DNA from: Bacillus sp. FJAT-22090
Lineage (GTDB): Bacteria > Bacillota > Bacilli > Bacillales_A > Planococcaceae
Reading direction: 5' to 3'
Assembly: GCF_001278755.1 (NCBI RefSeq)
Contig: NZ_CP012601.1
Location: 930,001-994,000, forward strand
Length of the DNA stretch: 64,000 nucleotides
Part shown: one piece after another, positions 1 to 64,000 of the stretch
Numbering within the stretch: the first letter of the stretch is position 1
Layout: each line of letters begins with the position of its first letter
The notes under the pieces: model-generated
Told to the model about the DNA's origin: nothing
The model's database searches: none
Seen by the model: only the letters and a program-made list of their open reading frames with translations
Program-made: the position numbers and the translations under genes

Positions 1-153
1 AGCCAGATTGAAATTAAATCATATCTCATAAATCATTTAGAAGAAGCATTGCGACTTATGGTTACAAGATTAAAAAAAGAAAAATATGATGTAAATGAAA
101 CTGAATTATGGACTGACTTTGCAAAAGTAAAAAATGATTTCTTATTCAACTAA
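1..153 (+). CDS. 3' end of a cassette gene (partial)
   Basis: An open frame runs from the window edge for 50 codons to a TAA. The product end is hydrophilic and helical (reads ...EEALRLMVTRLKKEKYD...). The stop codon and last two codons (Phe-Asn) lie inside the following repeat arm, so the recombination site supplies the terminus. The gene is truncated by the window and the family is not recognisable. Confidence 0.6.
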   Translation, partial: SQIEIKSYLINHLEEALRLMVTRLKKEKYDVNETELWTDFAKVKNDFLFN

Positions 154-171
154 CGGGTGCTTTAGTTGAAG
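144..171 (+). repeat. attC-like site, lone compact arm
   Basis: ATTCAAC, core CGGGTGC and TTAGTTGAAG form one 28-bp imperfect palindrome. There is no second arm; a strong terminator follows and then a minus-strand gene. It marks the end of a cassette. Confidence 0.75.
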
Positions 172-189
172 AAGGAAATTTTTTAAAAG

Positions 190-236
190 AGCCTATATCT
201 ATGATTACATTAATCATAGATATAGGCTTTTTTATA
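190..236. terminator. Bidirectional terminator
   Basis: A perfect 18-bp stem (190-207 with 211-228), 3-nt loop CAT, then TTTTTT. It sits between the partial plus-strand gene and the convergent LRR gene and can serve both. Confidence 0.85.
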
Positions 237-305
237 TTTCTGCTATATAAATTTAATCAAAGACCATGGAAACTGTATAATTAAAAAAGAAGTGTAGCCA
301 GACCA

Positions 306-2933
306 CTACTTTACTTGTGTAAGCACTGCCTTTGATGGTGTTTCGTATTTCACATAACCCTTTATGTTGGTGATGAAGAGGCTTCCCCCTACGCCATGTT
401 GTCCGCCATACTTGCTGTCATACCGGTAGACTCGATATACTTCTCCAGGTTTTAACACACGTTCGAAGACCAGCTTATCGCCTTCGCGCTTCCAAAGATT
501 GATCCTTTTCGTAATGGTAATGAGTCCACTTTGGCCTTTTTTCAGCTCCAAACCTTTCCAAAAGACAGGCTTTCGTGGTTTAATTTCTTCCCTTATAGGC
601 AAAGTAACAACAATTCTTCCTTCCTTGCTTTTATTTTTATGTTTATCCTCAGCAATAGCCGTAAAGATATCTCCTGGGCTTGGAGCCGGAATCGAGTACT
701 TGAAAACGCCATTCTGATCTGCGAAAGTGTCCCCAATATACCTAGACATTTTATTGATTGTTACTTTTGCATTGGCTTCTGTTTTACCACTAATTTCCTT
801 TGAATCACTTGTCACAGAATCAAAAGCCGGTACCGCAGGCGGCGTAATATCACGTACAGACGAACTGATATAATCGCTCTCTCGTCCTTCCTTATTTTTC
901 GTGAAAAAAACAAGAGAATAACCACCTGGCAGCTTTCCGGTATAGAACTTAAATGTCCCGTCAGCATTCACCTTCTGGGATTGGTCCCGAAACAATCCAT
1001 CTTTTCTTTCAGCAGTAACATAAATAGTCGTATTAGGCTCTGCTTTTCCTGTAATATATTCATTTTGATCGAAAAAATCATCTATATTTGGCATCTGGGG
1101 CTTTTCCGTTTTATAAATTGGTACGGTAATCGTGTTGCTTTTTATCCCCAGTTTTGATTCTGCCCAAACCTGTAATTCCGTTAATCCCTCAAGGCTTGGA
1201 AGAGTAAATGTAAACCTTCCGAAAGGTTCAACCTCTGCAATCACATTTCCATTACTAGCTACAACCACTTTGTCTTCCTTCCCGTAGGCAAATACAGTCA
1301 TCTTGTTCGTTTGAAGTGTCACATCCCCAGAAATCATGGGATCATATGGTTTATAGTATTTATCCCTAACTGTTAATAGGATGGAATGGGAAAAATAAGG
1401 GTCTGTTGAACCTTTAATAGAGTAGGAAACGGTTGTTGTCCCAGTTTTTTTTGCTAAGATATTGCCGTTTTCCGTTAATTCAGCTACCTCAGGGTCTGAA
1501 AAAGTTATAGTCAAATTTTTTGAGCTAATCTCCTCAATCCAATCCTCATCCTGAATTGAATACTTTGATAATATCGGCCCGTCATACACAAAGCCAATAG
1601 ACATTTCTAATGGTTTTAGTTTACGTAATTGAAATTGTTGATATCCTACAAATCTTTTTGGATTTTGACTATCAGAGATATCAATCAAATTATGTCCGGT
1701 TAATAATGATTGCAATGCTGGTAGCTTGGTCATTTCACTAATTGAATGTATATAGTTCGATTCCGCATAAATCGACTCTAATGATGGGAATAGTTTTGCA
1801 TGCTCTCCTATTATATTGATATTGGTAATGTTATTTCCATCTATATTCAAATCTTTCAAGTGTTGATAAGGAATATCTGTTTGAACAAGATTTGATAAAT
1901 CAACAATCTCATTTGCTCTCATATTTATTCTTTCAATTGACGGAAACAGATAAGACAGTTTCTCGGCCCCCTCAATGGCAGAAAGTTGATGATTATGACT
2001 TATATCTATATTTCTGAGGTGGAGCAAAGGTTCATTAATTGCATTGAATAAGGTACTAGTATCTTTTAATGAATATGATATCTCTAATTCCTCTAATCTT
2101 GGCATAACGTTAAGGAAATCATAATTTACTACTTCGATACTACTCAATCGAAGATACTTAAGCTTTGTTGCCTTTTTCAAGTCATCCCCCTGAATAACTA
2201 GAGGTTTATCAATATAATTAAAGAGCGATATTGACTCTAGATTAGGCAGGGACTGTAAAAAAGAAGAGCTACCATTTAAAAGCATAGATAAGTCTGTCAA
2301 CTGCGGAGCCTTTGTTAATTCACTATAATCAGGAATCGAGACATCGTTTATTGCCAATGCCTTAAGCTGTTGCATCCTTTCAATTCCAGTAAGCGAGGTA
2401 ACTTGTTTTCCACTTAGATGAAGTTTTTGAAGGTTTTTTACTAAGGAGATCGTAAGCAACGGTTGATTATTAGTAGAATTGATCGCTAATTCTCTTAAAT
2501 TCGGAAGTGCACCTAGCGGAGAGAAATCATTTGCGTAAGTACCAGTTAATTGCAAACTCTCTAAACTTTTTATTTCAGAAAGTGGTGTAAGATCTGTCGG
2601 GCGGCCGCTTTCATGGGTGTTTTGAATGGCTAATTGTTTAATGGGCAAACCAGCTAGTTTCTCCATCCCTTTGAAAGTCGTGACACTCCCAGCATACCAA
2701 TTTCCAAGTGTTAAGGTTCCATTATTTTTCTCCAAACAGGTGGATATTCGATCGATGGTGATATTCTCGTTATATTGGCGGTCACATAAGTCAACATAAG
2801 ACTCTAACTTTTCTTGAAGAATGGAATCCTCTAATTGTATAACCGTATTACTAGCCAAATCAGAAGCAAATACAGGTGACTGTAAAATTAGTAAGAATAA
2901 TGCAGTAAAAATGGATAAAATAGATCGTTTCAT
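306..2933 (-). CDS. Secreted leucine-rich-repeat protein with Ig-like domains
   Basis: 875 residues. A Sec signal peptide (1-23, ...QSPVFASD) is followed by internalin-type leucine-rich repeats over about residues 90-430 (L..L.I..N/L..L.L motifs). A Big_2-like bacterial Ig domain follows near 465-530 (FSDPEVAELTENGNI...), then two or three further Ig-like modules with the ISGKTEANAKVTI / ITGKAEPNTTIYV pattern to about 800, and a short basic tail. No LPXTG or membrane anchor is seen, so it is probably secreted or wall-associated through its domains. Such modules bind proteins or sugars; the ligand is unknown. GGGGGAAG precedes the ATG. It lies on minus between cassette sites, opposite to most cassette genes. 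Confidence 0.85.
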   Translation of the reverse strand: MKRSILSIFTALFLLILQSPVFASDLASNTVIQLEDSILQEKLESYVDLCDRQYNENITIDRISTCLEKNNGTLTLGNWYAGSVTTFKGMEKLAGLPIKQLAIQNTHESGRPTDLTPLSEIKSLESLQLTGTYANDFSPLGALPNLRELAINSTNNQPLLTISLVKNLQKLHLSGKQVTSLTGIERMQQLKALAINDVSIPDYSELTKAPQLTDLSMLLNGSSSFLQSLPNLESISLFNYIDKPLVIQGDDLKKATKLKYLRLSSIEVVNYDFLNVMPRLEELEISYSLKDTSTLFNAINEPLLHLRNIDISHNHQLSAIEGAEKLSYLFPSIERINMRANEIVDLSNLVQTDIPYQHLKDLNIDGNNITNINIIGEHAKLFPSLESIYAESNYIHSISEMTKLPALQSLLTGHNLIDISDSQNPKRFVGYQQFQLRKLKPLEMSIGFVYDGPILSKYSIQDEDWIEEISSKNLTITFSDPEVAELTENGNILAKKTGTTTVSYSIKGSTDPYFSHSILLTVRDKYYKPYDPMISGDVTLQTNKMTVFAYGKEDKVVVASNGNVIAEVEPFGRFTFTLPSLEGLTELQVWAESKLGIKSNTITVPIYKTEKPQMPNIDDFFDQNEYITGKAEPNTTIYVTAERKDGLFRDQSQKVNADGTFKFYTGKLPGGYSLVFFTKNKEGRESDYISSSVRDITPPAVPAFDSVTSDSKEISGKTEANAKVTINKMSRYIGDTFADQNGVFKYSIPAPSPGDIFTAIAEDKHKNKSKEGRIVVTLPIREEIKPRKPVFWKGLELKKGQSGLITITKRINLWKREGDKLVFERVLKPGEVYRVYRYDSKYGGQHGVGGSLFITNIKGYVKYETPSKAVLTQVK

Positions 2934-3099
2934 GTAATTCTTCCCCCAAAATAATATATATCTTACTATATTATCTTAGAAAATGAGGATGATAGATATA
3001 GGGAGAAAGTGAGTATTTAGAAGTAAAAAGAAAATCAGTATTGTGTCGTTAGCTAAAAGAGGGAATTCTTTTGAGGTCGGTCGAGGATAATACGGTTAA

Positions 3100-3189
3100 G
3101 TGTTTGTTATAGGTAAATTGAGCGAATCTCATAAAGTATACTATGTAAATGGTTACGAAATCAAACTGACTTTTCCTATAAAGGTTTAA
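3100..3189 (+). pseudogene. Remnant of a small cassette gene
   Basis: A 29-codon frame from GTG reads ...KVYYVNGYEIKLTFPIKV and ends at a TAA beside arm A. It has no ribosome site and looks like the 3' end of a lost gene. The rest of 2934-3099 shows nothing recognisable. Confidence 0.35.
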
Positions 3190-3253
3190 GTTAACGGATA
3201 CTTTAGTTAAACTCTTTTTTCTTATTTGAACTAACGGGGCAGTTTAGTTTAAT
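3186..3253 (+). repeat. attC-like site, short type
   Basis: Arm A (GTTAACGGATAC then TTTAGTTAAAC) and arm B (TTGAACTAACGGGGCAG then TTTAGTTTAAT) are separated by only about 14 bp of T-rich DNA. The terminator hairpin seen in other copies is missing. Confidence 0.75.
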
Positions 3254-3301
3254 AAAGGAAAACGTTTGTTTGATAAAACGCCTATTTTTAGGAGGGATAA
3301 A

Positions 3302-3664
3302 ATGAAACTTTTACGGTATTTTTGTATAATTTTAATCTTGCTGAGTTTTATTCTCTTAATAACTGGATGTACAGAAAATAGAACCACACCGAAAGAGGAT
3401 GATTTAAAGATTGAAGGTTATATACTTGAAGTAGATGAAGGAAAAATATTGGTTGCAGAAGGTATTACTTCAGAACAATATGAAACAATTATAGATAAAA
3501 CACTTCAAGAGTTGGATAAGGAAAGGATTTCACTATTCTACTTAAGTTATGAAGATACCAGTAGCTTAAGGAAAGGTTACAAAGTAGATGTATGGATTGA
3601 TGGTGGAATTAATGAATCTAATCCTGCTCAAGCTGGAGCAAAAAAAATTGAGGTAATAGAATAA
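3302..3664 (+). CDS. Small lipoprotein
   Basis: 120 residues. A lipoprotein signal peptide ends in the lipobox LITGC, so the product is exported and lipid-anchored on the outer face of the membrane. The mature part is acidic and may form a small beta domain (DLKIEGYILEVDEGKILVAEG; YEDTSSLRKGYKVDVWIDG). This resembles the DUF3221-type lipoproteins of Bacillus, where a YILEVD.G motif is typical. The start at 3302 is preferred over an upstream in-frame ATG because AGGAGGG sits 6 bp upstream. It fills one cassette. A decayed copy of its 5' end lies at 15445-15530. Confidence 0.8.
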   Translation: MKLLRYFCIILILLSFILLITGCTENRTTPKEDDLKIEGYILEVDEGKILVAEGITSEQYETIIDKTLQELDKERISLFYLSYEDTSSLRKGYKVDVWIDGGINESNPAQAGAKKIEVIE

Positions 3665-3672
3665 AAATAGCT

Positions 3673-3701
3673 TATGAACTAACGCAGCAGTTTAGTTGAA
3701 C
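3673..3701 (+). repeat. attC-like site, lone arm B
   Basis: ATGAACTAA, core CGCAGCAG, TTTAGTTGAAC. Only the right arm is present between two cassette genes. Confidence 0.75.
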
Positions 3702-3751
3702 AAGAAGTAGTAAAAATGGATCTTATAAAACTATTTGTAGAAGGAGAAATC

Positions 3752-4201
3752 ATGGATAAAAATGAGTTTTTTCAATCCCTTGAAGAAATAGTTGTTGACC
3801 CTTTGTTTATTAGCGATAGTATGCAAGACATAGCCGAAGAAACGGCAAACAACACTTGGTCAATGTCTATTAGCAAGGAATTAGCGACTGAGATAGTAAT
3901 GGAAGATTTCATAGATTTTTTCCGAAGAGTGATGACGAACAGACGTGAGCAAATAAGAGATTCAAATAATCGAGATGGAATGCTCTTCTATATTTGGTTC
4001 GATAGGCAATCGGCACAAATAAAGTTTAGTTTAATATCAGATTATGACACTACCTTACCATTCGGATGTGAAATCGAAATTATACATAAACTTGAGCCTA
4101 TTATTGGGGAGTTTCTAAGATTTCCATATCACGATGGCTTTCCGTTTGAAGAGGTTAGAGATGATGAGCAAGTGGAAGAAGACGTAATGGAGAAACTTTG
4201 A
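3752..4201 (+). CDS. Hypothetical cassette protein
   Basis: 149 residues, acidic, with no signal peptide or membrane segment. It has a helical N-terminal half and a beta-rich centre (GMLFYIWFDRQSAQIKFSLIS), ending in an acidic tail. The family is not recognised. The ATG at 3752 is chosen over one 36 bp upstream because AAGGAG is 5 bp before it. It is a single-gene cassette between sites at 3673 and 4236. Confidence 0.75.
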   Translation: MDKNEFFQSLEEIVVDPLFISDSMQDIAEETANNTWSMSISKELATEIVMEDFIDFFRRVMTNRREQIRDSNNRDGMLFYIWFDRQSAQIKFSLISDYDTTLPFGCEIEIIHKLEPIIGEFLRFPYHDGFPFEEVRDDEQVEEDVMEKL

Positions 4202-4235
4202 AAGTATGCCTCTTAAAAATAAATCGATAACCTTA

Positions 4236-4322
4236 TTCAACTAACGGGTGCTTTAGTTAATGTTCATGGGTTGCTTAGGCAACTCTTTTTCTTATTGTAC
4301 TAACGCAGCAGTTTAGTTGAAC
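4236..4322 (+). repeat. attC-like site, short type S1
   Basis: ATTCAAC/CGGGTGC arm A, hairpin GTTGC-TTAG-GCAAC followed by TCTTTTTCTT, then arm B with core CGCAGCAG ending GTTGAAC. The outer end matches GTTRRRY exactly. Confidence 0.9.
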
Positions 4323-4445
4323 AAGAAATGCTTTATTTTATTGAATATAACAGAGGGTTTTTTATTAATAAAAATCGAGAACATTCATAGTTAATTTGAA
4401 TGTAGTATGACAAAGAAAAAGTATCATTGAGGAAGAGACGAAGAA

Positions 4446-5321
4446 ATGAAGAAATTAATAAACATGATTAATTCAAGTTCGAAAGTGGCTGGAGTGTCAT
4501 TACTTGAATTGAAAAAGACAGAAAAAGCACTTGGTGCTATTTTTCCAGATGAATACAAGGAACTTTTTTTAGAAACGAATGGAGCAAAATTTGGTGATTG
4601 GACTTTGTTCCCAATTCAAACTAATGAACAAACGGCATTAATTGATGTTGTAAAAAAAAATCGGGAATTCAGACCAAATAATGTCCCAAGTGAAATGATA
4701 TGTATTGGTGAAAATATCAATGGTGATACGCTTTGCTACCGAATTAGAAAAAGATTTATGCAGGAACAAATTTATGTTTGGTATGCTGAAACTGAGAAAA
4801 GCGATTGTAAAGCATTAACATTTAAAGAATTTATAGATTGGTATGTACCTAAAGTAAATACTAATAAGCCTAATAAACTTGGCACTTTTATGGTTGAAAG
4901 TGGGAAGCTAATTGTTACTGACCCATACTATAAAGTGGATGAAGAATCGGAGTTGCAAATCGTACTTTTAAATGTGAAAAATGGTAATTGGACAGCTTCC
5001 ATTTCTTATACTCCTGATGAAGTTGTTAAAACCTTATTTGTATTTTATGGGGAAAAGAAACCAACTGGAAAATGGCATGTTTGCGATAAACAGATTGGAG
5101 TTGACTCTGCACAAGCAGGAATTTTTGATTTTAAAACATTTGGTAGAGACGAAGCCATCCAATTTGATGATGTAGTTGAATCAGATGCACAGGGGGGAGT
5201 TTTCTCAGATGGTGCAGTTTCAATGTCTGGTTATGGTGACGGAATGTACGAAGTGAAAGTAAAATATAACATTTCAAAAAAGGTTGTTGGAGTGATGATT
5301 GACTTTGTAGATGAGGAATAA
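4446..5321 (+). CDS. SMI1/KNR4-type protein with DUF4241-like C-terminus
   Basis: 291 residues. Residues 1-135 have the SMI1/KNR4 (SUKH) pattern: LELKKTEKALGAIFPDEYKELFLETNGAKFG, then an IGENINGDTLCYRI strand pair and a final KEFIDWYV. Members often act as intracellular immunity proteins against contact-dependent or secreted toxins. The C-terminal half (LGTFMVESGKLIVTDPYY ... GVDSAQAGIFD ... SGYGDGMYEVKV) resembles the DUF4241-type fold, also found with toxin-immunity loci. No toxin gene is adjacent. A stand-alone immunity cassette is an inference. A ribosome site GAGGAAG precedes the ATG. Confidence 0.75.
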   Translation: MKKLINMINSSSKVAGVSLLELKKTEKALGAIFPDEYKELFLETNGAKFGDWTLFPIQTNEQTALIDVVKKNREFRPNNVPSEMICIGENINGDTLCYRIRKRFMQEQIYVWYAETEKSDCKALTFKEFIDWYVPKVNTNKPNKLGTFMVESGKLIVTDPYYKVDEESELQIVLLNVKNGNWTASISYTPDEVVKTLFVFYGEKKPTGKWHVCDKQIGVDSAQAGIFDFKTFGRDEAIQFDDVVESDAQGGVFSDGAVSMSGYGDGMYEVKVKYNISKKVVGVMIDFVDEE

Positions 5322-5359
5322 TGCTATGCACCAACAACCAGTGAAATACACCTTTGTTT

Positions 5360-5445
5360 GTTCAACTAACGGGTGCTTTAGCAGAACAGGGCTGTCAGTA
5401 GACAGCCTTTATTGTTATTCAATTAACGGGGCAGTTTAGTTGAAG
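5360..5445 (+). repeat. attC-like site, short type
   Basis: Arm A GTTCAACTAACGGGTGC, a private hairpin GGCTGTC-agta-GACAGCC with T-run, then arm B CAATTAACGGGGCAG ... GTTGAAG. The arms match the family while the hairpin is unrelated in sequence to other copies. Confidence 0.9.
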
Positions 5446-5502
5446 AAGAAGGTTTTTTTGCGATTGTGTTGAATAAGATAATATATGTAAATTATTGAAG
5501 AG

Positions 5503-5797
5503 GTGGGTAAAATAGATAAATTCTTGAAATGGTTTATGGCTTCATTTATATTGGGGATTGTAGGGCTAATAGCAGTTTTTTTTGTAGCAAGAGCAACTGG
5601 TGAAATGAATCGAAGCATCTTGTTAGTTAGCACTTTAACTATATTCGTTTTAATTCTCTTCGTTATTTAGTATTGTTAAAGCTAATTCAAATAGAATCCG
5701 AAGAGAATTAGTTATCTCCGTACTTTTTGCCATTATTCCTTTATCAGCATTAGTAATAAATGGGTTAATTTTTACTGTTTATTTTGTAGGCAAATAA
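5503..5797 (+). pseudogene. Frameshifted small membrane protein
   Basis: A GTG frame of 55 codons (5503-5670) encodes two hydrophobic segments and stops at TAG. A second frame then continues to 5797 with ANSNRIRRELVISVLF and another membrane span. Read together they make a roughly 97-residue three-span membrane protein broken by one frameshift near 5650-5670. The function is unknown. It could alternatively be a 55-residue protein with an accidental downstream frame. Confidence 0.5.
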
Positions 5798-5821
5798 AGT
5801 GACTATTGTGAAGAAATATAC

Positions 5822-5953
5822 TTAAACTAACGAGTGCTTTAGTTAAAATATGACCATCATTTCGTTGGTCTTTTTTTACGTCCAAACATCAAGGAAATTC
5901 GGCAATCCAGTGTGAAATTTTTCACTTAAATTAATGGGGCAGTTTAGTTTAAG
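5822..5953 (+). repeat. attC-like site, long type
   Basis: Outer ends CTTAAAC and GTTTAAG are exact reverse complements. The inner hairpin GACCATCATTTCGTTGGTC is followed by seven T, then the conserved tail (CCAAACATCAAG...TGTGAAAT) and arm B. Confidence 0.9.
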
Positions 5954-5987
5954 AAGGTTTTGCAAATGGGAAGGAGAGGACTAATTT

Positions 5988-6167
5988 ATGTTATTTATAC
6001 TTTTGCTTGTCGTACCGTTATTAGGAGTTTTATGGTTTTTAAATTTTACTTCTTTTTTGAAGAACTTAAAGAATGGAAAAAGCACTCATAACCAAAATAT
6101 TCTAGGAGCAGTCTTAACGTTTATTTTTATCTTTGCTCTAATGTACTTCTTTGTTGGACCCCTCTAA
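5988..6167 (+). CDS. Small two-span membrane protein
   Basis: 59 residues, below usual length cut-offs. The N-terminal hydrophobic segment MLFILLLVVPLLGVLWFLNF is followed by a polar loop KNLKNGKSTHNQN and a second span GAVLTFIFIFALMYFFV. AAGGAG lies 11 bp before the ATG. It is a cassette gene of unknown role; small inner-membrane peptides of this shape can be toxins or regulators, but nothing shows that here. Confidence 0.65.
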   Translation: MLFILLLVVPLLGVLWFLNFTSFLKNLKNGKSTHNQNILGAVLTFIFIFALMYFFVGPL

Positions 6168-6365
6168 ATAAACATATTCGATATTACAGGAGGGGGACAT
6201 ACGGAGGCTAACTTTGGAAAGCATTGCATTATGTTTCCTAAGAATTATCAGGGTGTAGGAGAAGGTAAGTACTACTATGAAGTGGATTTTTATCCACGAA
6301 CTGAACAAGGAAAGTCATTGAGAGTTTATCAGTCAAAAGGCGGAAAATTAATAAATGAAAAATAG
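6168..6365 (+). pseudogene. Gene fragment after the small membrane protein
   Basis: The reading frame of the upstream gene stays open after its stop for 65 codons: ...TEANFGKHCIMFPKNY... then YYYEVDFYPRTEQGKSLRVY, ending TAG just before the next site. A possible ATG is internal. It looks like the conserved end of a lost gene rather than a complete one. Confidence 0.4.
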
Positions 6366-6373
6366 TGATTCTT

Positions 6374-6507
6374 AATGAACTAATAGGTGCTTTAGTTAAA
6401 CATGACCATCATTTCGAAGGTTTATTTTTACACCCAAAACATCAGGTAGATTTCGGCGTTCCATTGTGGAATGGTACACTTTAACTAACGCAGCAGGTTA
6501 GTTTAAT
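6374..6507 (+). repeat. attC-like site, long type
   Basis: Arm A AATGAACTAATAGGTGC, hairpin region GACCATCATTTCGAAGGTT (stem partly decayed), conserved tail, arm B CGCAGCAG ending GTTTAAT. Confidence 0.85.
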
Positions 6508-6552
6508 TAGATTGATATAATATATTATCTTAACGATTGGAGGGATAGCGGA

Positions 6553-6735
6553 GTGGTTTCTTTTTCTCTATTAGCTTTATTACCTATTATTTTTTATTTA
6601 GCTATAATAATTTTTGTTATTTATTTTGTAATTAAAGTAGTAAAATTCATGGATACTAAAATAAAATTAGACCAAGAAAAAAATGAAATGATTGTTCAAT
6701 TAATTAAAGTTATCAATCAAGAAAAAAGTGAATAA
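6553..6735 (+). CDS. Small single-span membrane protein
   Basis: 60 residues from GTG, with GGAGGG 9 bp upstream. One long hydrophobic segment (SLLALLPIIFYLAIIIFVIYFVI) is followed by a charged cytoplasmic tail KIKLDQEKNEMIVQLIKVINQEK that can form a coiled coil. It is a single-gene cassette with no recognised family. Confidence 0.7.
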   Translation: MVSFSLLALLPIIFYLAIIIFVIYFVIKVVKFMDTKIKLDQEKNEMIVQLIKVINQEKSE

Positions 6736-6762
6736 CTACATACCTTTTTTGAAATTTTAAGT

Positions 6763-6794
6763 GGCATTACCTAATGAGTTGGTAATGCTTTTTC
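6763..6794 (+). terminator. Terminator before attC-like site
   Basis: GGCATTACC-taatgagt-TGGTAATGC then TTTTTC, directly after the small membrane gene and just ahead of a repeat lacking a strong internal hairpin. Confidence 0.75.
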
Positions 6795-6796
6795 TT

Positions 6797-6885
6797 AATG
6801 AACAAACAGGTGCTTTACTTGAGATCGTTCAGATACTTAGACGTCTCTTTTTTCTTGTTCAACTAACGCAGCAGGTTAGTTCAAT
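6797..6885 (+). repeat. attC-like site, short type
   Basis: Arm A AATGAACAAACAGGTGC with TTTACTTGAG, weak hairpin AGATACTTAGACGTCT and TTTTTTCTTG, arm B CGCAGCAGG ending GTTCAAT. Confidence 0.85.
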
Positions 6886-6941
6886 ATGTAACATTGTTAT
6901 ATATACATCGTCTAATTCATAAAAAACTGGGAGAGTGTTCT

Positions 6942-7703
6942 ATGAAAGCACGACTGAAGATAATGTTAATTTTTTGTCTCCTTATTACTTTAAGTGGATG
7001 TAGTACAACAATGGATAACAAAGAAAGTGAACAAAATACAGAAAAATTAATTGACGAAGAACCCAAAAGTGTAGTCTCGGAAGAAAGCAGCGAAGATAGT
7101 GCTATTAACAATGAAATTACGCTCAGCACTGAACGGAATGTATTACAGGATTCCCCCGAATATGTAGCTAAAAATGAAGTGGGACTTTCTATTCAGGATT
7201 CTGAAACGGCTTATGAAATGTGTGTGAGAGTGCTGACTGACTATTATAAAGCGGTCTGGAACGGCTCGGAAATTGAATTGGGTGCATTTATCGATAACGA
7301 AAACCTTAAACAGTATACGCAAAATAAGATTCAATACCAATTTGACTTGTATTTAACGCACAATCTTACTGATAATTTGGTGAAGAGTGTTGATATTGGC
7401 ACTCGGGAAGTGGATTGGGAAGTGGAGTATACTGATGACGTAGATGGGGGTTTTCTCTATTTAAATTTACCTGCGGAAATTAAAAAGACTGTAGGTAGTT
7501 ACGGTGAACCCACTGAATTTCTCGTACGCAATGTAAACGGCAAGTTAGTCATTGTTGATTGGTATACGGGTGCAAAAGATAGTTATGATTTCATGGTACG
7601 TGGAGAAAATCTAACAATTGACAACCCTAATATTTGGGATGAAAGTGAATTTATGAAGAAGTTAAATAGTAAACAGGGTGAATTTTCAGGCTCAATTCGA
7701 TAG
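6942..7703 (+). CDS. Lipoprotein, hypothetical
   Basis: 253 residues. Signal peptide with lipobox LSGC at Cys20, then a low-complexity Ser/Glu linker to about residue 75. A folded domain follows beginning DSETAYEMCVRVLTDYYKAVWNG and containing an NTF2-like alternation of helix and strands (VDWEVEYTDDVDGGFLYL; EFLVRNVNGKLVIVDWYTG). The surface lipoprotein's function is unknown. The start at 6942 is preferred because GGGAG lies 7 bp upstream; an earlier in-frame ATG would add a charged extension ahead of the signal peptide. Confidence 0.75.
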   Translation: MKARLKIMLIFCLLITLSGCSTTMDNKESEQNTEKLIDEEPKSVVSEESSEDSAINNEITLSTERNVLQDSPEYVAKNEVGLSIQDSETAYEMCVRVLTDYYKAVWNGSEIELGAFIDNENLKQYTQNKIQYQFDLYLTHNLTDNLVKSVDIGTREVDWEVEYTDDVDGGFLYLNLPAEIKKTVGSYGEPTEFLVRNVNGKLVIVDWYTGAKDSYDFMVRGENLTIDNPNIWDESEFMKKLNSKQGEFSGSIR

Positions 7704-7786
7704 TTAGTTATTTACAGCTAACTCGGCAATCAAAGTTTGTTAATGAAAGCCCAATATGAGACTTGCTTCCAAAATTAATTTCTCTT

Positions 7787-7920
7787 ATTCAACTAACGGG
7801 TGCTTTAGTTAAACAAGACCATCATTTCGATGGTCTATTTTTACGTCTAAAACATCAAGTAGATATAGTCGATACATTGTGAAATGTTACACTTAAACTA
7901 ACGGTGCAGGTTAGTTCAAT
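7787..7920 (+). repeat. attC-like site, long type
   Basis: ATTCAAC arm A (perfect RYYYAAC), hairpin GACCATCATTTCGATGGTC, T-rich, conserved tail ending TGTTACACTTAAAC, arm B CGGTGCAGG ending GTTCAAT. 134 bp. Confidence 0.92.
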
Positions 7921-7983
7921 AAGAAGGTAATCATATATAATAGAGATAAAATGTGATTTTCAAAAAGAATTGAGGAGAAATGG

Positions 7984-8457
7984 ATGTCGCAAGATGGAAT
8001 TGTTTTAGTAGTAAGCGTGTCAATTTTTAATGAAGCTGATGTCTTGATTATTAAAGAGAATAAACCTACCGCTGTTGAAAAGTGGAATTTTCCGAGTGGA
8101 CGTATTGAATATGGCGAGGACATTCTCTATTCAGCTCGGAGGGAAGTAAAAGAGGAAACAGGATTGGACGTTAAACTGATTGGGACTACTGGTGTATATA
8201 ATTTTATAAGTAGTACAAACAATCAAGTTATTCTATTTCATTTTATAGGTGAGGTTACCGGAGGTTCTATAAACCTCGAAGAAGATGAAATTTCTGAGAG
8301 TAAGTGGATTAAGGTAAGTGACCTTCTAAAGTTTGAGAATGAAGACTTACGGGAACCATTGGTATTAAAGCAAATAATAAATAATTTATTAAAAAAGAAC
8401 CTATACCCAATTAATATTTATAATGAGCAAGTTTGTGAAAAGTTTCACTTAAACTAA
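7984..8457 (+). CDS. Nudix hydrolase
   Basis: 157 residues with a full Nudix box: Gly39-RIEYG-Glu45 ... Arg53-Glu54-V-K-Glu57-Glu58-T-G-Leu61. These proteins cleave nucleoside diphosphates linked to another group, with Mg bound by the Glu residues. The substrate cannot be read from the sequence. GAGGAG lies 5 bp before the ATG. The last codons (His-Leu-Asn) and the TAA come from the next repeat arm, so the C-terminus is set by the recombination site. A second Nudix cassette lies at 54606. Confidence 0.9.
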   Translation: MSQDGIVLVVSVSIFNEADVLIIKENKPTAVEKWNFPSGRIEYGEDILYSARREVKEETGLDVKLIGTTGVYNFISSTNNQVILFHFIGEVTGGSINLEEDEISESKWIKVSDLLKFENEDLREPLVLKQIINNLLKKNLYPINIYNEQVCEKFHLN

Positions 8458-8512
8458 TGGGTGCTTTAGTTAAAGATTATGGGTTGCTTAGGCGACTCTT
8501 TTTTCTTCTTCA
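8448..8512 (+). repeat. attC-like site, arm A plus S1 hairpin, arm B lost
   Basis: CTTAAACTAATGGGTGC, TTTAGTTAAAG, hairpin GGGTTGCTTAGGCGACTC and T-run. Where arm B should start, the sequence switches to the inverted element at 8504-8618. Confidence 0.75.
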
Positions 8513-8618
8513 ACTCCCATGAAAATTAAAAAATGCTCAAAATCTATAAAATTGCATAACAAAAGAGACTCAGAAATTACTTTTTTAAAAAAAGGCTGAG
8601 CCTTCAGAATGATTATAT
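8504..8618 (-). repeat. 115-bp element, inverted copy of 17802-17916
   Basis: The reverse complement matches 17802-17916 along its length (shared stretches ATTCTGAAGGCTCAGCC, TTATGCAATTTTATAGAT, TTTTTTAATTTTCAT, GAGTTGAAGAAG). The end GTTGAAGAAG resembles a cassette start. The two copies flank about 9.2 kb. Confidence 0.75.
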
Positions 8619-8663
8619 TAAGCTGAAAGTTAAATCAAAGCAACTCCATTCTTGTTAGAATAA

Positions 8664-8820
8664 AGGCAAGGCTGGTGCAATAACCAGAGTAGGATTAATC
8701 TCCCATGAGTGCTACTCGTATAGAGTGCGACAGTCTGTGATGCACCGTGGTCGTTGGAGTCAGACTAACGGATGGGCTCTATGGCACCATAGTTCATCGA
8801 CCTTCTTCGCCAGCCGTATC
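8664..8820. ncRNA. Candidate structured RNA (unassigned)
   Basis: A stretch visibly richer in G+C than its surroundings, with no open frame. Nested complementarity: outer GGCTGG (8670-8675) with CCAGCC (8810-8815), AGTCTG (8732-8737) with CAGACT (8761-8766), CTATGG (8779-8784) with CCATAG (8787-8792), and local CTGGT/ACCAG at 8672-8687. It could be a leftover non-coding end of an IS110-type element (bridge-RNA-like) or another structured RNA. No transposase is nearby. Confidence 0.35.
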
Positions 8821-8882
8821 AATCTATACCCGCTCTGAAACATTTTCATTCTCTGTGGTGCAGCTTTTTTTGGCTGCATGGA

Positions 8883-8908
8883 TGGCTAACGGGGCAGTTT
8901 AGTTGATG
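8883..8908 (+). repeat. attC-like lone arm B with hairpin
   Basis: GGCTAACGGGGCAG, TTTAGTTGAT. Immediately upstream is hairpin TGCAGC-ttttttg-GCTGCA (8859-8878). It is the right remnant of a site split from 8448-8512. Confidence 0.65.
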
Positions 8909-8999
8909 TGAAAATTGGAGTTTTTATAACGCATTTGACACAAAATGTGTAACAAAATGAAAAAGAGCAATCAAAATTAGATTGCCCTAAGAATTAATA

Positions 9000-9509
9000 T
9001 TATTTATCTGGAAAGCCAACATGTAGTGGAGGAGGAACTAGCCACCCTTTATTTTTATTAAGTCTCAGAAGCTTGGCACCTATTTGCACTTTCTTCAGTT
9101 GGAATTGACCAAACATTAAAGCGATATCTTCTCTAATGCACATAGCCATAGCTTGACTGCAGGCAACTAAACCAGCTGAAGAATTCATAGAAAGTGCAGC
9201 GCTAATTTCGGGATCATTAAATCTAGCGCCAACTGGAATATCCTCTAGTCTAGCTTCTGGACGTACAGGTGGTGCCGGAGGAAGTCCTATACCATTAATT
9301 TTTAATATTACTTCCAGTTGTTTGTTTTCATCTTTCATACACTCAATTGATTCATCGATGATTTTTGATAGGTCTTCGTCGCCAGTGTGATTAATGAATG
9401 TTTGGTATGCAGCTATCAGCCCGTTGTTTGTTGCTACATTCGTCCATATAGAAAATACTTCACCATAATGTAATGGTTCATCTTTTGGATTTCCGCTTAA
9501 TATTCCCAT
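9000..9509 (-). CDS. DUF3231 family protein, spore-coat-like
   Basis: 169 residues. The pattern DEPLHYGEVFSIWTNVATNNGLIAAYQTFINHTGDEDL ... LPPAPPVRPEA ... FNDPEIS..LS..SSAGLVACSQAMAMCIREDIALMFGQFQ is that of DUF3231 proteins, a family common in spore-formers and related to coat protein CotF-like four-helix bundles. No catalytic motif is known. The start at 9509 is chosen because AGGGAG precedes it by 7 bp; an in-frame ATG 18 bp earlier lacks one. It lies on minus inside a 3.4-kb segment unlike a normal cassette. Confidence 0.8.
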   Translation of the reverse strand: MGILSGNPKDEPLHYGEVFSIWTNVATNNGLIAAYQTFINHTGDEDLSKIIDESIECMKDENKQLEVILKINGIGLPPAPPVRPEARLEDIPVGARFNDPEISAALSMNSSAGLVACSQAMAMCIREDIALMFGQFQLKKVQIGAKLLRLNKNKGWLVPPPLHVGFPDK

Positions 9510-9649
9510 AATTGCACTCCCTGTCAATTTAATATTTCATTCAAGATTTATGGTGTGCGAAAATTAAAAGATTATTCAATAGTATGAGAAATTCAAGATG
9601 TGAATTTACAAGAGTTTAGTACTTATTACGAAAATAAAGTGACAATAAG

Positions 9650-9678
9650 GAAAAAAAAATAGACCTTTTTCAAGGTCT
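9650..9678 (-). terminator. Terminator of the small gene at 9670
   Basis: On minus: AGACCTT-gaaa-AAGGTCT followed by nine T. It overlaps the stop region of the 9670-9858 gene. Confidence 0.75.
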
Positions 9679-9858
9679 CACAAGTTTTATTTCGCTATTC
9701 ATATATTCCCTAATGATTAATAGTTCAATTATATCCTTAGCTGAATATGAATAAGAAGCTTGTTCAGGAATAAGTTGGTTGAATTGTTTAACAATATTAT
9801 TTATGGTTTCAACACTAAAGTTATCCAAAGTTAATTCTAATTGAATTATTATTGTCAC
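9670..9858 (-). CDS. Small hypothetical protein
   Basis: About 62 residues, helical (ETINNIVKQFNQLIPEQAS; AKDIIELLIIREYMNSEIK). AAGAAGG directly abuts the GTG, so the real start may be a few codons later at an unusual codon. It is followed by its own terminator. The family is unknown; small helical proteins of this type are common in sporulation loci, but that is only context. Confidence 0.5.
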   Translation of the reverse strand: MTIIIQLELTLDNFSVETINNIVKQFNQLIPEQASYSYSAKDIIELLIIREYMNSEIKLVRP

Positions 9859-9925
9859 CTTCTTTTTTTAGAAGTGTTATCCAATTAGATTTAATTTATT
9901 CGCGAAAACAAATTAGTTATTTTAA

Positions 9926-9973
9926 CAACTGGAGGAAGTAATTTTAGAGGTTAGATAGGATGCCTCACAGTTG
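9926..9973 (+). repeat. Hairpin element, copy 1
   Basis: CAACTGGAGGAAG ... AGAGGTTAGATAGG ... GCCTCACAGTTG: the ends pair (CAACTG with CAGTTG, GAGG with CCTC). The same layout recurs at 10993-11036. Unknown RNA or regulatory element. Confidence 0.5.
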
Positions 9974-10079
9974 CATTTATGTCCAATAAATTCAAAAGTA
10001 TAAGAAGAAGCCTAGGAAACGGTTCGAGAAACTGTGACTAGAAAATAAAAAAAGACATTCCGATTGAAATTTAATCAAA

Positions 10080-10109
10080 TAAAAAACAAGTAAGCTTTTA
10101 CTTACTTGT
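10080..10109 (-). terminator. Terminator on minus strand
   Basis: ACAAGTAAG ... CTTACTTGT palindrome followed on minus by TTTTTT, just after the broken gene at 10098. Confidence 0.7.
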
Positions 10110-10289
10110 TTTACTAATTAGATTTGATCTATCAGAAACACTCCAATGCATAGAAGGAATTATGTTTTCATTTAACTGTTTCACTAACAAGTCAGCTTTA
10201 TAATAATCAGTAAAGGTTTTATCGTCTTGACTGCTTGAATCCTTTAAGGTCTCTGTTATTCAATTGACGTTTCGTATATTTACGAACAT
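10098..10289 (-). pseudogene. Small gene with in-frame stop
   Basis: AGGAG then ATG opens a 63-codon frame interrupted by TGA at codon 10. After it the frame reads ITETLKDSSSQDDKTFTDYYK and ...LNENIIPSMHWSVSDRSN to a TAA followed by a terminator. The intact ends and single stop point to recent loss. Product unknown. Confidence 0.5.
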
Positions 10290-10512
10290 GGTACAACTCC
10301 TGATTATGACTTTAACAATTACTACTATCGTAGAACAATTATCTCATGATAGCAGAGTAAAGTATACAGGTTATGGAACTTGTTACCTATTTGTAAAAAA
10401 AATTATAAAATTGAAATATTGATAGGCAAAGAGACTAGATATATTTAACGTTCTTAATATATCGAGACAGTGAAGTAAGAAGGTGTGTGTTCAAAGAGGA
10501 ATGTAACAAGGC

Positions 10513-10653
10513 TTATTCGTCATTTTCTTTTAAAAGAGCCAAAGCTTCACGTAAGAGAATGATATCTTGAAGAATTTCTTTTTTTATTAGTAAATCAGGA
10601 CATTTTTCATATTCATCTACCATTAGGTCGAGTTCCTTTGTTAAAAGTTTCAA
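10513..10653 (-). CDS. Very small helical protein
   Basis: 46 residues from TTG with AAGGAG 9 bp upstream: LKLLTKELDLMVDEYEKCPD and KKEILQDIILLREALALLKE. A strongly helical, charged protein, reminiscent in size of Spo0E-type phosphatases but lacking their SQELD signature. Function unknown. Confidence 0.5.
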   Translation of the reverse strand: MKLLTKELDLMVDEYEKCPDLLIKKEILQDIILLREALALLKENDE

Positions 10654-10659
10654 GAGTTA

Positions 10660-11600
10660 ATTCTCCTTCTCGCTAGGTCTTAGTTAGTAGTATGAACTAT
10701 TTTTCTTAAAAGAGAAAGTAAAAAGGTATTTTTAATATTACTTTAAAAAAATAAACGTAATCTAAATTTAGAAAACTATATTGGAAATACAGAATTACAA
10801 AGGAAGGCCTGTTAAAAATAGATAGCTTACTCGTTATTAGATAAATATAAAGGGAAAATAAAAAGTAAAAAAATGCTTAACTAAAACAAGTAGGTTCGTC
10901 TAAAGAACAAAAAAGACTAGAACCAATATCAGACTTTCCCGACTGATATGGATCTAGTTATTAAAGTATAGGCAGCAAAAGAGTGTTTAATTCAACTGGA
11001 GGACGAATGATGAGGTTAGGTGATTCCTCACAGTTGCTTTATAGAGTATTTCCAATATTAAGCTGTATTTAGGCAAGAGCCTAAAGGAAGTGTCTCATTC
11101 CGAACAAGATGGGACACAAAGGGCAACATTCGTCAAAAGAAAAAAGCTTCTCGTAAGAAACTAGAGAAAAAAGTGGATATGAGAAAAGTATTTAATCTAC
11201 TGTCACTGAGTCGCATCCTTATTTAATTTCTTTTTAAGTTTTTCAAATTCAGTGGTTAAATAGTGAATCTGTTTTTGCATGTCTTATGATGGTGTTTTTC
11301 TATTAAATCAAAAGAGAAATCATATTTTTTTATTTAGATACACTACGCCGCATAGTGTTAGTGGATACATCTGGGGACTATCTGTCAGGGTCAAGCAGTC
11401 CCTTTTATTTGACAAGGTTTATCAGCTTATCAATTATCGCGGCGTCCATTAAGGTACGCCCTTTAGCGCACATGGTCTTCTTTGTGTTTAAATAGATACA
11501 TCATTTTTCATTACTATTAAAGTAGTTATACCTAATAATTGGAAAATCATAAAAACAATTAATAATTATCTGCTTATACCGATAGTTATATTATATATAC
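10660..11600. other. Gene-poor stretch with inverted repeats
   Basis: No credible gene is visible. It holds short hairpins such as CACTA-cgccgca-TAGTG near 11340 and GGCGT-ccattaaggt-ACGCC near 11450, and the second copy of the hairpin element at 10993. It is probably decayed mobile DNA. Confidence 0.5.
10993..11036 (+). repeat. Hairpin element, copy 2
   Basis: CAACTGGAGGACG ... TGAGGTTAGGTGA ... CCTCACAGTTG. It matches copy 1 at 9926 in stem and internal GAGGTTAG; both are followed about 30-50 bp later by an AGCCTA motif. Confidence 0.5.
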
Positions 11601-11617
11601 GTTAAAGGGGATTCCTA

Positions 11618-11989
11618 ATGGATATAAATGAATTGATGAAAAAAATAAATGAAAACATGGAGAAATTGGATCTGGTTTCTGCCAGAAGATTAATCGAGAA
11701 CAATTTAGAATTAATTAGTGAGAACAGGCATCTTCTTAGAAGGAATGCAAGGTCATTATTTGAAATACTAAAAAATAATACGGAATCAGCAATCAACACT
11801 TTGACTCGTAAAGAAATGAATGTTATTTATTCTATTAATGCTCATGCTTCCAATTTTGATATTAGGGGATTAAAACTTTCCATTAAAAATAATCCTGAAC
11901 TGTTGATAAGAAAGGATATAAAGCACTATCTTAATGAGGATGCAAAAACTTTATTAATGGGAATTAAAGTGATTAATACTGATGAATAA
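11618..11989 (+). CDS. Hypothetical protein
   Basis: 123 residues, all-helical and charged (MDINELMKKINENMEKLDLVSARRLIENNLELISENR ...). No signal peptide or metal motif. AAGGGG lies about 9 bp before the ATG. The repeated N-L-E-L-I / N-P-E-L-L-I segments suggest helical hairpin repeats. The family is not recognised. It is the first plus-strand gene after the atypical minus-strand block. Confidence 0.65.
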   Translation: MDINELMKKINENMEKLDLVSARRLIENNLELISENRHLLRRNARSLFEILKNNTESAINTLTRKEMNVIYSINAHASNFDIRGLKLSIKNNPELLIRKDIKHYLNEDAKTLLMGIKVINTDE

Positions 11990-12050
11990 ATGTTATACAA
12001 AAATAAATATAATTTAGAACGTCCATTCGAATAGAGTCGAGGTGTTATAA

Positions 12051-12226
12051 ATGGACAATAATCAAACAGAAGAGGTAAATCATTAATAGAGGCATTGCTG
12101 CAGAAGATGCCTCGAGGAAAAGTAATGGATACATTAAATCAAATACTACATATGCCTAATGAAAACTTTGACGAGCTGGAAGAATATTGTCGTATGTTAG
12201 ATGAAAGAGATACCACCAACCGTTAA
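12051..12226 (+). pseudogene. Frameshifted small gene
   Basis: GAGGTG precedes an ATG whose frame ends after 11 codons (MDNNQTEEVNH). The other frame then carries GKSLIEALLQKMPRGKVMDT and LNQILHMPNENFDELEEYCR to a TAA. One frameshift near codon 9 restores a roughly 58-residue protein. Family unknown. Confidence 0.5.
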
Positions 12227-12243
12227 TTCGGAAGGTGGTTTCT
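12212..12243 (+). terminator. Terminator
   Basis: ACCACCAACCG-ttaatt-CGGAAGGTGGT then TTTCT, overlapping the stop codon of the broken small gene. Confidence 0.7.
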
Positions 12244-12365
12244 AAGTTTAATAGGTAGATTTAATGCTGTTTCTAAGATATCTATAAGGCTTTCTAATAT
12301 AGTTTTCGTACATTTCAAATATTTTTAACTGCTATAAAAAAGCATTATAATGCTTTTCTTAATTA

Positions 12366-12494
12366 TATTAATTGGTGCTTTAGTTAAATATGACCACATT
12401 TCGATGGTCTATTTTTTTATCTGAAACATCAAGTAGACATCAGAAATCCATTGTGAAATGTTACACTTAAACTAACGAAGCAGTTTAGTTGAAT
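12366..12494 (+). repeat. attC-like site, long type
   Basis: Arm A degenerate (TATTAATTGGTGC, TTTAGTTAAAT), hairpin ACCACATTTCGATGGT with T7, conserved tail, arm B CGAAGCAG ending GTTGAAT. Confidence 0.85.
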
Positions 12495-12679
12495 ATCTAT
12501 TGTTAATGTTAATTTATTGATAATTTGCTATAATTAAACAGGCTATTAAATTGATGGAGGTGTTAACAATGATAGTAATCGAATAAATAGGAATTAGTTT
12601 GGCATAAGAAATATGTTCAAGCAATTCCTAAATGAAAAAATTTATCAGTCTTTTAACTTTTCTAATTGGAGGAATAGCA

Positions 12680-13702
12680 ATGAACATAAATAATTTATTT
12701 GATATCGTTTCGAATATTCAAAGTAAGGTTGACTTCTCAGGTTCAATATTAGTTGAAAGAAAAGATAAGGTCATATTAGACAAAAGCTATGGATACTCTA
12801 ATCGTTCAGAACAAATAAAAAATAACACTGCCACTCGATTTGGAATTGCATCTGGATGTAAACTTTTCACTGCAATAGCAGTTTGTCAACTTGTAGAAGA
12901 AGGAAAGATTTCTTTTGATACTAAATTAAGCGATAGTCTCAATGTTGATTTTAAACATTTTGATAATAAAGTAACTATCCATCACTTACTTACACATATT
13001 TCAGGAATATCAGATTATTTTGATGAAGAAGTAATGGAAGACTTTGAAGAATTATGGGTAAAAAATCCGATGTATCACATAAGGAAAATCAGAGATTTCT
13101 TACCTTTTTTTCAAGAAGGGACTATGAAATATCAAGTAGGAGAACGGTTTCATTATAACAATGCTGGTTATATTTTGTTGGGTTTATTAATTGAACAGAT
13201 AAGTAATATGGAGTTTTCGGAGTATATTCAAAAAAATATTTTTGATAAAGCTAATATGACTAAATCTGGATATTTTTCATTTGACTATCTACCAGAAAAT
13301 ACAGCATTAGGTTATATAGACAATCCAGATGGTAGTTGGAGAACAAATATTTATTCTTTACCAGTAAAAGGTGGTTCTGATGGAGGAGCCTATGTAACAG
13401 TTAGCGATATGACTAAGCTGTGGAAAGCACTTTTGAATTATCAACTTCTAAGTAAAGAATACACAAAAAAAATCTTAATGGAACATACACAAGTTGATGA
13501 AAGTCGTTCATATGGTTATGGAGTATGGATTAAAAAAACAGAAAATGATCTTCTTAAATATCATATTATGGGGTATGATCCTGGAGTTAGCTTTCATTCA
13601 GCCTATTATCCTAACTTAACTATCAAGGTTGTAGTATGTTCAAACAAGTCTGACGGAGCGTTTGATATAATGAGGGAAATTGAAAAAGAGTTAACCAAGT
13701 AA
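12680..13702 (+). CDS. Beta-lactamase-fold serine hydrolase (class C / PBP4*-like)
   Basis: 340 residues. Nucleophile motif Ser58-GC-Lys61, tyrosine motif HYNNAGY and a late HIMGYDPG in the HxG position. This is the serine beta-lactamase/penicillin-binding-like family (Pfam Beta-lactamase), which cleaves peptides, esters or beta-lactams. There is no clear signal peptide from this start. A start 48 bp upstream would add a hydrophobic MKKFISLLTFLIGG leader and export the protein, but only the later ATG has a ribosome site (GGAGGA, 6 bp). Location is therefore uncertain. It is a single-gene cassette. Confidence 0.85.
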   Translation: MNINNLFDIVSNIQSKVDFSGSILVERKDKVILDKSYGYSNRSEQIKNNTATRFGIASGCKLFTAIAVCQLVEEGKISFDTKLSDSLNVDFKHFDNKVTIHHLLTHISGISDYFDEEVMEDFEELWVKNPMYHIRKIRDFLPFFQEGTMKYQVGERFHYNNAGYILLGLLIEQISNMEFSEYIQKNIFDKANMTKSGYFSFDYLPENTALGYIDNPDGSWRTNIYSLPVKGGSDGGAYVTVSDMTKLWKALLNYQLLSKEYTKKILMEHTQVDESRSYGYGVWIKKTENDLLKYHIMGYDPGVSFHSAYYPNLTIKVVVCSNKSDGAFDIMREIEKELTK

Positions 13703-13717
13703 TTACAAAATAGTTAG

Positions 13718-13812
13718 TTGAACCTATTCAAGTATTAGGGTTCTATTTAAATCAATTAATCTCAAGTATTACGAAAATATGTAGTTAAACTAAAGGAGCA
13801 AGTTAGTTAAAT
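13718..13812 (+). repeat. attC-like site, degenerate
   Basis: Arm A is reduced to TTAGTTGAAC. A private hairpin GAACCTA-TAGGGTTC follows. Arm B TAGTTAAACTAAAGGAGCAAG, TTAGTTAAAT is clear. Confidence 0.6.
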
Positions 13813-13976
13813 AGGAATTAATCATAAGTGCGTAAATTGTTATATTACTGAGTTTTCTTTTATATTTATGATTTCCTTTAGTCGAGAAACTTAATTTCAA
13901 CTAACAGGACGTTGATCCGAGATGAACTGCACCCCAATTGTTAGACACACATCTAACAATTGGAGGTGCCTTTTTT

Positions 13977-14504
13977 ATGGCAAGAAGAACGATTGAACAG
14001 AAATTAGATGCCATTTCCCGTTACGAAAATGGTGAAGAAAGACTTAATAATTCTATTGCTAAATCTCTCAATATTTCTAATACTGAAACGGTTGATTTTT
14101 GGATAAAAAAATACCAAAAACATGGACTAGAAGCTTTTAAGAAGAGCTATACAATTTTTACTTTAGAAGATAAACTAGACATACTTAATTTTATGTCCGA
14201 GAATGGGTTGTCTTCTTTAGAAACTGCAGTGCAGTTCAATTTACCTTCTCCAGGCACGATTCGGAAATGGCGAATTAGTCTAAGAAACAATGATTTAGAC
14301 GCCCTAATCATAAAGAAAAAGGGGTGTCCTAAAATGAAAAAAGACAATCAAAAACAAACTAAAAAGCAAGCCTTCGATGAGAGCTCATTCAAGGCATTAC
14401 AAGAAGAAAACGAACGTTTACTTATGGAGATTGCCTATCTAAAAAAGTTGAATGCCTTAGTTCAAGAAAAGGAAACATTACAACGAAAGACAAAGCACAA
14501 GTAA
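13977..14504 (+). CDS. IS3 transposase OrfA
   Basis: 175 residues. Two helix-turn-helix segments ([57 protein letters not shown]) bind the IS ends. A C-terminal leucine-zipper-like helix ([26 protein letters not shown]) is used for multimerisation. The start follows GGAGGTG. Its TAA overlaps the orfB ATG. The A AAA AAG heptamer at 14441-14447 allows -1 frameshifting to make OrfAB. Confidence 0.92.
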
Positions 14505-15343
14505 TGTATGAACTAAGGGGTCAATTTAGCGTAAATGCATTAATAAAAATAGCTGGCATCAAACGTAGTACTTATTATTACTGCACAAAACGCTTTAATC
14601 GCCCGGATAAATATACGGAACTGAAATCGACGATTTCTACTATATATCACAAGCATAAAGGGAGATATGGTTATCGTCGAATAACACTAGAATTACGTAA
14701 TCAAGGCTTCCTGATCAATCATAAAACGGTTCAACGGCTTATGAAGGAACTAGGTTTGAAATCTCTTGTTCGCATGAAAAAATATCGTTCTTATAAAGGA
14801 AATGTAGGTAATATTGCGCCAAATATTCTCAAACGTGATTTCGTTGCGACAAAGCCAAATGAAAAGTGGGCAACGGACGTAACAGAATTTCATTTATTTG
14901 GTGAGAAGTTGTATCTTTCCCCTGTACTAGATTTATATAATGGTGAAATTATTGCCTACAATACTCATTGTCGTCCTACGTATGAACTTGTATCAAAAAT
15001 GTTAGACAAAGCTGTCACTTTCTTATCCGAAGGAGATGCCCCAGTATTACATTCGGATCAAGGTTGGCATTATCAAATGAAGCAATACACTCATGTCCTA
15101 AAACAACATGGTATTACCCAAAGTATGTCTCGAAAAGGTAACTGTTTAGATAATGCAGTAATTGAGAACTTTTTTGGTTTATTAAAATCTGAGCTATTAT
15201 ATATACAAGAATTTGAGAGTATGGTTCACTTCAAGCGTGAGCTTGAACGGTATATCGAATACTACAATCACGAACGTATTAAAGGGAAATTAAAAGGATT
15301 GAGTCCGGTTCAATTCCGAATTCAATCCACCATAGCTGCTTAA
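14504..15343 (+). CDS. IS3 transposase OrfB (rve/DDE domain)
   Basis: 279 residues. N-terminal HTH_21-like region ([13 protein letters not shown]), then the integrase core with Asp125 (WATDVTEF), Asp185 (LHSDQGWHY) and Glu221 (NAVIENFFG), the DD(35)E spacing of IS3 enzymes. It lies in the -1 frame relative to orfA and is probably expressed mainly as the OrfAB fusion. Confidence 0.93.
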
Positions 15344-15444
15344 CTGAATATAATGTCTAACTTTTTGGGGTCACTTCAAGAAGGATTAACGTCTTTTTTG
15401 TTAAATTGTAGAATTGTATAACTAAAGGAGCAGGTTAGTTTAAT

Positions 15445-15530
15445 AAAGGAAAACATTTTTTTGATTTAACGTCTATTTTTAGTAGGGATTAAATGACACT
15501 TTTACGGTATTTTTGTACATTTTACTTTGA
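15445..15530 (+). pseudogene. Decayed copy of the 5' end of the lipoprotein cassette at 3302
   Basis: Base-by-base similar to 3254-3335: AATAAAGGAAAAC, CTATTTTTAG-AGGGAT, ATGA-ACTTTTACGGTATTTTTGTA. After about 85 bp the match ends. It shows the same cassette start was present twice. Confidence 0.7.
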
Positions 15531-15594
15531 CTTTTTCAAAAAGGTACTCCTAATAATCACTGTACTTTTAAATGATAAGGAGGATTATTAAAAA

Positions 15595-15689
15595 ATGACA
15601 CACTCGATGAAATTACGTTTCCCAACTTTGAACAAGTAATTGAATACGTTCAAAGGCTCTGTTTGTGTATACAGAGTAAACGGGTGTAG
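15595..15689 (+). pseudogene. Short frameshifted ORF
   Basis: AAGGAGG, then ATG (MTHSMKLRFPTLNK stop). In the next frame FEQVIEYVQRLCLCIQSKRV continues to TAG. It is probably the start of a lost gene. The surrounding 15530-16030 has no gene. Confidence 0.4.
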
Positions 15690-15873
15690 TCTGTCCTTTT
15701 TTAATAATCTTCATTTCAAATATCATTATTTAATGTGAAGAAAGGCGGATCATTCTGGCTTTTTTTAATTTTGTGTAATTTCCCTTCTTTTTTAGTGAAG
15801 GGAGGTTTATTTGGTGATTGCTACCTTTTTTTATCACGAAACGAATAGGCTGGGACAGTTTCCCTTTACTCTA

Positions 15874-15904
15874 AATCACAGACATATTGTCTGTGATTTT
15901 TTAT
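15874..15904 (+). terminator. Terminator-like hairpin
   Basis: AATCACAGAC-atatt-GTCTGTGATT followed by TTTTAT. It isolates the ABC-F leader region from upstream transcription. Confidence 0.7.
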
Positions 15905-16018
15905 TTTCTTTTTTCATATGGTTGTAGGGATTTTAGATAATGATGTTACTTTTCAATTAATACGGGCTTAATTTTCGTCTTAATTATTTTTAATGCGTCA
16001 TAACAATGAAAGTGAAAT

Positions 16019-16101
16019 AGGAGGGAAAATCATGCAATTCTTATTATTTTATTGATACGAGCTTGTTCTAGAAGCTCGTATCGATTCAAGCTATCGATAC
16101 G
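16019..16101 (+). promoter_or_regulatory. Leader peptide and attenuator of the ABC-F gene
   Basis: AGGAGGG precedes a seven-codon ORF, 16032-16055, encoding MQFLLFY. Its stop lies in the first stem GATACGAGCTT (16054-16064) with AAGCTCGTATC (16072-16082). A second stem CGTATCGAT (16077-16085) with ATCGATACG (16093-16101) overlaps the first, so the two hairpins exclude each other. This is the usual design of drug-induced ribosome-stalling control upstream of ABC-F and erm genes; the inducer is unknown. Confidence 0.75.
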
Positions 16102-16130
16102 AAAGCACAAAATTTCGGGAGGTAGCAATT

Positions 16131-17581
16131 ATGGAACAAATATGTTTTGAATTAGAAAATATCGAATTGACCTATTTAGATAAAGAAGTTTTAAAGATTG
16201 GACGGTTAGCTGTCCATCAATTTGACCGCATCGGCATCGTCGGAAAAAATGGTGCAGGGAAAAGTACATTATTAAAGTTACTGGCGGGAATGGTTCAACC
16301 AACAAATGGAAAAGTCCATCGTCAAGTAGAGTGCGGTTATTTTGAGCAACTTGAAGCTCCAACAGCCGCAGAAGCTGATCCAGCATTAATTGGAAAATTA
16401 GCCGTACCAATAGAGCTGAGCAGTTAAGCGGTGGCGAGCAAACAAGGCTCAAGCTTGCACAAATGTTTACACATTATTACGAAGCATTGTTAATCGATGA
16501 GCCGACAACACATTTGGATCAGGAGGGAATTACGTTTTTACTTGATGAATTACGTTATTATTATGGAGCGCTTCTATTAGTGAGTCATGATCGTGCTGTA
16601 CTAGACGAACTAGTCACTACAATTTGGGAAGTGTGTGAAGGGAAGGTCTATGTTTATTATGGGAATTACAGCGAATACATGGCTCAAAAGCAATTAGAAC
16701 ATAACAGGCAGAGTCAAGAACATGAACAGTTCATAAAAGAAAAGAATCGACTCGAAAAAGCAGCACAAGATAAAATGAAAAAGGCTGAAAAAGTTGCTCA
16801 ATCAGGGCGGATGTCAAAAAAAGAAGCGAATGCGAAACCGGACAAGTCGTTTATGACGAAATCAAAAGGGTCGAGTCAAAAAGCCGTCCAACGTGCAGCG
16901 AAAGCCATTGAGCATCGAATAGAAAAGCTTCAGGAAGTCGAAGCTGTAAAAGTGGAAAGGCCAATCGTCTTCCATCAATCTAAGTCAACGGGACTGCATA
17001 ATAAGTTCCCAATTATGGCCGATAGACTCACTCTCCAAATAGAGAACAAGGTACTATTAGATGAAGTGAGTTTTCAGCTACCACTCGGTAAAAAAATAGC
17101 GATTACGGGTAGCAATGGTAGTGGCAAAAGTACATTGCTTCAACAAATTGCGAATAAGACGTCCGGTTTAACCATTTCTCCAAAAGCGAAAATTGGTTAC
17201 TTCCGTCAAATGAGTTATCAATTTACGAGTGATGAAACGGTATTGCAATTCGTGAAAAATGTTTCCAAATATGATGAAGGATTTTTACGAAGCGTTTTAC
17301 ATTCGATGCAGTTTGTCGGTACAGATATTCAAAAAAGTGTGAAGTCATTAAGTGGTGGAGAAGCAATTCGACTTCAACTTTGTCAGCTGTTCCTAGGGGA
17401 ATATAACATTTTATTGTTAGATGAACCGACGAACTTTTTGGATATTCAAGCCATTGAAGCATTAGAACAGTTTATCTCTGCATATGAAGGTACAATCGTA
17501 TTTGTATCACATGATAAAGAGTTTATAAAAAATGTCGCTGAGCTACAATTAAATATTTTCGAGAAAAAACTGATTCAATAG
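16131..17581 (+). pseudogene. Msr-like ABC-F ribosomal protection protein, frameshifted
   Basis: Two frames together spell an ABC-F protein of about 483 residues, near the size of Msr proteins. Part 1 (16131-16427) holds Walker A GKNGAGKST (38-46) and YFEQLEAP. After one frameshift between about 16400 and 16425, part 2 resumes at EQLSGGEQTRLKLAQ, IDEPTTHLD, the charged interdomain linker, the second Walker A GSNGSGKST, LSGGE and LDEPTNFLD. ABC-F proteins enter the ribosomal E site and dislodge macrolides, lincosamides or related drugs. GGGAGG lies before the ATG. The break separates the Walker A from the signature of domain 1, so the gene should be inactive unless the shift is programmed or a sequencing error. 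Confidence 0.85.
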
Positions 17582-17603
17582 TGAATTCAAGTAAATTTAA
17601 AAA

Positions 17604-17633
17604 TAAGCCGCCTGACCATCTCGGTGGCTTATT
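17604..17633 (+). terminator. Terminator after ABC-F gene
   Basis: AAGCCGCC-tgaccatctc-GGTGGCTT (one G-T pair) then ATTCTT. Confidence 0.65.
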
Positions 17634-17686
17634 CTTCCATTGTTCAATTCCAGAATTTTTTCAGTCTTCATAATGTGAAAAACTAC

Positions 17687-17717
17687 ATTTCAACTATTGG
17701 GGGCACCTTTAGCCAAT
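17687..17717 (+). repeat. attC-like arm A, strongly degenerate
   Basis: TTTCAACTATTGGGGGCACC then TTTAGCCAAT follows the arm A pattern with several changes. No normal arm B follows; the 115-bp element at 17802 comes next. Confidence 0.45.
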
Positions 17718-17801
17718 CTAAAAAAGGGACAAAATTTCCGAAAAGCTGGATGTACCCCTTATTGTGCTAATGGAATTGTTTCTTGATTTACCCATCAACT
17801 C

Positions 17802-17916
17802 AATATAAACATTCTGAAGGCTCAGCCTTTTTTAAAAAAGCTTTTTCGGAGTCTTTTATGTTATGCAATTTTATAGATATGGAACGTTTTTTAATTTTCA
17901 TCGGAGTTGAAGAAGA
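17802..17916 (+). repeat. 115-bp element, partner of 8504-8618
   Basis: Contains hairpin AAGGCTCAGCCTT with T-run and ends TCGGAGTTGAAGAAG. Inverted relative to 8504-8618, about 85% alike by eye. Confidence 0.75.
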
Positions 17917-17953
17917 CACCTACCTTTTCACCAAAGGGATAATATACAATGCA

Positions 17954-18490
17954 ATGGTTAACCTAATTTTGAAACTAATTTTAGGAGTGATTATTATACC
18001 TTGTCCAGATACGCACAAATCTCTAAAGACTTTCGATGTAGCAAAACTTGATATTCCAGAATTCAAATTGGAAATGTGTCTTAAAGAGTTTGAATTAAAA
18101 CATGATTTTGGATCCATAAAAACAAAAATTAATTTACCCGGTGACAGATTTGATACTGATATCGATATTCCTATTGGAAAAGTTGATTTAGGAAAAGTCA
18201 GCTTGGATTTGCCTTGTTTACAAAAGAGAAAAGCAGAACACAAATTACAGCTAAACATCTGTTATGCTAAAGATATGACCTGTGAGGTCAGAAAGTCGAT
18301 ATATAGCTGTATGGCTGAAGCTGCACAAAAGGTAGCGAATCAAATTAATTGTACTGATAATACTGATTCAGGTTCCTTCGGTAAATATACAATTGATTTA
18401 TTGCTTGAAAAGACTATACCACTTGTATTGGAAAAGCTAGATTATACATTTGATCATTCAATTGAACATTCTGAATGGGAAAATATTTAA
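17954..18490 (+). CDS. Hypothetical cassette protein
   Basis: 178 residues from this ATG, start uncertain. Upstream in-frame codons run into the 115-bp repeat and are unlikely to be coding. AGGAG at about 17983 suggests an even later start near 17990. The body has beta-rich repeats with D-I-P / K-V-D-L-G-K-V patterns (LNLPGDRFDTDIDIPIGKVD-like) and cysteines (MTCEVRKSIYSCMAEAA). No family is recognised. Confidence 0.55.
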   Translation: MVNLILKLILGVIIIPCPDTHKSLKTFDVAKLDIPEFKLEMCLKEFELKHDFGSIKTKINLPGDRFDTDIDIPIGKVDLGKVSLDLPCLQKRKAEHKLQLNICYAKDMTCEVRKSIYSCMAEAAQKVANQINCTDNTDSGSFGKYTIDLLLEKTIPLVLEKLDYTFDHSIEHSEWENI

Positions 18491-18499
18491 TTCTGTTCA

Positions 18500-18633
18500 A
18501 TTCAACTAACTGATGCTTTAGTTAAACAAGACCATCATTTCGATGGTCTATTCTTATGTCCAGGTTATCAAGTAGATTTCGGCGATTCATTTTGAAATGT
18601 TACACTTAAACTAACGAAGCAGTTTAGTTGAAC
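18500..18633 (+). repeat. attC-like site, long type
   Basis: ATTCAACTAACTGATGC, hairpin GACCATCATTTCGATGGTC, conserved tail, arm B CGAAGCAG ending GTTGAAC. Confidence 0.92.
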
Positions 18634-18719
18634 AAGCAGGTATATTTGGAAGGGCATCGAAATAGTTAATTTAAGGGGAATTTTTTAAGTGGTTGGTAGT
18701 TTTTTGTGAGAGGAAAACT

Positions 18720-18875
18720 ATGAGAATAGATAATTTTGAACGAAAAATACGTTTGAAAGATATAGAAGTATGGGATGTTAAATTAGAAAATAGCAAATAG
18801 CGTTTCATTGTACTTGATGAAAATCGTCCATCCGAAATAAATGATATGAATTTACTAGATGGAATTGTAATTTGA
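18720..18875 (+). pseudogene. Small gene with in-frame stop
   Basis: GTGAGAGG precedes ATG. The frame MRIDNFERKIRLKDIEVWDV... is stopped by TAG at codon 27 and continues in the same frame RFIVLDENRPSEINDMNLLD to TGA. Restoring one codon gives a 51-residue protein. Family unknown. Confidence 0.5.
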
Positions 18876-18907
18876 AAAAGATCAACTGATAAAAAGGAGT
18901 GTTTAAA

Positions 18908-19360
18908 ATGATAAAGAATGTTAAAAAGGCAAATATTAAGGTGCTGAGCGTTATTATAATGTTGTCTACAATAATATACTTTTTAGTACTATCAAGTAAT
19001 ACATCTCTTGTTATCAATGAAACAAATGCAGAAGTTAATGATAACAATAGCAATCAAATAGAGATGAATGCTTCAGATTTAGTTATACCTACAAGGGAAA
19101 GTATTTTAAAAGAGGGCTATCCAATAAATGAAAATGGGCAAACATATGGTCCTAATATGGGAGACTTAATGCTCGGTGAACATGGTGAACCTGACTTAAT
19201 GTTGGCAGAAGGTGAGAACGGTGTATTAGGATATATTTATCAGCCTGTAGGGATATCTTCGCCAAGTGAGTTAGATGAATATAATAAATCACTCAAAAAA
19301 TCAACACCATTATATTTACATGATGGTAAAACGATTATTGGTATATTTAATTTTAGTTAG
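18908..19360 (+). CDS. Membrane-anchored or secreted hypothetical protein
   Basis: 150 residues. One N-terminal hydrophobic segment (VLSVIIMLSTIIYFLVLSS) is followed by an extracellular domain containing GYPINENGQTYGPNMGD, DLMLAEGENGVLGYIYQ and a final HDGKTIIGIFNFS. AAGGAG is 9 bp before the ATG. A GTG 9 bp earlier is too close to that site. It shares a cassette with the broken gene at 18720. Family not recognised. Confidence 0.7.
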   Translation: MIKNVKKANIKVLSVIIMLSTIIYFLVLSSNTSLVINETNAEVNDNNSNQIEMNASDLVIPTRESILKEGYPINENGQTYGPNMGDLMLGEHGEPDLMLAEGENGVLGYIYQPVGISSPSELDEYNKSLKKSTPLYLHDGKTIIGIFNFS

Positions 19361-19451
19361 ACATTCAATATTGATTGAGTTAATCACCACTTTGGATTTT
19401 TAATCTCTAAAGGGGTGTAATTTTATAGATTTCTAAATGAGCTCTTGAAAA

Positions 19452-19590
19452 GTTCAACTGATAATTTAAAAAATTGTTATAAATCATCTCTTAGTTTTTC
19501 TTAGTGGTGTTTTTTTATTGGATATTCATGTTAAAGTTACTATATATTGTGAAGGGTTGCACTTAAACTAACGGGGCAGTTTAGTTGAAC
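19452..19590 (+). repeat. attC-like site, long but divergent
   Basis: Arm A worn (GTTCAACTGATAATTTAAA), interior unlike the standard long type except the end TTGTGAAGGGTTGCACTT, arm B TTAAACTAACGGGGCAG ... GTTGAAC perfect. Confidence 0.7.
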
Positions 19591-19780
19591 AAGAAAGAGA
19601 GAATATTTACATGTTCAGCTCACGATGGTGGGGGTGGTATAGATAACGAGGGCATAGAAGAAGTAAAAAAGTTAGTACTACTTATAAAAATGATTAGCTC
19701 GTATTTTGCTGAAGCCCTAGGTACGACTGGATTTTAATAAGTGTGTATTTCTATATATTGGACCTAATGTTTTTCGATTG
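19591..19780 (+). other. Cassette stretch without a convincing gene
   Basis: An open frame to 19738 ends EVKKLVLLIKMISSYFAEAL but has no start with a ribosome site; it may be a remnant. Confidence 0.35.
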
Positions 19781-19813
19781 CAAAAAAATAGACCGCGGAT
19801 AAAAACGGTCTAT
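19781..19813 (-). terminator. Terminator for the minus-strand Cys-rich gene
   Basis: On minus: ATAGACCG-tttttatccg-CGGTCTAT then TTTTTTTG. Confidence 0.8.
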
Positions 19814-19863
19814 TATAGAAAGCATTTATTTTTCATTTCTACATGGCAAAGAAATATCATGAA

Positions 19864-20088
19864 CTATGAGCCACACATATCGCAATCTTCTACCTGAAAA
19901 CGAGTCAGGAGTGTAAAGCCACCCCTTTGCGGACATTGTCCCCTATTACGAAAACACCTAGTCTGCAAACGTCCTGTTCTATTATGCTCGTACATGCAAC
20001 ATGCATGTGGCGGTATTATCCATGAACTCGATTCGTTCTCCTGACACCTAGATTGTCTTATTCTTCTACGATTTCGACCACAAGCCAT
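19864..20088 (-). CDS. Small Cys/Arg-rich protein
   Basis: 74 residues with nine cysteines, many arginines and pairs such as HACCMY and DCDMC. A very strong ribosome site AGGAGGTGAT precedes the ATG and a good terminator follows. Composition is that of small, disulfide- or metal-linked proteins, including spore-coat or exosporium components; the role is not proven. It is one of the few minus-strand genes inside the array. Confidence 0.65.
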   Translation of the reverse strand: MACGRNRRRIRQSRCQENESSSWIIPPHACCMYEHNRTGRLQTRCFRNRGQCPQRGGFTLLTRFQVEDCDMCGS

Positions 20089-20287
20089 ATTATCACCTCC
20101 TAATATTAATACTCTATTTTATGGAAATCTATTGAATTTGATTGGACTCGGTTGCGTATGTTCTCTAGCTTTTCCGAAAATGAAGGCAATAAATAGATTA
20201 AAGGGATTGGAAACCCTCAAAATCAACAAATATACGAAAAACTATAGGTTCCTTTAACTTAACTAAGCGGGATGGGAAGAACGTAAC

Positions 20288-20319
20288 AGGACTAAGGGAG
20301 ATCCCCTAGTCCTGTCTTT
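20288..20319 (+). terminator. Terminator
   Basis: AGGACTAAGGG-agat-CCCCTAGTCCT then GTCTTTTT, in the 410-bp gap between the Cys-rich gene and the DUF2199 cassette; nothing else is seen there apart from the site at 20374. Confidence 0.8.
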
Positions 20320-20373
20320 TTACTTATCTACAAAAAGATTAGGGGCTAAATGAGAATACATATAACGTTGAGT

Positions 20374-20403
20374 TTTTGAACTAACGAAGCAGGTTAGTTG
20401 AAT
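20374..20403 (+). repeat. attC-like lone arm B
   Basis: TTTTTGAACTAACGAAGCAGG, TTAGTTGAAT. A possible worn arm A (TTAACTTAACTAAGCGGG) lies about 120 bp upstream. Confidence 0.75.
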
Positions 20404-20498
20404 AAGGAACGAGATACCAATGCATAAGTTTTGATATTTTGAGATAATTAAAAGGCATCAAGGTAAAGGGAAAAAATTTAATCTATTGGAGGTGCAAA

Positions 20499-21011
20499 AT
20501 GACAAGTATTAAGGGATACACTTGTAATTGCTGTTGGGAATATCATGAAGAACTTCCTACAAGTTATGGAAGCCCTGCACCAGTTTATTATGATGATGTT
20601 GCACCTGAAGAACTTAAAGACAGGTTTGAATTAGATGATGATTTATGCATTATGGACAATGAACATTTCTTTATTCGTGGATGTATTGAAATTCCTATTA
20701 TCAGTACAGCTGAGCATTTAATATGGGGTGCATGGGTATCATTAAGCGAAGCTAATTTTAATAAAACAAATGCTCACTGGGACAAACAAGAATTGTTAGA
20801 ACCAATGATAGGTTGGTTATCTACCGCTTTGCCTTGTTATCCTGATACTGTGAATTTAAAAGCAATGGATCATTTTAGACCAAATGGAATTAGACCTTAT
20901 ATTGAACTTGAACCAACCGACCATCCTTTAGCAGTGGAATGTAGGAACGGAGTAACCATTGAAAGGGTACAAGAGATAGCTGATGAACTATGTATTAATA
21001 GCGATAATTGA
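20499..21011 (+). CDS. DUF2199 domain protein
   Basis: 170 residues spanning one complete DUF2199 domain: CNCCWEYHEELPTSYGSPAP at the start (zinc-like Cys pair), ELDDDLCIMDNEHFFIRGCI, WGAWVSLSEANF, CYPDTVNLK and RPYIELEPTDHPLAVECRNG. The family is cytosolic and widespread in bacteria, often near toxin-immunity or stress genes; its biochemical role is unknown. GGAGGTG lies 6 bp before the ATG. Single-gene cassette. Confidence 0.9.
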   Translation: MTSIKGYTCNCCWEYHEELPTSYGSPAPVYYDDVAPEELKDRFELDDDLCIMDNEHFFIRGCIEIPIISTAEHLIWGAWVSLSEANFNKTNAHWDKQELLEPMIGWLSTALPCYPDTVNLKAMDHFRPNGIRPYIELEPTDHPLAVECRNGVTIERVQEIADELCINSDN

Positions 21012-21043
21012 AAAGAAGAGTATTCTTTTTAGAATCTATGCTT

Positions 21044-21131
21044 CTTCAACTACCGGTGCTTTAGTTAAAGTTCATGGGTTGCTTAGGAAACTCTTTTTTC
21101 TTATTGAACTAACGTAGCAGGTTAGTTGAAG
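21044..21131 (+). repeat. attC-like site, short type S1
   Basis: CTTCAACTACCGGTGC, hairpin GGGTTGCTTAGGAAACTC with T6, arm B CGTAGCAGG ending GTTGAAG; outer ends are reverse complements. Confidence 0.9.
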
Positions 21132-21169
21132 AAGAAAAGTTCAATGAAATAATTTAACGAGGTGCAAGA

Positions 21170-21811
21170 ATGGCATTAAACAACTTTATGAATGAAAATT
21201 TCCCGAACTTAGAACTTAGACCAGCCTTGTTTTATAACTGGGACATTGGTATTCGGTTCCAATTAGGTGTGGACTATGATAGTGACTATTGTTATGAAAA
21301 CAGACCTTATCTTAAAGGAGTTTACAATAGGGCTATCACTTTGTTTAAGACCTTACATCTTCAAAAAGATGAGATTTTTGTGGTAGCAAATGTGAATGAT
21401 TTTGGAGATTTTGCAGCGTTCAATCGTAAACTGAACATCTTCTCTAAATACATACAGGATAAGTCTGTTTTGAATAAGTTGACGCACACGACACTACCTT
21501 ATGTTTTCCCCGAGGATGATGAGGATGGTAAGTACAAGACGCATAGATTTATTCTTAAATGTAAAACATCGGAAATTAAATATATTCCTTTGTTAAAAGC
21601 AATTTGTAATCAAGACATGGGAATTAAACCTAAGATTTATCATGATGTTTTTTTCATCAATATTAAAAAAGAGACCATTTTCCATGTGTATGATGATAGA
21701 GGTTGTGATTTGCTGGCGACCTCACCCGAGTCAATAAGAGATATTTATGACAAATACAATGATTGGATATTGGATTACGATAGAAATGAGATAGACCAGG
21801 TGTTCATATAA
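21170..21811 (+). CDS. DUF3885 domain protein
   Basis: 213 residues. Start ...NFPNLELRPALFYNWDIGIRF, middle KGVYNRAITLFKTLHLQKDE and the conserved end IYHDVFFINIKKETIFHVYD-DRGCDLLA followed by IYDKYNDWILDYDRNEIDQV define DUF3885. Members are cytosolic and appear with polymorphic-toxin immunity genes; biochemical function is unknown. Ribosome site GAGGTG. Single-gene cassette. Confidence 0.9.
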   Translation: MALNNFMNENFPNLELRPALFYNWDIGIRFQLGVDYDSDYCYENRPYLKGVYNRAITLFKTLHLQKDEIFVVANVNDFGDFAAFNRKLNIFSKYIQDKSVLNKLTHTTLPYVFPEDDEDGKYKTHRFILKCKTSEIKYIPLLKAICNQDMGIKPKIYHDVFFINIKKETIFHVYDDRGCDLLATSPESIRDIYDKYNDWILDYDRNEIDQVFI

Positions 21812-21824
21812 TGCATGTCTCCTT

Positions 21825-21960
21825 GTTCAACTAACGGGTGCTTTAGTTAAACAAGACCATCATAATTCGGTGGTCTATTTTTACGTCCAAAACGTCCAGT
21901 AGACTTTGGTGAACCATTGTGAAATATTACACTTAAACTAACGGGGCAGGTTAGTTCAAT
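21825..21960 (+). repeat. attC-like site, long type
   Basis: GTTCAACTAACGGGTGC, hairpin GACCATCATAATTCGGTGGTC, conserved tail, arm B CGGGGCAGG ending GTTCAAT. Confidence 0.92.
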
Positions 21961-22047
21961 AAGGAATACTTGAAAAGTCATTTATTATTAGAAGTAAAAG
22001 AGAGAAGCTGTACAATGGATACTTGAATAGACAATGGAGGTGAGAAA

Positions 22048-22377
22048 TTGTATTTAGAAGCTGAAGTATACGGTTTGTTGAGTTGGGGATTTATAATTGT
22101 TATGTTACTTGAACTAGTTTCTATAATTGGGCTTTGGTTGAAACATAGATTCTCTAAAGAAGCATTTAGCTGGTTTGTTGGGCATATCATTATCTTTGCT
22201 TTTGCTGGATACAAACTTTTGGAGGCAATAAACATTACTGAACATAATAACTTCATGGGTTCAGAAAATGCTTCACTGAGTATTGGATTCTCAGGTGTTT
22301 TATGGGCGATTAGTATAGTTTGTTTAATAATTGGGCTTTCACGCCTTCTTTCATTTAAAACAAAAAAGAAGGGATAA
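22048..22377 (+). CDS. Three-span membrane protein
   Basis: 109 residues from TTG with GGAGGTGAG 6 bp upstream. Three hydrophobic segments (near 8-30, 41-60, 81-100) and a basic tail KTKKKG. Integral membrane protein with no family recognised. Single-gene cassette; only a lone arm B separates it from the next gene. Confidence 0.7.
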   Translation: MYLEAEVYGLLSWGFIIVMLLELVSIIGLWLKHRFSKEAFSWFVGHIIIFAFAGYKLLEAINITEHNNFMGSENASLSIGFSGVLWAISIVCLIIGLSRLLSFKTKKKG

Positions 22378-22388
22378 TTAAATGCTTA

Positions 22389-22416
22389 TTAAACTAACGC
22401 GGCAGTTTAGTTTAAT
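22389..22416 (+). repeat. attC-like lone arm B
   Basis: TTAAACTAACGCGGCAG, TTTAGTTTAAT, 11 bp after the preceding stop. Confidence 0.8.
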
Positions 22417-22475
22417 AAGGTCATAAAATAATAAGTGCGAAACCCAGCATTAAAAAGAAAGAAGATGATTTCTAT

Positions 22476-23222
22476 ATGTATTTGCGAGAAATTGATTTAG
22501 ATTTACCTCATCAAAAAAATTATGAATATATTAATAAAATGATGTCATCTCAAAATTTAACTGAAGAAGAGGCTGTTAGACTTGACTATTGGCAAAATTG
22601 GAAAGACCTTAGAATTTTGTTTAGAGACCAAGTAAGATGTATTGCTGGATTATATGTAGATTTATTAGGAAAGTTTAAGACAGTAGAAACAAAGAAGATA
22701 ATGATTAATTGTTTAAAAGATTTAGATATGCTAAATAGTGGTCCTATCAATTCAGTTGGATTTACAGATGTTTATGTATTTCTAGATTTAGAAAACTATT
22801 GGAAACTCACTAATATTGAAAAGAAAAAAGTTATATTAGAAAAAATTAACGAAGGAATATTACAGGTAGCAAAAGAGTTTTCTTGGGATATTAGTACTTT
22901 TAATCAAGTCACCAAAGAAATAATTGATAGAGACTATGTGAATGAATTCTCGTTGAAGCAAAAGTCTTCGCCAGATAGAAAGCATAAAGCAGAGATTTTT
23001 TGCCAACATGAGATTGATTTTATTAATATTTCGATGATTATTAGAGAACGAAAGTCAAATGAAATAATAAAAAATGAATTATTATTTAAGGATAGACCTC
23101 ACGAATTATCATTTGTTCAAAAACTAGGGGAGCTAAAGTGGATTTCAAATAGCGAGATTACACTTACACATAAATACAAACTCCGTAAAAAGTGGACAGT
23201 TAAGATGGATGAAAAAATCTGA
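22476..23222 (+). CDS. Hypothetical cytosolic protein
   Basis: 248 residues, helical and charged, no signal peptide. Notable stretches are LTEEEAVRLDYWQNWKDLRI, GPINSVGFTDVYVFLDLENY and KLGELKWISNSEITLTHKYK at the C-terminus. No recognised family or catalytic motif. AGAAGATG provides a weak ribosome site. Single-gene cassette. Confidence 0.7.
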   Translation: MYLREIDLDLPHQKNYEYINKMMSSQNLTEEEAVRLDYWQNWKDLRILFRDQVRCIAGLYVDLLGKFKTVETKKIMINCLKDLDMLNSGPINSVGFTDVYVFLDLENYWKLTNIEKKKVILEKINEGILQVAKEFSWDISTFNQVTKEIIDRDYVNEFSLKQKSSPDRKHKAEIFCQHEIDFINISMIIRERKSNEIIKNELLFKDRPHELSFVQKLGELKWISNSEITLTHKYKLRKKWTVKMDEKI

Positions 23223-23228
23223 TAATAA

Positions 23229-23256
23229 AACATCTGTATTTGGGTTATGAGATGTT
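23229..23256 (+). terminator. Terminator
   Basis: AACATCT-gtatttgggttatg-AGATGTT then CTTATT, directly ahead of the next site. Confidence 0.55.
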
Positions 23257-23259
23257 CTT

Positions 23260-23393
23260 ATTCAACTAACGGGTGCTTTAGTTAAACAAAACCAACATTT
23301 CGATGGTATGTTTTTATGTCCAAAACATCAAGTAGATTTCGGCGATCCATTGTGAAATGTTACACTTAAACTAACGAAGCAGGTTAGTTGAAG
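23260..23393 (+). repeat. attC-like site, long type
   Basis: ATTCAACTAACGGGTGC, hairpin partly decayed (ACCAACATTTCGATGGTA), conserved tail intact, arm B CGAAGCAGG ending GTTGAAG. Confidence 0.9.
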
Positions 23394-23459
23394 AAGCAAT
23401 TTTTTCCTATATGGTAGAATACTTCAAAATATAGTTAGGAATGAAAGGAATGATAGTAT

Positions 23460-23558
23460 ATGTCTTCTCTCATTGCATTCTTTACAATATCTATAATAAT
23501 TGTTTTTTTTGCTATGGCAAAAACAGTAAAGGATAGTCAGCGAAAAGATAAAGATTAA
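23460..23558 (+). CDS. Very small membrane peptide
   Basis: 32 residues: one hydrophobic span (LIAFFTISIIIVFFAMA) then a charged tail KTVKDSQRKDKD. GAAAGGA is 11 bp before the ATG. It is the only coding potential in its cassette. Shape matches small inner-membrane peptides; type I toxin, regulator or non-functional are all possible. Confidence 0.5.
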   Translation: MSSLIAFFTISIIIVFFAMAKTVKDSQRKDKD

Positions 23559-23589
23559 TAATTTCTTTATACTTTATTTAGAGGTTCTT

Positions 23590-23676
23590 ATTGAACTATG
23601 GGTGCTTTAGTTGAACAAGTAGCTGCCTATAAGGGTATCTTTTTCTTATTGAACAAACGGGGCAGGTTAGTTCAAC
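23590..23676 (+). repeat. attC-like site, short type S3
   Basis: ATTGAACTATGGGTGC, TTTAGTTGAAC, hairpin GCTGCCTATAAGGGTATC with T5, arm B CAAACGGGGCAGG ending GTTCAAC. Confidence 0.9.
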
Positions 23677-23721
23677 AAGAAAAGTAGAGATTGAAGGTCG
23701 CATTTGAAAAAAATTATGGAA

Positions 23722-23749
23722 GAAAAAACGAGCACCTTAAAGTGCTCGT
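23722..23749 (-). terminator. Terminator of the AhpD-like gene
   Basis: On minus: ACGAGCAC-tttaag-GTGCTCGT then TTTTTTC. Confidence 0.85.
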
Positions 23750-23758
23750 TGGTAGTAA

Positions 23759-24202
23759 TTATTTTTCAGTTGCTATATTTCCCATTGCAATAGAGATTCT
23801 ATTCCAATTGTTGATTTGATTTATGATAAGAATAAGGTCAACATATTGTTTCTCGTCATAGTGTTCACGCACTCGTTGATAAAGACCATCAGGAACACGT
23901 TTTGTCGGTATTAACGTCACGTGTTCTGCCAACTCTAAAGCTACTTTTTCTTCTTCTGTGTAAAATTCACACTCTTGCCAAGCACTAACACAGTATAATC
24001 TTTGTTCTGTTTCACCCATTTTTCGTGCATCAGCTGTATGCATATTCAAACAGTATGCACAGCCGTTAATTTGGGAAACACGAATTTTAATAAGTTCACG
24101 AAGTTTTCGTTCGATTGCTGTCTTTTTCGTGTACTTCTCCATGTCCATAATAATTTTCATACCATCAGGTGCAATCTCATAATAGGGTACTCTTGGGCTC
24201 AT
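23759..24202 (-). CDS. Carboxymuconolactone decarboxylase / AhpD-like protein
   Basis: 147 residues of the CMD family. The redox motif Cys48-A-Y-Cys51-L-N-M-His55 in VSQINGCAYCLNMH is that of AhpD-type alkylhydroperoxidase partners; a QINNWNRISIA end is typical of the YurZ/YnjA-like group. Role: probable thiol peroxidase or protection against peroxides in the cytosol. It is transcribed against the array, with its own terminator, yet lies neatly between two cassette sites. Confidence 0.9.
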   Translation of the reverse strand: MSPRVPYYEIAPDGMKIIMDMEKYTKKTAIERKLRELIKIRVSQINGCAYCLNMHTADARKMGETEQRLYCVSAWQECEFYTEEEKVALELAEHVTLIPTKRVPDGLYQRVREHYDEKQYVDLILIINQINNWNRISIAMGNIATEK

Positions 24203-24295
24203 AAAGCAAAAACTCCTTTAATTTAAGATAAGGTTAATTATATCTTAAATAGAACATTTGTACTAATTTAATGTGTAATAGAAGAGAAGGTCCTA

Positions 24296-24374
24296 ATTCA
24301 ACTAACGGGTGCTTTACTTCAAGAAGGAGTAAAGCCTCTTTTCTTATTGAACTAACGGGGCAGTTTAGTTTAAG
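24296..24374 (+). repeat. attC-like site, short type S2
   Basis: ATTCAACTAACGGGTGC merges into hairpin GCTTTACT-tcaagaagg-AGTAAAGC followed by TCTTTTCTT; arm B CGGGGCAG ending GTTTAAG. Confidence 0.9.
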
Positions 24375-24425
24375 AAGAACTACTGATAGAATAACAATAA
24401 ATAAAATTTTGAAGGTGTTGTTATT

Positions 24426-24905
24426 TTGGAACAAGTAAGAATGTATAGAATATCTCTGCTATTAATATTGGGTTTATTTATAATCGGAATATTAATGTGC
24501 TTGGTGTTCCTAATGGCTTTTTTAGATGTAATGTTTGTATCAATTTTAGGGTTGATTTTTTCACTTTTTACAATAGGATATTCAATTTACCTTTGGCGAA
24601 AAAGAAATGAAGGGGAAGGTTTTTATTGGGATGATGAAGGAATTGTAATCGACCTAAAAGGTAATAAGGTTTATTGGGATGAAATTGAAGAGATTAAGTT
24701 TTTTAAAAGTAGTTCAACCAATATGAGGTCTACGGTTATTTACCCACATTACACAAATCACGAAAAAATTAGAATACGTATTAAGAAATTATCGCCAACG
24801 CCTGAACATTCGATTGATTGGATTTTAATCGAAAAGCCAAAGGATTATCACAAAAATTTAATGAAAGTTTGGGAAGAAAAGCGTAATTCGCTTAAATTAA
24901 AGTAA
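24426..24905 (+). CDS. Membrane protein with PH-like cytosolic domain
   Basis: 159 residues from TTG with GAAGGTG upstream. Two membrane spans (about 9-31 and 35-55) are followed by a soluble domain WRKRNEGEGFYWDDEGIVID, VYWDEIEEIKFFKSS and IRIRIKKLSPTPEHSIDWIL, the layout of STM3941/YcxB-like bacterial PH domains. Function unknown. Single-gene cassette. Confidence 0.7.
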   Translation: MEQVRMYRISLLLILGLFIIGILMCLVFLMAFLDVMFVSILGLIFSLFTIGYSIYLWRKRNEGEGFYWDDEGIVIDLKGNKVYWDEIEEIKFFKSSSTNMRSTVIYPHYTNHEKIRIRIKKLSPTPEHSIDWILIEKPKDYHKNLMKVWEEKRNSLKLK

Positions 24906-24917
24906 GTGATGCCACTT

Positions 24918-25003
24918 ATTCAGCTAACGGGTGCTTTAGTTAAAGACCAAGGGTTGTTTAGGCAGCCTCTTTTTTTTCTACTAACGAAGCAGTTTAGTTC
25001 AAT
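24918..25003 (+). repeat. attC-like site, short type S1
   Basis: ATTCAGCTAACGGGTGC, hairpin-like GGGTTGTTTAGGCAGCCTC with T8, arm B CGAAGCAG ending GTTCAAT. The same interior recurs at 45649. Confidence 0.9.
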
Positions 25004-25066
25004 AAGCAGGGAAATGTCATGGGATATTGAATATTGGATTGATAAGGTTAATTACGGGGGAATGTT

Positions 25067-25741
25067 ATGTTATCTGATTTAGAGTTGATGGAATATCATG
25101 TGAATGTTTTATTCAGACACGATAGTGAAAATAAAGTGACAGTCGTGAATGAACCACCTTACGATGTTGCACCACGAATTTTCATTGGTGCGACTAAAGT
25201 AGGTAGTGTTGTAAGGTATTCAAATTTGCTGGAAGCGGGCATTGTAGAGAAATTAGAACAAGTAATAGGGGCATATCCTACTGACCTAGGAGAAGTAATA
25301 AAGGTTTTAAGCATAGATTGTGAATTAAATAAGTTATCGTTTGGACCAGCGTATGTGTTTCCTGATGTCAGGGAAAGGTCTTGTACAAAAGCGATAAAAG
25401 TAACTTATGAAAACAAAGAACTTTTAAAACCTCATTTCCCATATACATTTGAGGATTTTGAGTATAAGCAGCCTTGTTTTATAATAGTTGAAAATAACAT
25501 AGTTGTTTCAATTTGTTGTAGTGCAAGGCAGACCTCAAAAGCAGATGAAGCAAGTGTATTTACAAATGAAGATTACCGTGGAAGAGCATACGGTGTCGAT
25601 GTTACAAAAGCCTGGGCTGCAGAGGTACAAAAACAAGGTCGAATTGCTCTATATAGTACTTCGTGGGACAATTTTGAATCTCAATCTATAGCAAAGAAAC
25701 TTCAATTGGTACAGTACGGAACAGATATTCTTATGAGTTAA
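25067..25741 (+). CDS. GNAT family N-acetyltransferase
   Basis: 224 residues. The C-terminal half carries the acetyl-CoA fold: IIVENNIVVSICCSARQTSK, then EASVFTNEDYRGRAYGVDVT (the R-G-x-A/G motif) and GRIALYSTSWDNFESQSIAK. The N-terminal half is a separate lineage-specific domain, as in GNAT_acetyltran-type proteins. Substrate unknown. GGGGG 6 bp before the ATG. Single-gene cassette, the last one left of the MocR/recombinase block. Confidence 0.8.
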   Translation: MLSDLELMEYHVNVLFRHDSENKVTVVNEPPYDVAPRIFIGATKVGSVVRYSNLLEAGIVEKLEQVIGAYPTDLGEVIKVLSIDCELNKLSFGPAYVFPDVRERSCTKAIKVTYENKELLKPHFPYTFEDFEYKQPCFIIVENNIVVSICCSARQTSKADEASVFTNEDYRGRAYGVDVTKAWAAEVQKQGRIALYSTSWDNFESQSIAKKLQLVQYGTDILMS

Positions 25742-25764
25742 AGAAACTTTAAAACGGACTACTT

Positions 25765-25843
25765 GTTCAGCTAACGGTGTGCTTCACTTCAAGAAGAAGT
25801 AAAGCTTTTTTCTTATTGAACTAACGAAGCAGGTTAGTTGAAG
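25765..25843 (+). repeat. attC-like site, short type S2
   Basis: GTTCAGCTAACGGTGTGC, hairpin CTTCACTTCAAGAAGAAGTAAAG with T6, arm B CGAAGCAGG ending GTTGAAG. Last site before the 4.3-kb interruption. Confidence 0.88.
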
Positions 25844-25907
25844 AAGAAAACAAACCATACTGCCATTCATGCGTACGCTAACAATACATGACAGAGGTAC
25901 TGATAAA

Positions 25908-25955
25908 CAAAAAAAGAAGCGTCGGAGTATTATGTGGCCAACGCTTCTTTTTTTA
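25908..25955 (-). terminator. Terminator of the MocR gene
   Basis: AAGAAGCGT ... ACGCTTCTT stem with T-runs on both strands. Confidence 0.75.
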
Positions 25956-26003
25956 TATCGTTAGAACTTAATCCTGTCGCTCTCCTTCCTAAAATTAACT
26001 ATG

Positions 26004-27362
26004 TTAGTTATTCCATTGATTAGAAAGGAAGTATATTGCTTCTTCTATTGCTTCAATCGGAATCGCACCATAACCAATCATGACGAAATTATCTATTGCA
26101 TTCTTTTGATATGAAGTAGAGATGGGGTCAATAGCAACTCCAGCTTCTTGTGCAAGTTGAATGGCTTGCTTCTCATTAAGCCAATCAGGTAATTTCAACA
26201 CGATATGCAATCCTGCTGCATCTCCAATGATTTCGTATTCGGGACCTAAGATAGAGTTTATACTTGCAATTAATTTCTGCCTCTTTTTACGATACAATGT
26301 CCTCATTTTAGCAATATGTTTTGTGTATAATCCACTACTCATAAAATCCGCAATTACAAGTTGATCAATTTTAGAGACAGTAGTCTTTTGCTCACTGTAA
26401 TAAGTATTAAACTTGTCAATGAGAGATTTCGGTAAAATCATATAGCTTATCCGAACGGAAGGCATTAATGTTTTAGAAAATGTACCGAAATATATGACTC
26501 GTTGCAGTTGGTCAATTTGTGCTAATGGGGGAATAGGATTACCTTTATATCGAAATTCGGAATCATAGTCATCTTCAATGATATATGCATTGTTTTCCGT
26601 TGCCCATTTTAATAATGTAATTCTTCTTTCAATAGGCATAACTCCCCCTAAAGGAAATTGATGTGCAGGCGTAATATAGTATAACTGACAAGGCTCAACC
26701 GGTATGGTTGCTCCCTTTTCATCGGTTAGAACATGCTGAGTCGCTAATTGATTTTGATGAAATATTGTTGTGGCTCTCTTAAAACCTGGTTCTTCAATTG
26801 CCACTTTTACATTTCCGAAAAATCTGCATAGTTCTTGAAGTTGATGTTGTGTACCACTATACACATAGACTTGATCAAGGTCACAAGAAAAACCCCTTGA
26901 TTTTTCAACATAAAGTGCAATTTGCTCTCTTAATGAAAATTCACCTTGCCATTGCCCATTAGGTACCATATCAAAAACTAATAATTTCTTATATATTTTC
27001 AGCCATTCTTTAAGTGGAAACGCTTGTTCATCAACTTGGCCATTTTTAAAGTCGTATTGTATTTTCGATGCATGTTCAAAAGTTTTTGATTCAACTTTTT
27101 TATGGTAAATTCCCCAATCTACATCATAGGGGGAAATGAAATAGCCAGATCGCTCAACGCTATAAATATATCCCTCACTTGCTAATTGTTCATAAGCTTC
27201 TTTTACAGTATGGATACTTACATTTAAATTCGAGGATAGACATCTTTTAGAAGGTAATTTTTCATTGGCAGTCAATGATTGTTTTATGATCATATCTTTC
27301 AACTGCTCGTAAATATCAATATACTTTGGTTGTATATTCGAAAATGTAATTGTAATCTCCAA
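26004..27362 (-). CDS. MocR-type transcription regulator (GntR + aminotransferase)
   Basis: 452 residues. An N-terminal GntR winged helix (LKDMIIKQSLTANEKLPSKR, IHTVKEAYEQLASEGYIYSV) is fused to a fold-type I aminotransferase-like domain with YIIEDDYDSEFRYKG and the PLP-lysine motif FSKTLMPSVRI. MocR proteins use PLP or an amine as effector and usually control a divergent gene. Here the divergent gene at 27456 is a GNAT. TTG start with AGGAGGAG 5 bp upstream. Likely a normal chromosomal unit or a larger insert, not a cassette. Confidence 0.92.
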   Translation of the reverse strand: MEITITFSNIQPKYIDIYEQLKDMIIKQSLTANEKLPSKRCLSSNLNVSIHTVKEAYEQLASEGYIYSVERSGYFISPYDVDWGIYHKKVESKTFEHASKIQYDFKNGQVDEQAFPLKEWLKIYKKLLVFDMVPNGQWQGEFSLREQIALYVEKSRGFSCDLDQVYVYSGTQHQLQELCRFFGNVKVAIEEPGFKRATTIFHQNQLATQHVLTDEKGATIPVEPCQLYYITPAHQFPLGGVMPIERRITLLKWATENNAYIIEDDYDSEFRYKGNPIPPLAQIDQLQRVIYFGTFSKTLMPSVRISYMILPKSLIDKFNTYYSEQKTTVSKIDQLVIADFMSSGLYTKHIAKMRTLYRKKRQKLIASINSILGPEYEIIGDAAGLHIVLKLPDWLNEKQAIQLAQEAGVAIDPISTSYQKNAIDNFVMIGYGAIPIEAIEEAIYFLSNQWNN

Positions 27363-27375
27363 TAGTACTCCTCCT

Positions 27376-27417
27376 GGTATGGTTAAATAAACATTTTTTG
27401 ATACTGTTTATCATACC
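27376..27417. promoter_or_regulatory. Divergent intergenic region with inverted repeat
   Basis: GGTATG (27376-27381) and CATACC (27412-27417) flank the short gap between the MocR gene and the GNAT. It is the most likely operator for autoregulation and control of the divergent gene. The -10/-35 boxes are not clear enough to name. Confidence 0.5.
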
Positions 27418-27455
27418 AAATTTATTGTTAACTATAAATGAGGAGGGAAGAAGAA

Positions 27456-28037
27456 ATGAAGCAAATTTATTTGGAAAATGAAGTTGTGCACTTAAGACCC
27501 GTCTGTTTAGAAGACGTCGATGGTATATTGAAAGCTGCATATTACCCTGAGATTTGGGACCATATGTCGGTATCGTTATTAACAAGAGAATCCGTTCAGA
27601 TTTATGTTAAGAATGCAATTAAAGAACGTGAAGCTAATTTGTCTTACATGTTTGTTATAATCCATAAGGAATCAAACGAAATCATTGGAAGTACATCGTT
27701 TTTAGATATTGCGTACTCACATAAAAGATTAGAAATTGGTTCAACTTGGCTACAACCAGAATATTGGCGAACAAATGTCAATTCAAATTGTAAATATCTA
27801 TTATTACAATGTTGTTTTGAAAATCTTGGATTGAATCGGGTTCAAATTAAGACAGGACATGAAAATTATCGTTCACAAAATGCTATTGAACGATTAGGTG
27901 CTACAAAAGAAGGATGTTTAAGAAATCACATGATCAGGAGAGAAGGGACAATCCGTCATACAGTCATGTACAGCATTATAAAGGAAGAGTGGCCAGACAT
28001 TAAACAACGTTTCGTAAATGAATTATTAAACTACTAA
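27456..28037 (+). CDS. RimJ/RimL-type GNAT acetyltransferase
   Basis: 193 residues. RimL-like features: VHLRPVCLEDVDGILKAAYY, EIIGSTSFLDIAYSHKRLEI, GSTWLQPEYWRTNVNSNCKY, CFENLGLNRVQIKTGHENYR-SQNAIERLGATKEG. These enzymes acetylate protein N-termini, small amines or antibiotics. The start at 27456 has AGGAGGG upstream. Divergent from the MocR gene, so probably its regulatory target, and followed by a second GNAT 29 bp later, likely in the same operon. Confidence 0.9.
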   Translation: MKQIYLENEVVHLRPVCLEDVDGILKAAYYPEIWDHMSVSLLTRESVQIYVKNAIKEREANLSYMFVIIHKESNEIIGSTSFLDIAYSHKRLEIGSTWLQPEYWRTNVNSNCKYLLLQCCFENLGLNRVQIKTGHENYRSQNAIERLGATKEGCLRNHMIRREGTIRHTVMYSIIKEEWPDIKQRFVNELLNY

Positions 28038-28066
28038 TCATTATCAACAGTGGAAAGAGGTATAGC

Positions 28067-28495
28067 ATGTCTGAGAATATATTGGAGTTAAAAAGCCGGG
28101 AACAATGGTTAAAGGCATTTCCTATTATGAATCAATTACGTACTGATTTAACTGAAACAACATATCTTGAATTACTTAAAGATATGCAGAAAGATGGGTA
28201 TAAATTGATGGGGTTATTTGCAAACGGAAAAATTGTATTCTTGGCAGGATTCAGTTGGAGAGTTAACTTTTATAATAAACGACATATTTATATCTATGAT
28301 TTAGTAACAGATGAAGCAAACCGTTCTCATGGATATGGTGAGAAATTACTTACATATATACATAAATGGGCAAAAGAGAATAAGGCTGAATATGTAGCGC
28401 TAGAGTCCGGTATCCAGCGATTGAATACCCATCGTTTTTATGATGAAAAATTAAACTATGATAAATGGTGCTATTCTTTCAGAAAGTCATTATAG
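28067..28495 (+). CDS. GNAT family acetyltransferase
   Basis: 142 residues with the compact GNAT core: MGLFANGKIVFLAGFSWRVN, IYIYDLVTDEANRSHGYGEK (acetyl-CoA loop R-x-x-G-x-G) and AEYVALESGIQRLNTHRFYD-EKL. GAAAGAGG upstream. Probably cotranscribed with the preceding GNAT. Substrate unknown. Confidence 0.88.
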   Translation: MSENILELKSREQWLKAFPIMNQLRTDLTETTYLELLKDMQKDGYKLMGLFANGKIVFLAGFSWRVNFYNKRHIYIYDLVTDEANRSHGYGEKLLTYIHKWAKENKAEYVALESGIQRLNTHRFYDEKLNYDKWCYSFRKSL

Positions 28496-29180
28496 TATTT
28501 TCCCCCAAAAAAATGTAAGTTTTCGTATGACTTTGATTGCACTTCCAAGTTTAATGGTAGCAATTTTGTTTTATTATTTTATTAACTAGGAGGCTTTGAT
28601 CCAAGAAGGATTAAGTAACTAAATCAAACAAGTTTAACTCAGTAAATTAAGTATGATAAAGCCTGTTTAATCAAGGCTTTACGTAATATTAAAATCAACT
28701 CAGTTAAATAAAATTAACTCAAAAAAATAATTATGTGAGCAAATGTGTGAGCTTTTTGGAAAGCAAGTGATCATCTTTTAGAATATAGCTCATATTGAAA
28801 TGGATAGGTTTTCGTGATTGGTACGTTCATAACTGTAATTAGAATTAAACAAAAATTTTTAAAATGCTTAGTTATGTCTATTTTTGATGGTTGGTATTGA
28901 ATTTTAATAAAGGACTTTTTCATATGGTTTTTATTTATATAGAGTAGTGAGGTTTTTAAATTAAGGTGGGGTTGTTATAAGAAGGATTAACGCAAAAACG
29001 AGTGAAAATCGACCAAAAATGAAGAAATAAATGAAGATAGGGTAATTTTCAATCGAATTGAACCTGAATAAAAGGGTTTTTGAAGAAACTGATGAAACAA
29101 ATAGGAGTGTTGATTCTAGAAAAGGAATTAACCCTCTTTTTTTGAAATTATTGTACTAATGGGTTTTTTATTCAATTAGA
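28496..29180. other. AT-rich intergenic region without genes
   Basis: 685 bp with no credible gene. It holds two decayed copies of the terminator motif GTTGATCC...GGATTAAC (28594-28615 and 29109-29132, the latter followed by CCCTCTTTTTTT), and a third partial at about 28980. It could be a graveyard of cassette ends. Confidence 0.5.
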
Positions 29181-29210
29181 GCAACGTCTTTTAAGACGTT
29201 GCTACTTTTA
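29181..29210. terminator. Terminator downstream of the recombinase
   Basis: GCAACGTC-ttttaa-GACGTTGC with TA-CTTTTA on one side and a T-poor minus side; 4 bp beyond the recombinase stop region. Confidence 0.7.
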
Positions 29211-29213
29211 CAT

Positions 29214-30059
29214 TTAAAAGTACTTTTGATAATACTCTTTCCTTAGCCTCCCACTCAATTGAGCGTAGATCCTGGTGGTTTCACTTTTCTCATGCCCCAT
29301 AAGACTTTGTATGACTTCAATAGGAGCTCCATTATTCAACAAATGAGTTGCATAGCTGTGCCTAAGTTGGTGTGGATGAATCTCTTTATTAATTTCAGCA
29401 CGATTGGAGATCCGCTTGATGATGTATCGCATTTGGGCGACACTCATTTTATGTGGCTGCCTTGCTGTGACAAAGATAGCAGGATTATGGTCATTCCGGC
29501 TTTCCATATAACGTTTAAGCCATATGTCGCAACGTGTATTAAAATAAACTTCCCTTTCCTTATCACCTTTTCCTCTAACAATCGCGGATTGATTGGACCA
29601 ATTAATATGGTTCTTTTCTAACGCAACAATTTCTCCAATTCGACAACCGGTAGAAAACATGAATTCGAAAATCGCTTTTTCCATTAGGGAATGACATGAT
29701 TCACGAAGGTGTTCAATCTCCCTTTCGGTTAAATACTTGGGTATCCGCTTCCCTACTTTGAATTCTTTAATTTTGGAAGTTGGATTCTTACTCAGGTATC
29801 CTTCTTCATGAGACCAACGAAAAAATGATTTCATAAAGCGGATACGATGTGCTAGACTGGCTGGTTTTAAATGCTTGCCGGATTTTGCAAGATAGTCCTT
29901 CAGTTGATTTGTATCCAGCATTTCCATCTCTACATCCTTAAAATAACCAATTAGTAGCAAATACTGTAACTGGTAGGCCTTCAACGTTTGCGGCGAAAAG
30001 CCCTCTATTCTTTTATCAGCTTCAAACGAAGCCCATGCATTTGACAGTAACAATTCCAT
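29214..30059 (-). CDS. Tyrosine recombinase, candidate cassette integrase
   Basis: 281 residues. A SAM-like N-terminal DNA-binding domain (residues 5-95: SPQTLKAYQLQYLLLIGYF, LAHRIRFMKSFFRWSHEEGY) and a catalytic domain with Arg140 (STGCRIGEI), Lys164 region (RGKGDKER), His230 and Arg233 (HPHQLRHSYATHLL), His256 (LMGHEKSETT) and nucleophile Tyr265. Arg140 to Arg233 is 93 residues, Xer-like and about 40 shorter than class 1 IntI, so the IntI-specific helix between these boxes is absent. AGGGGG abuts the ATG; a TTG two codons later has better spacing. It is divergent from the plus-strand cassettes with a single simple site just upstream. Inference: the enzyme that moves cassettes here. Confidence 0.9.
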   Translation of the reverse strand: MELLLSNAWASFEADKRIEGFSPQTLKAYQLQYLLLIGYFKDVEMEMLDTNQLKDYLAKSGKHLKPASLAHRIRFMKSFFRWSHEEGYLSKNPTSKIKEFKVGKRIPKYLTEREIEHLRESCHSLMEKAIFEFMFSTGCRIGEIVALEKNHINWSNQSAIVRGKGDKEREVYFNTRCDIWLKRYMESRNDHNPAIFVTARQPHKMSVAQMRYIIKRISNRAEINKEIHPHQLRHSYATHLLNNGAPIEVIQSLMGHEKSETTRIYAQLSGRLRKEYYQKYF

Positions 30060-30125
30060 TCCCCCTAAAATAGTAATATTAAAAGGAGTATTGCCAACTT
30101 AATAGAATTATAGACATAGGGTGTA

Positions 30126-30152
30126 TTTTTACTAACGACGGGTTAGTTGAAG
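30126..30152 (+). repeat. Candidate attI-like simple site
   Basis: TTTTTACTAACGACGGG, TTAGTTGAAG: a single arm of B type with core CGACGGG, about 65 bp upstream of the divergent recombinase start and 53 bp before the first cassette gene. No inverted partner arm nearby, as expected for an attI rather than an attC. Confidence 0.65.
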
Positions 30153-30204
30153 AAGAAATTAAAGAACATAAAGGTAAGATTAATATAATATTAGGGAGAT
30201 TCAA

Positions 30205-30855
30205 ATGCAGAAAAAAGGAACTTTATTATTAACGACATTAACTATTATTGTTTTGTTATCAGGGTGTATAGATACAGTGGAAAACAGTGATAAATTGGAT
30301 GAAAAAAACGCTTCGAAACAACTTATTGAAGAGAAAGAAATTCAGATAAGGGAACTAGAAGAGAAGAATGAGGAACTTCAAGATACATTGTCTAGTATTG
30401 AAACGGATTTTAAATATACGAAAGAGGAAGCCGATTATTATAATCAATTGATTGATGACCTTATAAGTGATTATAGTGAAACTCAATTAAAAGATTTAGC
30501 AAAAAAGTTATGGGATTATGAGTTAGAAGTAAATGGATTAGCTATACCGAGAGACGGTATAGTAGAAGTACAGAACAACACAATCGAAATTTCTTTGATA
30601 CAAAGGCAACCAGCTTATGTTGTATTACCAGATGATATTTTTATGCAAGGAAAAATTAGTGGCAATTATAATGAACATTTAAAATTTAACACTAATCCTT
30701 CTGAAACATATTTCACTGATGGAACAGTTGTTACGGGGGTACATCACAAATTTATCGATGTGGAAAAAGGTGCAACTATTTCATTCTCTATTACAGAAGA
30801 GTTAAAGATTAGTTTGGGTTTAGACACCTCGGAGATTACGATTAAAAACAGTTAA
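30205..30855 (+). CDS. Coiled-coil lipoprotein, first cassette after the attI-like site
   Basis: 216 residues. Lipobox LLSGC at Cys21, a coiled coil over about 38-75 (LIEEKEIQIRELEEKNEELQ), then a beta-rich domain with IEISLIQRQPAYVVLPDDIF and GTVVTGVHHKFIDVEKGATI.. features. Anchored on the outer membrane face. Unknown role. AGGGAG precedes the ATG. Being next to the attI-like site it would be the most recently inserted cassette in an integron model, although the site after it is decayed. Confidence 0.75.
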   Translation: MQKKGTLLLTTLTIIVLLSGCIDTVENSDKLDEKNASKQLIEEKEIQIRELEEKNEELQDTLSSIETDFKYTKEEADYYNQLIDDLISDYSETQLKDLAKKLWDYELEVNGLAIPRDGIVEVQNNTIEISLIQRQPAYVVLPDDIFMQGKISGNYNEHLKFNTNPSETYFTDGTVVTGVHHKFIDVEKGATISFSITEELKISLGLDTSEITIKNS

Positions 30856-30887
30856 ATAATTCATCAAATTAATTTCTTATGCAAACG

Positions 30888-31013
30888 GGTAACATATTTA
30901 AAGGGTTCGGATAAACTTTTGGTGTTTAGGATACATCAAATTTCGATGGGATCACACGAATTTTTACGCCCATAACATCAAGAAGATTTCGGAAATTTAC
31001 TATGTCAACTTGC
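30888..31013 (+). repeat. Decayed long-type attC-like site
   Basis: Order of motifs kept but worn: CAAACGGGT, ACATCAAATTTCGATGG, ATTTTTACGCCCATAACATC, AAGAAGATTTCGG. Arm B is unrecognisable. Confidence 0.6.
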
Positions 31014-31015
31014 TC

Positions 31016-31150
31016 TTAATTATCATTTTCCTTCTTCTCTTGGTCAGATAAACTCCTAAATGCCTTAATTTGAAGACCTTTCGATTCTTAACCTGCTGAC
31101 TTATTTAAGGTGTTCCCACAAGCCGAAACAATCGCTAATGCAAGTAGACA
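31016..31150 (-). pseudogene. Remnant of a small lipoprotein gene
   Basis: On minus a 45-codon frame reads CLLALAIVSACGNTLNKSAG, a TAA, then GLQIKAFRSLSDQEKKEND. A lipobox-like LAIVSAC is present. No start codon with ribosome site; broken by the stop. Confidence 0.4.
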
Positions 31151-31205
31151 CTATAACTGATGTGATTTAGAGTGAAAAATCGTAGATTTAGAAGGTAGTG
31201 ATTAG

Positions 31206-31697
31206 GTGAAAAAATTAGGAATAATCATTTTAGTTTTGTTATTTGTTATAGGCTGTTCAAATGAAGATGAAACGAAGCAAGTCGTTTCTAAACACGAGAA
31301 AAAGATAGAAGAGCAACAAAAGGAAATCCAGAAATTAGAAGACGAGTTACAACAAGTAAAAACAGAATATAGCGTGTTTTTACAGCAAGCTGATAACAAG
31401 TCCAGGGCTATTATGCGTTTAATTGCAAACGGTAAATTTGAAGAGTTAAAGAAAGAATACCAGGTTGAGTTTGAAGTAACAGATGACGCATTAGATTTTG
31501 GAGTACCAGAATCAAATATTCCATTTCGAATCGATCTAGCTAGACATCCTATGTTTGTATCATCCTTTAATAAACACTCTGAAGCCAAAGAAATCAGTTA
31601 TTATATTGATAATCTTGAGACAGAGGAAAGAACTTTAATAACGATGCATTTTGATAAAGATGGTACATTCAATTTTATTTTTTTAGGAGATAGATAA
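31206..31697 (+). CDS. Coiled-coil lipoprotein
   Basis: 163 residues from GTG. Lipobox VIGC at Cys17, coiled coil 25-60 (KHEKKIEEQQKEIQKLEDEL), then a domain ending EERTLITMHFDKDGTFNFIF. Overall plan matches the lipoprotein at 30205 (signal, coiled coil, beta domain), though the sequences differ. Surface-anchored; role unknown. No repeat separates it from the next gene. Confidence 0.75.
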   Translation: MKKLGIIILVLLFVIGCSNEDETKQVVSKHEKKIEEQQKEIQKLEDELQQVKTEYSVFLQQADNKSRAIMRLIANGKFEELKKEYQVEFEVTDDALDFGVPESNIPFRIDLARHPMFVSSFNKHSEAKEISYYIDNLETEERTLITMHFDKDGTFNFIFLGDR

Positions 31698-31705
31698 GTG
31701 GAATA

Positions 31706-31740
31706 CAGAATACCGGATGCACCCGATATTCTGCATTTTT
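31706..31740 (+). terminator. Terminator
   Basis: CAGAATACCGG-atgca-CCCGATATTCTG then CATTTTT, after the coiled-coil lipoprotein. Confidence 0.75.
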
Positions 31741-31806
31741 AATTTTTGATGTCTGTATCGGTACGAAAAATAACATATTTTAAAAAAAATGAAAAGTGGG
31801 TTATTG

Positions 31807-32787
31807 ATGAAAAAAAGTTACTTATTGTTGTTCCTGTTTTTAGTATTAGTGGGATGTCAAAATGAAATCGACGTTTCCAAACAGAATGAAGATCACTCAC
31901 AGAATGACATTCAGGAAGAAGTTGAAACAGTAGAATACACAAAAATTCCTGCTTCCCTTCTCAATGAAATTTCTCAGCAAATCGGTATTCCTTCCGAAGA
32001 AGTTACAGAGGATGACTTATTAAAAGTAAAATCTATGAATATTACTAGTCAAAATAATGATGATGTGACTGCTCTATCTGAAATGAAAAATCTAGAAAGC
32101 CTTTACGTGTCTGCCCCTATTGATGTTAGCTCTATAAGTGAATTAAGCAACATTAAATATTTGTATCTCATGAATATGAACAACCCAATAACAAAGTTTG
32201 ATTTTTTAAGATCACATGAACAATTAAACACTTTAGATTTACAAAATACTGGGCTTGAGGATTTGAAAGAGTTTCCTACGCTTAAAAAAATTAAAAACCT
32301 ATATTTAGTTGATAATCAGATAAAAGATTTAGTTCCATTAGGGAAGTTGATTTCGCTTGAAGAACTAGATATCACCAACAATCAAATTACATCACTTTCT
32401 CCACTGGAAAACCTTGAAAATCTCCATAGTCTTTCAGTAAACAATAACCCGATTACAGATGCTACACCAATTGGAAGTTTGAGCTCTCTTCTTTTTCTTT
32501 CTATGAATGGAATACCTATAGATTCGATTGAATTCGTGCAAGAGTTGAATAAACTAGAGCGTTTGCAAATTACAGATACAGAGGTATCTGATTTATCAGT
32601 TTTAGAGAATTTAAAGAGTCTAAGCTATTTAGATATTCGCAATACAAATGTGACCTCAATTCAAGCACTGAGCAAACTAGAGAATTTGCATATTTTACTG
32701 CTTAATAAAGATAAAGTTAAGGATTGGAAGCTACTAGAGGACAAAGAAGAATTACGCATATCTGAAACAGTTATATTCGCGGAGTAA
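31807..32787 (+). CDS. Leucine-rich-repeat lipoprotein
   Basis: 326 residues. Lipobox VLVGC at Cys17, short linker, then internalin-like LRRs of about 22 residues from 80 to 310 (LNTLDLQNTGLEDLKEFPTL, KNLYLVDNQIKDLVPLGKL, LEELDITNNQITSLSPLENL). Extracellular, membrane-anchored protein-binding solenoid. Ligand unknown. It is smaller than, and not a copy of, the secreted LRR protein at 306. The start at 31807 puts the signal peptide at the N-terminus. Confidence 0.85.
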   Translation: MKKSYLLLFLFLVLVGCQNEIDVSKQNEDHSQNDIQEEVETVEYTKIPASLLNEISQQIGIPSEEVTEDDLLKVKSMNITSQNNDDVTALSEMKNLESLYVSAPIDVSSISELSNIKYLYLMNMNNPITKFDFLRSHEQLNTLDLQNTGLEDLKEFPTLKKIKNLYLVDNQIKDLVPLGKLISLEELDITNNQITSLSPLENLENLHSLSVNNNPITDATPIGSLSSLLFLSMNGIPIDSIEFVQELNKLERLQITDTEVSDLSVLENLKSLSYLDIRNTNVTSIQALSKLENLHILLLNKDKVKDWKLLEDKEELRISETVIFAE

Positions 32788-32883
32788 AAATAAAGACTTG
32801 CTTTAAAAAGACCTACAAAAATAAACTTTTATAGGGGGCTCTTATCTGTAATCTCTAATCGTGATAAGTTTCGGTTATCGAAT

Positions 32884-32971
32884 ATTTAACTAACGGGTGC
32901 TTTATTTAAACAATTGGCTGCCTGTAAAGGTAGCTTTTTCTTATTGAACTAACGGGGCAGGTTAGTTGAAG
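32884..32971 (+). repeat. attC-like site, short type S3
   Basis: ATTTAACTAACGGGTGC, TTTATTTAAAC, hairpin GGCTGCCTGTAAAGGTAGC with T5, arm B CGGGGCAGG ending GTTGAAG. Confidence 0.9.
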
Positions 32972-33001
32972 AAAGGGAGAAGAATAAGGGGGTGTATAAT
33001 T

Positions 33002-33499
33002 ATGAAAAAATATTTTTTAATAGGATTAACAGTGTTCATATTTGGCTGTGAACCTGATGAACAGAAAGTTGAATCAGAAGAAATCGAATCATTTGAGACT
33101 CGAATTGTAAGCGAAGAGGTAGAAATTTTAGAGGGCGCTTATTTAGCTGAAGATATTGAAGTAGATGTTACTGGGGATGGTGAAGAGGACAAAATTCTTC
33201 TGTATATTTCTCCACCTCCGATTTTTGATGATAATGGAAATGCTGCTTGGGATGACACTCATATTTGGCAATTATTAGTAAAGGACGAAGAAGAATCATA
33301 CGCCTTATTTAATGGCGATGTTCGTGGTACATTAGACTTTTGGATTATTGAAAAAGAAAATCGAAATGAGATTATACTGTTAAGCGATGGGCAAAGCCTA
33401 ATGATGTATCGATACAAGTTTGATAAAGATGGATTTGATAAAGAAGAAATTTTATTAGAGGATTCTAATATTGTTAAACGTTCTTTATCGGAATGGTGA
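33002..33499 (+). CDS. Lipoprotein, paralogue of 44995
   Basis: 165 residues. Lipobox IFGC at Cys16. The mature domain VEILEGAYLAEDIEVDVTGD, ILLYISPPPIFDDNGNAAWD, DTHIWQLLVKDEEESYALFN aligns along its length with the protein at 44995 (LAEDVKVDLTGDGVEEEILL; WDDSHFWQLLVKDGTSTYPL). The D-x-T-G-D-G motif resembles calcium-binding loops of VCBS/dockerin-like repeats. Surface lipoprotein of unknown role. Start 33002 chosen for AAGGGGG upstream. Confidence 0.8.
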   Translation: MKKYFLIGLTVFIFGCEPDEQKVESEEIESFETRIVSEEVEILEGAYLAEDIEVDVTGDGEEDKILLYISPPPIFDDNGNAAWDDTHIWQLLVKDEEESYALFNGDVRGTLDFWIIEKENRNEIILLSDGQSLMMYRYKFDKDGFDKEEILLEDSNIVKRSLSEW

Positions 33500-33516
33500 A
33501 AAGTTTCTCGGAAGTT

Positions 33517-33556
33517 CTTCAACTAACGGGTGTTTTAGCTAAACAAGACCATCATT
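33517..33556 (+). repeat. attC-like site, truncated (arm A only)
   Basis: CTTCAACTAACGGGTG, TTTTAGCTAAACAAGACC, ATCATTT, then the sequence breaks into an unrelated terminator and the sigma-factor genes. Confidence 0.75.
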
Positions 33557-33562
33557 TATAGC

Positions 33563-33598
33563 CGTCTTTCATCCAAAATGGATGAAAGACGTTTTTTA
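33563..33598 (+). terminator. Terminator
   Basis: CGTCTTTCATCC-aaaat-GGATGAAAGACG then TTTTTTATT, right at the truncated attC junction. Confidence 0.9.
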
Positions 33599-33698
33599 TT
33601 CGATAAAACAGTAAATAAATCTTTCTTAAATAGAAAAATCAAATTTTTTTGAGAGGAAATAGGGATTTGTTCGTTATAGTAGTAAGGAGGTGATTCGG

Positions 33699-34241
33699 AT
33701 GGAGATGGATGAAGTGATTGCAAGAGTAAAGAACGGAGAAGAACATTACTTTGCACACGTTATCAAACATTATGAACAGAAAGTATTTAGCACTGTTTTA
33801 CGTATTGTCCGTAATCGTACTGTTGCAGAAGATATCGTTCAGGATATTTTTATAAAAGTGTACTATAGCCTACATAAGTATAAAAAAACTGGGTCATTTA
33901 ATGCATGGCTCTATCGAATTGTGGTCAATAATTGTTTTGATCATTTACGAAAACACAAGTATCAAACGACACCAATCGATATCGAAGTAACGGATAGTCG
34001 TTTTCCGGAAAAAATATTGTTATTACGTGAAAAAAATGAGCAGCTAGAGCAGCTTCTTCAGCAGTTAGATGAAACCGAATATTTTGTATTGTTATTGAAA
34101 TATGTGAATGGGCTTAGCTACGATGAAATTGGGCATGTGCTACAAATTTCTTTAAACGACGTTCGTAACAAACTGCACCGTAGTAAAAGAAAACTAAGGT
34201 CAATCGGAACGACAAAAGGAGGTTTTTATTATGAAATGTGA
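33699..34241 (+). CDS. ECF sigma factor
   Basis: 180 residues with region 2 (YFAHVIKHYEQKVFSTVLRI, AEDIVQDIFIKVYYSLHKYK, FNAWLYRIVVNNCFDHLRKH) and region 4 (LDETEYFVLLLKYVNGLSYD-EIGHVLQISLNDVRNKLHRSKRKL). Directs RNA polymerase to stress or envelope genes. AAGGAGGTG fixes the start at 33699. Its 3' end overlaps the anti-sigma gene by 11 bp, the usual coupling. Conserved partner genes beyond the anti-sigma factor are absent. Confidence 0.93.
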   Translation: MEMDEVIARVKNGEEHYFAHVIKHYEQKVFSTVLRIVRNRTVAEDIVQDIFIKVYYSLHKYKKTGSFNAWLYRIVVNNCFDHLRKHKYQTTPIDIEVTDSRFPEKILLLREKNEQLEQLLQQLDETEYFVLLLKYVNGLSYDEIGHVLQISLNDVRNKLHRSKRKLRSIGTTKGGFYYEM

Positions 34242-35391
34242 TTCGAACTTGTTGGAAGATTATATAGAAGGTTTTTTAAAAGATAGTCAGCAACAAAAAA
34301 TGGAAGCTCATTTGCAATACTGTAAAAATTGTCAGAGTGAGTATGAGCAATTAGTAAATGAACAAAAAACTTTATTTGCACAGCTCAATAAGCTTATGAT
34401 GACACATAGTCAAGCTGATTTCATTATGCAACGTATTCAAACAAATACAAAGCGTAAAAAATCTTGGAATTCATTAAAAATTACTGTAATCAGTGCAGCA
34501 GTTATTGTGTTAAGCTTCGCACTTTATTATTGGAATCGTACACCATATCAAGAAGCACAGCAGATTGACGAGCCAACTCAATTAGCTGAAGCTAACAGTG
34601 AGCAGATAGACCTTCCAACAGTCGAACCAGTCCCTAGATTAAATGAGCCGTTTTTGGATGTTTCGATTGATGAAGTTGTAGAAAATGGAGACAACGTTAA
34701 TATTCATTTTCGAGTCAAATTCAAGGATGAATACCAGCAATATTATAACAATTTATACGAGCAAATTCGAACTCGATATCAATATAAAGAGAGTGCTGAC
34801 CAATTACACCCCGATCATACGCAAGACGACTTTTACGATAAAATGAAACCAAGAATTCAATTTGCGATTAGAAATGAAGTAGGACAATTAATTATAAGCA
34901 CAAAGTCTTTAGAAGGTGAACAACCTATGATCAATACTTCTAGTAGTAGTGGTAGAGAAGCAGACGTATTAGGGGAAATGATTTACACGACTTCTGTTCC
35001 GAGTCATACAAAGCCAGCGACATTCGAGGTGCTTACAATGGAAGCGAATCTTTTCGATTTATATGAAACAGAAGTAAATGCAGCACAGTTAAAGCCATTT
35101 CAGTTTGAAAACGCAACATATATAATCGATACATTAGAAATCAAACAAGACACATTACATTTACAAATTTCTACGGAAGGTGAGCCAGAAGTTCGTGCAG
35201 AAAGTTGGGAAATGGTCATTAACGATCGTTTAATTGTTTCTGACCGAACAACAGTAGATTTTATTAATAATCGCACCGTTTATAAACTACAATTTGACGG
35301 TCACAAACAAATTCCTAGTACATTCAAATTAGTGCCGGATACTGCAAAGATAAAAAAGCAAATTGATCCGATTGTATTAGATTTAGACTGA
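34231..35391 (+). CDS. Anti-sigma factor, zinc-finger membrane protein
   Basis: 386 residues. The N-terminal zf-HC2 motif His-LQY-Cys-KN-Cys (HLQYCKNC) is the cytosolic sigma-binding, zinc-linked domain. One membrane span (ITVISAAVIVLSFALYYW) is followed by an about 270-residue extracellular domain with DVSIDEVVENGDNVNIHFRV and a DUF4179/DUF5643-like C-terminal region. It holds the ECF factor inactive until an envelope signal. Shares the operon with the sigma gene and overlaps it; AAAGGAGG upstream. Confidence 0.88.
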   Translation: MKCDSNLLEDYIEGFLKDSQQQKMEAHLQYCKNCQSEYEQLVNEQKTLFAQLNKLMMTHSQADFIMQRIQTNTKRKKSWNSLKITVISAAVIVLSFALYYWNRTPYQEAQQIDEPTQLAEANSEQIDLPTVEPVPRLNEPFLDVSIDEVVENGDNVNIHFRVKFKDEYQQYYNNLYEQIRTRYQYKESADQLHPDHTQDDFYDKMKPRIQFAIRNEVGQLIISTKSLEGEQPMINTSSSSGREADVLGEMIYTTSVPSHTKPATFEVLTMEANLFDLYETEVNAAQLKPFQFENATYIIDTLEIKQDTLHLQISTEGEPEVRAESWEMVINDRLIVSDRTTVDFINNRTVYKLQFDGHKQIPSTFKLVPDTAKIKKQIDPIVLDLD

Positions 35392-35424
35392 TTACAAGAA
35401 ATAAGTTGCCGTGAGAGTCATAAT

Positions 35425-35512
35425 ATTCAACTAACGGGTGCTTTAGCAGAGCAAGAGGCTGCCTTGAGAGGTAGCTTTTTCTTATTGAACTAACGAAGCA
35501 GTTTAGTTCAAT
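35425..35512 (+). repeat. attC-like site, short type S3
   Basis: ATTCAACTAACGGGTGC, TTTAGCAGAGC, hairpin GGCTGCCTTGAGAGGTAGC with T5, arm B CGAAGCAG ending GTTCAAT. Confidence 0.9.
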
Positions 35513-35595
35513 AAGCAGGAATTATGGATTGGAAGACGAAATAGTAATTGATAAAAGAAATTACAAACAAACGACTTGGTGAAAGGAATCGGCTT

Positions 35596-36099
35596 ATGAA
35601 AAAAAGAACGTACATGTTTAGCATCCTTGCCATAGCACTTCTTATTGGAATTTCGATTTTGGTCATAGTGTTAGGGAATAATGATAATTCTGAAACACAA
35701 GCAAAAGAAAAAACTGCAATAACGAATAATGACTTTCTGAATAGTTTTAATAAGGTTAACGTTGGTTTGAAAGAGGAGTCACCAAATAGTTATTATTTTA
35801 AAGATAATATGGATTTGCACAATGGGGATCTTTTTTTATTAAATAGAGAAAATAAGGGTTTGAATTTAAAAAAAGGAGATTATGTTGAGATAAATCTATC
35901 TATGATTCCTGATGGAAAAAGTCAAACTGGAGTTGGCTACATATTGGATGGTAAATATACAGAGGTATTTTCGGCTCCCATTTATGATCAGCTGACAACC
36001 TCCTTTGATGTAGAGGAGGATGGTGTATATATAATCTGTATAATCGGGTTTAATGCAAACTTTATAACAATTACGGATGGAGTTATTTCAATTAATTAA
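35596..36099 (+). CDS. Membrane-anchored hypothetical protein
   Basis: 167 residues. One N-terminal span (MFSILAIALLIGISILVIVL) then an extracellular beta-rich domain (KKGDYVEINLSMIPDGKSQT, GVGYILDGKYTEVFSAPIYD, TSFDVEEDGVYIICIIGFNA). The latter looks like a small jelly-roll or Ig-like fold. Family not recognised. Start chosen at 35596 because GAAAGGAA precedes it. Confidence 0.7.
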   Translation: MKKRTYMFSILAIALLIGISILVIVLGNNDNSETQAKEKTAITNNDFLNSFNKVNVGLKEESPNSYYFKDNMDLHNGDLFLLNRENKGLNLKKGDYVEINLSMIPDGKSQTGVGYILDGKYTEVFSAPIYDQLTTSFDVEEDGVYIICIIGFNANFITITDGVISIN

Positions 36100-36115
36100 G
36101 TTTAAATAATGTGTT

Positions 36116-36249
36116 CTTCAACTAACGGGTGCCTTAGTTAAAAATGACCATCATTTCGATGGTCTATTTTTACGTCCAAAACTACAAGTAGGTTTCGGCA
36201 ATACAATGTGAATTGTTACACTTAAACTAACGCAGCAGTTTAGTTGAAT
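36116..36249 (+). repeat. attC-like site, long type
   Basis: CTTCAACTAACGGGTGC, hairpin GACCATCATTTCGATGGTC, conserved tail, arm B CGCAGCAG ending GTTGAAT. Confidence 0.92.
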
Positions 36250-36885
36250 ATTCGCTTTCCGAAATAATTAATCTTTATTTCAAAAAGCCTATACACGCAT
36301 GAAAAATAGGGGCTATTCCTTATACCAAGCCAACAAAAAGAACTTCTCAGATATATAGGGCAGAAAAAAGCAATTTGTAATTCGACAGATTGTTTTTTTG
36401 GTTTAATTATGGACATATGTCTTTTATAATGGCTGTTAAAAGGTGAAGTTTGATTTTTACAGTGTAGTGGTATGGGACACGCACCCTATACCTGATAAAA
36501 TTAAAGACTGTAGAAAAGTCCGACTATCGTCGAGTTTGTCTACAGTCTATACCCAAACTAAAAGTTAGGTTGAGAAAGGCTTTATAGTATATCTAGACTA
36601 AAATAAATAAGGTCAACCAGAAATATTTAGCATTCTGGTTAACCTTTTAATATAAATGGAGCAGGTTAGCATTCCTGTAATAAGTGAAACCTTGCTTATA
36701 GTAGAAACGGGGCAGGTTTACACAAAAAAATATTAATAAACAAATGTATGAACTTCAATCTAGTAGCTAAAGAAGCGTTGATCCAGAAAGGATTTATGTC
36801 TTTTTTATGGAATAATCTATTTAACATCAGAATTTTGTTGCTAAAAGAATAAATTTACAAAAGGATTTTAGGGAGGCAGAACAGG
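36250..36885. other. Gene-poor stretch with hairpins and worn site fragments
   Basis: No gene is seen. Contains hairpin AGACTGTAGA ... TCTACAGTCT (36506-36550), terminator at 36610, arm-B-like fragments GGAGCAGGTTAGC (about 36658) and ACGGGGCAGGTTTA (about 36708), and a copy of GTTGATCC-agaa-GGATTTATGTC with T6 (36774-36799). Reads like several collapsed cassettes. Confidence 0.5.
36610..36649 (+). terminator. Terminator
   Basis: AGGTCAACCAGAA-tatttagca-TTCTGGTTAACCT then TTTAA. Confidence 0.7.
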
Positions 36886-37728
36886 TTGGCCAATATAACT
36901 GATACTATAAATAAATATTTGGATTGTCTTAATTTACATTTAGAGAAGCCATCATATAAGTATTTAGAAAAAATTTGTAATGCACAATTAAATACTTTTC
37001 CTTTTGAGAATATAAGTAAGCTGCTATATTTTAAAGATCATCATTATAATAATTTTAATTTACCTACATTTGAATTATTTATTAAGAACTTTAAGGAATA
37101 CAACTTTGGAGGAACTTGCTACACCTTAAATTCCAACTTAATGATTTTATTAACAGAAATCGGGTTTGATTGTTATCATGTAATGCTTGGAGAAGAACAC
37201 ATGGGTATTATCGTGAAAATTGATAATGAACGATTTTATATTGATTGTGGTGCTGCTGCCCCCTTTTTCAAGCCGGTACGTTTTGAGGGGGATTTTGAGA
37301 ATATTTCTTCTTTTGGTAAAGATGAAGTGAATATATTACCAGAAGAGCCTTATAGAAATAGGTATAAATATGTTCGCTATATTAATGGGAAACAAAGCGG
37401 AAAAGCATGGCATTTTAATTCTCGAAAAGAAGCAAAAGTTAGTGATTTTAATGATGTAATAGAAAAATCTAATAAACCTAACGCCACATTTATGACTATT
37501 TTAAGATGCCAACTATATCAGACCAGTAAACAAAGAAGTATCTCTTTAGTAAATAATAAGTTCAGTATACGTTATTCAAATGGTGAAACAAATGTTTTAA
37601 CATTATCATCGCCAGGGGAAATTAGAGCAGTCCTAACAGAAGAGTTTACGTTACCCAATTTACCAGTAATAGAAGCTATTGAGGTGTTAAAGACATTAAA
37701 AATAAACATTTTTGAACATAGCATCTAA
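36886..37728 (+). CDS. Arylamine N-acetyltransferase
   Basis: 280 residues of the NAT family. Catalytic triad Cys78 (FGGTCYTLN), His105 (GEEHMGIIV), Asp120 (FYIDCGAAAPF), with the expected spacing and the N-terminal helical bundle (LNTFPFENISKL). Transfers acetyl from acetyl-CoA to arylamines or hydrazines in the cytosol. TTG start with GGGAGG 9 bp upstream. Preceded by a gene-poor 640-bp stretch, followed by a type S2 site. Confidence 0.9.
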   Translation: MANITDTINKYLDCLNLHLEKPSYKYLEKICNAQLNTFPFENISKLLYFKDHHYNNFNLPTFELFIKNFKEYNFGGTCYTLNSNLMILLTEIGFDCYHVMLGEEHMGIIVKIDNERFYIDCGAAAPFFKPVRFEGDFENISSFGKDEVNILPEEPYRNRYKYVRYINGKQSGKAWHFNSRKEAKVSDFNDVIEKSNKPNATFMTILRCQLYQTSKQRSISLVNNKFSIRYSNGETNVLTLSSPGEIRAVLTEEFTLPNLPVIEAIEVLKTLKINIFEHSI

Positions 37729-37817
37729 TGTTCAAGATCAGCTGCCAAATCAGACGGCTTTTCTTAGTTACTAAAGGGGCAACATTCCTGTAATAAAGTA
37801 AGTTTGTGAAATGATGT

Positions 37818-37896
37818 ACTTAAGCTAACGGGTGCTTTACTTCAAGAAGGAGTAAAGCCTTTTTCTTATTGAACTAAAGGGGCAGGTTAGTTCAAT
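37818..37896 (+). repeat. attC-like site, short type S2
   Basis: ACTTAAGCTAACGGGTGC, hairpin GCTTTACT...AGTAAAGC with T5, arm B TAAAGGGGCAGG ending GTTCAAT. A worn extra arm (TTACTAAAGGGGCAAC) lies 55 bp upstream. Confidence 0.9.
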
Positions 37897-37950
37897 AAAG
37901 GATGTTATAATAAATTTTATTATTTAGTGTTTACATTGGAGGTATTTTAC

Positions 37951-38469
37951 TTGGAGATTAGAAAAGCAAGTAAAGAGGATATACATCACGTATCAAGGGT
38001 TTATGTTGATAGTTGGAGGACTACTTATCGTGGTCTAGTACCAGACGATTATCTGAAAGAATTATCATACGATGATGCAGAAAAAAGTTGGAATGATTTT
38101 TTAAATAACGAGAATGAACCTTTTATTTATGTTGCAATAAGTGATATAGGCGAAATTATAGGTTTTGCATCGGGTAAAAGTATTGACGATAAGAATTTTG
38201 ATGGAGAACTTTATTCACTTTATCTCTTACAGGAATGTAGAGGATTAGGCGTTGGTAGGCAACTTGTTTCAGCTATTGCTAAGCATTTTAAAGAAAAAGA
38301 TATACATTCTATGATGGTTTGGGTAATGAAACAAAATAAATCTGGACTAGGTTTTTATGAACGTATGGGTGGAAAAGAATACATTCGTAGGACTAGTATG
38401 TTTGGGGGAACCAAAGTAGAGGATGTTGCCTATGGCTGGAAAGATATCTCAGTATTATGTGTTGAATAA
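37951..38469 (+). CDS. GNAT family acetyltransferase
   Basis: 172 residues. Complete GNAT fold: LEIRKASKEDIHHVSRVYVD-SWRTTYRGLVPDDYL, IIGFASGKSIDDKNFDGELY, SLYLLQECRGLGVGRQLVSA (acetyl-CoA loop R-G-x-G-x-G) and LGFYERMGGKEYI. The SWRTTYRGLVPDDYL segment is typical of Bacillus acetyltransferases near the YdfB/PhnO group. TTG start with GGAGGT upstream. Single-gene cassette. Confidence 0.9.
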   Translation: MEIRKASKEDIHHVSRVYVDSWRTTYRGLVPDDYLKELSYDDAEKSWNDFLNNENEPFIYVAISDIGEIIGFASGKSIDDKNFDGELYSLYLLQECRGLGVGRQLVSAIAKHFKEKDIHSMMVWVMKQNKSGLGFYERMGGKEYIRRTSMFGGTKVEDVAYGWKDISVLCVE

Positions 38470-38505
38470 TAGTAACAAGGATTTAAATTTAAACGTGTGT
38501 ACCCT

Positions 38506-38584
38506 ATTCAACTAACGGGTGCTTTACTTCAAGAAGGAGTAAAGCCTTTTTTCTTATTGAACTAAAGCGGCAGTTTAGTTGAAG
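38506..38584 (+). repeat. attC-like site, short type S2
   Basis: ATTCAACTAACGGGTGC, hairpin GCTTTACT...AGTAAAGC with T6, arm B TAAAGCGGCAG ending GTTGAAG. Confidence 0.9.
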
Positions 38585-38625
38585 AAGAGCATTTAAAACA
38601 ATTATTTTTTTGGGGGGAGTACTTT

Positions 38626-38715
38626 ATGAGTAAAATTAGAAATCGTTCTATAGGTATTATTGGTTTTATTGTTGGAGTAATATTAGTAAGTATAATTTCC
38701 AAATTATTCATTTAA
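38626..38715 (+). CDS. Very small membrane peptide
   Basis: 29 residues: basic start MSKIRNRS, then one hydrophobic span IGIIGFIVGVILVSIISKLFI. GGGGGGAG lies 6 bp before the ATG. It is the only coding capacity of its cassette, like the peptide at 23460. A pore-type toxin, a regulator, or a remnant are all possible. Confidence 0.5.
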   Translation: MSKIRNRSIGIIGFIVGVILVSIISKLFI

Positions 38716-38768
38716 ATCTAAAGTGAGTTATTTAATTAGAAGATGTATAGGTCACAATAAATTTTCTT

Positions 38769-38797
38769 GTAAAACTAACGAAGCAGTTTAGTTGAAA
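38769..38797 (+). repeat. attC-like lone arm B
   Basis: GTAAAACTAACGAAGCAG, TTTAGTTGAAA. Confidence 0.75.
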
Positions 38798-38845
38798 ATG
38801 GCTAAAAGTAAATATCTTATATTTCCATCGGGGAGGTGTATAAAT

Positions 38846-39043
38846 ATGGAGTTTATCGTGTTTTACTTTGGTGGAATGTTGATACTTTATTTTGTAATTC
38901 AGGCAGCGGTTACAAAAGGAATTAACAGTTCAATAATTGGGAAATTACTAGAAAAAGAATACGGGGAAAAAGTAAATGAAAGTTTAACAATTGATGATGT
39001 GCTTGAGAAATATAAAAAAAGAGATGTTAACAATAAGAGTTGA
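38846..39043 (+). CDS. Small membrane-anchored protein
   Basis: 65 residues. An N-terminal span (FIVFYFGGMLILYFVIQAAV) is followed by a cytosolic charged helix (LLEKEYGEKVNESLTIDDVL-EKYKKR). GGGGAGGTG fixes the start at 38846. Family unknown; resembles the cassette protein at 6553 in plan (span plus charged helix). Confidence 0.65.
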   Translation: MEFIVFYFGGMLILYFVIQAAVTKGINSSIIGKLLEKEYGEKVNESLTIDDVLEKYKKRDVNNKS

Positions 39044-39063
39044 TGCTAGTTTAATTGAAATTG

Positions 39064-39196
39064 TTTTTCAAATGGGTGCTTTAGTTAAACAAGACCATCA
39101 CTTGGATGGTCTATTTTTATGTCCAATACATCAAGTAGGTTTCGGCGATCCATTGTGAAATGTTACACTTAAACTAACGCGGCAGGTTAGTTGAAC
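39064..39196 (+). repeat. attC-like site, long type
   Basis: Arm A worn at its outer end (TTTTTCAAATGGGTGC), hairpin GACCATCACTTGGATGGTC, conserved tail, arm B CGCGGCAGG ending GTTGAAC. Confidence 0.88.
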
Positions 39197-39226
39197 AAGG
39201 AATAGATTGGTTCATTGGAGTTTATT

Positions 39227-39442
39227 ATGAAGGAGTTGATTGGCTTGATAATTTTAGCGGAAGTTTTACAAGCAATTTATATAATAGTGCTATTAATTAG
39301 TTCCTCTTTTTATTTTCGGCATTTGATAAAAAACAAGAAACAAAGAAAACTTTCAACAGTTGAATATACAATGTACATAATCATTCAGATAGCGTATGTG
39401 TTTTTTGGAATCAGTATATTGATTTATACATTTGTTAAGTGA
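39227..39442 (+). CDS. Two-span membrane protein
   Basis: 71 residues. Spans LIGLIILAEVLQAIYIIVLL and YIIIQIAYVFFGISILIYTF flank a basic loop RHLIKNKKQRKL. GGAG 7 bp before the ATG decides against a TTG 12 bp earlier. Unknown role. Single-gene cassette. Confidence 0.65.
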   Translation: MKELIGLIILAEVLQAIYIIVLLISSSFYFRHLIKNKKQRKLSTVEYTMYIIIQIAYVFFGISILIYTFVK

Positions 39443-39549
39443 TTGTTGTAAGGTGAATGTGGGACGTCTATCGGGAAAGAAAAAATACCAATAAGTAGGA
39501 TTTTTAGTTAAAGAGAGTGGGGTGTAAAGGTAGCTTTTTCTTATTTCTT

Positions 39550-39681
39550 GTTCAACTAACGGGTGCTTTAGTTAAACAAGACCATCATTTCGATGGTCTA
39601 TTTTTATGTCCAAAACATCAAGTAGATTTCGGCAATCAATTGTGAAATGTTACATTTAAACTAACAAGACAGGTTACTAAA
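39550..39681 (+). repeat. attC-like site, long type with damaged arm B
   Basis: GTTCAACTAACGGGTGC, hairpin GACCATCATTTCGATGGTC, conserved tail; arm B reads TAACAAGACAGGTTACTAAA so the GTT end is lost. An additional S3-like fragment (TTTAGTTAAAG, GGTAGCTTTTTC) lies just upstream. Confidence 0.85.
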
Positions 39682-39844
39682 AAATAGTATAGTGTGGAAT
39701 TAGAAGATGGAACATATCTAATAATTTCGTGGGAGCTACGGCTAAGGTCTTAAATTTTTATTAGACTATCACTGTATTTACGGCTTAATAAATCTTTGTT
39801 ATGCTTTTTATGGAAATAATTTCTTATATAAAGGAGATATCTAT

Positions 39845-40024
39845 GTGAAGAAAATGAAGAAAATATTATTAGCAGTAGTAACAGTCGTAATTATAATAGC
39901 TATATACCTTAAAATTGAATTATCTGATGAAGCAGAATATAAAATGTGTTTAGGGGTACAGGGAATTTCGAACACAATTGCCAAAGTACTTGGTGACGAA
40001 CCATCTAATGCTTGTAATGAATAA
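39845..40024 (+). CDS. Small exported or membrane-anchored protein
   Basis: 59 residues from GTG with AAAGGAG upstream. Basic start and one span (KKILLAVVTVVIIIAIYL), then ELSDEAEYKMCLGVQGISNT and DEPSNACNE with two cysteines outside. Probably anchored by an uncleaved signal. Family unknown. Confidence 0.6.
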   Translation: MKKMKKILLAVVTVVIIIAIYLKIELSDEAEYKMCLGVQGISNTIAKVLGDEPSNACNE

Positions 40025-40154
40025 AAAGAGGTTGAGAATCATTAACTAATAGTGTTATTTCTTTATACTATCAAAAATAATATAGGCTTTTTAGCAGCCA
40101 ATTTTTAAAATGAAGAATAAAAAAATGGTTATTTTTTCAAGACATTTAACAGAA

Positions 40155-40210
40155 GAAAAGTGAAGCTTAATCAACAATTGCACTCATTTGTTGATTAAGC
40201 TTCACTTTTC
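40155..40210. terminator. Long-stem terminator
   Basis: A stem of about 23 bp, GAAAAGTGAAGCTTAATCAA with its exact complement, loop TTGCACTCAT, then CTTG and the next site. Confidence 0.85.
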
Positions 40211-40212
40211 TT

Positions 40213-40291
40213 GTTAAACTAACGGGTGCTTTACTTCAGGAAGGAGTAAAGACTTTTTTCTTATTGAAGTAACGGGGCAGTTTAGTTCAAT
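40213..40291 (+). repeat. attC-like site, short type S2
   Basis: GTTAAACTAACGGGTGC, hairpin GCTTTACTTCAGGAAGGAGT-AAAG with T6, arm B GTAACGGGGCAG ending GTTCAAT. Confidence 0.88.
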
Positions 40292-40385
40292 AAGAATAAA
40301 TATTTACATTGAACTTTTTTATGTTATTATTAATGTAAATAAAATAACATGGTGCTGTTTTTATCCCCGGGTAAAAACATTTAAT

Positions 40386-40449
40386 AAAGCATTGAGTCTC
40401 ATTCCCATTAGGGCCTATTTATAGGCGGGGTGAGATTCAATGCTTTTTG
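40386..40449 (+). promoter_or_regulatory. Leader hairpin / attenuator before the cyclodeaminase gene
   Basis: AAAGCATTGAGTCTCA (40386) pairs with TGAGATTCAATGCTTT (40431) followed by TTGTTTTTT. Located 50 bp before the gene start, it works as a terminator in the leader, so expression probably needs read-through or an alternative fold. The effector is unknown. A probable -10 TATTAT region lies near 40320. Confidence 0.6.
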
Positions 40450-40496
40450 TTTTTTATAACCATTGTTATTTAGACAAGTATAAGGAGGTAAAGTCA

Positions 40497-41510
40497 ATGT
40501 TTGAATTTAGAGTTTTGAGTAATGAAATCGTTAAACAAGTATTAAAAGTCAATCAAGTGGTCGATTTAGTTGAGACAGTTTATAAATCTAAGAGTGAGAG
40601 TAAAACTGAAACATGGCCAACTATTTTTTATGATTTTGAGCCAGGTAAGGCAGATATGGACATTAAATCGGGTTTTTTAAAGAGTGAAAAGCTGTTTGGA
40701 CATAAGACTGTAACATGGTTTGGTGAGAATGAAGAAAAGGGCATACCAACTTTAATAGGATTGATTGTCGTATTTGATGCTGAAACAGGGAAACCTTTAG
40801 GGATAACGGATGCTTCGTTCATTACAGGAATACGAACTGGTGCGTCTGGTGCTATAGGAGCTAAATACTTAGCTAGAAAAAATTCTAAGAATCTACTTGT
40901 TCTTGGAGCCGGAAACCAGGCAATTTTTCAAATTGCAGCTACACTGACAGCGTTGCCAAATCTAAAAAAAGTAATGATATCAGCAAGAAATAAAATTAAA
41001 CTAGAAAGTTTTATTAGCAGTATTTCTCTAAGACTACAACATGAATTTGGAATCGATACAGAAACAATAATATTTGAAGAAGTTGAATGTTTGGAAAGTG
41101 CAGTGAAAAACAGTGACATCATCATCACTGCGACGTCTTCTAGAGTACCGTTAATAAAAAATCAGTGGGTACAAAAAGGAACGCATATTTCCTGCATAGG
41201 GGCGGATATGGTAGGTAAGCAGGAAATAGAATCTGAAATCATGTCAAAAGCTAGCATTTATGTAGATGACATAGAACATTGTGTACAAGTAGGTGAAATT
41301 GAACTACCTCTTAAGCAAGGCATAATTACAGAGGGGAATATCAATGGGGAGATTGGTGATTTAATACTGGGGAAAATTAAGGGAAGGTCCAACGATGAAC
41401 AAATAACTGTATTTGATGCTACAGGAATGGCTCTTTTAGATATCTATACAGCAAAAATTGCACTACAGACAGCAGAAGAAAAAGGGCTTGGGATAAAATC
41501 AGAAATTTAG
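40497..41510 (+). CDS. Ornithine cyclodeaminase / mu-crystallin family protein
   Basis: 337 residues. NAD-binding core LVLGAGNQAIFQIAATLTAL, IITATSSRVPLI, ISCIGADMVGKQEIESEI, and the family start GFLKSEKLFGHKTVTWFGEN-like substrate region with DASFITGIRTGASGAIGAKY. Members convert ornithine to proline or act on N-alkyl amino acids, alanine or ectoine derivatives. Strong site AAGGAGG at 40482. Forms an operon (14-bp gap) with a threonine-dehydratase-like gene, the same pairing as eutC-eutB of ectoine degradation; that link is only an analogy. Confidence 0.88.
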   Translation: MFEFRVLSNEIVKQVLKVNQVVDLVETVYKSKSESKTETWPTIFYDFEPGKADMDIKSGFLKSEKLFGHKTVTWFGENEEKGIPTLIGLIVVFDAETGKPLGITDASFITGIRTGASGAIGAKYLARKNSKNLLVLGAGNQAIFQIAATLTALPNLKKVMISARNKIKLESFISSISLRLQHEFGIDTETIIFEEVECLESAVKNSDIIITATSSRVPLIKNQWVQKGTHISCIGADMVGKQEIESEIMSKASIYVDDIEHCVQVGEIELPLKQGIITEGNINGEIGDLILGKIKGRSNDEQITVFDATGMALLDIYTAKIALQTAEEKGLGIKSEI

Positions 41511-41524
41511 AAGGTGGAATATAA

Positions 41525-42490
41525 ATGATGAGTTTTAATTATAATCATGTTAAAGACGCTTATGAACGTATCAAAAATTATGTAACAAAAACACCACTTG
41601 AGGAATCTTTTTACTTGGGAGATGAAAGTAAAAAATACTTCTTTAAACTCGAATCTTTACAAAGAGTAAAAAGCTTTAAAATCCGAGGAGCATTAAATAA
41701 AATGATGACTTTAACTAAGGAGGAAATGAGTCATGGTGTTGCTGCAATTTCATCAGGCAACCATGGAAGTTCCGTAAGTTATGCAGCTTCGATTCTTGGA
41801 ATAAATAATGTGAAAATCATTGTTCCTAAAACTACCCCACAAAGCAAAATAGACAAAATTCAATATTTTGGAGGTGAAGTAATACTATTAGGAAATAATT
41901 ATGATGAAGCTCATTCATTAGGGATGGAATTTATAAAAGAACATAAATTAATTTATATTGATGCTTATTACAGTGATCCTCAAATTTATGGAGGTCAGGG
42001 TACAGTTGCGATTGAACTTCTTGAGCAAAATAGTGACATTGATACCATCGTAGTGCCGATAGGGGGAGGCGGGCTAATTACAGGAATAGCTGTTGCCGCT
42101 AAAACTATAAAACCGGGGATTCGTATCATAGGGGTACAAACAGAAGCATGTCCTGCCATGATAAAATCTTATGAAGACAATATTTTTTATGAAGAATATC
42201 ACAGTGAGGAATCATTATGTGATGCTCTTGTTGGAGGGGTCGGTAAGCTCAGCTATGATTTGGCCAAAGATTACGTAGATGACTTTATAGCTGTATCAGA
42301 AGAATCAATTGCTAAAGCAGTTAGTTTCATGGCAAAAAAGGAAAAGTATATTGTGGAAGCAGGTAGCTGCACTACGGTAGCTGCTGTTATGGACTATAGA
42401 GAGCAAGTTGGAGGGAAAAACATTGCTCTTGTTTTATCTGGTGGTAATATAGATGGAGATGTATTGACTGATATTTTATCAAAGTACTAA
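41525..42490 (+). CDS. Threonine/serine dehydratase-like PLP enzyme
   Basis: 321 residues. Fold-type II PLP enzyme: lysine motif LQRVKSFKIRGALNKM, AISSGNHGSSVSYAASILGI, phosphate-binding IGGGGLITGIAV and late LVLSGGNIDGD. Deaminates threonine, serine or a hydroxy-amino acid such as hydroxyectoine-derived substrates. Lacks the C-terminal ACT regulatory domain of biosynthetic IlvA (length stops at the catalytic core), so it is of the catabolic type. Second gene of the operon with the cyclodeaminase. Confidence 0.9.
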   Translation: MMSFNYNHVKDAYERIKNYVTKTPLEESFYLGDESKKYFFKLESLQRVKSFKIRGALNKMMTLTKEEMSHGVAAISSGNHGSSVSYAASILGINNVKIIVPKTTPQSKIDKIQYFGGEVILLGNNYDEAHSLGMEFIKEHKLIYIDAYYSDPQIYGGQGTVAIELLEQNSDIDTIVVPIGGGGLITGIAVAAKTIKPGIRIIGVQTEACPAMIKSYEDNIFYEEYHSEESLCDALVGGVGKLSYDLAKDYVDDFIAVSEESIAKAVSFMAKKEKYIVEAGSCTTVAAVMDYREQVGGKNIALVLSGGNIDGDVLTDILSKY

Positions 42491-42564
42491 TGTGATGTGT
42501 TATTATGACAGAACATATTAAATAAAAAAATCCTTCGACAGTATAAAATTTGATTACAAATTAA

Positions 42565-42596
42565 AAAGGCTCTCCTTAATGGAGGGCCTTTTTTTA
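42565..42596 (+). terminator. Terminator of the two-gene operon
   Basis: AAAGGCTCTCC-ttaat-GGAGGGCCTTT then TTTTA. Confidence 0.88.
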
Positions 42597-42702
42597 TATA
42601 TTCGGAATAGCAAGGGCATTTTCGTTAACTTAGATAAGAACCAAAAAGAATTAATATTTTAGAAATTTATAGTCAATAATTAAAATGAAAAATAAGTTCC
42701 TT

Positions 42703-42770
42703 ATTCAACTAACGGTGTGCTTTAGTTTAAGTTTCGGCTGCCTTTACATGGCAGCTTTTTCGTATTGAGT
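42703..42770 (+). repeat. attC-like site, arm A plus S3 hairpin, arm B worn
   Basis: ATTCAACTAACGGTGTGC, TTTAGTTTAAG, hairpin GGCTGCCTTTACATGGCAGC with T5; arm B decayed to TATTGAGTGATGGAG. The following 42770-43041 shows only a minus-strand coding scrap (SRGEYPSYLESIKKKYEAK). Confidence 0.75.
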
Positions 42771-43041
42771 GATGGAGTTAGATACTTTTGAATCTAACAC
42801 AATCCAAATATGCTAGATTTGCAAAAAGTATCCCTTTTGAAATAAAAGAGAAACTTTCAAATCTAACATTTTCCATTGTGCATGATTCATGGTGTCAGCT
42901 ATTTACTTAATTTTGCTTCGTACTTTTTCTTGATACTTTCCAAATAAGAAGGATACTCACCCCTTGAAATTCATAATAGATGAATAAAGAAAAAGTTAAA
43001 ACTAATACTATAAAAGATAAATCTTATGAGGCGATAATAAA

Positions 43042-43887
43042 ATGAACTTTTCAATTAAAACATATGATTCTAAAGAAGCTCAAAGCATCTTAGATTATTG
43101 GACACCAGAGAGAAAAGCAAAAGCAACACCTACACCCACTTTAGATCAAGATATAAAAACAATCACAGAAGACCATAACCTAGAAGATCCGTTTGAAGTT
43201 GATATAAACCAATATCCATATAAATGTGGAGGGATAATTTTCTATACCAAAGTAACAGCCGATGGTACAGAAGATTTTTACGGCTCAGCACAGTTTGTCG
43301 CACATTGTCAGATGATTTTAACTGTTGCCCATTGCATTATAGATTCTACAACTGGAGAGGAATACACTAATTTTCTATTTACTCGTGGCTATAGAAAAGA
43401 AGAAGAAGTAGTAGAAGGTCAAGATTTTGTAATTGACCAAGTAGGAACACCAGAAGAATTTGTTGGGAGTGAAGGTCACGTCAGACGCTCGTTTGACTTT
43501 GCATTTTGTCGTACAACAGAACCTTTTACTGACTGGATGCCCTTACAAATAGGCATACCCTACACTAATCTCCAATCAATCGGGTATCCTGGTAATTTTC
43601 AAGATGGAGAACGAATGGTAGCGGTCAATGGGACTAGAGGGGAAATTTTTTCTGATTTGAATTTGGTTCAAATGAAAAACAATCCATTTAGAGAAGGTGC
43701 TAGTGGTGGTGCTTGGATTTATAATCCATCTAACGAGCTTGGAAATGATAAGAACATTGTAGTAGGATTAAACGCTGGTGGTGAATCTGGTCCTATAATT
43801 CAAAGTCCATTATTTCGCCAAGAAACCATTGATCTTTTTAATGAAGTACTTGATGCAACGTGGGAAAATCCAAGAAGATGTAATTAA
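43042..43887 (+). CDS. Trypsin-like (S1/S6 fold) serine protease
   Basis: 281 residues with catalytic His97 (LTVAHC), Asp152 (SFDFAFC) and Ser221 (REGASGGAWI), in the order of chymotrypsin-fold enzymes related to glutamyl endopeptidases (IGYPGNFQDG pattern). No signal peptide is seen: the N-terminus is MNFSIKTYDSKEAQSILDYW, a polar propeptide-like segment. It is either cytosolic or exported another way. Cytosolic trypsin-like proteases occur as effectors in some defence systems, but no partner is adjacent. Confidence 0.85.
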   Translation: MNFSIKTYDSKEAQSILDYWTPERKAKATPTPTLDQDIKTITEDHNLEDPFEVDINQYPYKCGGIIFYTKVTADGTEDFYGSAQFVAHCQMILTVAHCIIDSTTGEEYTNFLFTRGYRKEEEVVEGQDFVIDQVGTPEEFVGSEGHVRRSFDFAFCRTTEPFTDWMPLQIGIPYTNLQSIGYPGNFQDGERMVAVNGTRGEIFSDLNLVQMKNNPFREGASGGAWIYNPSNELGNDKNIVVGLNAGGESGPIIQSPLFRQETIDLFNEVLDATWENPRRCN

Positions 43888-43989
43888 AAGATTAAAAAAC
43901 GAAGCGGTTCTTGAGTAAGTTGTTTATTTATATTTATTTCTACTGTATTCAAAATAACGTTCCCAAATGAAAGTTTGGGATTACATGAA

Positions 43990-44031
43990 AAATGCGTAAA
44001 CGCTGTTAAATAAACGTTTACGCATTTTTTG
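43990..44031 (+). terminator. Terminator
   Basis: AAATGCGTAAACG-ctgttaaataaa-CGTTTACGCATTT then TTTG, in the 600-bp gap after the protease; nothing else there until the sites at 44208. Confidence 0.88.
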
Positions 44032-44207
44032 TTGGAACATTGTCTATGCAGCTTTTTATGCAAAGTTATATAAATAAAGTTACAATAAGACTTTTCAAGA
44101 TTTTGCAGAAAACATTGTATGTGTGTTATCTGAATAAAAACCTGTATATAGAGACCATTTATGAACGCTGTAAACCTACATTTTTTAATCTTTCCTAAAC
44201 TTCAACT

Positions 44208-44376
44208 ACAGGGGCTTTAGTTGAATAAGCGTCCCTTTTCTTGTTCAACTAACGGGTGCTTTAGTTAAACAAGACCATCATGTCGATGGTCTATTTTTTT
44301 ATCCAAAATTTCAAGTAGATCTCAGAAATACATTGTGAAATGTTACACTTAAACTAACGAAGCAGGTTAGTTCAAT
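44208..44376 (+). repeat. attC-like tandem: compact arm plus long-type site
   Basis: A compact arm CTTCAACTACAGGGGC, TTTAGTTGAAT (44208-44227) lies directly before a full long site: GTTCAACTAACGGGTGC, hairpin GACCATCATGTCGATGGTC, conserved tail, arm B CGAAGCAGG ending GTTCAAT (44243-44376). Looks like an empty or collapsed cassette. Confidence 0.88.
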
Positions 44377-44488
44377 AAGTTAATATAGAATTTAGTAATA
44401 GGATCTTTATAAAGAAGTAGATATTTGACTTCCAATATTGTTATAATATTCCTACGAATATATATTTAATAAAATTAGTGGGGTGAGG

Positions 44489-44851
44489 ATGTTGAAAAAA
44501 TATTTATATGCAGGGATTTTACTTGGAACTATCATTTTAGCAGGGTGTAATGAAAATGAGGAAACAGAAAAACAAGGAGAGATAGAGAAAGAGGTATTAG
44601 CAGTAGAAGTTTACAATTCTGGTAAAAATATAGTGTATGCGGCAGTTCCAAAATTAACTCAAGAACAAAAGGAAGAGAATTACAAGCGGAAAGTGCAAAT
44701 TGTCAAAGAAGTGAATCAAACGAAATTAGGTATTGGTCTTGGAGTGCCACCAATTGAACAGTTTCAATTAGATAATTTGAAAGAACAGAAAGCATATGAA
44801 AAAATGATTCAAACAGAGGTGGAGTCTTTTTTAGCAACGGAACGCGAATAA
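44489..44851 (+). CDS. Small lipoprotein, possibly truncated by a stop
   Basis: 120 residues. Lipobox ILAGC at Cys20, then a helical, charged mature part (PKLTQEQKEENYKRKVQIVK). The frame stays open beyond the TAA for 23 more codons (PPTISTDLKPAVSNPNGETT...), so a CAA-to-TAA change may have shortened an about 144-residue protein. GTGGGG lies upstream. No repeat separates it from the next lipoprotein gene. Confidence 0.65.
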   Translation: MLKKYLYAGILLGTIILAGCNENEETEKQGEIEKEVLAVEVYNSGKNIVYAAVPKLTQEQKEENYKRKVQIVKEVNQTKLGIGLGVPPIEQFQLDNLKEQKAYEKMIQTEVESFLATERE

Positions 44852-44994
44852 CCTCCTACCATATCTACTGATTTAAAACCTGCTGTAAGCAATCCAAATG
44901 GCGAAACAACTAAAGCTGCGTAACTATATTTTCCTGATACATTAAAGAAAATTGAAATCACAGCGACATTCGATATACAATCAGGGGGAACAAA

Positions 44995-45486
44995 ATGAAA
45001 AATATTTTTCTATTGTCTTTTTTACTTTTGTTAACTGGTTGTGCAACAGGAGAGCCAAAAGAAGTTTTAACTAAAGCAGATTCATTGGGCTTAATATCTA
45101 TGGAAGATGTAACCATTTTAGAGGATTCATTTTTGGCTGAGGATGTTAAAGTGGATTTAACAGGGGATGGTGTTGAAGAAGAAATACTATTATACGTTTC
45201 TCCCTCTCCGATAAATGAAGAAACAGGAGGGTTCGTATGGGACGATTCCCACTTTTGGCAGTTATTAGTTAAGGATGGAACAAGCACTTATCCACTCTTT
45301 AACGATCATCTTAGCGGTGTAATGGAATTTTGGATAGGTGAAGAAGATGGGGAAAATAGTCTTATTTTAATTAACAATGGTACAGGTTTAACGTTATACA
45401 AATTTACATATCAAGAGAAAGGATTTAATAAAGAAGTCATCTATACGTTAGATACTATTACTAATCGCTCTGTAACAGATTGGTAA
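44995..45486 (+). CDS. Lipoprotein, paralogue of 33002
   Basis: 163 residues. Lipobox LLTGC at Cys16. It aligns with the cassette lipoprotein at 33002: VTILEDSFLAEDVKVDLTGD, ILLYVSPSPINEETGGFVWD, DSHFWQLLVKDGTSTYPLFN, MEFWIGEEDG. Both end in T/S-N-R-S-V/L-T/S-D/E-W. Strong site AGGGGGAAC. Surface-exposed, role unknown; duplicated cassette family. Confidence 0.8.
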   Translation: MKNIFLLSFLLLLTGCATGEPKEVLTKADSLGLISMEDVTILEDSFLAEDVKVDLTGDGVEEEILLYVSPSPINEETGGFVWDDSHFWQLLVKDGTSTYPLFNDHLSGVMEFWIGEEDGENSLILINNGTGLTLYKFTYQEKGFNKEVIYTLDTITNRSVTDW

Positions 45487-45648
45487 ATAATGTGGCTCTA
45501 GTTCTATAAACTATTACATGGAAAACCAATTCTAATACAACATCTAGGAGAAGGTATACATGAGTATTTAAAACTTGGTTTGGTGCCAATCCAAATTTAA
45601 TGGAATAATAGTTGCGAGTTCAAGAATTATAGTTTGTGAATTATTGCA

Positions 45649-45734
45649 CTTAAACTAAGTTGTGCTTTAGTTAAAGACCAAGGGTTGTTTAGGCAGCCTC
45701 TTTTTTTTCAACTAACGCAGCAGGTTAGTTCAAT
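45649..45734 (+). repeat. attC-like site, short type S1
   Basis: CTTAAACTAAGTTGTGC, TTTAGTTAAAG, interior ACCAAGGGTTGTTTAGGCAG identical to that at 24918, T8, arm B CGCAGCAGG ending GTTCAAT. Confidence 0.88.
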
Positions 45735-45905
45735 AAGGAAGCTGCCCATAATTTTCTGTAACTTCCTATTTTTTTTTTAAAAGCACTGAATATGATGATT
45801 GGTATAAACATTGAGGCATATTATAGTGGAACAGTTTATTGCGATGGAGTTTGTATGGCACCACTTTCACAAATTTGAGAACAGTAATCCTTAAATTACC
45901 TATTA

Positions 45906-45946
45906 GGCCGTGCTTTTGTATTTATATTACAAAAGTGCGGTCTTTT
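45906..45946 (+). terminator. Terminator
   Basis: GGCCGTGCTTTTGTA-tttata-TTACAAAAGTGCGGTC then TTTTC. The 560-bp gap 45487-46047 otherwise holds only the site at 45649 and a likely promoter region for the sigma gene. Confidence 0.8.
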
Positions 45947-46047
45947 CTTTATAACTACAGTTTACTTAATTAAATTAATTAAGTAATGCAATATAATCAT
46001 CATATCTATCGTCTTATATATAGAGAGATGTAAAGGGGGGGGCTTGG

Positions 46048-46632
46048 ATGGAAAAAAAGGAAGTATTACCATTACATTTCAAAGCATCAAATAGATTAGA
46101 TGACCTACAATCGAACCCAGTCGAAGCAATAGAAAACATAATGAACACTTATGGTACTGAGATTAAAAAATTTATTTACACTTACCTAAATAATGAATCG
46201 GATACAGATGATGTAACGCAAGAAGTTTTTGTGACTGTCTATTTAAAGCTAAGTTCATTTCAAGGTAGATCATCACTAAAAAGTTGGATTTATTCTATTG
46301 CTGTAAATAAGTGTAAGGATTACTTAAGAAATAATCGTTTACGTCAAAGTAAATTAATAGAAAAAATTACTAACCTAACAATTTCATCCAAAATAATTGA
46401 TGTACCAGAAGAGTATAAGCAAAGCAGCATAAAAGAAGGGCTTTTCGAAAAAGTAATAGAATTACCCATTAAATATCGTGAAGTCATCATTCTTTATTAT
46501 TTCAAGGAACTATCAATAAAAGAAATCAGTTTCATTCTAAACATGAAGGAGACTACATTGCAAACACGATTATTAAGGGCGAGAAGTAAATTAAAAAGTT
46601 TATTAAATGAAGGGGGTATTTTTCATGGGTAA
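46048..46632 (+). CDS. ECF sigma factor
   Basis: 194 residues. Region 2 DDVTQEVFVTVYLKLSSFQG, LKSWIYSIAVNKCKDYLRNN; region 4 LPIKYREVIILYYFKELSIK-EISFILNMKETTLQTRLLRARSKL. An N-terminal extension of about 40 residues precedes region 2. AAAGGGGGGG lies before the ATG. Its end overlaps the anti-sigma gene by 8 bp. Second, unrelated-by-neighbour sigma/anti-sigma unit in the array. Confidence 0.93.
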   Translation: MEKKEVLPLHFKASNRLDDLQSNPVEAIENIMNTYGTEIKKFIYTYLNNESDTDDVTQEVFVTVYLKLSSFQGRSSLKSWIYSIAVNKCKDYLRNNRLRQSKLIEKITNLTISSKIIDVPEEYKQSSIKEGLFEKVIELPIKYREVIILYYFKELSIKEISFILNMKETTLQTRLLRARSKLKSLLNEGGIFHG

Positions 46633-47392
46633 ATATTTAAAAGAATTTAACTTTGATGAAAAGATAAAAACATACTTTACAGAAGAAAATAAACAACGTG
46701 TATTAGAAAAAATCAATGAAATTGAAAAAAAACGCAATAAGAAACCATATTACTTTCAAAATGCTCTTACATTAGCATTTACAATAGGACTTATTATTTT
46801 AGGATTTACTCTTATCTCTAATAATTTAGAGGGTACCAAAGAAAATGCAGGAGAACTAAATAAGACAGAAAATGAATTTATTCAAAATCAAAATAATGAT
46901 GAATCAAATGAAGTTCTAGGAACTGTAGATGACGATGAAGAAAAGAAAAAAGAAAAATTAAAAGTTGGGGCACATTTAGAACTCAGGTCCCCCGAGACCA
47001 ATTTGACTTGGAACAAGGAGACTAAGGAATATGAAAAATATGACTATACCGACTCAAATTATAATTTATATGTTGCCCATCTAAGAGCAGCATTAATTAC
47101 TGACAACGCTTTATATACACGATATCCTTCTATGGATTATACTACTTATCAAAAATACTTAGGTAGTATTTTGTTTTATTTAAATGAAATTGAACCTGAT
47201 GAAGAAAAAATAGAGGAATTAAAAATGGCTATTAAATTGTCTGAGCAAGCAATTGAAACTAATGCACAAAAAGGTGATCCGATTTTAGATGAACTGCATC
47301 TAATTCTACACGAGTTAGATGAATATTTTAATTTATATCCATTTGTGGATCATATTACAAATGAGGATGGATTACAATTTAAATCAGAATAG
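46625..47392 (+). CDS. Putative anti-sigma factor
   Basis: 255 residues. A cytosolic helical N-terminus (FDEKIKTYFTEENKQRVLEK), one span (NALTLAFTIGLIILGFTLIS) and an extracellular acidic domain (NKETKEYEKYDYTDSNYNLY; LGSILFYLNEIEPDEEKIEE). No zinc-finger motif is visible, unlike the other pair. Position, overlap with the sigma gene and topology support the role. Start 46625 has GAAGGGGG upstream. Confidence 0.75.
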   Translation: MGKYLKEFNFDEKIKTYFTEENKQRVLEKINEIEKKRNKKPYYFQNALTLAFTIGLIILGFTLISNNLEGTKENAGELNKTENEFIQNQNNDESNEVLGTVDDDEEKKKEKLKVGAHLELRSPETNLTWNKETKEYEKYDYTDSNYNLYVAHLRAALITDNALYTRYPSMDYTTYQKYLGSILFYLNEIEPDEEKIEELKMAIKLSEQAIETNAQKGDPILDELHLILHELDEYFNLYPFVDHITNEDGLQFKSE

Positions 47393-47507
47393 TGCATTGT
47401 TTTGATAGGGTAATGGTTATGAGTTTTTTGAATTGTTATTCAGCACATTTATGGGTTATGGGATATCCTTTAACAAGGAGCAGATTTTTTTAAGGGGTGT
47501 TTTCATT

Positions 47508-47732
47508 GTGGAAAGTGAATTATTTGCGATCGATATTTTGTGGGCTTTAGTTCTAGATTCCTACGATGTTACTGTAAGAATTGAAATCCCTTCGAAAAAT
47601 ATTGATGATGCTAAAGTAGATTTAGTTAAGGTAAGGATATTCCCATCCTGTGATAGTGGCAAGATTAATAAGCAGAAATGTAATCACGGGTTCAAAATTG
47701 AAATATTAGATTACAAACATTTATCTCAATAG
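47508..47732 (+). CDS. Small hypothetical protein
   Basis: 74 residues from GTG with AAGGGGTG 7 bp upstream; a longer in-frame ORF upstream lacks a ribosome site. Beta-rich, with VRIEIPSKNIDDAKVDLVKV and a C-x8-C pair (FPSCDSGKINKQKCNHGF). Family unknown. Not separated from the anti-sigma gene by a repeat, so it shares that cassette. Confidence 0.6.
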   Translation: MESELFAIDILWALVLDSYDVTVRIEIPSKNIDDAKVDLVKVRIFPSCDSGKINKQKCNHGFKIEILDYKHLSQ

Positions 47733-47748
47733 GAATTTGCATCCTTTT

Positions 47749-47777
47749 ATTCAACTAACGGGGCAGTTTAGTTGAAA
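47749..47777 (+). repeat. attC-like lone arm
   Basis: ATTCAACTAACGGGGCAG, TTTAGTTGAAA: outer left end as in arm A, core as in arm B. Confidence 0.8.
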
Positions 47778-47839
47778 AAGGAATTTATAATAGCTTAACG
47801 AATTTTTTATTTATCCTTTTGGAAAGGAAGTGATTTGTA

Positions 47840-48241
47840 ATGAAGTATCAACAAAAGGTTTTCAATGTAGAATTAAAGGAAATGATTAAAAATATTGAAT
47901 CTACATTAAAAGAACATATCGAAAGATTGTTAAAAGAAAATAAATCTGTTTTTGCTGAGAAAAACCTAGATTTTGATGCGGGTTTCGATAAAGAAGGCAA
48001 TGACCCTTTTAAGCCTGGATACAGTTCTTCTGTTTCGATAGGGATTGCTGACAAAAGTGGTGAACTTATTGATTTACATATAATTAAAATATGGGAATGC
48101 GAACGTTCCTTATTAGGTCTGTCGATTTCAAAAAACATTCCTGGAAGCAAGATTATCGGTGAACTACTTGATGAATCAGTAGAAGAAGTAAAAGAGGAAT
48201 TGAAAGAATATATTGAAGAAGTATTAAATGATGTAATTTAA
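47840..48241 (+). CDS. Hypothetical cytosolic protein
   Basis: 133 residues, acidic. Helical ends (LKEMIKNIESTLKEHIERLL; VEEVKEELKEYIEEVL) enclose a beta centre (SVSIGIADKSGELIDLHIIK). No known family is recognised. GGAAGTGAT lies 8 bp before the ATG. Single-gene cassette. Confidence 0.7.
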   Translation: MKYQQKVFNVELKEMIKNIESTLKEHIERLLKENKSVFAEKNLDFDAGFDKEGNDPFKPGYSSSVSIGIADKSGELIDLHIIKIWECERSLLGLSISKNIPGSKIIGELLDESVEEVKEELKEYIEEVLNDVI

Positions 48242-48249
48242 AAGTTCTT

Positions 48250-48329
48250 CTTCAGCTAACGGGTGCTTTACTTCAAGAAGGAGTAAAGCCTTTTCTTCTT
48301 ATTGAACTAACGAATCATGTTAGTTTAAG
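48250..48329 (+). repeat. attC-like site, short type S2
   Basis: CTTCAGCTAACGGGTGC, hairpin GCTTTACT...AGTAAAGC, TTTTCTTC, arm B CGAATCATG ending GTTTAAG. Confidence 0.88.
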
Positions 48330-48363
48330 TAGATAATAAAATAATATTGAAAACGAGGTAAAT

Positions 48364-48945
48364 ATGAAATTAACATTGGCAACAAATGAAGAGGTAAATG
48401 TGTTGTATTCCCAGTTTAAAAAATTTAATGTTCATCTTCTTGAAGAACCTCATAAGTTATTCAAACATATAGGTATTATGGATGTATATAATCGTGTTCT
48501 AACTGAGGAAGAGGCTAATAAACTTTTAGGATTTAAAAGGCATCACATAAAGCACGGATACAAGTTCTTAAACACTTTTAGACAACTTTTTGATTTGGAA
48601 AATGATACAGTTTATGTCCACTTGAATAAAAGTGGTTTAAGTAAAGATTCATTCAAGCACCTTTTAGAATCGTTAAAACGAGAGGAAGCCAGATTATTTA
48701 GAAAACTGTTTTCCATTAAGAAGGGAATTTACAAAGTTGATGATGAGGAAGCACTAAACTTTTTAGTTCATCTTTCAGTTAACGAATTGTATTTTACAAA
48801 TTTTTTATTTCCTTCATTTGAAACAGTTATATTGGGAAATTATGATTTATCCTTCCCTGTTTATAGTAAGACAATGATAGGCTTCCAAAGGTGTAAAGAG
48901 ATAATTGAGCAAAATGGCTTATTCATTAGGATGTATGGGGAATAA
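48364..48945 (+). CDS. Hypothetical cytosolic protein
   Basis: 193 residues. Helical protein with basic patches (GFKRHHIKHGYKFLNTFRQL; LESLKREEARLFRKLFSIKK). No signal peptide or catalytic motif seen; family unknown. CGAGG precedes the ATG. Single-gene cassette. Confidence 0.7.
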   Translation: MKLTLATNEEVNVLYSQFKKFNVHLLEEPHKLFKHIGIMDVYNRVLTEEEANKLLGFKRHHIKHGYKFLNTFRQLFDLENDTVYVHLNKSGLSKDSFKHLLESLKREEARLFRKLFSIKKGIYKVDDEEALNFLVHLSVNELYFTNFLFPSFETVILGNYDLSFPVYSKTMIGFQRCKEIIEQNGLFIRMYGE

Positions 48946-48993
48946 TGGTTGATTGATTTAAAAGCAGTTTTTGTTATAAACATACCATTTCCT

Positions 48994-49128
48994 CTTCAAT
49001 CTAACGGGTGCTCTAGTTAAACAAGACCATCAGTTTGATGGTCTATTTCTTTATCCAAAAAATCAAGTAGATCTAAGAAATCCATTGTGAAATGTTACAC
49101 TAAAACTAACGCAGCAGTTTAGTATAAC
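48994..49128 (+). repeat. attC-like site, long type
   Basis: CTTCAATCTAACGGGTGC, hairpin GACCATCAGTTTGATGGTC, conserved tail, arm B CGCAGCAG ending GTATAAC. Confidence 0.9.
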
Positions 49129-49178
49129 AAGCAAAATTAACAATAATAAAATAGATCTTGTTTTCAAGGAGGAAAAAC

Positions 49179-50075
49179 ATGGATTACATTTTACCGAAAG
49201 AAGCGGTTTTAAAGGCGAAACGGTTGGCTAAAAATCCCATAGCGGCGGGTCGTCGACATACCGTTGGTCTTCTCTCTGACGGAATGGTGACGGCTGTGGG
49301 TGATAATAAATATGGCCAATGTGATGTAAGCGGATGGCGCGATATTGTGTCCGTCGAAGTTGGTAATGTTCATATGGCAACGAACACGGGTAATGCTCAT
49401 ACAATCGGTCTTAAATCGGACGGTACTGTGGCTGCTGTAGGTTGGAATAAGAATGATCAATGCGATGTAAACCACTGGCGCGATACTGTAGCGGTTGCTG
49501 CGGGTTGGTGTCGTACCATTGGGCTTAAATCGGATGGTGCGGTGGTAGCTGTGGGCAGAAATAATGAAGGTGAATGCAATGTAAACAGCTGGCATGATAT
49601 TGTGGCGGTCGCGGCGGGTGACTGGCATACCATCGGGCTTAAATTGGACGGAACGGTGACGGCTGTGGGTAATAATCGGTATGGCCAATGCAATGTAAGC
49701 GACTGGCGAGGCATAGTGGCGGTTAAGGCGGGGTATCTTCATACTGTTGGGCTTAAATCGGACGGTACGGCGGTTGCAGTGGGTCAAAATAAGGTAGGCC
49801 AATGCGATGTAAACAGCTGGCGCGGTATTGTGAAGATAGCGGTGGGGAGTAATCATTCCATCGGCCTTAAATCGGACGGCACTGTGGCTGCTGTGGGATG
49901 GAACGAGTATGGCCAATGTAATGTAAGTGATTGGCACGATATTGTGGCTATCGCGGCGGGTTGTGCTCATACCGTCGGTCTTAAATCGGACGGTACGGTG
50001 GTTGCAGTGGGTGATAATGAATATGGCCAATGCGATGTGAGCGGCTGGCGCGGCATCCAACTGCCCAACAATTAG
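49179..50075 (+). CDS. RCC1-repeat protein
   Basis: 298 residues: a 29-residue lead-in, then seven repeats of about 36-40 residues with the pattern HTIGLKSDGTVxAVGxNxYG / QCxVxxWRxIVAVAAG, as in RCC1-type beta propellers. Seven units make a full propeller. No signal peptide. Such bacterial propellers are presumed protein-binding; partner unknown. The gene is visibly richer in G+C than its neighbours and its repeats are near-identical at DNA level, which points to acquisition from a different genome and repeat homogenisation. GGAGG precedes the ATG at 49179. Single-gene cassette. Confidence 0.9.
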   Translation: MDYILPKEAVLKAKRLAKNPIAAGRRHTVGLLSDGMVTAVGDNKYGQCDVSGWRDIVSVEVGNVHMATNTGNAHTIGLKSDGTVAAVGWNKNDQCDVNHWRDTVAVAAGWCRTIGLKSDGAVVAVGRNNEGECNVNSWHDIVAVAAGDWHTIGLKLDGTVTAVGNNRYGQCNVSDWRGIVAVKAGYLHTVGLKSDGTAVAVGQNKVGQCDVNSWRGIVKIAVGSNHSIGLKSDGTVAAVGWNEYGQCNVSDWHDIVAIAAGCAHTVGLKSDGTVVAVGDNEYGQCDVSGWRGIQLPNN

Positions 50076-50147
50076 TTTTGGGGTAAAAAGAGGTCATTCA
50101 ATTAATAAATCCAAAAAAAGATTGAACATAAAAGGTGAAAATTCCTT

Positions 50148-50282
50148 CTTCAGCTAACGGGTGCTTTAGTTAAACAAGATCATCATTTTGATGATCTATT
50201 TTTTTTATCCAAAACATCAAGCAGATCTCGGAAATCCATTGTGAAATGTTACACTTAAACTAACGGGGCAGGTTAGTTGAAG
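50148..50282 (+). repeat. attC-like site, long type
   Basis: CTTCAGCTAACGGGTGC, hairpin GATCATCATTTTGATGATC (compensated changes versus the usual GACC...GGTC), conserved tail, arm B CGGGGCAGG ending GTTGAAG. Confidence 0.92.
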
Positions 50283-50438
50283 AAGGATGTTATCAATTAA
50301 ATAATATACGATCGGACTTCCATAAAGCACAACGAGGAAATTGTTTGACAACTTTATAATCAAGAAAATATTAAAAGGCAGTTTGAAGTAAACAGTTTCC
50401 TCCAACAGAATCTTTTAGTTTTCTCTATCTTATCGATT

Positions 50439-51389
50439 TCAAAAATGCTCAAATCCAAAGGAGAGTAGCTTACGAGTCTCAAGGAAACGAGCGTCATCAC
50501 TTTTTGTCCCCATCACAACCGAAATAAGTCGTTTATCCCCCTTTTGTGCAGTTCCTGTAAAGCAATACCCTGCAGTTTCCGTAAAACCTGTTTTTAATCC
50601 ATCTACAGGATTAAAATATAAATCTTGATTTTCGGGGTCTAGCATAGCATTTGAATTCTTTAAGGTTGTCCCATCGTATGCTAATTTGTATTCAAGCAGT
50701 TTGGTTGTTTCGATTACATCAGGGAAATCACGTAATAATTGGTTGGCTAGTAATGCAACGTCTTTTGCTGTCATAACATTTTCAGAACCATCGGTATTAA
50801 ATAATCCAGTTGAGTTTACAAAGTTTGTTTTGGAAGAAAGGCCCATCTTTGTAGCTTTATCATTCATTAGCTTTGCAAATTTTTTCTCTGATCCTGCTAT
50901 GTGCTCTGCCAAAGCTATCGTAGCGTTATTAGCAGAATAAATGACCATCGCACTATATAAGTCCCGAACTGTTAAAACATCATTGTCTTTAACATAAATT
51001 TTAACTGCTCGAGGATCCATATTGTTTGCACTGTGAGACATTACAACCGGATCATCCCATTCTATATTTCCATTTTCAATTTGCTCCAGTACTAAATACT
51101 CTGTCATCATTTTGGACATGCTTGCGACTGGAAAAGGAATATCTGCATCTTGTTCCATTAATATTTCTTCTGTAGATGCATTCAATAAAATTGCTGAGTG
51201 ACCTTTTATGGTAGCCTCTAAAGAAGAATCTATGTAGGTTGTTGAGGGTCCAGAGACCTCAATTATCTCGTTTATAAAACCTTGGACTTGATGGCTTTGG
51301 CTGAAATTGTATGCGCCTGCATAGCACCCTATCAAAATGATGAGAATAATTAGTAATTGACTTCTTCTTTTTAGCTTCCTGCGATTCAT
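50439..51389 (-). CDS. D-alanyl-D-alanine carboxypeptidase (S11)
   Basis: 316 residues. One N-terminal membrane anchor (LLIILIILIGCYAGAYNF), then the S11 motifs Ser90-MS-Lys93, Ser152-A-Asn154 and Lys266-T-G268. Trims the terminal D-Ala of peptidoglycan pentapeptides outside the membrane. Lacks the C-terminal PBP5_C domain of long family members. Divergent from a VanRS-like two-component pair, which suggests regulation by cell-wall signals. Confidence 0.92.
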   Translation of the reverse strand: MNRRKLKRRSQLLIILIILIGCYAGAYNFSQSHQVQGFINEIIEVSGPSTTYIDSSLEATIKGHSAILLNASTEEILMEQDADIPFPVASMSKMMTEYLVLEQIENGNIEWDDPVVMSHSANNMDPRAVKIYVKDNDVLTVRDLYSAMVIYSANNATIALAEHIAGSEKKFAKLMNDKATKMGLSSKTNFVNSTGLFNTDGSENVMTAKDVALLANQLLRDFPDVIETTKLLEYKLAYDGTTLKNSNAMLDPENQDLYFNPVDGLKTGFTETAGYCFTGTAQKGDKRLISVVMGTKSDDARFLETRKLLSFGFEHF

Positions 51390-51572
51390 CTTCTTTCCTC
51401 CGTCTCTTCTTCTCCTAAATCCTTATTAACATATCCTTATTGTAGTTAGCGAATATTAAAAGAAAGGAAAGAAAAGTTAAAGAATTTCTTAAGATTTAGG
51501 TGTGGATAGTTTTTCGAAAGTATCTATGTTTATAATATAAGAAGAATTTAGATAAATAGGTGGAGATGTCTT

Positions 51573-52268
51573 ATGAAAGCAGCTATTTTAATAATAGATG
51601 ACGATAATGATATTACGAATTTATTACGGATTTATTTAGAGGCGGAACACTACGAGGTTCATTTAGCCCATGATGGGGAAGAAGGCTTAAAAATGCTAGC
51701 AATGCAATCAACCGACTTAATTATTCTAGATGTGATGATGCCTAAAAAAGATGGTATTCTTGTTTGTCGTGAAATTCGACAAGATAATCAAACTGTACCG
51801 ATTTTAATGTTAAGCGCAAAAGCAGAAGATATGGATAAAATATATGGACTCACGACCGGGGCGGATGATTACCTTATTAAACCCTTTAATCCATTGGAGC
51901 TTGTAGCACGAGTAAAAGCATTGTTAAGACGATCAGGGTATTTACAAAGAAATTCAGAATCCTCTAAGGAAGGTTTAATCTGTGGTCCTTTAGTAATAAA
52001 TAAACAGAATCACACTGTGCTTATTGGTGATAACCCATTGAAATTGACCGCAATTGAATTTGATATTTTATGCCTGCTTTGCAGTAAGCCTGGCCGTGTA
52101 TTTAGTTCGGAAGATATCTTTCAATTGGTATGGAATGAGCAGGAAATCTATTCAAGCAAAACGGTTATGGTTCATATAAGTAATTTAAGAGCAAAACTTG
52201 ACCCCGCATTAAATGGAGAAAAAATGATTGAGACTGTTTGGGGAGTTGGTTATAAAATTGGTTATTAG
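51573..52268 (+). CDS. OmpR/VanR-like response regulator
   Basis: 231 residues. Receiver with Asp9-Asp10-Asp11 cluster, phosphoacceptor Asp53 (ILDVMMPKKD) and Lys103 (YLIKPF); winged-helix output with LTAIEFDILCLLCSKPGRVF and KTVMVHISNLRAKL...VWGVGYKI. It resembles VanR-group regulators. Likely controls the divergent carboxypeptidase gene. Overlaps the kinase gene by 11 bp if that starts at 52258. Confidence 0.93.
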   Translation: MKAAILIIDDDNDITNLLRIYLEAEHYEVHLAHDGEEGLKMLAMQSTDLIILDVMMPKKDGILVCREIRQDNQTVPILMLSAKAEDMDKIYGLTTGADDYLIKPFNPLELVARVKALLRRSGYLQRNSESSKEGLICGPLVINKQNHTVLIGDNPLKLTAIEFDILCLLCSKPGRVFSSEDIFQLVWNEQEIYSSKTVMVHISNLRAKLDPALNGEKMIETVWGVGYKIGY

Positions 52269-53418
52269 ATCGTTACTAATAGAAATTGGACTCTTTTCAA
52301 AGTGGCGTCTTGTCACTGGAATAATCCTGTCCGCTATTTTATCAGCAGTTTCTTTATTCTTTATTAAAAATGCGGTGGTAGGCTATGTTAATACTTCAGT
52401 AGTTGGTAGTGGAATGGTTACTGAATTTATTACTTTATTTGGTAAGAGGAGAGTTTATAACATCCTGTATTCTCCTTGGCCTTTCCTTCTTAAACAGTTA
52501 AGTTTTTTTATAGTATTCATGTTTTATTTTTTCTTATTTTACCAACATGAAAAAAGAAGACAATTTTTAAAATCCCTCAATCAGCTGATTACTGATACTA
52601 AAAAATATGTTAGCAATCAGGAGATAGTGTTTGAACCTGTTTATCAAAACAAGTATTTGTTGCAATTAACAGAAAGTATTAATATGATCATCAGCAAAAT
52701 GGATACACTGATAGAGGAAGAACGAAATGCCCAGAGAACAAAAAACGAGCTAATTACGAATGTCTCCCATGACCTTCGAACTCCACTGACTTCTATACTT
52801 GGTTACTTGTCTCTTGTTACGGAAGACAAATATAGAGATGAAGTAGAACTTAGGCATTACATTGATATTGCTTATGAGAAATCAACCCTACTGCATAAGT
52901 TAATTCAGGATTTATTCGAATATACGAGAGTACAAAATCATCAGCTTAAAGTAAAAAAGGAACCGCTAAATATAAAGGAAATGCTTGGGCAGCTTGTTGA
53001 ACACTATCATATCGAGTTAGTGCAGAGGCAGTTCGTTTGTAATGAGACATATAGTTCTGAACCACTTATTGCTGAAGGAGATGGAAATCTACTTATTCGT
53101 GTTTTTGAGAACCTGTTATCAAATGCTTTAAAATACGGAATAAAGAAAAAACAAATTGATATTTTCGCTACTTTAGACAATAAGTGCATTTTAGTAGAAG
53201 TAACAAGTTACGGAAATACAATCCCAGCTACGGATTTACCTCATATATTCGAAAGATTTTATCAGGTTGATAAATCACGCAGCATGTATTCTGAAAGTTC
53301 TGGATTGGGTCTTGCTATTGCTAAGAGCATTGTTGAAATACACGATGGCGAAATACATGTGGCAAGTGACGAAGAAAAAACCGTTTTTTCAGTTTATCTT
53401 AAGTGCCTTAAAAGTTGA
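52258..53418 (+). CDS. VanS-like sensor histidine kinase
   Basis: 386 residues. Two membrane spans (about 20-38 and 76-95) with a short extracellular loop, HAMP-like linker, phosphoacceptor His171 (TNVSHDLRTPLTSILGYL), N box NLLSNALKYG, G boxes FERFYQVDKSRS and GLGLAIAKSIVEIHDG. The small sensor loop suits a membrane or cell-wall-antibiotic signal. TTG at 52258 with GGGGAG upstream is the preferred start; an earlier TTG at 52228 is possible. Confidence 0.9.
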   Translation: MVIRSLLIEIGLFSKWRLVTGIILSAILSAVSLFFIKNAVVGYVNTSVVGSGMVTEFITLFGKRRVYNILYSPWPFLLKQLSFFIVFMFYFFLFYQHEKRRQFLKSLNQLITDTKKYVSNQEIVFEPVYQNKYLLQLTESINMIISKMDTLIEEERNAQRTKNELITNVSHDLRTPLTSILGYLSLVTEDKYRDEVELRHYIDIAYEKSTLLHKLIQDLFEYTRVQNHQLKVKKEPLNIKEMLGQLVEHYHIELVQRQFVCNETYSSEPLIAEGDGNLLIRVFENLLSNALKYGIKKKQIDIFATLDNKCILVEVTSYGNTIPATDLPHIFERFYQVDKSRSMYSESSGLGLAIAKSIVEIHDGEIHVASDEEKTVFSVYLKCLKS

Positions 53419-53473
53419 AAAAGTTATTGAGTTTATGAGAGAAGCTTATAGAAAGAATACCGAGTTGATTGAA

Positions 53474-53586
53474 GTTAAACATGACCATCATTTCGATGGT
53501 CTATTTCTACGTTTAAAACATCGAGTGGATTTCAGCGACCCGTTGTGAAATGTTACACTTAAACTAACGGAGCTGTTTAGTTGAAC
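53474..53586 (+). repeat. attC-like site, long type, left end truncated
   Basis: Starts inside arm A (GAAGTTAAACATGACC), hairpin GACCATCATTTCGATGGTC, conserved tail, arm B CGGAGCTG ending GTTGAAC. The A core CGGGTGC is missing. Confidence 0.85.
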
Positions 53587-53876
53587 AGTGTTGTTTAACT
53601 TGTGTTCAACAATTGGACCAGATTGTTGAGTAACTTACTAAAAGACATATAATTATGTGTAGCTTATTGACGTGGATTTAGTTTAACACTTCGAAAGATA
53701 TCGGGCAGTCCTATCGAAATTATTAATAAGAAATTTAATTGGAGTTGTATTACGAACAGGAAGGAGATCACTATGACAAGAATTAGAAGAAGTTTAAAGA
53801 TTAGCTCTATGCAAAGTTTTCACTATGAACAACGGCGGTAATTTGTATAGAGCTAGAAATTGGTTTCCGCCGAAAA
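53587..53876 (+). other. Leader region with a truncated gene start
   Basis: No full gene. A frame 53774-53842 preceded by AGGAAGGAG reads MTRIRRSLKISSMQSFHYEQ-RR. It resembles the first residues of the GNAT at 58810 (MIKLRKITLDNRR...DEQRRF) and is probably a relic. Also hairpin-like TTCAACAATTGGACC...TTGTTGA near 53605, repeated near 60280. Confidence 0.45.
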
Positions 53877-54332
53877 GTGACCATTGTTTTAAGAAACCTT
53901 TACTCTTTGTATCTTCATGACCTTTCAAAGTTCACTTCAATGATTGACATTGGGGTAGATGGTTCTTTTGAATATGAGAACCTGGATAAGTTTTGGGACA
54001 TAGATGGACTTTCCCCATATTTCATTGAATTGGATGGTGATATTATAGGTTTTATATTACTATTGGAGCGTCCGTTTTTGACAAAGGAAAATGATTTAGA
54101 AATAAATGATTTTTTTATACTTAATAAGTACAAAGGTAAAGGATTGGCCGCTAAAGCTGCAGTAAAATTGTTTGAAGAGAAACAAGGGCATTATTTTGTA
54201 ATGCAGGTTATTGAAAACAAACGTGCTGTTTCTTTTTGGAAAAAGTTATATCTGGAATTAAATATTGAGATTAATGAAAGACAAGAGTTAGTTGATGATG
54301 AGCAGTGTTTAATTCAAACATTTAAGATATGA
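53877..54332 (+). CDS. GNAT family acetyltransferase
   Basis: 151 residues from GTG; the start is uncertain because no clear ribosome site precedes it. Core features: IELDGDIIGFILLLERPFL, EINDFFILNKYKGKGLAAKA (acetyl-CoA loop K-G-K-G-x-A) and FVMQVIENKRAVSFWKKLYL. Close in plan to YitI-like acetyltransferases. Substrate unknown. It may once have been longer at the N-terminus, given the remnant upstream. Confidence 0.75.
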   Translation: MTIVLRNLYSLYLHDLSKFTSMIDIGVDGSFEYENLDKFWDIDGLSPYFIELDGDIIGFILLLERPFLTKENDLEINDFFILNKYKGKGLAAKAAVKLFEEKQGHYFVMQVIENKRAVSFWKKLYLELNIEINERQELVDDEQCLIQTFKI

Positions 54333-54456
54333 TTCACTAAAAACAATCCTCAAGAGGTAAGAATTTCTCATTTGTTAATTAAATTAAAGATTTGAGTTAG
54401 GAAAAGAAGGATAAGTTGAAGTTCAGTAAATATTATGAGGTTTGTGGAAGGTTTCA

Positions 54457-54544
54457 CTTAAACTAACGGGTGCTTTAGTTAAACAAGGAGCTGCCTGTAT
54501 GGGTAGCTTTTTCTTATTGAACTAACGCAGCAGGCTAGTTGAAG
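54457..54544 (+). repeat. attC-like site, short type S3
   Basis: CTTAAACTAACGGGTGC, TTTAGTTAAAC, hairpin GCTGCCTGTATGGGTAGC with T5, arm B CGCAGCAGGC, TAGTTGAAG. Confidence 0.9.
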
Positions 54545-54605
54545 AAGGAATTAGGGAGTTAAAAATAGAAGTAAGTTTATATATATCTATTTAGGAAGTG
54601 TTTAT

Positions 54606-55055
54606 ATGAATAAGCCTTTGTTAAGAGCAGAAGGGATTATTTCTAACGAAGAGAAGACAAAATTTCTTGTTCAATGTGATTTAGAAGAAAGTTTTTACCG
54701 TTTTCCTGGTGGAAGTATTGAATTTGGAGAAACAGCTTCTGATGCAATTAAAAGAGAATTAATTGAGGAGTTTGATTTAAAATCAAAGGTCGGTGAACTT
54801 GCTTGTGTTAATGAAAGTATTGTTGAGTATGATGGAAAGAAAAGACATGATTGTACATTAATACATTGGTGTTCAGTAGTCTTTAAGGACATTCAGGGTA
54901 ATTTAATGCATAAGGAAAGACCAGAAGTAAAGCTCATTTGGCGTACATTAAACCAATTAAAAAATAGACCTACCTATCCTGAAGGCATACTAGATGTTAT
55001 CGCTTCTAACAAAAATCATATAACCCATATTCTTATTGAAAAGATTTATGAATAA
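54606..55055 (+). CDS. Nudix hydrolase
   Basis: 149 residues. Nudix box Gly36-SIEFG-Glu42 ... Arg50-Glu51-L-I-Glu54-Glu55-F-D-Leu58. Differs from the Nudix cassette at 7984 over most of its length, so it is an independent family member. Nucleotide-diphosphate-X hydrolase with unknown substrate. AGGAAGTG precedes the ATG. Followed by a compact lone arm. Confidence 0.9.
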   Translation: MNKPLLRAEGIISNEEKTKFLVQCDLEESFYRFPGGSIEFGETASDAIKRELIEEFDLKSKVGELACVNESIVEYDGKKRHDCTLIHWCSVVFKDIQGNLMHKERPEVKLIWRTLNQLKNRPTYPEGILDVIASNKNHITHILIEKIYE

Positions 55056-55062
55056 TAGTCTT

Positions 55063-55091
55063 GTTCAACTAACGGGTGCTTTAGTTGAATA
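55063..55091 (+). repeat. attC-like site, lone compact arm
   Basis: GTTCAACTAACGGGTGC, TTTAGTTGAATA: same compact form as 144-171 and, like it, followed by a strong terminator and a minus-strand gene. Confidence 0.85.
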
Positions 55092-55122
55092 GTAATAAAC
55101 CGAAAACGGGCAATTCTTAAGA

Positions 55123-55168
55123 AATACAGGGTGATACATACCATTAACGATATGTATCACCCTGTATT
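55123..55168. terminator. Bidirectional terminator
   Basis: AATACAGGGTGATACATA (55123-55140) pairs perfectly with 55151-55168, 10-nt loop. Serves the Nudix gene and the convergent membrane-protein gene. Confidence 0.88.
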
Positions 55169-55194
55169 TGAGTGGCTTGTTACGATTAGATCCC

Positions 55195-55659
55195 TTACTT
55201 ATAAATCTTCTTAAAGTAATGGATAAACATTAAGTTATAAACAACTTCCACTACTATTGAAATAGTTAAATCCATTAAGTTTGTTTCATAAAGAGATTGA
55301 TAAGGTAGGAAATCGTAAATGACAAAATATCCAATTCCATTTAAAGCGATAATAAGTAATATGTTTCTTAAAAAAATTGGAATCGTTAAACTAAAAAACG
55401 GGATAAAAAAGCCTTTTCTATTTCCTTTTTGATAGATACGAAATATTATAAATAAACCAATCCCATTGATCACAATAAAGCAAATGAAATCAATAACATC
55501 AATCTGATTCATAGTAGAAAAATCGTAAACTGTTGGTAATGATAAAACAGCGATAGCTACTATAATCCAAAAAACACTTCTGTAATTTTTCTTCTGTTTT
55601 TCAGTAAAGGAATCCTCCCTTAAAGCTGTAATAAGTGCGTTAATATTCCAAATATACAT
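55195..55659 (-). CDS. Four-span membrane protein
   Basis: 154 residues. Four hydrophobic segments (VFWIIVAIAVLSLPTVY; VIDFICFIVINGIGLFIIF; FFIPFFSLTIPIFLRNILLI; TISIVVEVVYNLMFIHYF). Resembles small YubC/DUF-type inner membrane proteins but no firm family. A minus-strand gene within the array. Confidence 0.75.
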   Translation of the reverse strand: MYIWNINALITALREDSFTEKQKKNYRSVFWIIVAIAVLSLPTVYDFSTMNQIDVIDFICFIVINGIGLFIIFRIYQKGNRKGFFIPFFSLTIPIFLRNILLIIALNGIGYFVIYDFLPYQSLYETNLMDLTISIVVEVVYNLMFIHYFKKIYK

Positions 55660-55747
55660 AATTGACTCCTTTATTGTTCTAAAAATAGATTATAGAGAAA
55701 TAGTACCATCATAGCTATGATCAATTTTTGGAAAAGGGGAGGTTAGG

Positions 55748-55896
55748 ATGAAAAGAATTGGTTTTGGGAGTTATATTGGTAGCATGTTTCGGAAAAAAGT
55801 AGGACAGCTTCAATTATTAGTAGTAACGAAAACAAAGGGTTTGGCGGCTTAGATATAGAAAATGCATTAAGTCTGAAAAATATTTTATTCAACTAA
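55748..55896 (+). pseudogene. Broken small lipoprotein gene
   Basis: GGGGAGG precedes ATG. Reading with frame changes gives KELVLGVILVACFGKK (lipobox VAC), then SRTASIISSNENKGFGGLDI and ENALSLKNILFN. The last codons and the stop lie in the next arm A. At least two frameshifts, so inactive. Confidence 0.55.
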
Positions 55897-55954
55897 CGGG
55901 TGCTTTACTTCAATAAGGAGTAGAGCCTTTTACTAACGGGCAGGTCGGGTGAAT
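55887..55954 (+). repeat. attC-like site, short type S2, worn
   Basis: ATTCAACTAACGGGTGC, hairpin GCTTTACT-tcaataagg-AGTAGAGC, arm B shortened to ACTAACGGGCAGG, TCGGGTGAAT. Confidence 0.8.
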
Positions 55955-56003
55955 AAGATAAGGAATAAGGATTAAATATAAACAGTGTAAAGAGGGTGAA
56001 AAA

Positions 56004-56390
56004 ATGAAAAGACCTTTAGGAGTATCTTTTATTAGTTATTATTACATTTTCGGTGCAGCTGTATTGATTTTCACAGTCGTATTTGTTAATCCAGATGCAG
56101 ATGAATTTGGCATAGCAGATAGGTTCGGTTTACCAAATTTTCCAGAACAGCCATTTAGGATAATATTGGCAGTTGTTTCCATTATCATCATATCTGGTTA
56201 TATGCGTTTAAAAAGATGGGGATTTTGGTTAATGATTTTATATTCATTTGGATTTGGTCTAATAAGCTATATTCTATTATTATCATATAATCAACAACCG
56301 TTTCTTGGGAATTTTATTTGGTCAGTAATCGTTTTAATTTATACATTTTATGTTAGAAAGTCCTTTTTCCATGTAGAAAAGAGTTTTTAA
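56004..56390 (+). CDS. Four-span membrane protein
   Basis: 128 residues. Hydrophobic segments at about 9-29, 53-70, 73-95 and 102-120 with the GYMRLKRWGFWLMILYSFGF motif of small bacterial membrane proteins (DUF2127/YvlD-like plan, not assigned). GAGGGTG before the ATG. Single-gene cassette, role unknown. Confidence 0.75.
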   Translation: MKRPLGVSFISYYYIFGAAVLIFTVVFVNPDADEFGIADRFGLPNFPEQPFRIILAVVSIIIISGYMRLKRWGFWLMILYSFGFGLISYILLLSYNQQPFLGNFIWSVIVLIYTFYVRKSFFHVEKSF

Positions 56391-56455
56391 GTCACTGAAT
56401 ATGCTTAACTGGTGAAAATCCATAACAATAATTCAGTACTTTGTGAAGCATTGTA

Positions 56456-56589
56456 CTTAGACTAACGGGTGCTTTAGCAAAACATGGCCATCATTTCGAT
56501 GGTCTAATTTTATGTCCAAAACATTAAGTTGATATCAGATATGCATTGTGAAATGTTACACTTAAACTAAAGGGGCAGGTTAGTTGAAC
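56456..56589 (+). repeat. attC-like site, long type
   Basis: CTTAGACTAACGGGTGC, hairpin GGCCATCATTTCGATGGTC, conserved tail, arm B TAAAGGGGCAGG ending GTTGAAC. Confidence 0.9.
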
Positions 56590-56661
56590 AAGGATATGCT
56601 AAGATAACTATGGGTTTCTAATCAAACCAATAATAAATGGTTCTATTTGATGGAGGTTATT

Positions 56662-57111
56662 ATGCTACATGAAAAATTAAGTGAACTTATAAAAGATTAC
56701 CCTAAATTGAATGAAGTTTGCCAAGCCATGATTCGTGAAGAATATTTTATAACAAATATAACTACAAGTTCTATGTCTCCTGTGCAACAACTTGATTTTA
56801 CAAGTATAGAGGTTGTTATGGAAAACCATGATGGGGAAAAAGCTCTACTAATTTTCACTAAAGGAATTGTGGATTCTATGACAGTTGAAAAAATTCCTTC
56901 TACAAATGAAAAAATTCATCCATATATATTATTGAATAAAGAAATTATTCACAATAAGACTTTCAAAAAAAGAGCATTTGGTGGCTATGACATTGATGAA
57001 GTAAACGGTTTTTTAGACCTAATTATTAAGGATTATAGATTTATTGAAGAGGGTTTAATAAAAGAAATTAAAATGCTCAAGGAAGACGTGAAAAAAATAA
57101 GAGGATATTAG
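56662..57111 (+). CDS. DivIVA-motif protein
   Basis: 149 residues. The C-terminal part FKKRAFGGYDIDEVNGFLDL-IIKDYRFIEE matches the DivI1A-type motif (GYd.deVn.FLd.v..dy) that starts the membrane-curvature-binding domain of DivIVA, followed by a short coiled coil (IKEIKMLKEDVKKI). The N-terminal 95 residues are a separate beta-rich domain of unknown family. Possibly recruited to septa or poles. GGAGGT fixes the start at 56662. Cassette gene. Confidence 0.7.
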   Translation: MLHEKLSELIKDYPKLNEVCQAMIREEYFITNITTSSMSPVQQLDFTSIEVVMENHDGEKALLIFTKGIVDSMTVEKIPSTNEKIHPYILLNKEIIHNKTFKKRAFGGYDIDEVNGFLDLIIKDYRFIEEGLIKEIKMLKEDVKKIRGY

Positions 57112-57185
57112 AAAAAACACCCGTTATTCAAATGAACTGCCCCGTAAATGTTAGACACTAAACTAACATTTGCGGGGTGTTTTTT

Positions 57186-57707
57186 ATGGCTAGATTTACA
57201 GCAGAAGAAAAAATCAATATAGTATTGCGTTATTTAGGAGGCCATGAAAGTTATCAGGAAATAGGAAGGGACTTAAAAGTCAGTAAAGTTGTGATGCGAG
57301 GATGGGTAAGACTTTATGAACATCAAGGGGCAGAGGCATTCTGTCTGCCCTATACAACTTATACGCAACAGTTTAAACTAGATGTACTGAGTTATATGAA
57401 CGAAATGGGTACATCCTCTCTTGAAACGGCCGCAATTTTTAATATTTCGTCATCTGGTCTGATTAGAAATTGGCGAAGAGCGTTTGAAATTGGTGGAATC
57501 GATGCCCTACTACCAAAGAAAAAGGGGCGCCCATCCATGAAAAAGGAAACCAAATCGAATGACAAAAAAACATCTCCAGTTGATGGATCTATGGAAGCTC
57601 TACGAGCTGAAAATGAACGTTTGCGTATGGAGAATGCCTACTTAAAAAAGTTGAACGCTTTAGTTCAGGAAAAGGAAAAATTACAAACAAAATCAAAGCG
57701 CAAGTAA
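57186..57707 (+). CDS. IS3 transposase OrfA
   Basis: 173 residues. Helix-turn-helix pair ([40 protein letters not shown]) and C-terminal leucine-zipper-like helix ([20 protein letters not shown]). Ends at TAA 57705-57707. The heptamer A AAA AAG at 57644-57650 lies in the right frame for -1 frameshifting into orfB. Confidence 0.92.
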
Positions 57708-57736
57708 TTTTTGAACTAAAGGCTGAATTTGATGTC

Positions 57737-58546
57737 GTGGAATTAGTTAAAGTCGCAGACATTCCACGTAGTACTTATTATTACTGGGAAAAACGATTAC
57801 AGCGTGAAGATAAATACGCGAAGGAAAAACAAGCAATCGAAGCCATTTATCATGAACATAAAGGACGTTATGGCTATCGTCGTATCGCCAAAGAATTAAA
57901 GAAAAGAAATATTTTTCATGATCCAAAGACGATCAACCGATTAATGAACGAAATGGGTTTAAAATGCGAAGTGAGGATTAAGAAGTATCGATCTTACCGT
58001 GGAAAAGCTGGCAAAATCGCACCGAATTTACTAAACCGTGATTTCCATGCAGGAAAAATGAATCAAAAATGGGTAACGGACGTAACCGAATTCCATTTAT
58101 TCGGTGAGAAACGATATCTATCCCCTATACTTGATTTATGTAACGGCGAAATCATTGCTTACAAGGTAATGAGCCGCCCAGTTTATCAACTTGTGGGTGA
58201 TATGTTAGCCGAGGCAATCGGGAGTTTAAATCCAGGAAGTACAGTCATTTTACACTCTGATCAAGGGTGGCAATATCAAATGAAGAAATACCAAAAAACG
58301 CTAGTGAAACATAATATAAGACAAAGTATGTCCCGTAAGGGCAATTGTTTGGATAACGCAGTCATTGAGAACTTCTTTGGCTTATTAAAGTCGGAGCTTC
58401 TTTATCTACAAGAGTTTGAGAATATGGAACATTTTGAACGTGAACTACATGAATATATCGAGTATTACAACCATAAACGAATGAAGGCAAAATTAAAAGA
58501 CCTAAGTCCAGTAGAATACCGAACTCAGGTCTTAGAAGCTGCTTAA
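57737..58546 (+). CDS. IS3 transposase OrfB (DDE domain)
   Basis: 269 residues from GTG, but the frame is open back to ATT at 57707 overlapping the orfA stop, as in the other copy. Motifs [18 protein letters not shown] and NAVIENFFG give the DD(35)E triad. Most likely made only as an OrfAB frameshift product because no good start exists. Confidence 0.9.
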
Positions 58547-58809
58547 GCTATTTGTCTAACTTTATTGGGTCAGTTCAAAATAACGGGTGCTTTAGTTAAA
58601 CATGACCATTATTTCGATGGTCTATTTTTATGTACAGAACAACAATTAGACTTCGGAGACCCATTGTGAAATGTTACACTTAAACTAACGCAGCAGTTTA
58701 GTTGAATAAGAGGTATATATATATAATTTGTCGAAATAGTTATAACTTGAGGATGATTCAATCAAATTTGAAGGAGAGTTATAGACATTAATGAAGGGAG
58801 AAGCCTAGC

Positions 58810-59286
58810 ATGATTAAGCTCAGAAAGATTACGTTGGATAACCGCCGTGCCATATTCAACCTTGAAGTTTCAGATGAACAACGGCGCTTCGTTGCGTCTA
58901 ATCTGTCAAGCGTGGCTACGTGTTTTGTCCTTGCAACCAATGGGGGACATCCATTTCCGTTTGCCATTTATGCGGATGATCAACCGGTCGGTTTTGTAAT
59001 GCTGACTTATGGAATCACCGGATACGAACTCCCGTCAATCGCAGATGATAGCTATTGTATCTTGCGACTGATGATTGACAAGCAATACCAGAATCTGGGC
59101 TACGGTCGGGAAGCCATGAAAAAAATCTTGGAATTTATACGTACCTTTCCTGCCGGGCCAGCACGTTACTGCTGGATCCCATATGGGACCGATAACTTCG
59201 CGACCAAAAAGCTTTATGAAAGCTTCGGCTTCCGTGACAATGGTGAAATCTGCGACAACGAGCCAATAACCGTATTGCGACTCTGA
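58810..59286 (+). CDS. GNAT acetyltransferase, BltD/SpeG-like
   Basis: 158 residues. MIKLRKITLDNRRAIFNLEV, YADDQPVGFVMLTYGITG, CILRLMIDKQYQNLGYGREA (acetyl-CoA loop), IPYGTDNFATKKLYESFGFR. The W/L-RLMID-x-x-Q-x-x-G-Y-G pattern is typical of spermine/spermidine acetyltransferases such as BltD. Its G+C is clearly higher than that of the neighbours, so probably of foreign origin. GGGAG before the ATG. Confidence 0.88.
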   Translation: MIKLRKITLDNRRAIFNLEVSDEQRRFVASNLSSVATCFVLATNGGHPFPFAIYADDQPVGFVMLTYGITGYELPSIADDSYCILRLMIDKQYQNLGYGREAMKKILEFIRTFPAGPARYCWIPYGTDNFATKKLYESFGFRDNGEICDNEPITVLRL

Positions 59287-59456
59287 TCTACTGCCACCCC
59301 ATGATAAGAGGAACCGATAAATTTATCAATTTCTTTATCCTTAGTCCTTAGGATTGAACTAACGGAGACGATTCTGCAATATCTATAAAGCAAAGGTATT
59401 GGAAACCGATCTTCCATAAAAGGGCGCGATTGTTTAATAAGCGTCACTTTCCTCTT

Positions 59457-59642
59457 ATTCAACTAACGGGTGCTTTAGTTAAATAAATTAAGTCGACTTT
59501 TAGTTGGCTTTTTTTGTTTTCTAGAACATAGCGTGTAATAGCAACACCTTATAGGTGGTGTTTTTTTATGTTGTATAGTTTAGAAAATTATGGTAATGTT
59601 GAAATCGATTTTGTAATTTAACTAACTACTCGGTAGTTGAAA
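59457..59642 (+). repeat. attC-like site, atypical
   Basis: ATTCAACTAACGGGTGC, TTTAGTTAAAT, hairpin AGTCGACTTTTAGTTGGCT with T7, a second terminator AACACC-ttat-AGGTGGTGTT with T6 (59543-59570), and a worn arm B TTTAACTAACTACTCGG, TAGTTGAAA. Longer than other sites because it holds two terminators. Confidence 0.75.
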
Positions 59643-59671
59643 AAGAAAAAATAATTGGAAGAGGGTTTACC

Positions 59672-60121
59672 TTGATTAAAATAATTGACATTAGTGTTAG
59701 AGATAACACTATGGATGTATTAAACATTCAAATACCATCCTATATGGTAGAGGCTGAAATAATCGGTACCAATGAAATACCGCCATTGAGAGATACCGTC
59801 GAAACATTGCAAGAATGCTAAGAAGTATTCTTTGGTTATTACGAATATGAAGACCTATGTGGAGCAATATCATTAAAAATAGAAAATGATGTTGTTGATA
59901 TACACAGGTTAATTGTACATCCAACACATTTTAGAAAAAGAATTGCCCAGAAGCTTTTAAATATTGTAACAAATAATTACGAAGTTAAGAAAATAAAAGT
60001 GGCGACTGGTTCCAAAAATACTCCAGCAGTTAGTTTTTATATAAAGAATGGCTTTGAAAATATAAAAGAAGTCACTGTAAATGAAAATTTATCTCTAACC
60101 TTTTTTGAAAAGAAATTATAA
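59672..60121 (+). pseudogene. GNAT acetyltransferase with one in-frame stop
   Basis: 150 codons from TTG (GAGGG upstream). TAA at codon 50 (59819-59821) interrupts an otherwise clean GNAT frame: EYEDLCGAISLKIENDVVDI, HRLIVHPTHFRKRIAQKLLN, KVATGSKNTPAVSFYIKNGF. One base change restores it. Likely recently inactivated. Confidence 0.75.
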
Positions 60122-60229
60122 TTTTCTTTTTGAGGTAACGTCCGGATTATTAAAAAAAGATGTCATTTAAGTGAGCAGAGATTTGCTGGCATTTTATTTA
60201 GCAACCGAAACATAATGTCCATCTTTCTT

Positions 60230-60258
60230 CTTCAACTAACGCACCAGTTTAGTTCAAG
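60230..60258 (+). repeat. attC-like lone arm
   Basis: CTTCAACTAACGCACCAG, TTTAGTTCAAG. Confidence 0.8.
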
Positions 60259-60394
60259 AGTGCTGTTTGATTTTTGTTCAACAATTGGGCCATTTTGTTG
60301 AAGATCAGCAGAAACTTTTGAGATCTTAATCAAAATAGTAATTAATCTATCGAAGTTGTAAAATAAGGGTAAGAATAGTTCTGGGGGGATTTAT

Positions 60395-60760
60395 ATCAAT
60401 TATAATGCTATTAATCTAAGCGAGAAACTGTCCAAATTCAGTGAACACTGGTCGCCCAAAGTCATTGGTGAAATGAATGATTATCAGTTTAAGTTAGTTA
60501 AGATTTTGGGGGATTTTGTATGGCACGATCATAAAGACACCGATGAGGCATTCATCGTGATAGACGGCGAGATGTCCATTGCTTTCCGCGATGGAGAGGT
60601 TAAACTTTCCAAAGGAGAAATGTATGTGATACCAAAAGGTGTGGAACATAAGCCTTATGCTGAAAAGGAATGCCATATAATGCTGGTAGAGCCTAAAGGT
60701 GTAGTCAACACTGGTGAAACTAATTTAAAACTAACTGCTGAAAATAACATATGGATTTAA
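60395..60760 (+). CDS. Cupin domain protein
   Basis: About 121 residues. Single cupin: FVWHDHKDTDEAFIVIDGEM (His-x-His...Glu metal set), GEMYVIPKGVEHKPYAEKEC, MLVEPKGVVNTGE. Homologues begin with a KLSKFSEHWSPKVIGEMNDY segment, which is present upstream of the first ATG (60473). So the true start is probably a rare ATC or ATT codon at 60395 or 60389, placed just after GGGGGG. Small cytosolic metal-binding protein; substrate unknown. Confidence 0.8.
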   Translation: MNYNAINLSEKLSKFSEHWSPKVIGEMNDYQFKLVKILGDFVWHDHKDTDEAFIVIDGEMSIAFRDGEVKLSKGEMYVIPKGVEHKPYAEKECHIMLVEPKGVVNTGETNLKLTAENNIWI

Positions 60761-60899
60761 ACCAATAATTCAGTTACTTTCTTTGGATCAACATATAAAG
60801 GAAGTTACATATATTCCGTAATCTGGAGCGATTCTTTAATAAGAATCGCTTTTCTATGCTACAAATAAATTGCAGTACAAAACAATTATATGATTACAA

Positions 60900-61100
60900 T
60901 TAGCGACTTACTCTTAATTGAGTAGGTAGGTTATTATAGTCTATAAAAACTTTTTGGGGTAACCTTAACTTACTTCCACTAGTCCATTCTCTTGCTCTTA
61001 TTTCATAATGGAATGGAGGAATCATAGAAAGTAATCCTTCCTTTACCTCCTTTGTGAAACTCTTATGCTGCTCTAGTTCGCCAGCTATCTTCCAATAAAA
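60900..61100 (-). pseudogene. C-terminal gene fragment
   Basis: Minus frame without a start: ...KIAGELEQHKSFTKEVKEG, LLSMIPPFHYEIRAREWTSG, SKLRLPQKVFIDYNNLPTQL to TAA. Good coding character but no 5' end. Family not recognised. Confidence 0.45.
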
Positions 61101-61121
61101 GTAAAAAATTACACAAAAAAC

Positions 61122-61158
61122 GTGAATTTCACCGAATATGGTGAATTCACTGTTTTTT
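61122..61158. terminator. Terminator
   Basis: GTGAATTTCACC-gaatat-GGTGAATTCAC then TGTTTTTTT; between the fragment above and the convergent MFS gene end. Confidence 0.75.
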
Positions 61159-61197
61159 TATTACTCCCTTTACTTCATTTAATCTAATTCATCCCAG

Positions 61198-62412
61198 TTA
61201 TAGTGCACTTGAGTTTTTAGTGTCTTGTAGAAATTCCTCTTTTCGCATCTTAACTTGCCGCAACTGATATAGTCCATAAACCAATAAGCCCACAAATACA
61301 AATAAAGAAGAAGACAAAAACATACCGCTGTATCCAATATAATTTGCAATAGTACCTAAGACAAAGGCTCCACCTGCGATACCTAAATCGACTGACATTA
61401 GATAAGTAGCTATGGCGGCACCTCTACGTTCGGAAGGCACAGCGTCTATTACAAGCGCTTGTAAGCTTGGTTGTATAGAACCTAATCCAAGACTTATTAG
61501 AAATGCTGAAAGCAAAAAGATAGTAAGGGTATTCGATTGACTTAACACAAACGTTCCTACGATACACAATAACATTCCCGGATAGATGACAAAAGAAGCT
61601 CCGTATTTATCGGATATTTTTCCAGTAAGAGGCCTTATTACTAATAACACACATGAATAAACAGCAAAAAAGTATCCCGATGCTTCTACCATTTTTAATT
61701 CTTTTGCATAAAGAGAAATAAACGAAACAATACCGCCATAAACAGATACGATCATGACAGAAACAATACAGATATGTATTACTTTAGGTTCGACAAGTTT
61801 TTCCATAAGAGACCGTTTTTGGTCTCCACCGTTTTTTTGTGTATGATCATCAACCTTAATCAAATTTCCTAAGAAAGCGCTAATTCCACCTAGAACACAA
61901 CAAAAAATAAATAAAACGTTAAAATTCCCACTATTCATAATCCATACCCCTAATGAAGGACCTATTACAAGTGCTAAGCTGACGAAGGCTCCGTAATACC
62001 CCATTCCTTCAGCACGACGTTCAGATGGCACGACATCAGCTGCCATTGTTCCCGATGCTGTTGTAGCAATTCCAAAGCTAAACCCATGAATTAATCTTAA
62101 AAGGAAAAATAAAAGTAGTCCCGGAATATTTAAATAGAGAAACATTAATACAAAAAAGGCGATACGTGCATACAAAAACACTTTCTTTCTCCCGATTTCA
62201 TCCAACCACTTCCCAGCTAGAGGGCGAGCAAATATTTGAGCTGTTGTAAAAAATGCGATAATTAACCCCACTTGTCGTTCTGTACCATCAAGATGCTCTA
62301 CTAAGAAAACAGGCAAAGTTGGTAACAACATATAAAAGCTAGTAAACATAAAAAAATTGCTAAAACATAATAGCAAAAAATTCCCATTCCATAATTTGTT
62401 ATTATTCTTCAT
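61198..62412 (-). CDS. MFS transporter, drug-efflux type
   Basis: 404 residues with 12 predicted spans. MFS signature between spans 2 and 3 (RPLAGKWLDEIGRKKVFLYA), motif GMGYYGAFVSLALVIGPSLG (motif C, antiporter) and a repeated VVPSERRAEG / AVPSERRGAA loop in each half. Resembles YwoG/YfkF-like proton-driven exporters; substrate unknown. AGGAGATATG before the ATG. Probably resident chromosome beyond the array. Confidence 0.9.
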   Translation of the reverse strand: MKNNNKLWNGNFLLLCFSNFFMFTSFYMLLPTLPVFLVEHLDGTERQVGLIIAFFTTAQIFARPLAGKWLDEIGRKKVFLYARIAFFVLMFLYLNIPGLLLFFLLRLIHGFSFGIATTASGTMAADVVPSERRAEGMGYYGAFVSLALVIGPSLGVWIMNSGNFNVLFIFCCVLGGISAFLGNLIKVDDHTQKNGGDQKRSLMEKLVEPKVIHICIVSVMIVSVYGGIVSFISLYAKELKMVEASGYFFAVYSCVLLVIRPLTGKISDKYGASFVIYPGMLLCIVGTFVLSQSNTLTIFLLSAFLISLGLGSIQPSLQALVIDAVPSERRGAAIATYLMSVDLGIAGGAFVLGTIANYIGYSGMFLSSSLFVFVGLLVYGLYQLRQVKMRKEEFLQDTKNSSAL

Positions 62413-62697
62413 TGCATCATATCTCCTCTCTTTTCATATTCTTCAGAACTTGAATCTACTATTATATTATAAAAAGGTTATAAATGGAAACAGAGGCGGG
62501 CTGAGTGGTTAATTTACAAAAACAAGAATTTAAAAAATAAATTCTTCTTGATTTGCTAGTTAATCTATCAATCTATAACTAAGCAATTACATGAGGAATC
62601 ATTAATTGTTGCCAAATACATGGTTGGCGAAATAGATAAAACTTACAAAATTTTCTCGTGCAAAATAAAACAAATGAAACAGAAGTAGGGAAGGAAT

Positions 62698-62817
62698 GTG
62701 CGTATTATTATTCTGAAGGTACTAGAACACGGGGAAGTTGCAGAAATGATTTACATGAAAAACAATGGTGAAATCAGCAAAGGGCAAGTTATAGTAGTTA
62801 TTTTGTTTATAATATAG
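62698..62817 (+). pseudogene. Short ORF, WYL-like fragment
   Basis: 39 codons from GTG with GGGAAGGAA upstream: ILKVLEHGEVAEMIYMKNNG-EISKGQV. The EMIYM.NNGEIS.. stretch is like short Bacillus proteins of the WYL/YolD neighbourhood. Probably a truncated gene. The rest of 62413-62880 shows nothing. Confidence 0.4.
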
Positions 62818-62825
62818 GGAAAAAC

Positions 62826-62865
62826 AAGGTGAATGAAAGTAACTTAATTTACTTTCATCCACCTT
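62826..62865. terminator. Terminator
   Basis: AAGGTGAATGAAAGT-aacttaattt-ACTTTCATCCACCTT; serves the convergent MscS gene. Confidence 0.75.
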
Positions 62866-62883
62866 ATCTTTAAAAAGTATTTT

Positions 62884-63702
62884 TTAATGGCTTGTGTTGA
62901 GGCTCTCTCCCATCATCAAGTCGTTCTTGTAGGCAGCCATCGCCAGTTCATACCTCACTTTTTTGCTCATTTCAACGAAATCCGCTTCCTTCACAAGACC
63001 TGATAATGAATACCGGTGACCCCTGAAATCCACGTTCAGTTCGGTGATTTGGTTGAATTTGAAACTCTCCACGGGAACGCCGTTCTCATCCTTCAACAGG
63101 TATTCACCGTATTTCTCGTTGCATGTTTGTGCTACTTCCTCCATCACCTTGAAAGCATCGTCCGGATTTTGCCTATAGTTGAGGATAAGGCTTTCGTTCA
63201 CCCGGCGCATTCCCCGGTTCCCGTTCTGAAGTTCCGAGATGTTGCTATAGGAGACCGAATAGAGATATCCGTCATACTGGCGGATCTTTAGGTGGCGCAT
63301 GCTGATTTCCTCGATTTTTCCCTGACGGTTCCCATTGATAATGACATAATCCCCGTGATGGATCTGGCGCTCAAACAAGTAGGTCAACCCCATAATGTAA
63401 TCGCGGATGATATGCTGAAGTATCAATGCCAAGGCACCTGCCAACACGACCGAACCAGTGACAAGCTTTGCCAGGTCGAAGAAATGGCTAAGCACATAAA
63501 TAAAGAAGAACACCAGTCCCAATACCTTTGTCACCTGGTTGACAAAATGCATCAATGTCTCTTCTCGCTTTTCATCCAAGATGCTTGTTTTTTCAAAGAA
63601 AAGCTTGATGGATTTGCGGATCAAATAAACCGTGAGTGTAATCAGCAGAGCCACCGTTAAAATTTTTACGGGCAACTGCTGGGACAGTCCCAAGAAAAAC
63701 AT
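62884..63702 (-). CDS. MscS-family mechanosensitive channel
   Basis: 272 residues. Three spans, the pore helix VVLAGALALILQHIIRDYIM, then the beta domain YLFERQIHHGDYVIINGNRQGKIEEISMRH (split here; MscS signature) and C-terminal cytosolic cage. Opens under membrane tension to release solutes. ATG at 63702 with GGGGGT upstream is preferred over a TTG 15 bp earlier. Higher G+C than the cassettes and therefore likely resident DNA. Confidence 0.9.
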   Translation of the reverse strand: MFFLGLSQQLPVKILTVALLITLTVYLIRKSIKLFFEKTSILDEKREETLMHFVNQVTKVLGLVFFFIYVLSHFFDLAKLVTGSVVLAGALALILQHIIRDYIMGLTYLFERQIHHGDYVIINGNRQGKIEEISMRHLKIRQYDGYLYSVSYSNISELQNGNRGMRRVNESLILNYRQNPDDAFKVMEEVAQTCNEKYGEYLLKDENGVPVESFKFNQITELNVDFRGHRYSLSGLVKEADFVEMSKKVRYELAMAAYKNDLMMGESLNTSH

Positions 63703-63936
63703 CCTATCAACCCCCAATTTTTTACACTATACCAAAGGAATACGAATAAGGAGAAAACCTTCCTTTCCAACAAACCTTAAAGATAGCATGGTTCCATTAA
63801 AAAGAGAATCCCTCTTAGTACTTCTTGAGGAACGATAATATTGCCAATAATTTGTTTTCCGCTGATGAATGGATATTAAAAGATACAGAGATAAAGATAA
63901 ATGAGAGAATTGAACCTGTGCTACCCTTTTTTCGTT

Positions 63937-63965
63937 CTTATTGGACTCCCTCAGTTTAGTTGAAG
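63937..63965 (+). repeat. attC-like arm B, worn
   Basis: TCTTATTGGACTCCCTCAG, TTTAGTTGAAG. The right end of an old site: the array resumes at the window edge. 63720-63936 holds no gene except a 16-codon scrap (MVPLKRESLLVLLEER). Confidence 0.6.
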
Positions 63966-64000
63966 AAAGAACAGTGTAAGAAGTAGCATGAATTTTAGCG

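Follow-up and report, generated by a model that had tools for sequence, protein, structure and literature searches.

What kind of genetic element builds a chromosomal stretch in which one two-armed repeat recurs between small, unrelated genes, and is that element an integron? The window considered here is the whole analysed stretch of 64,000 nt from Bacillus sp. FJAT-22090 (NZ_CP012601.1:930,001-994,000); feature coordinates are window positions, on the plus strand unless stated otherwise. In a survey of complete genomes, Limnochorda pilosa was the one member of the Firmicutes with a complete integron, besides which there were a few clusters of attC sites (PMC9024848), and a review counts Firmicutes among the phyla carrying integrons (PMC8618304). 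Our literature search found no description of an array such as this one. Very probably, the window belongs to an array that captures genes by means of its own dedicated tyrosine recombinase, an enzyme of the XerA/XerCD type; such an array is integron-like in its working but is not an integron.

A long array of repeats in one orientation

Each complete repeat consists of an arm A, a spacer and an arm B. Arm A comprises two inverted 10-bp half-sites (TTSAACTAAM) flanking a 6-nt centre, GGGTGC, and in arm B these half-sites enclose a centre of 7 nt, GNNGCAG; within each repeat the two arms share one orientation. At up to 2 mismatches, the window contains 73 arms on the plus strand (31 arm A and 42 arm B) and none on the minus strand, compared with 0-1 arms in each of five block-shuffled plus strands. 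At up to 3 mismatches the numbers are 81 (35 A and 46 B) and 1, with 1-3 after shuffling, and at up to 5 mismatches there are 83 matches, 82 on the plus and one on the minus strand. The repeat is thus far above chance and genuine. Complete A..B repeats within 160 nt number 29, the remainder being single or degenerate arms, so that the first-pass annotation, which had counted about 50 copies or remnants lying nearly all in one orientation, described the array fairly.

Complete repeats are found at 3191..3247, 4241..4316, 5366..5439, 6380..6501, 18506..18627, 23266..23387, 24924..24997, 35431..35506, 56462..56583 and 58580..58701, with a short spacer type at 24302..24368 and a degenerate arm A in the repeat at 12368..12488. 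At 8454..8902 arm A is followed by arm B only after 416 nt. Single A arms stand at 150..165, 33523..33538, 55069..55084 and 59463..59478, and the arm A at 55893..55908 has a damaged B. Single B arms are located at 3679..3695, 15422..15438, 19568..19584, 22394..22410, 38775..38791, 47755..47771, 53564..53580 and 60236..60252, the last being the last arm detected in the window. The B arms at 21109..21125 and 23654..23670 are preceded by degenerate A arms at ~21048 and ~23594, respectively, as is that at 25821..25837, the last site detected before the integrase region. A long repeat type has 14 copies with 60-80% identity over 175 nt, and group II introns were found within arms. Rfam at the gathering threshold gave no match within the window. 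No tRNA was found in the window either, and therefore no tRNA-anchored island is present there.

The window belongs to an array of ~165 kb that continues past both window ends. In the whole genome, arm A occurs 188 times forward and 66 times reverse (control, 3 and 3) and arm B 208 and 56 times (control, 0 and 0), and the sites are grouped among the matches listed, rather than scattered genome-wide at random as ordinary intergenic repeats would be. In some other genomes of the order the sites are few and lie scattered one by one, as in G027 (10 places).

Neighbouring arms in the main array are mostly of different kinds (100 BA and 99 AB versus 37 BB and 11 AA), that is, two kinds of module alternate. 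Orphan arms are nevertheless common, as the BB and AA neighbours show, and these exceptions may represent lost or degenerate arms. Across 10 array stretches including the window, 236 B-to-A segments are 150-6000 nt long; 188 of them contain an ORF of 80 aa or more, which in 165 of these 188 runs in the repeat direction, in agreement with the initial description of mostly one small plus-strand gene between repeats. By contrast with gene-module ends, of which 8/236 have terminator-like hairpins, the short A-to-B spacers have them in 96/190 cases (0-1 after letter shuffling); only these 96 passed the scan, and 38 pass on the opposite strand too. Terminator-like spacers in the window include those of the repeats at 36122..36243, 37825..37890, 38512..38578, 39069..39190, 39556..39677, 40219..40285, 45655..45728, 48256..48323 and 49001..49122, and that of the long-type repeat at 44249..44370, which lies inside the reference copy of family D1. 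If the spacer hairpins terminate transcription, as their form suggests, they argue against read-through from a common promoter. Promoter-like places at 36-56 kb are about as frequent as expected by chance (86 found, 89.8 expected).

Genes and spacers have differing partners at both arms

Comparison with relatives places the same genes next to different neighbours. Within the window, the sequence 3' of the B arm is also found behind a different repeat elsewhere for the repeats at 5827..5947 (L044, 91%, 214 nt), 6803..6879 (L061, 93%, 500 nt) and 50154..50276, which has a terminator-like spacer; in the latter case the 500 nt that are shared with L096 (97%) overlap an ORF at 50439-51389 on the minus strand. 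The sequence following the single arm B at 20381..20397 recurs at ~C1:885.4 kb of the same array behind another repeat (88%, 300 nt). Conversely, the sequence 5' of the A arm is joined to a different spacer in L061 for the repeat at 7793..7914 (90%, 502 nt) and in L096 for that at 54463..54538 (96%, 506 nt). The DUF3885 gene at 21170-21811, 5' of the A arm of the repeat at 21831..21954, has a copy at ~3.44 Mb on the same chromosome that is 98.2% identical over 503 nt and is likewise followed by a different spacer. Because the genes recur beside differing neighbours and sequence identity ends within the arms, the stretch is best read as a recombining cassette array; a gene order shared at all sites, which would have spoken against mobile cassettes, is not what the relatives display, and the proposal of mobile gene cassettes thereby gains support.

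To place the exchange within arm B, breakpoint pairs at least 95% identical were compared after removal of arms with an intron start or located after a TGG element, and arms with identical surroundings were counted once. In pairs with the same downstream and unrelated upstream sequence (n=24), position -3 agrees in 6/24, whereas positions 12, 19 and 22 agree in 19, 20 and 21/24. In pairs with the same upstream and unrelated downstream sequence (n=22), position -3 agrees in 21/22 and positions 12, 19 and 22 in 7, 7 and 8/22. The two N bases of the centre track neither flank (4/24 with the same downstream and 8/22 with the same upstream sequence, 0.173 being expected by chance), but are kept in 4/4 cases where both flanks are homologous. 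Position 4 is ambiguous (18/24 and 17/22, chance 0.60), and at 98% identity the N bases agree with the downstream side in 3/8, a small sample but above chance. The unfiltered sets, restricted to B arms in which positions 1-3 are A or T and positions 9-10 match one of five pairs, gave similar results (n=26 and 24; N 5/26 and 8/24). A group II intron, or a TGG-ending element abutting the arms, accounted for some same-downstream pairs and for 5/21 shorter/longer triples; the pattern was unchanged on recomputing after removal of 15 flagged B arms out of 880. Since the two central bases of arm B reassort, the data suggest a staggered two-strand exchange and not the single-strand reaction of IntI.

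In arm A, the same gene end is followed by a different spacer in 20 of 24 pairs, with identities of up to 99.8% over 506 nt; here at least 150 nt were compared, <60% identity was taken as different and pairs after the TGG element were left out. A version with other thresholds (at least 120 nt, <80%, TGG pairs kept) gave 41/51. Judged by sequence comparison, crossover points thus lie in both arms, and gene modules (B to A) alternate with spacer modules (A to B), the latter being mostly terminator-like hairpins or the integrase gene itself. Shorter and longer versions of the junction at the attI-like site described below, counting only those with at least 200 nt on each side, distinguish L029 and G135 from L062 (2509 bp), L062 from L038 (495 bp) and L063 from G136 (1941 or 6555 bp); only 5/21 such triples, from these three comparisons, survive, the other 16 reflecting short spacer similarity or a group II intron. 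Plasmid pieces carrying qacH-tetR were considered as a further arm-to-arm exchange and rejected: they are arm-bounded, but the shared 1.4 kb extends ~100-130 nt beyond the arms, and therefore their last move was not arm-to-arm.

An integrase gene in a spacer slot

The first-pass annotation overlooked an integrase gene and a single attI-like arm at 29.2-30.15 kb. The gene (29214..30059, minus strand) reads against the array and encodes a 281-aa tyrosine recombinase (P0001). In an alignment of 7 proteins R140, K164, H230, R233, H256 and Y265 are invariant, and we take these to be the catalytic R-K-H-R-H-Y residues. The best model scores all lie below the curated cut-offs, given in brackets: NF040815 219.9 (220), TIGR02225 204 (329.6) and TIGR02224 200.1 (335.15). 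The protein most resembles tyrosine recombinases of the XerA/XerCD type.

Upstream of the gene, a leader (30060..30131) contains TTATTGCCAACTTAATAGAATTATAGACATA-type sequence conserved in near relatives; the comparison of this region covered 68 of 78 fetched loci, 10 with partial integrases being excluded, and the arm count given below excluded 21 of the 78. The leader is followed by the attI-like single B-type arm CTAACGACGGGTTAG at 30132..30146, which starts 73 nt upstream of the integrase start, and by a first gene module with three ORFs (30206..32787) closed by the repeat at 32890..32965. On the 3' side of the integrase, a degenerate A-type arm and a hairpin, AGCAACGTC..GACGTTGCT, were read by eye at 29156..29203. 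The integrase thus occupies an A-to-B spacer position. The same arrangement recurs in the window's clade (clade 1) at up to 4 mismatches: an arm B lies on the 5' side within 180 nt of the integrase start in 33/39 loci, an arm A on the 3' side in 29/39 and both arms in 25/39, whereas the chance per flank is 0.048 (B) and 0.015 (A). Different genes stand behind this primary site in different genomes. The window's attI arm lacks 2 nt in its centre relative to the usual GNNGCAG, and therefore this copy may be impaired. Given also the degenerate A arm 3' of the integrase, the damaged attI of the genome's second integrase copy and the N-terminal truncation of the third, the platform of this genome may be partly dead.

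Distribution of integrase and sites

Relatives of the integrase are present in 72 of the 261 genomes covered from the order, and many members of the Bacillaceae and Caryophanaceae have the system. Of the 28 genomes having 30 or more B sites, 24 carry an integrase that is at least 75% identical (Fisher p 1.8e-19); the four site-rich genomes without an integrase match are G076, G133, G140 and G150, two of them in the window's own genus, and 48 of the 72 integrase genomes have <30 B sites. A second integrase group, mostly ~62% identical, is found in Peribacillus, Cytobacillus, Robertmurraya and others and is represented in the arm count by 18 loci picked by identity (48-72%). In a tree of 48 translated loci, from which 8 with interrupted or short frames were excluded and in which deep joins on long branches were not relied on, 7 members of this group form one clade and L064, L067 and L072 branch separately. 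For two of four distant integrases (40-43% identical; G600 and G640), no arm-like repeat was found in the surrounding 20 kb, and viral contigs gave no match to any of the integrase peptide patterns.

Integrons and other explanations

The first-pass annotation proposed an integron-like array in Bacillales. Its very large size and single orientation are borne out, but the identity of the repeats as attC sites is not, and the recombinase is not IntI; 'integron-like' holds as an analogy, not as membership. A divergent chromosomal integron (superintegron), with IntI, attI and folded single-stranded attC sites, would account for a dedicated tyrosine recombinase whose gene is directed away from the array, with a primary site beside its start. 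It would also account for the long row of small accessory genes in one orientation, a two-armed repeat following each, and for the change of genes behind the primary site from one genome to another; all these features are shared with chromosomal integrons such as the Vibrio superintegrons. Some intron classes sit at attC, and group II introns sit in the arms here. Arms A and B can also pair in folding (65 sites, both strands; mean of 11.3 expected A-B pairs for the top and 8.5 for the bottom strand), although near-palindromic arms pair anyway. However, attC ends follow RYYYAAC...GTTRRRY, and the ends of the present repeats, which had been said to fit this motif, do so on the left in 12/29 sites, on the right in 7/29 and on both sides in only 2/29; the outer arms show no covariation, whichever of the two pairings is taken. 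Complementarity of the cassette start, examined in 54 cassettes as support for attC folding of circular cassettes, was dropped, as matches to the cassette's own end (299/486; shuffled 297) and to its linear neighbour (304; shuffled 304) stay at the shuffled level. The integrase scores 88.3 bits with TIGR02249 (cut-off 265), which is passed in 0/19 genomes of the genus, and in the 7-protein alignment neither the window integrase nor L069, L106 or XerC/D has anything corresponding to a stretch of 34 aa in IntI1. This stretch probably corresponds to the IntI-specific extra domain, which the survey cited above uses as a defining mark of integron integrases (PMC9024848). Moreover, instead of a single crossover point in the right-hand box, crossovers are seen in both arms, spacers change independently of genes, the integrase itself lies in a spacer position and the overlap bases reassort: if the N bases followed the upstream side at 0.9, 8/22 or fewer agreements would have a probability of 1.5e-9, and if they followed the downstream side at 0.9, that of 4/24 or fewer would be 7e-17. 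We therefore regard an integron as very improbable.

Two further explanations dispense with the integrase. Host XerC/XerD might act at dif-like arms, as in the dif (pdif) modules of Acinetobacter plasmids, and leave the integrase a bystander; for the plasmid modules, PMC13141974 describes Xer-type cores with 6-nt centres and two alternating kinds of module added in pairs. The Xer-like cores with 6-7 nt centres and the alternation of modules are indeed shared, and 13 of the 48 genomes with at least 10 sites have no integrase match at E 1e-60. Here, however, an integrase is encoded within the array, inside the A-to-B slot with its start beside attI, and its strong co-occurrence with the sites favours a dedicated enzyme; the arms are direct and not inverted (73/73 on one strand), the site types differ in their centres, and the main array is chromosomal, exceeds 100 kb and has terminator-like modules as one of its kinds. 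XerC/D are near-universal, whereas in genus g13 (46 genomes) there is no integrase match and just 2 genomes contain a site, one apiece. We regard the host enzymes as a very improbable cause. Least probable is RecA-dependent homologous recombination between dispersed terminator repeats (MITE or bcr-like) with no site-specific system. The similarity among copies of the long repeat type and the intergenic, terminator-like repeats, scattered singly in some genomes, would fit it, and the Bacillus cereus repeats bcr1-bcr18 are, by description only, comparable intergenic folded repeats in Bacillales, but we know of no report of bcr repeats as borders of gene modules. Homologous exchange usually requires tracts longer than 16-17 nt, whereas the breakpoints fall within arms of that length whose neighbours differ; in addition, the sites of this genome are clustered in one orientation with gene modules between them, and a recombinase is linked to them.

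Proposed mechanism and implications

Under the preferred reading, a gene-capture array with its own XerA/XerCD-type recombinase, each repeat would provide two core sites for recombination that point the same way, A recombining with A and B with B, and the array would be a chain in which gene modules, from B to A, take turns with spacer modules, from A to B. As spacers are usually terminator-like, a gene would supply its coding unit and borrow a terminator from the spacer module. With an A arm on one side and a B arm on the other, the integrase gene would occupy one such spacer slot and, in the window's clade, the B arm by its start would serve as attI, the entry point for gene-plus-spacer units arriving as circles, a presumed intermediate. 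The exchange, probably carried out by this integrase, would involve cutting of both strands on either side of a 7-nt overlap. Integrases of the Tn916/CTnDOT type similarly recombine through a short overlap whose two copies may differ, and leave a mixed junction, but they move one large element and not, as here, many small modules with a common family of sites. The sites, the integrase, the position of attI, the breakpoints inside A and B, the length versions of the attI junction and the reassortment of N are read directly from genome comparisons, from which we infer recombination itself.

We find the arguments evenly balanced on a broader proposal, that this is a separately evolved platform of Bacillales in which genes and terminators are interchangeable and two site types are read from opposite ends by two integrase groups: in clade 1 attI would be an arm B and genes point away from the integrase, in the second group attI would be an arm A and genes point towards it, with coding and terminator modules reassorted combinatorially across genera. 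The system appears to resemble the integrons of Gram-negative bacteria while having been built independently from different parts. If true, this would be an independent invention of integron logic, likely missed by searches based on IntI and attC, and would allow a natural comparison of the recombinase, primary site and polarity that gene capture requires. It also bears on the puzzle of unrelated genes sharing one site, since a crossover in arm A can join a gene to a repeat-borne terminator. Finally, such arrays could supply numerous unknown accessory genes and form a route by which environmental genes reach plasmids.

Structure and content of the array

Arms A (window consensus TTATTCAACTAACGGGTGCTTTAGTTAAACAAG) and B (window consensus TTNAACTAACGNNGCAGKTTAGTTGAANAAG) are two related short repeat arms, and A, a spacer and B together make one complete repeat. 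With up to two mismatches allowed, the window carries 73 arms on the plus strand (31 A and 42 B) and none on the minus strand, versus 0–1 in each of five block-shuffled plus strands, which bears out the large one-orientation repeat array claimed by the first-pass annotation. Complete repeats within 160 nt number 29, and the array extends past both ends of the window, which covers C1:930001–994000 of the single contig (C1, 4.21 Mb) that makes up the genome. Genome-wide, at the same tolerance, the A core occurs 188 times forward and 66 times in reverse (reversed-pattern control, 3 and 3) and the B core 208 and 56 times (0 and 0). Among the places listed, the main site groups lie at ~837–1002 kb (plus strand), 1265–1305 kb (minus strand), 3.44–3.48 Mb and 3.92–3.93 Mb, with a few sites at 0.36 and 0.79 Mb.

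Two kinds of module alternate along the array. In ten array stretches, the 236 B-to-A segments (gene modules) retained after length selection are 618 nt long at the median. An ORF of 80 aa or more is present in 188 of them, and in 165 of those it runs on the site strand. The 237 A-to-B segments (spacer modules) have a median of 45 nt, and 190 are at most 140 nt long. A terminator-like hairpin in gene direction is present in 96 of these 190 short segments, versus 38 on the other strand and 0–1 after letter shuffling, and at 8 of the 236 gene-module ends. A separate scan of 36–56 kb gave 22 terminator-like places versus 8.9 (sd 3.4), ~15 of them in spacers by coordinates. The Pfam scan covered 50 of 108 listed ORFs and assigned a family at E 0.001 to 32, leaving 18 with none. 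The families, which include NUDIX, GNAT and arylamine acetyltransferases, ECF sigma factors, SUKH, DUF2199, DUF3221, DUF3885, the beta-lactamase fold, cupin, MFS, a two-component pair and leucine-rich repeats, give the array an accessory-gene profile. Two related IS3-like elements are inserted in it (window 13938–15343 and 57177–58546), and a 305-aa ORF built on 114-nt tandem repeats lies between two sites (49158–50075).

Other elements lie in or next to the arms. Group II introns (Rfam RF02005) start inside B arms, at the junction between CTAACGCAGCAG and GTGTGCGG, in the relatives' loci L038 (8233–8468, minus strand), L036 (582–818, minus) and L101 (6052–6290, plus); L063 and L039 carry the same start motif within A arms. 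These introns may target arms or terminators for insertion. A noncoding element ending GCTGCATGGATGG stands immediately 5′ of CTAACG arms of both types in several genomes, in the window at 8880–8902.

The integrase and its primary site

The 19 Phage_integrase profile matches in the genome include three close integrase paralogues. These three are the 281-aa window integrase (29214–30059, minus strand), a paralogue at C1:1283040–1283882 (plus) and a truncated one at C1:1001880–1002593 (minus). The window integrase scores 219.9 bits with the XerA-type model NF040815 (NCBIfam; cut-off 220), 204 and 200 bits with the XerD and XerC models, both far below cut-off, and 88.3 bits with the integron integrase model TIGR02249 (cut-off 265), which has no match above cut-off in the 19 genomes of the genus. 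The solved structures nearest by sequence are 4a8e (XerC-like), 1a0p (XerD) and 5hxy (XerA), and the match to IntI4 (2a3v) spans 69 residues. In an alignment of the window integrase, some relatives, XerC/D and IntI1, the catalytic residues are invariant; the window integrase shares 26–27% identity with XerC/D and 22% with IntI1, and lacks a 34-aa stretch of IntI1. In a 53-row tree, a single clade (100/100) takes in 42 integrases; it lies close to XerC/D, IntI1 falls outside it, and the deep joins are unsure.

Upstream of the window integrase start lies a leader conserved in near relatives, then a single B-type arm (attI) with a centre of 5 nt versus the usual 7; the A arm 3′ of the gene is broken up. 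In the 68 of 78 fetched loci covered, the leader and B arm recur, with other sequence behind the arm, in relatives from clade 1, the integrase group of the window's protein. Clade-1 sites there lie exclusively on the minus strand, on both sides of the integrase, and all 71 plus-strand sites belong to a second group (48–72% identical; L064–L074, L076, L084, L090, L094, L098, L101 and L102), which also has 6 minus-strand sites, all in L065. Site totals are 208 minus and 51 plus upstream, and 166 minus and 20 plus downstream. With up to four mismatches allowed (by chance a flank matches A at 0.015 and B at 0.048), 33 of 39 clade-1 loci have arm B 5′ of the integrase, 29 arm A 3′ and 25 both; the integrase sits in an A-to-B slot. 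Of the 18 second-group loci, 11 have arm A 5′ of the integrase, 8 have arm B 3′ and 6 have both; this group therefore seems to work with the opposite arm and in reverse polarity. Compared with clade 1, sites of the second group are mostly opposite to integrase orientation, with an A-type attI in 11 of 18.

Crossovers within the arms

A gene end is common to 24 pairs (90% or more across 150 nt or longer), and the spacer behind arm A differs in 20 of them, including copies within the chromosome itself (98.4% over 506 nt and 98.2% over 503 nt). At 95% identity or more, where the gene end is the same (n=12), position −3 agrees in 11, and positions 15, 18 and 21 in 5, 1 and 1; where spacer and next gene are the same and upstream sequence is unrelated (n=12, integrase spacers excluded), position −3 agrees in 4, and positions 15 and 18 in 11 and 10. 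For arm B, pairs with only one common flank were compared among 880 arms of this genome and its relatives, then recounted at 95% identity or more without 15 arms that contain an intron start or lie behind a TGG element. With the same downstream flank, position −3 agrees in 6/24 and positions 12, 19 and 22 in 19, 20 and 21; with the same upstream flank (n=22, including 9 attI-leader pairs), the values are 21/22 and 7, 7 and 8. Because agreement switches between −3 and 12 by flank, the exchange in arm B is placed, by sequence comparison, between about positions 4 and 12, round GNNGCAG. By the same kind of comparison, both arms are crossover points.

When homology extends over both flanks, the NN pair is retained (4/4, and 5/5 at 90% identity). 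A single crossover point in arm B would have NN track one flank, and we rejected it: NN agrees in 4/24 pairs with the same downstream flank and 8/22 with the same upstream flank (chance 0.173), and if it followed one flank at 0.9, the probabilities of such low counts would be 7e-17 and 1.5e-9. The overlap could instead be a mixed duplex resolved at random, for which ~0.38 is expected with the same upstream flank; the 8/22 observed agrees with this (p 0.53). Raising the identity threshold to 98% leaves 3/8 and 4/12, both small numbers.

Shorter and longer forms of a junction were found in 21 triples, 5 of which retain 200 nt or more on either side and are free of introns. They amount to three comparisons, each at attI: L029 and G135 versus L062 (2509 bp more), L062 versus L038 (495 bp more) and L063 versus G136 (1941 or 6555 bp more).

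Relation to integrons

The array is real and large and, as far as comparison can tell, recombining. Its description as integron-like holds for the way it works; most of the feasible membership tests for integrons came out negative. Most probably it is a gene-capture system in its own right, each repeat carrying two crossover sites; we infer the chemistry. Parts of PMC13141974 describe dif modules as alternating and added in pairs. Among the open-licence papers searched, titles and abstract openings contain no description of such arrays, and an earlier account may exist in subscription journals or preprints. In the sections consulted, IntegronFinder 2.0 reports one complete integron in Firmicutes, in Limnochorda pilosa, and a few attC clusters (PMC9024848), a review counts Firmicutes among integron-bearing phyla (PMC8618304), and PMC11089894 and PMC12690207 hold nothing on Bacillales integrons.

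Distribution and plasmid-borne copies

The integrase (E ≤1e-60) is found in 15 of 19 genomes of the genus and 72 of 261 of the order, and in 8 of 398 genomes sampled phylum-wide, its own included. Named relatives, among the best 80 of 98, include Psychrobacillus, Lysinibacillus, Sporosarcina, Paenisporosarcina, Solibacillus, Viridibacillus, Neobacillus and Peribacillus. B sites (up to one mismatch) occur in 135 of the 261 genomes, singly scattered in some (e.g. G027). Among the 28 site-rich genomes (30 or more B sites), 24 also carry an integrase at least 75% identical (Fisher 1.8e-19), and G076, G133, G140 and G150 do not; the B sites number fewer than 30 in 48 of the 72 genomes with the integrase.

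L109, a Paenisporosarcina antarctica plasmid, has both arm types (11218–12750) 0.5–2 kb from a Hachiman defence gene, according to the record annotation. Plasmids of Priestia, Paenibacillus urinalis and Enterococcus faecalis (L107 1904–3088, L108 6023–7207 and L110 5023–6206) share a qacH-tetR pair, 99.7% identical over 1.4 kb, with a B-like arm (8-nt centre) on one side and an A arm on the other; two Listeria plasmids among the matches listed have the same site. Given these flanking arms, an array of this kind may be the source of the disinfectant-efflux gene. A 94% integrase copy with several arms, near mercury-resistance genes, is located at 15–22 kb of the 266-kb Sporosarcina psychrophila plasmid pSP10-266k (L113), and thus the platform itself can be plasmid-borne.
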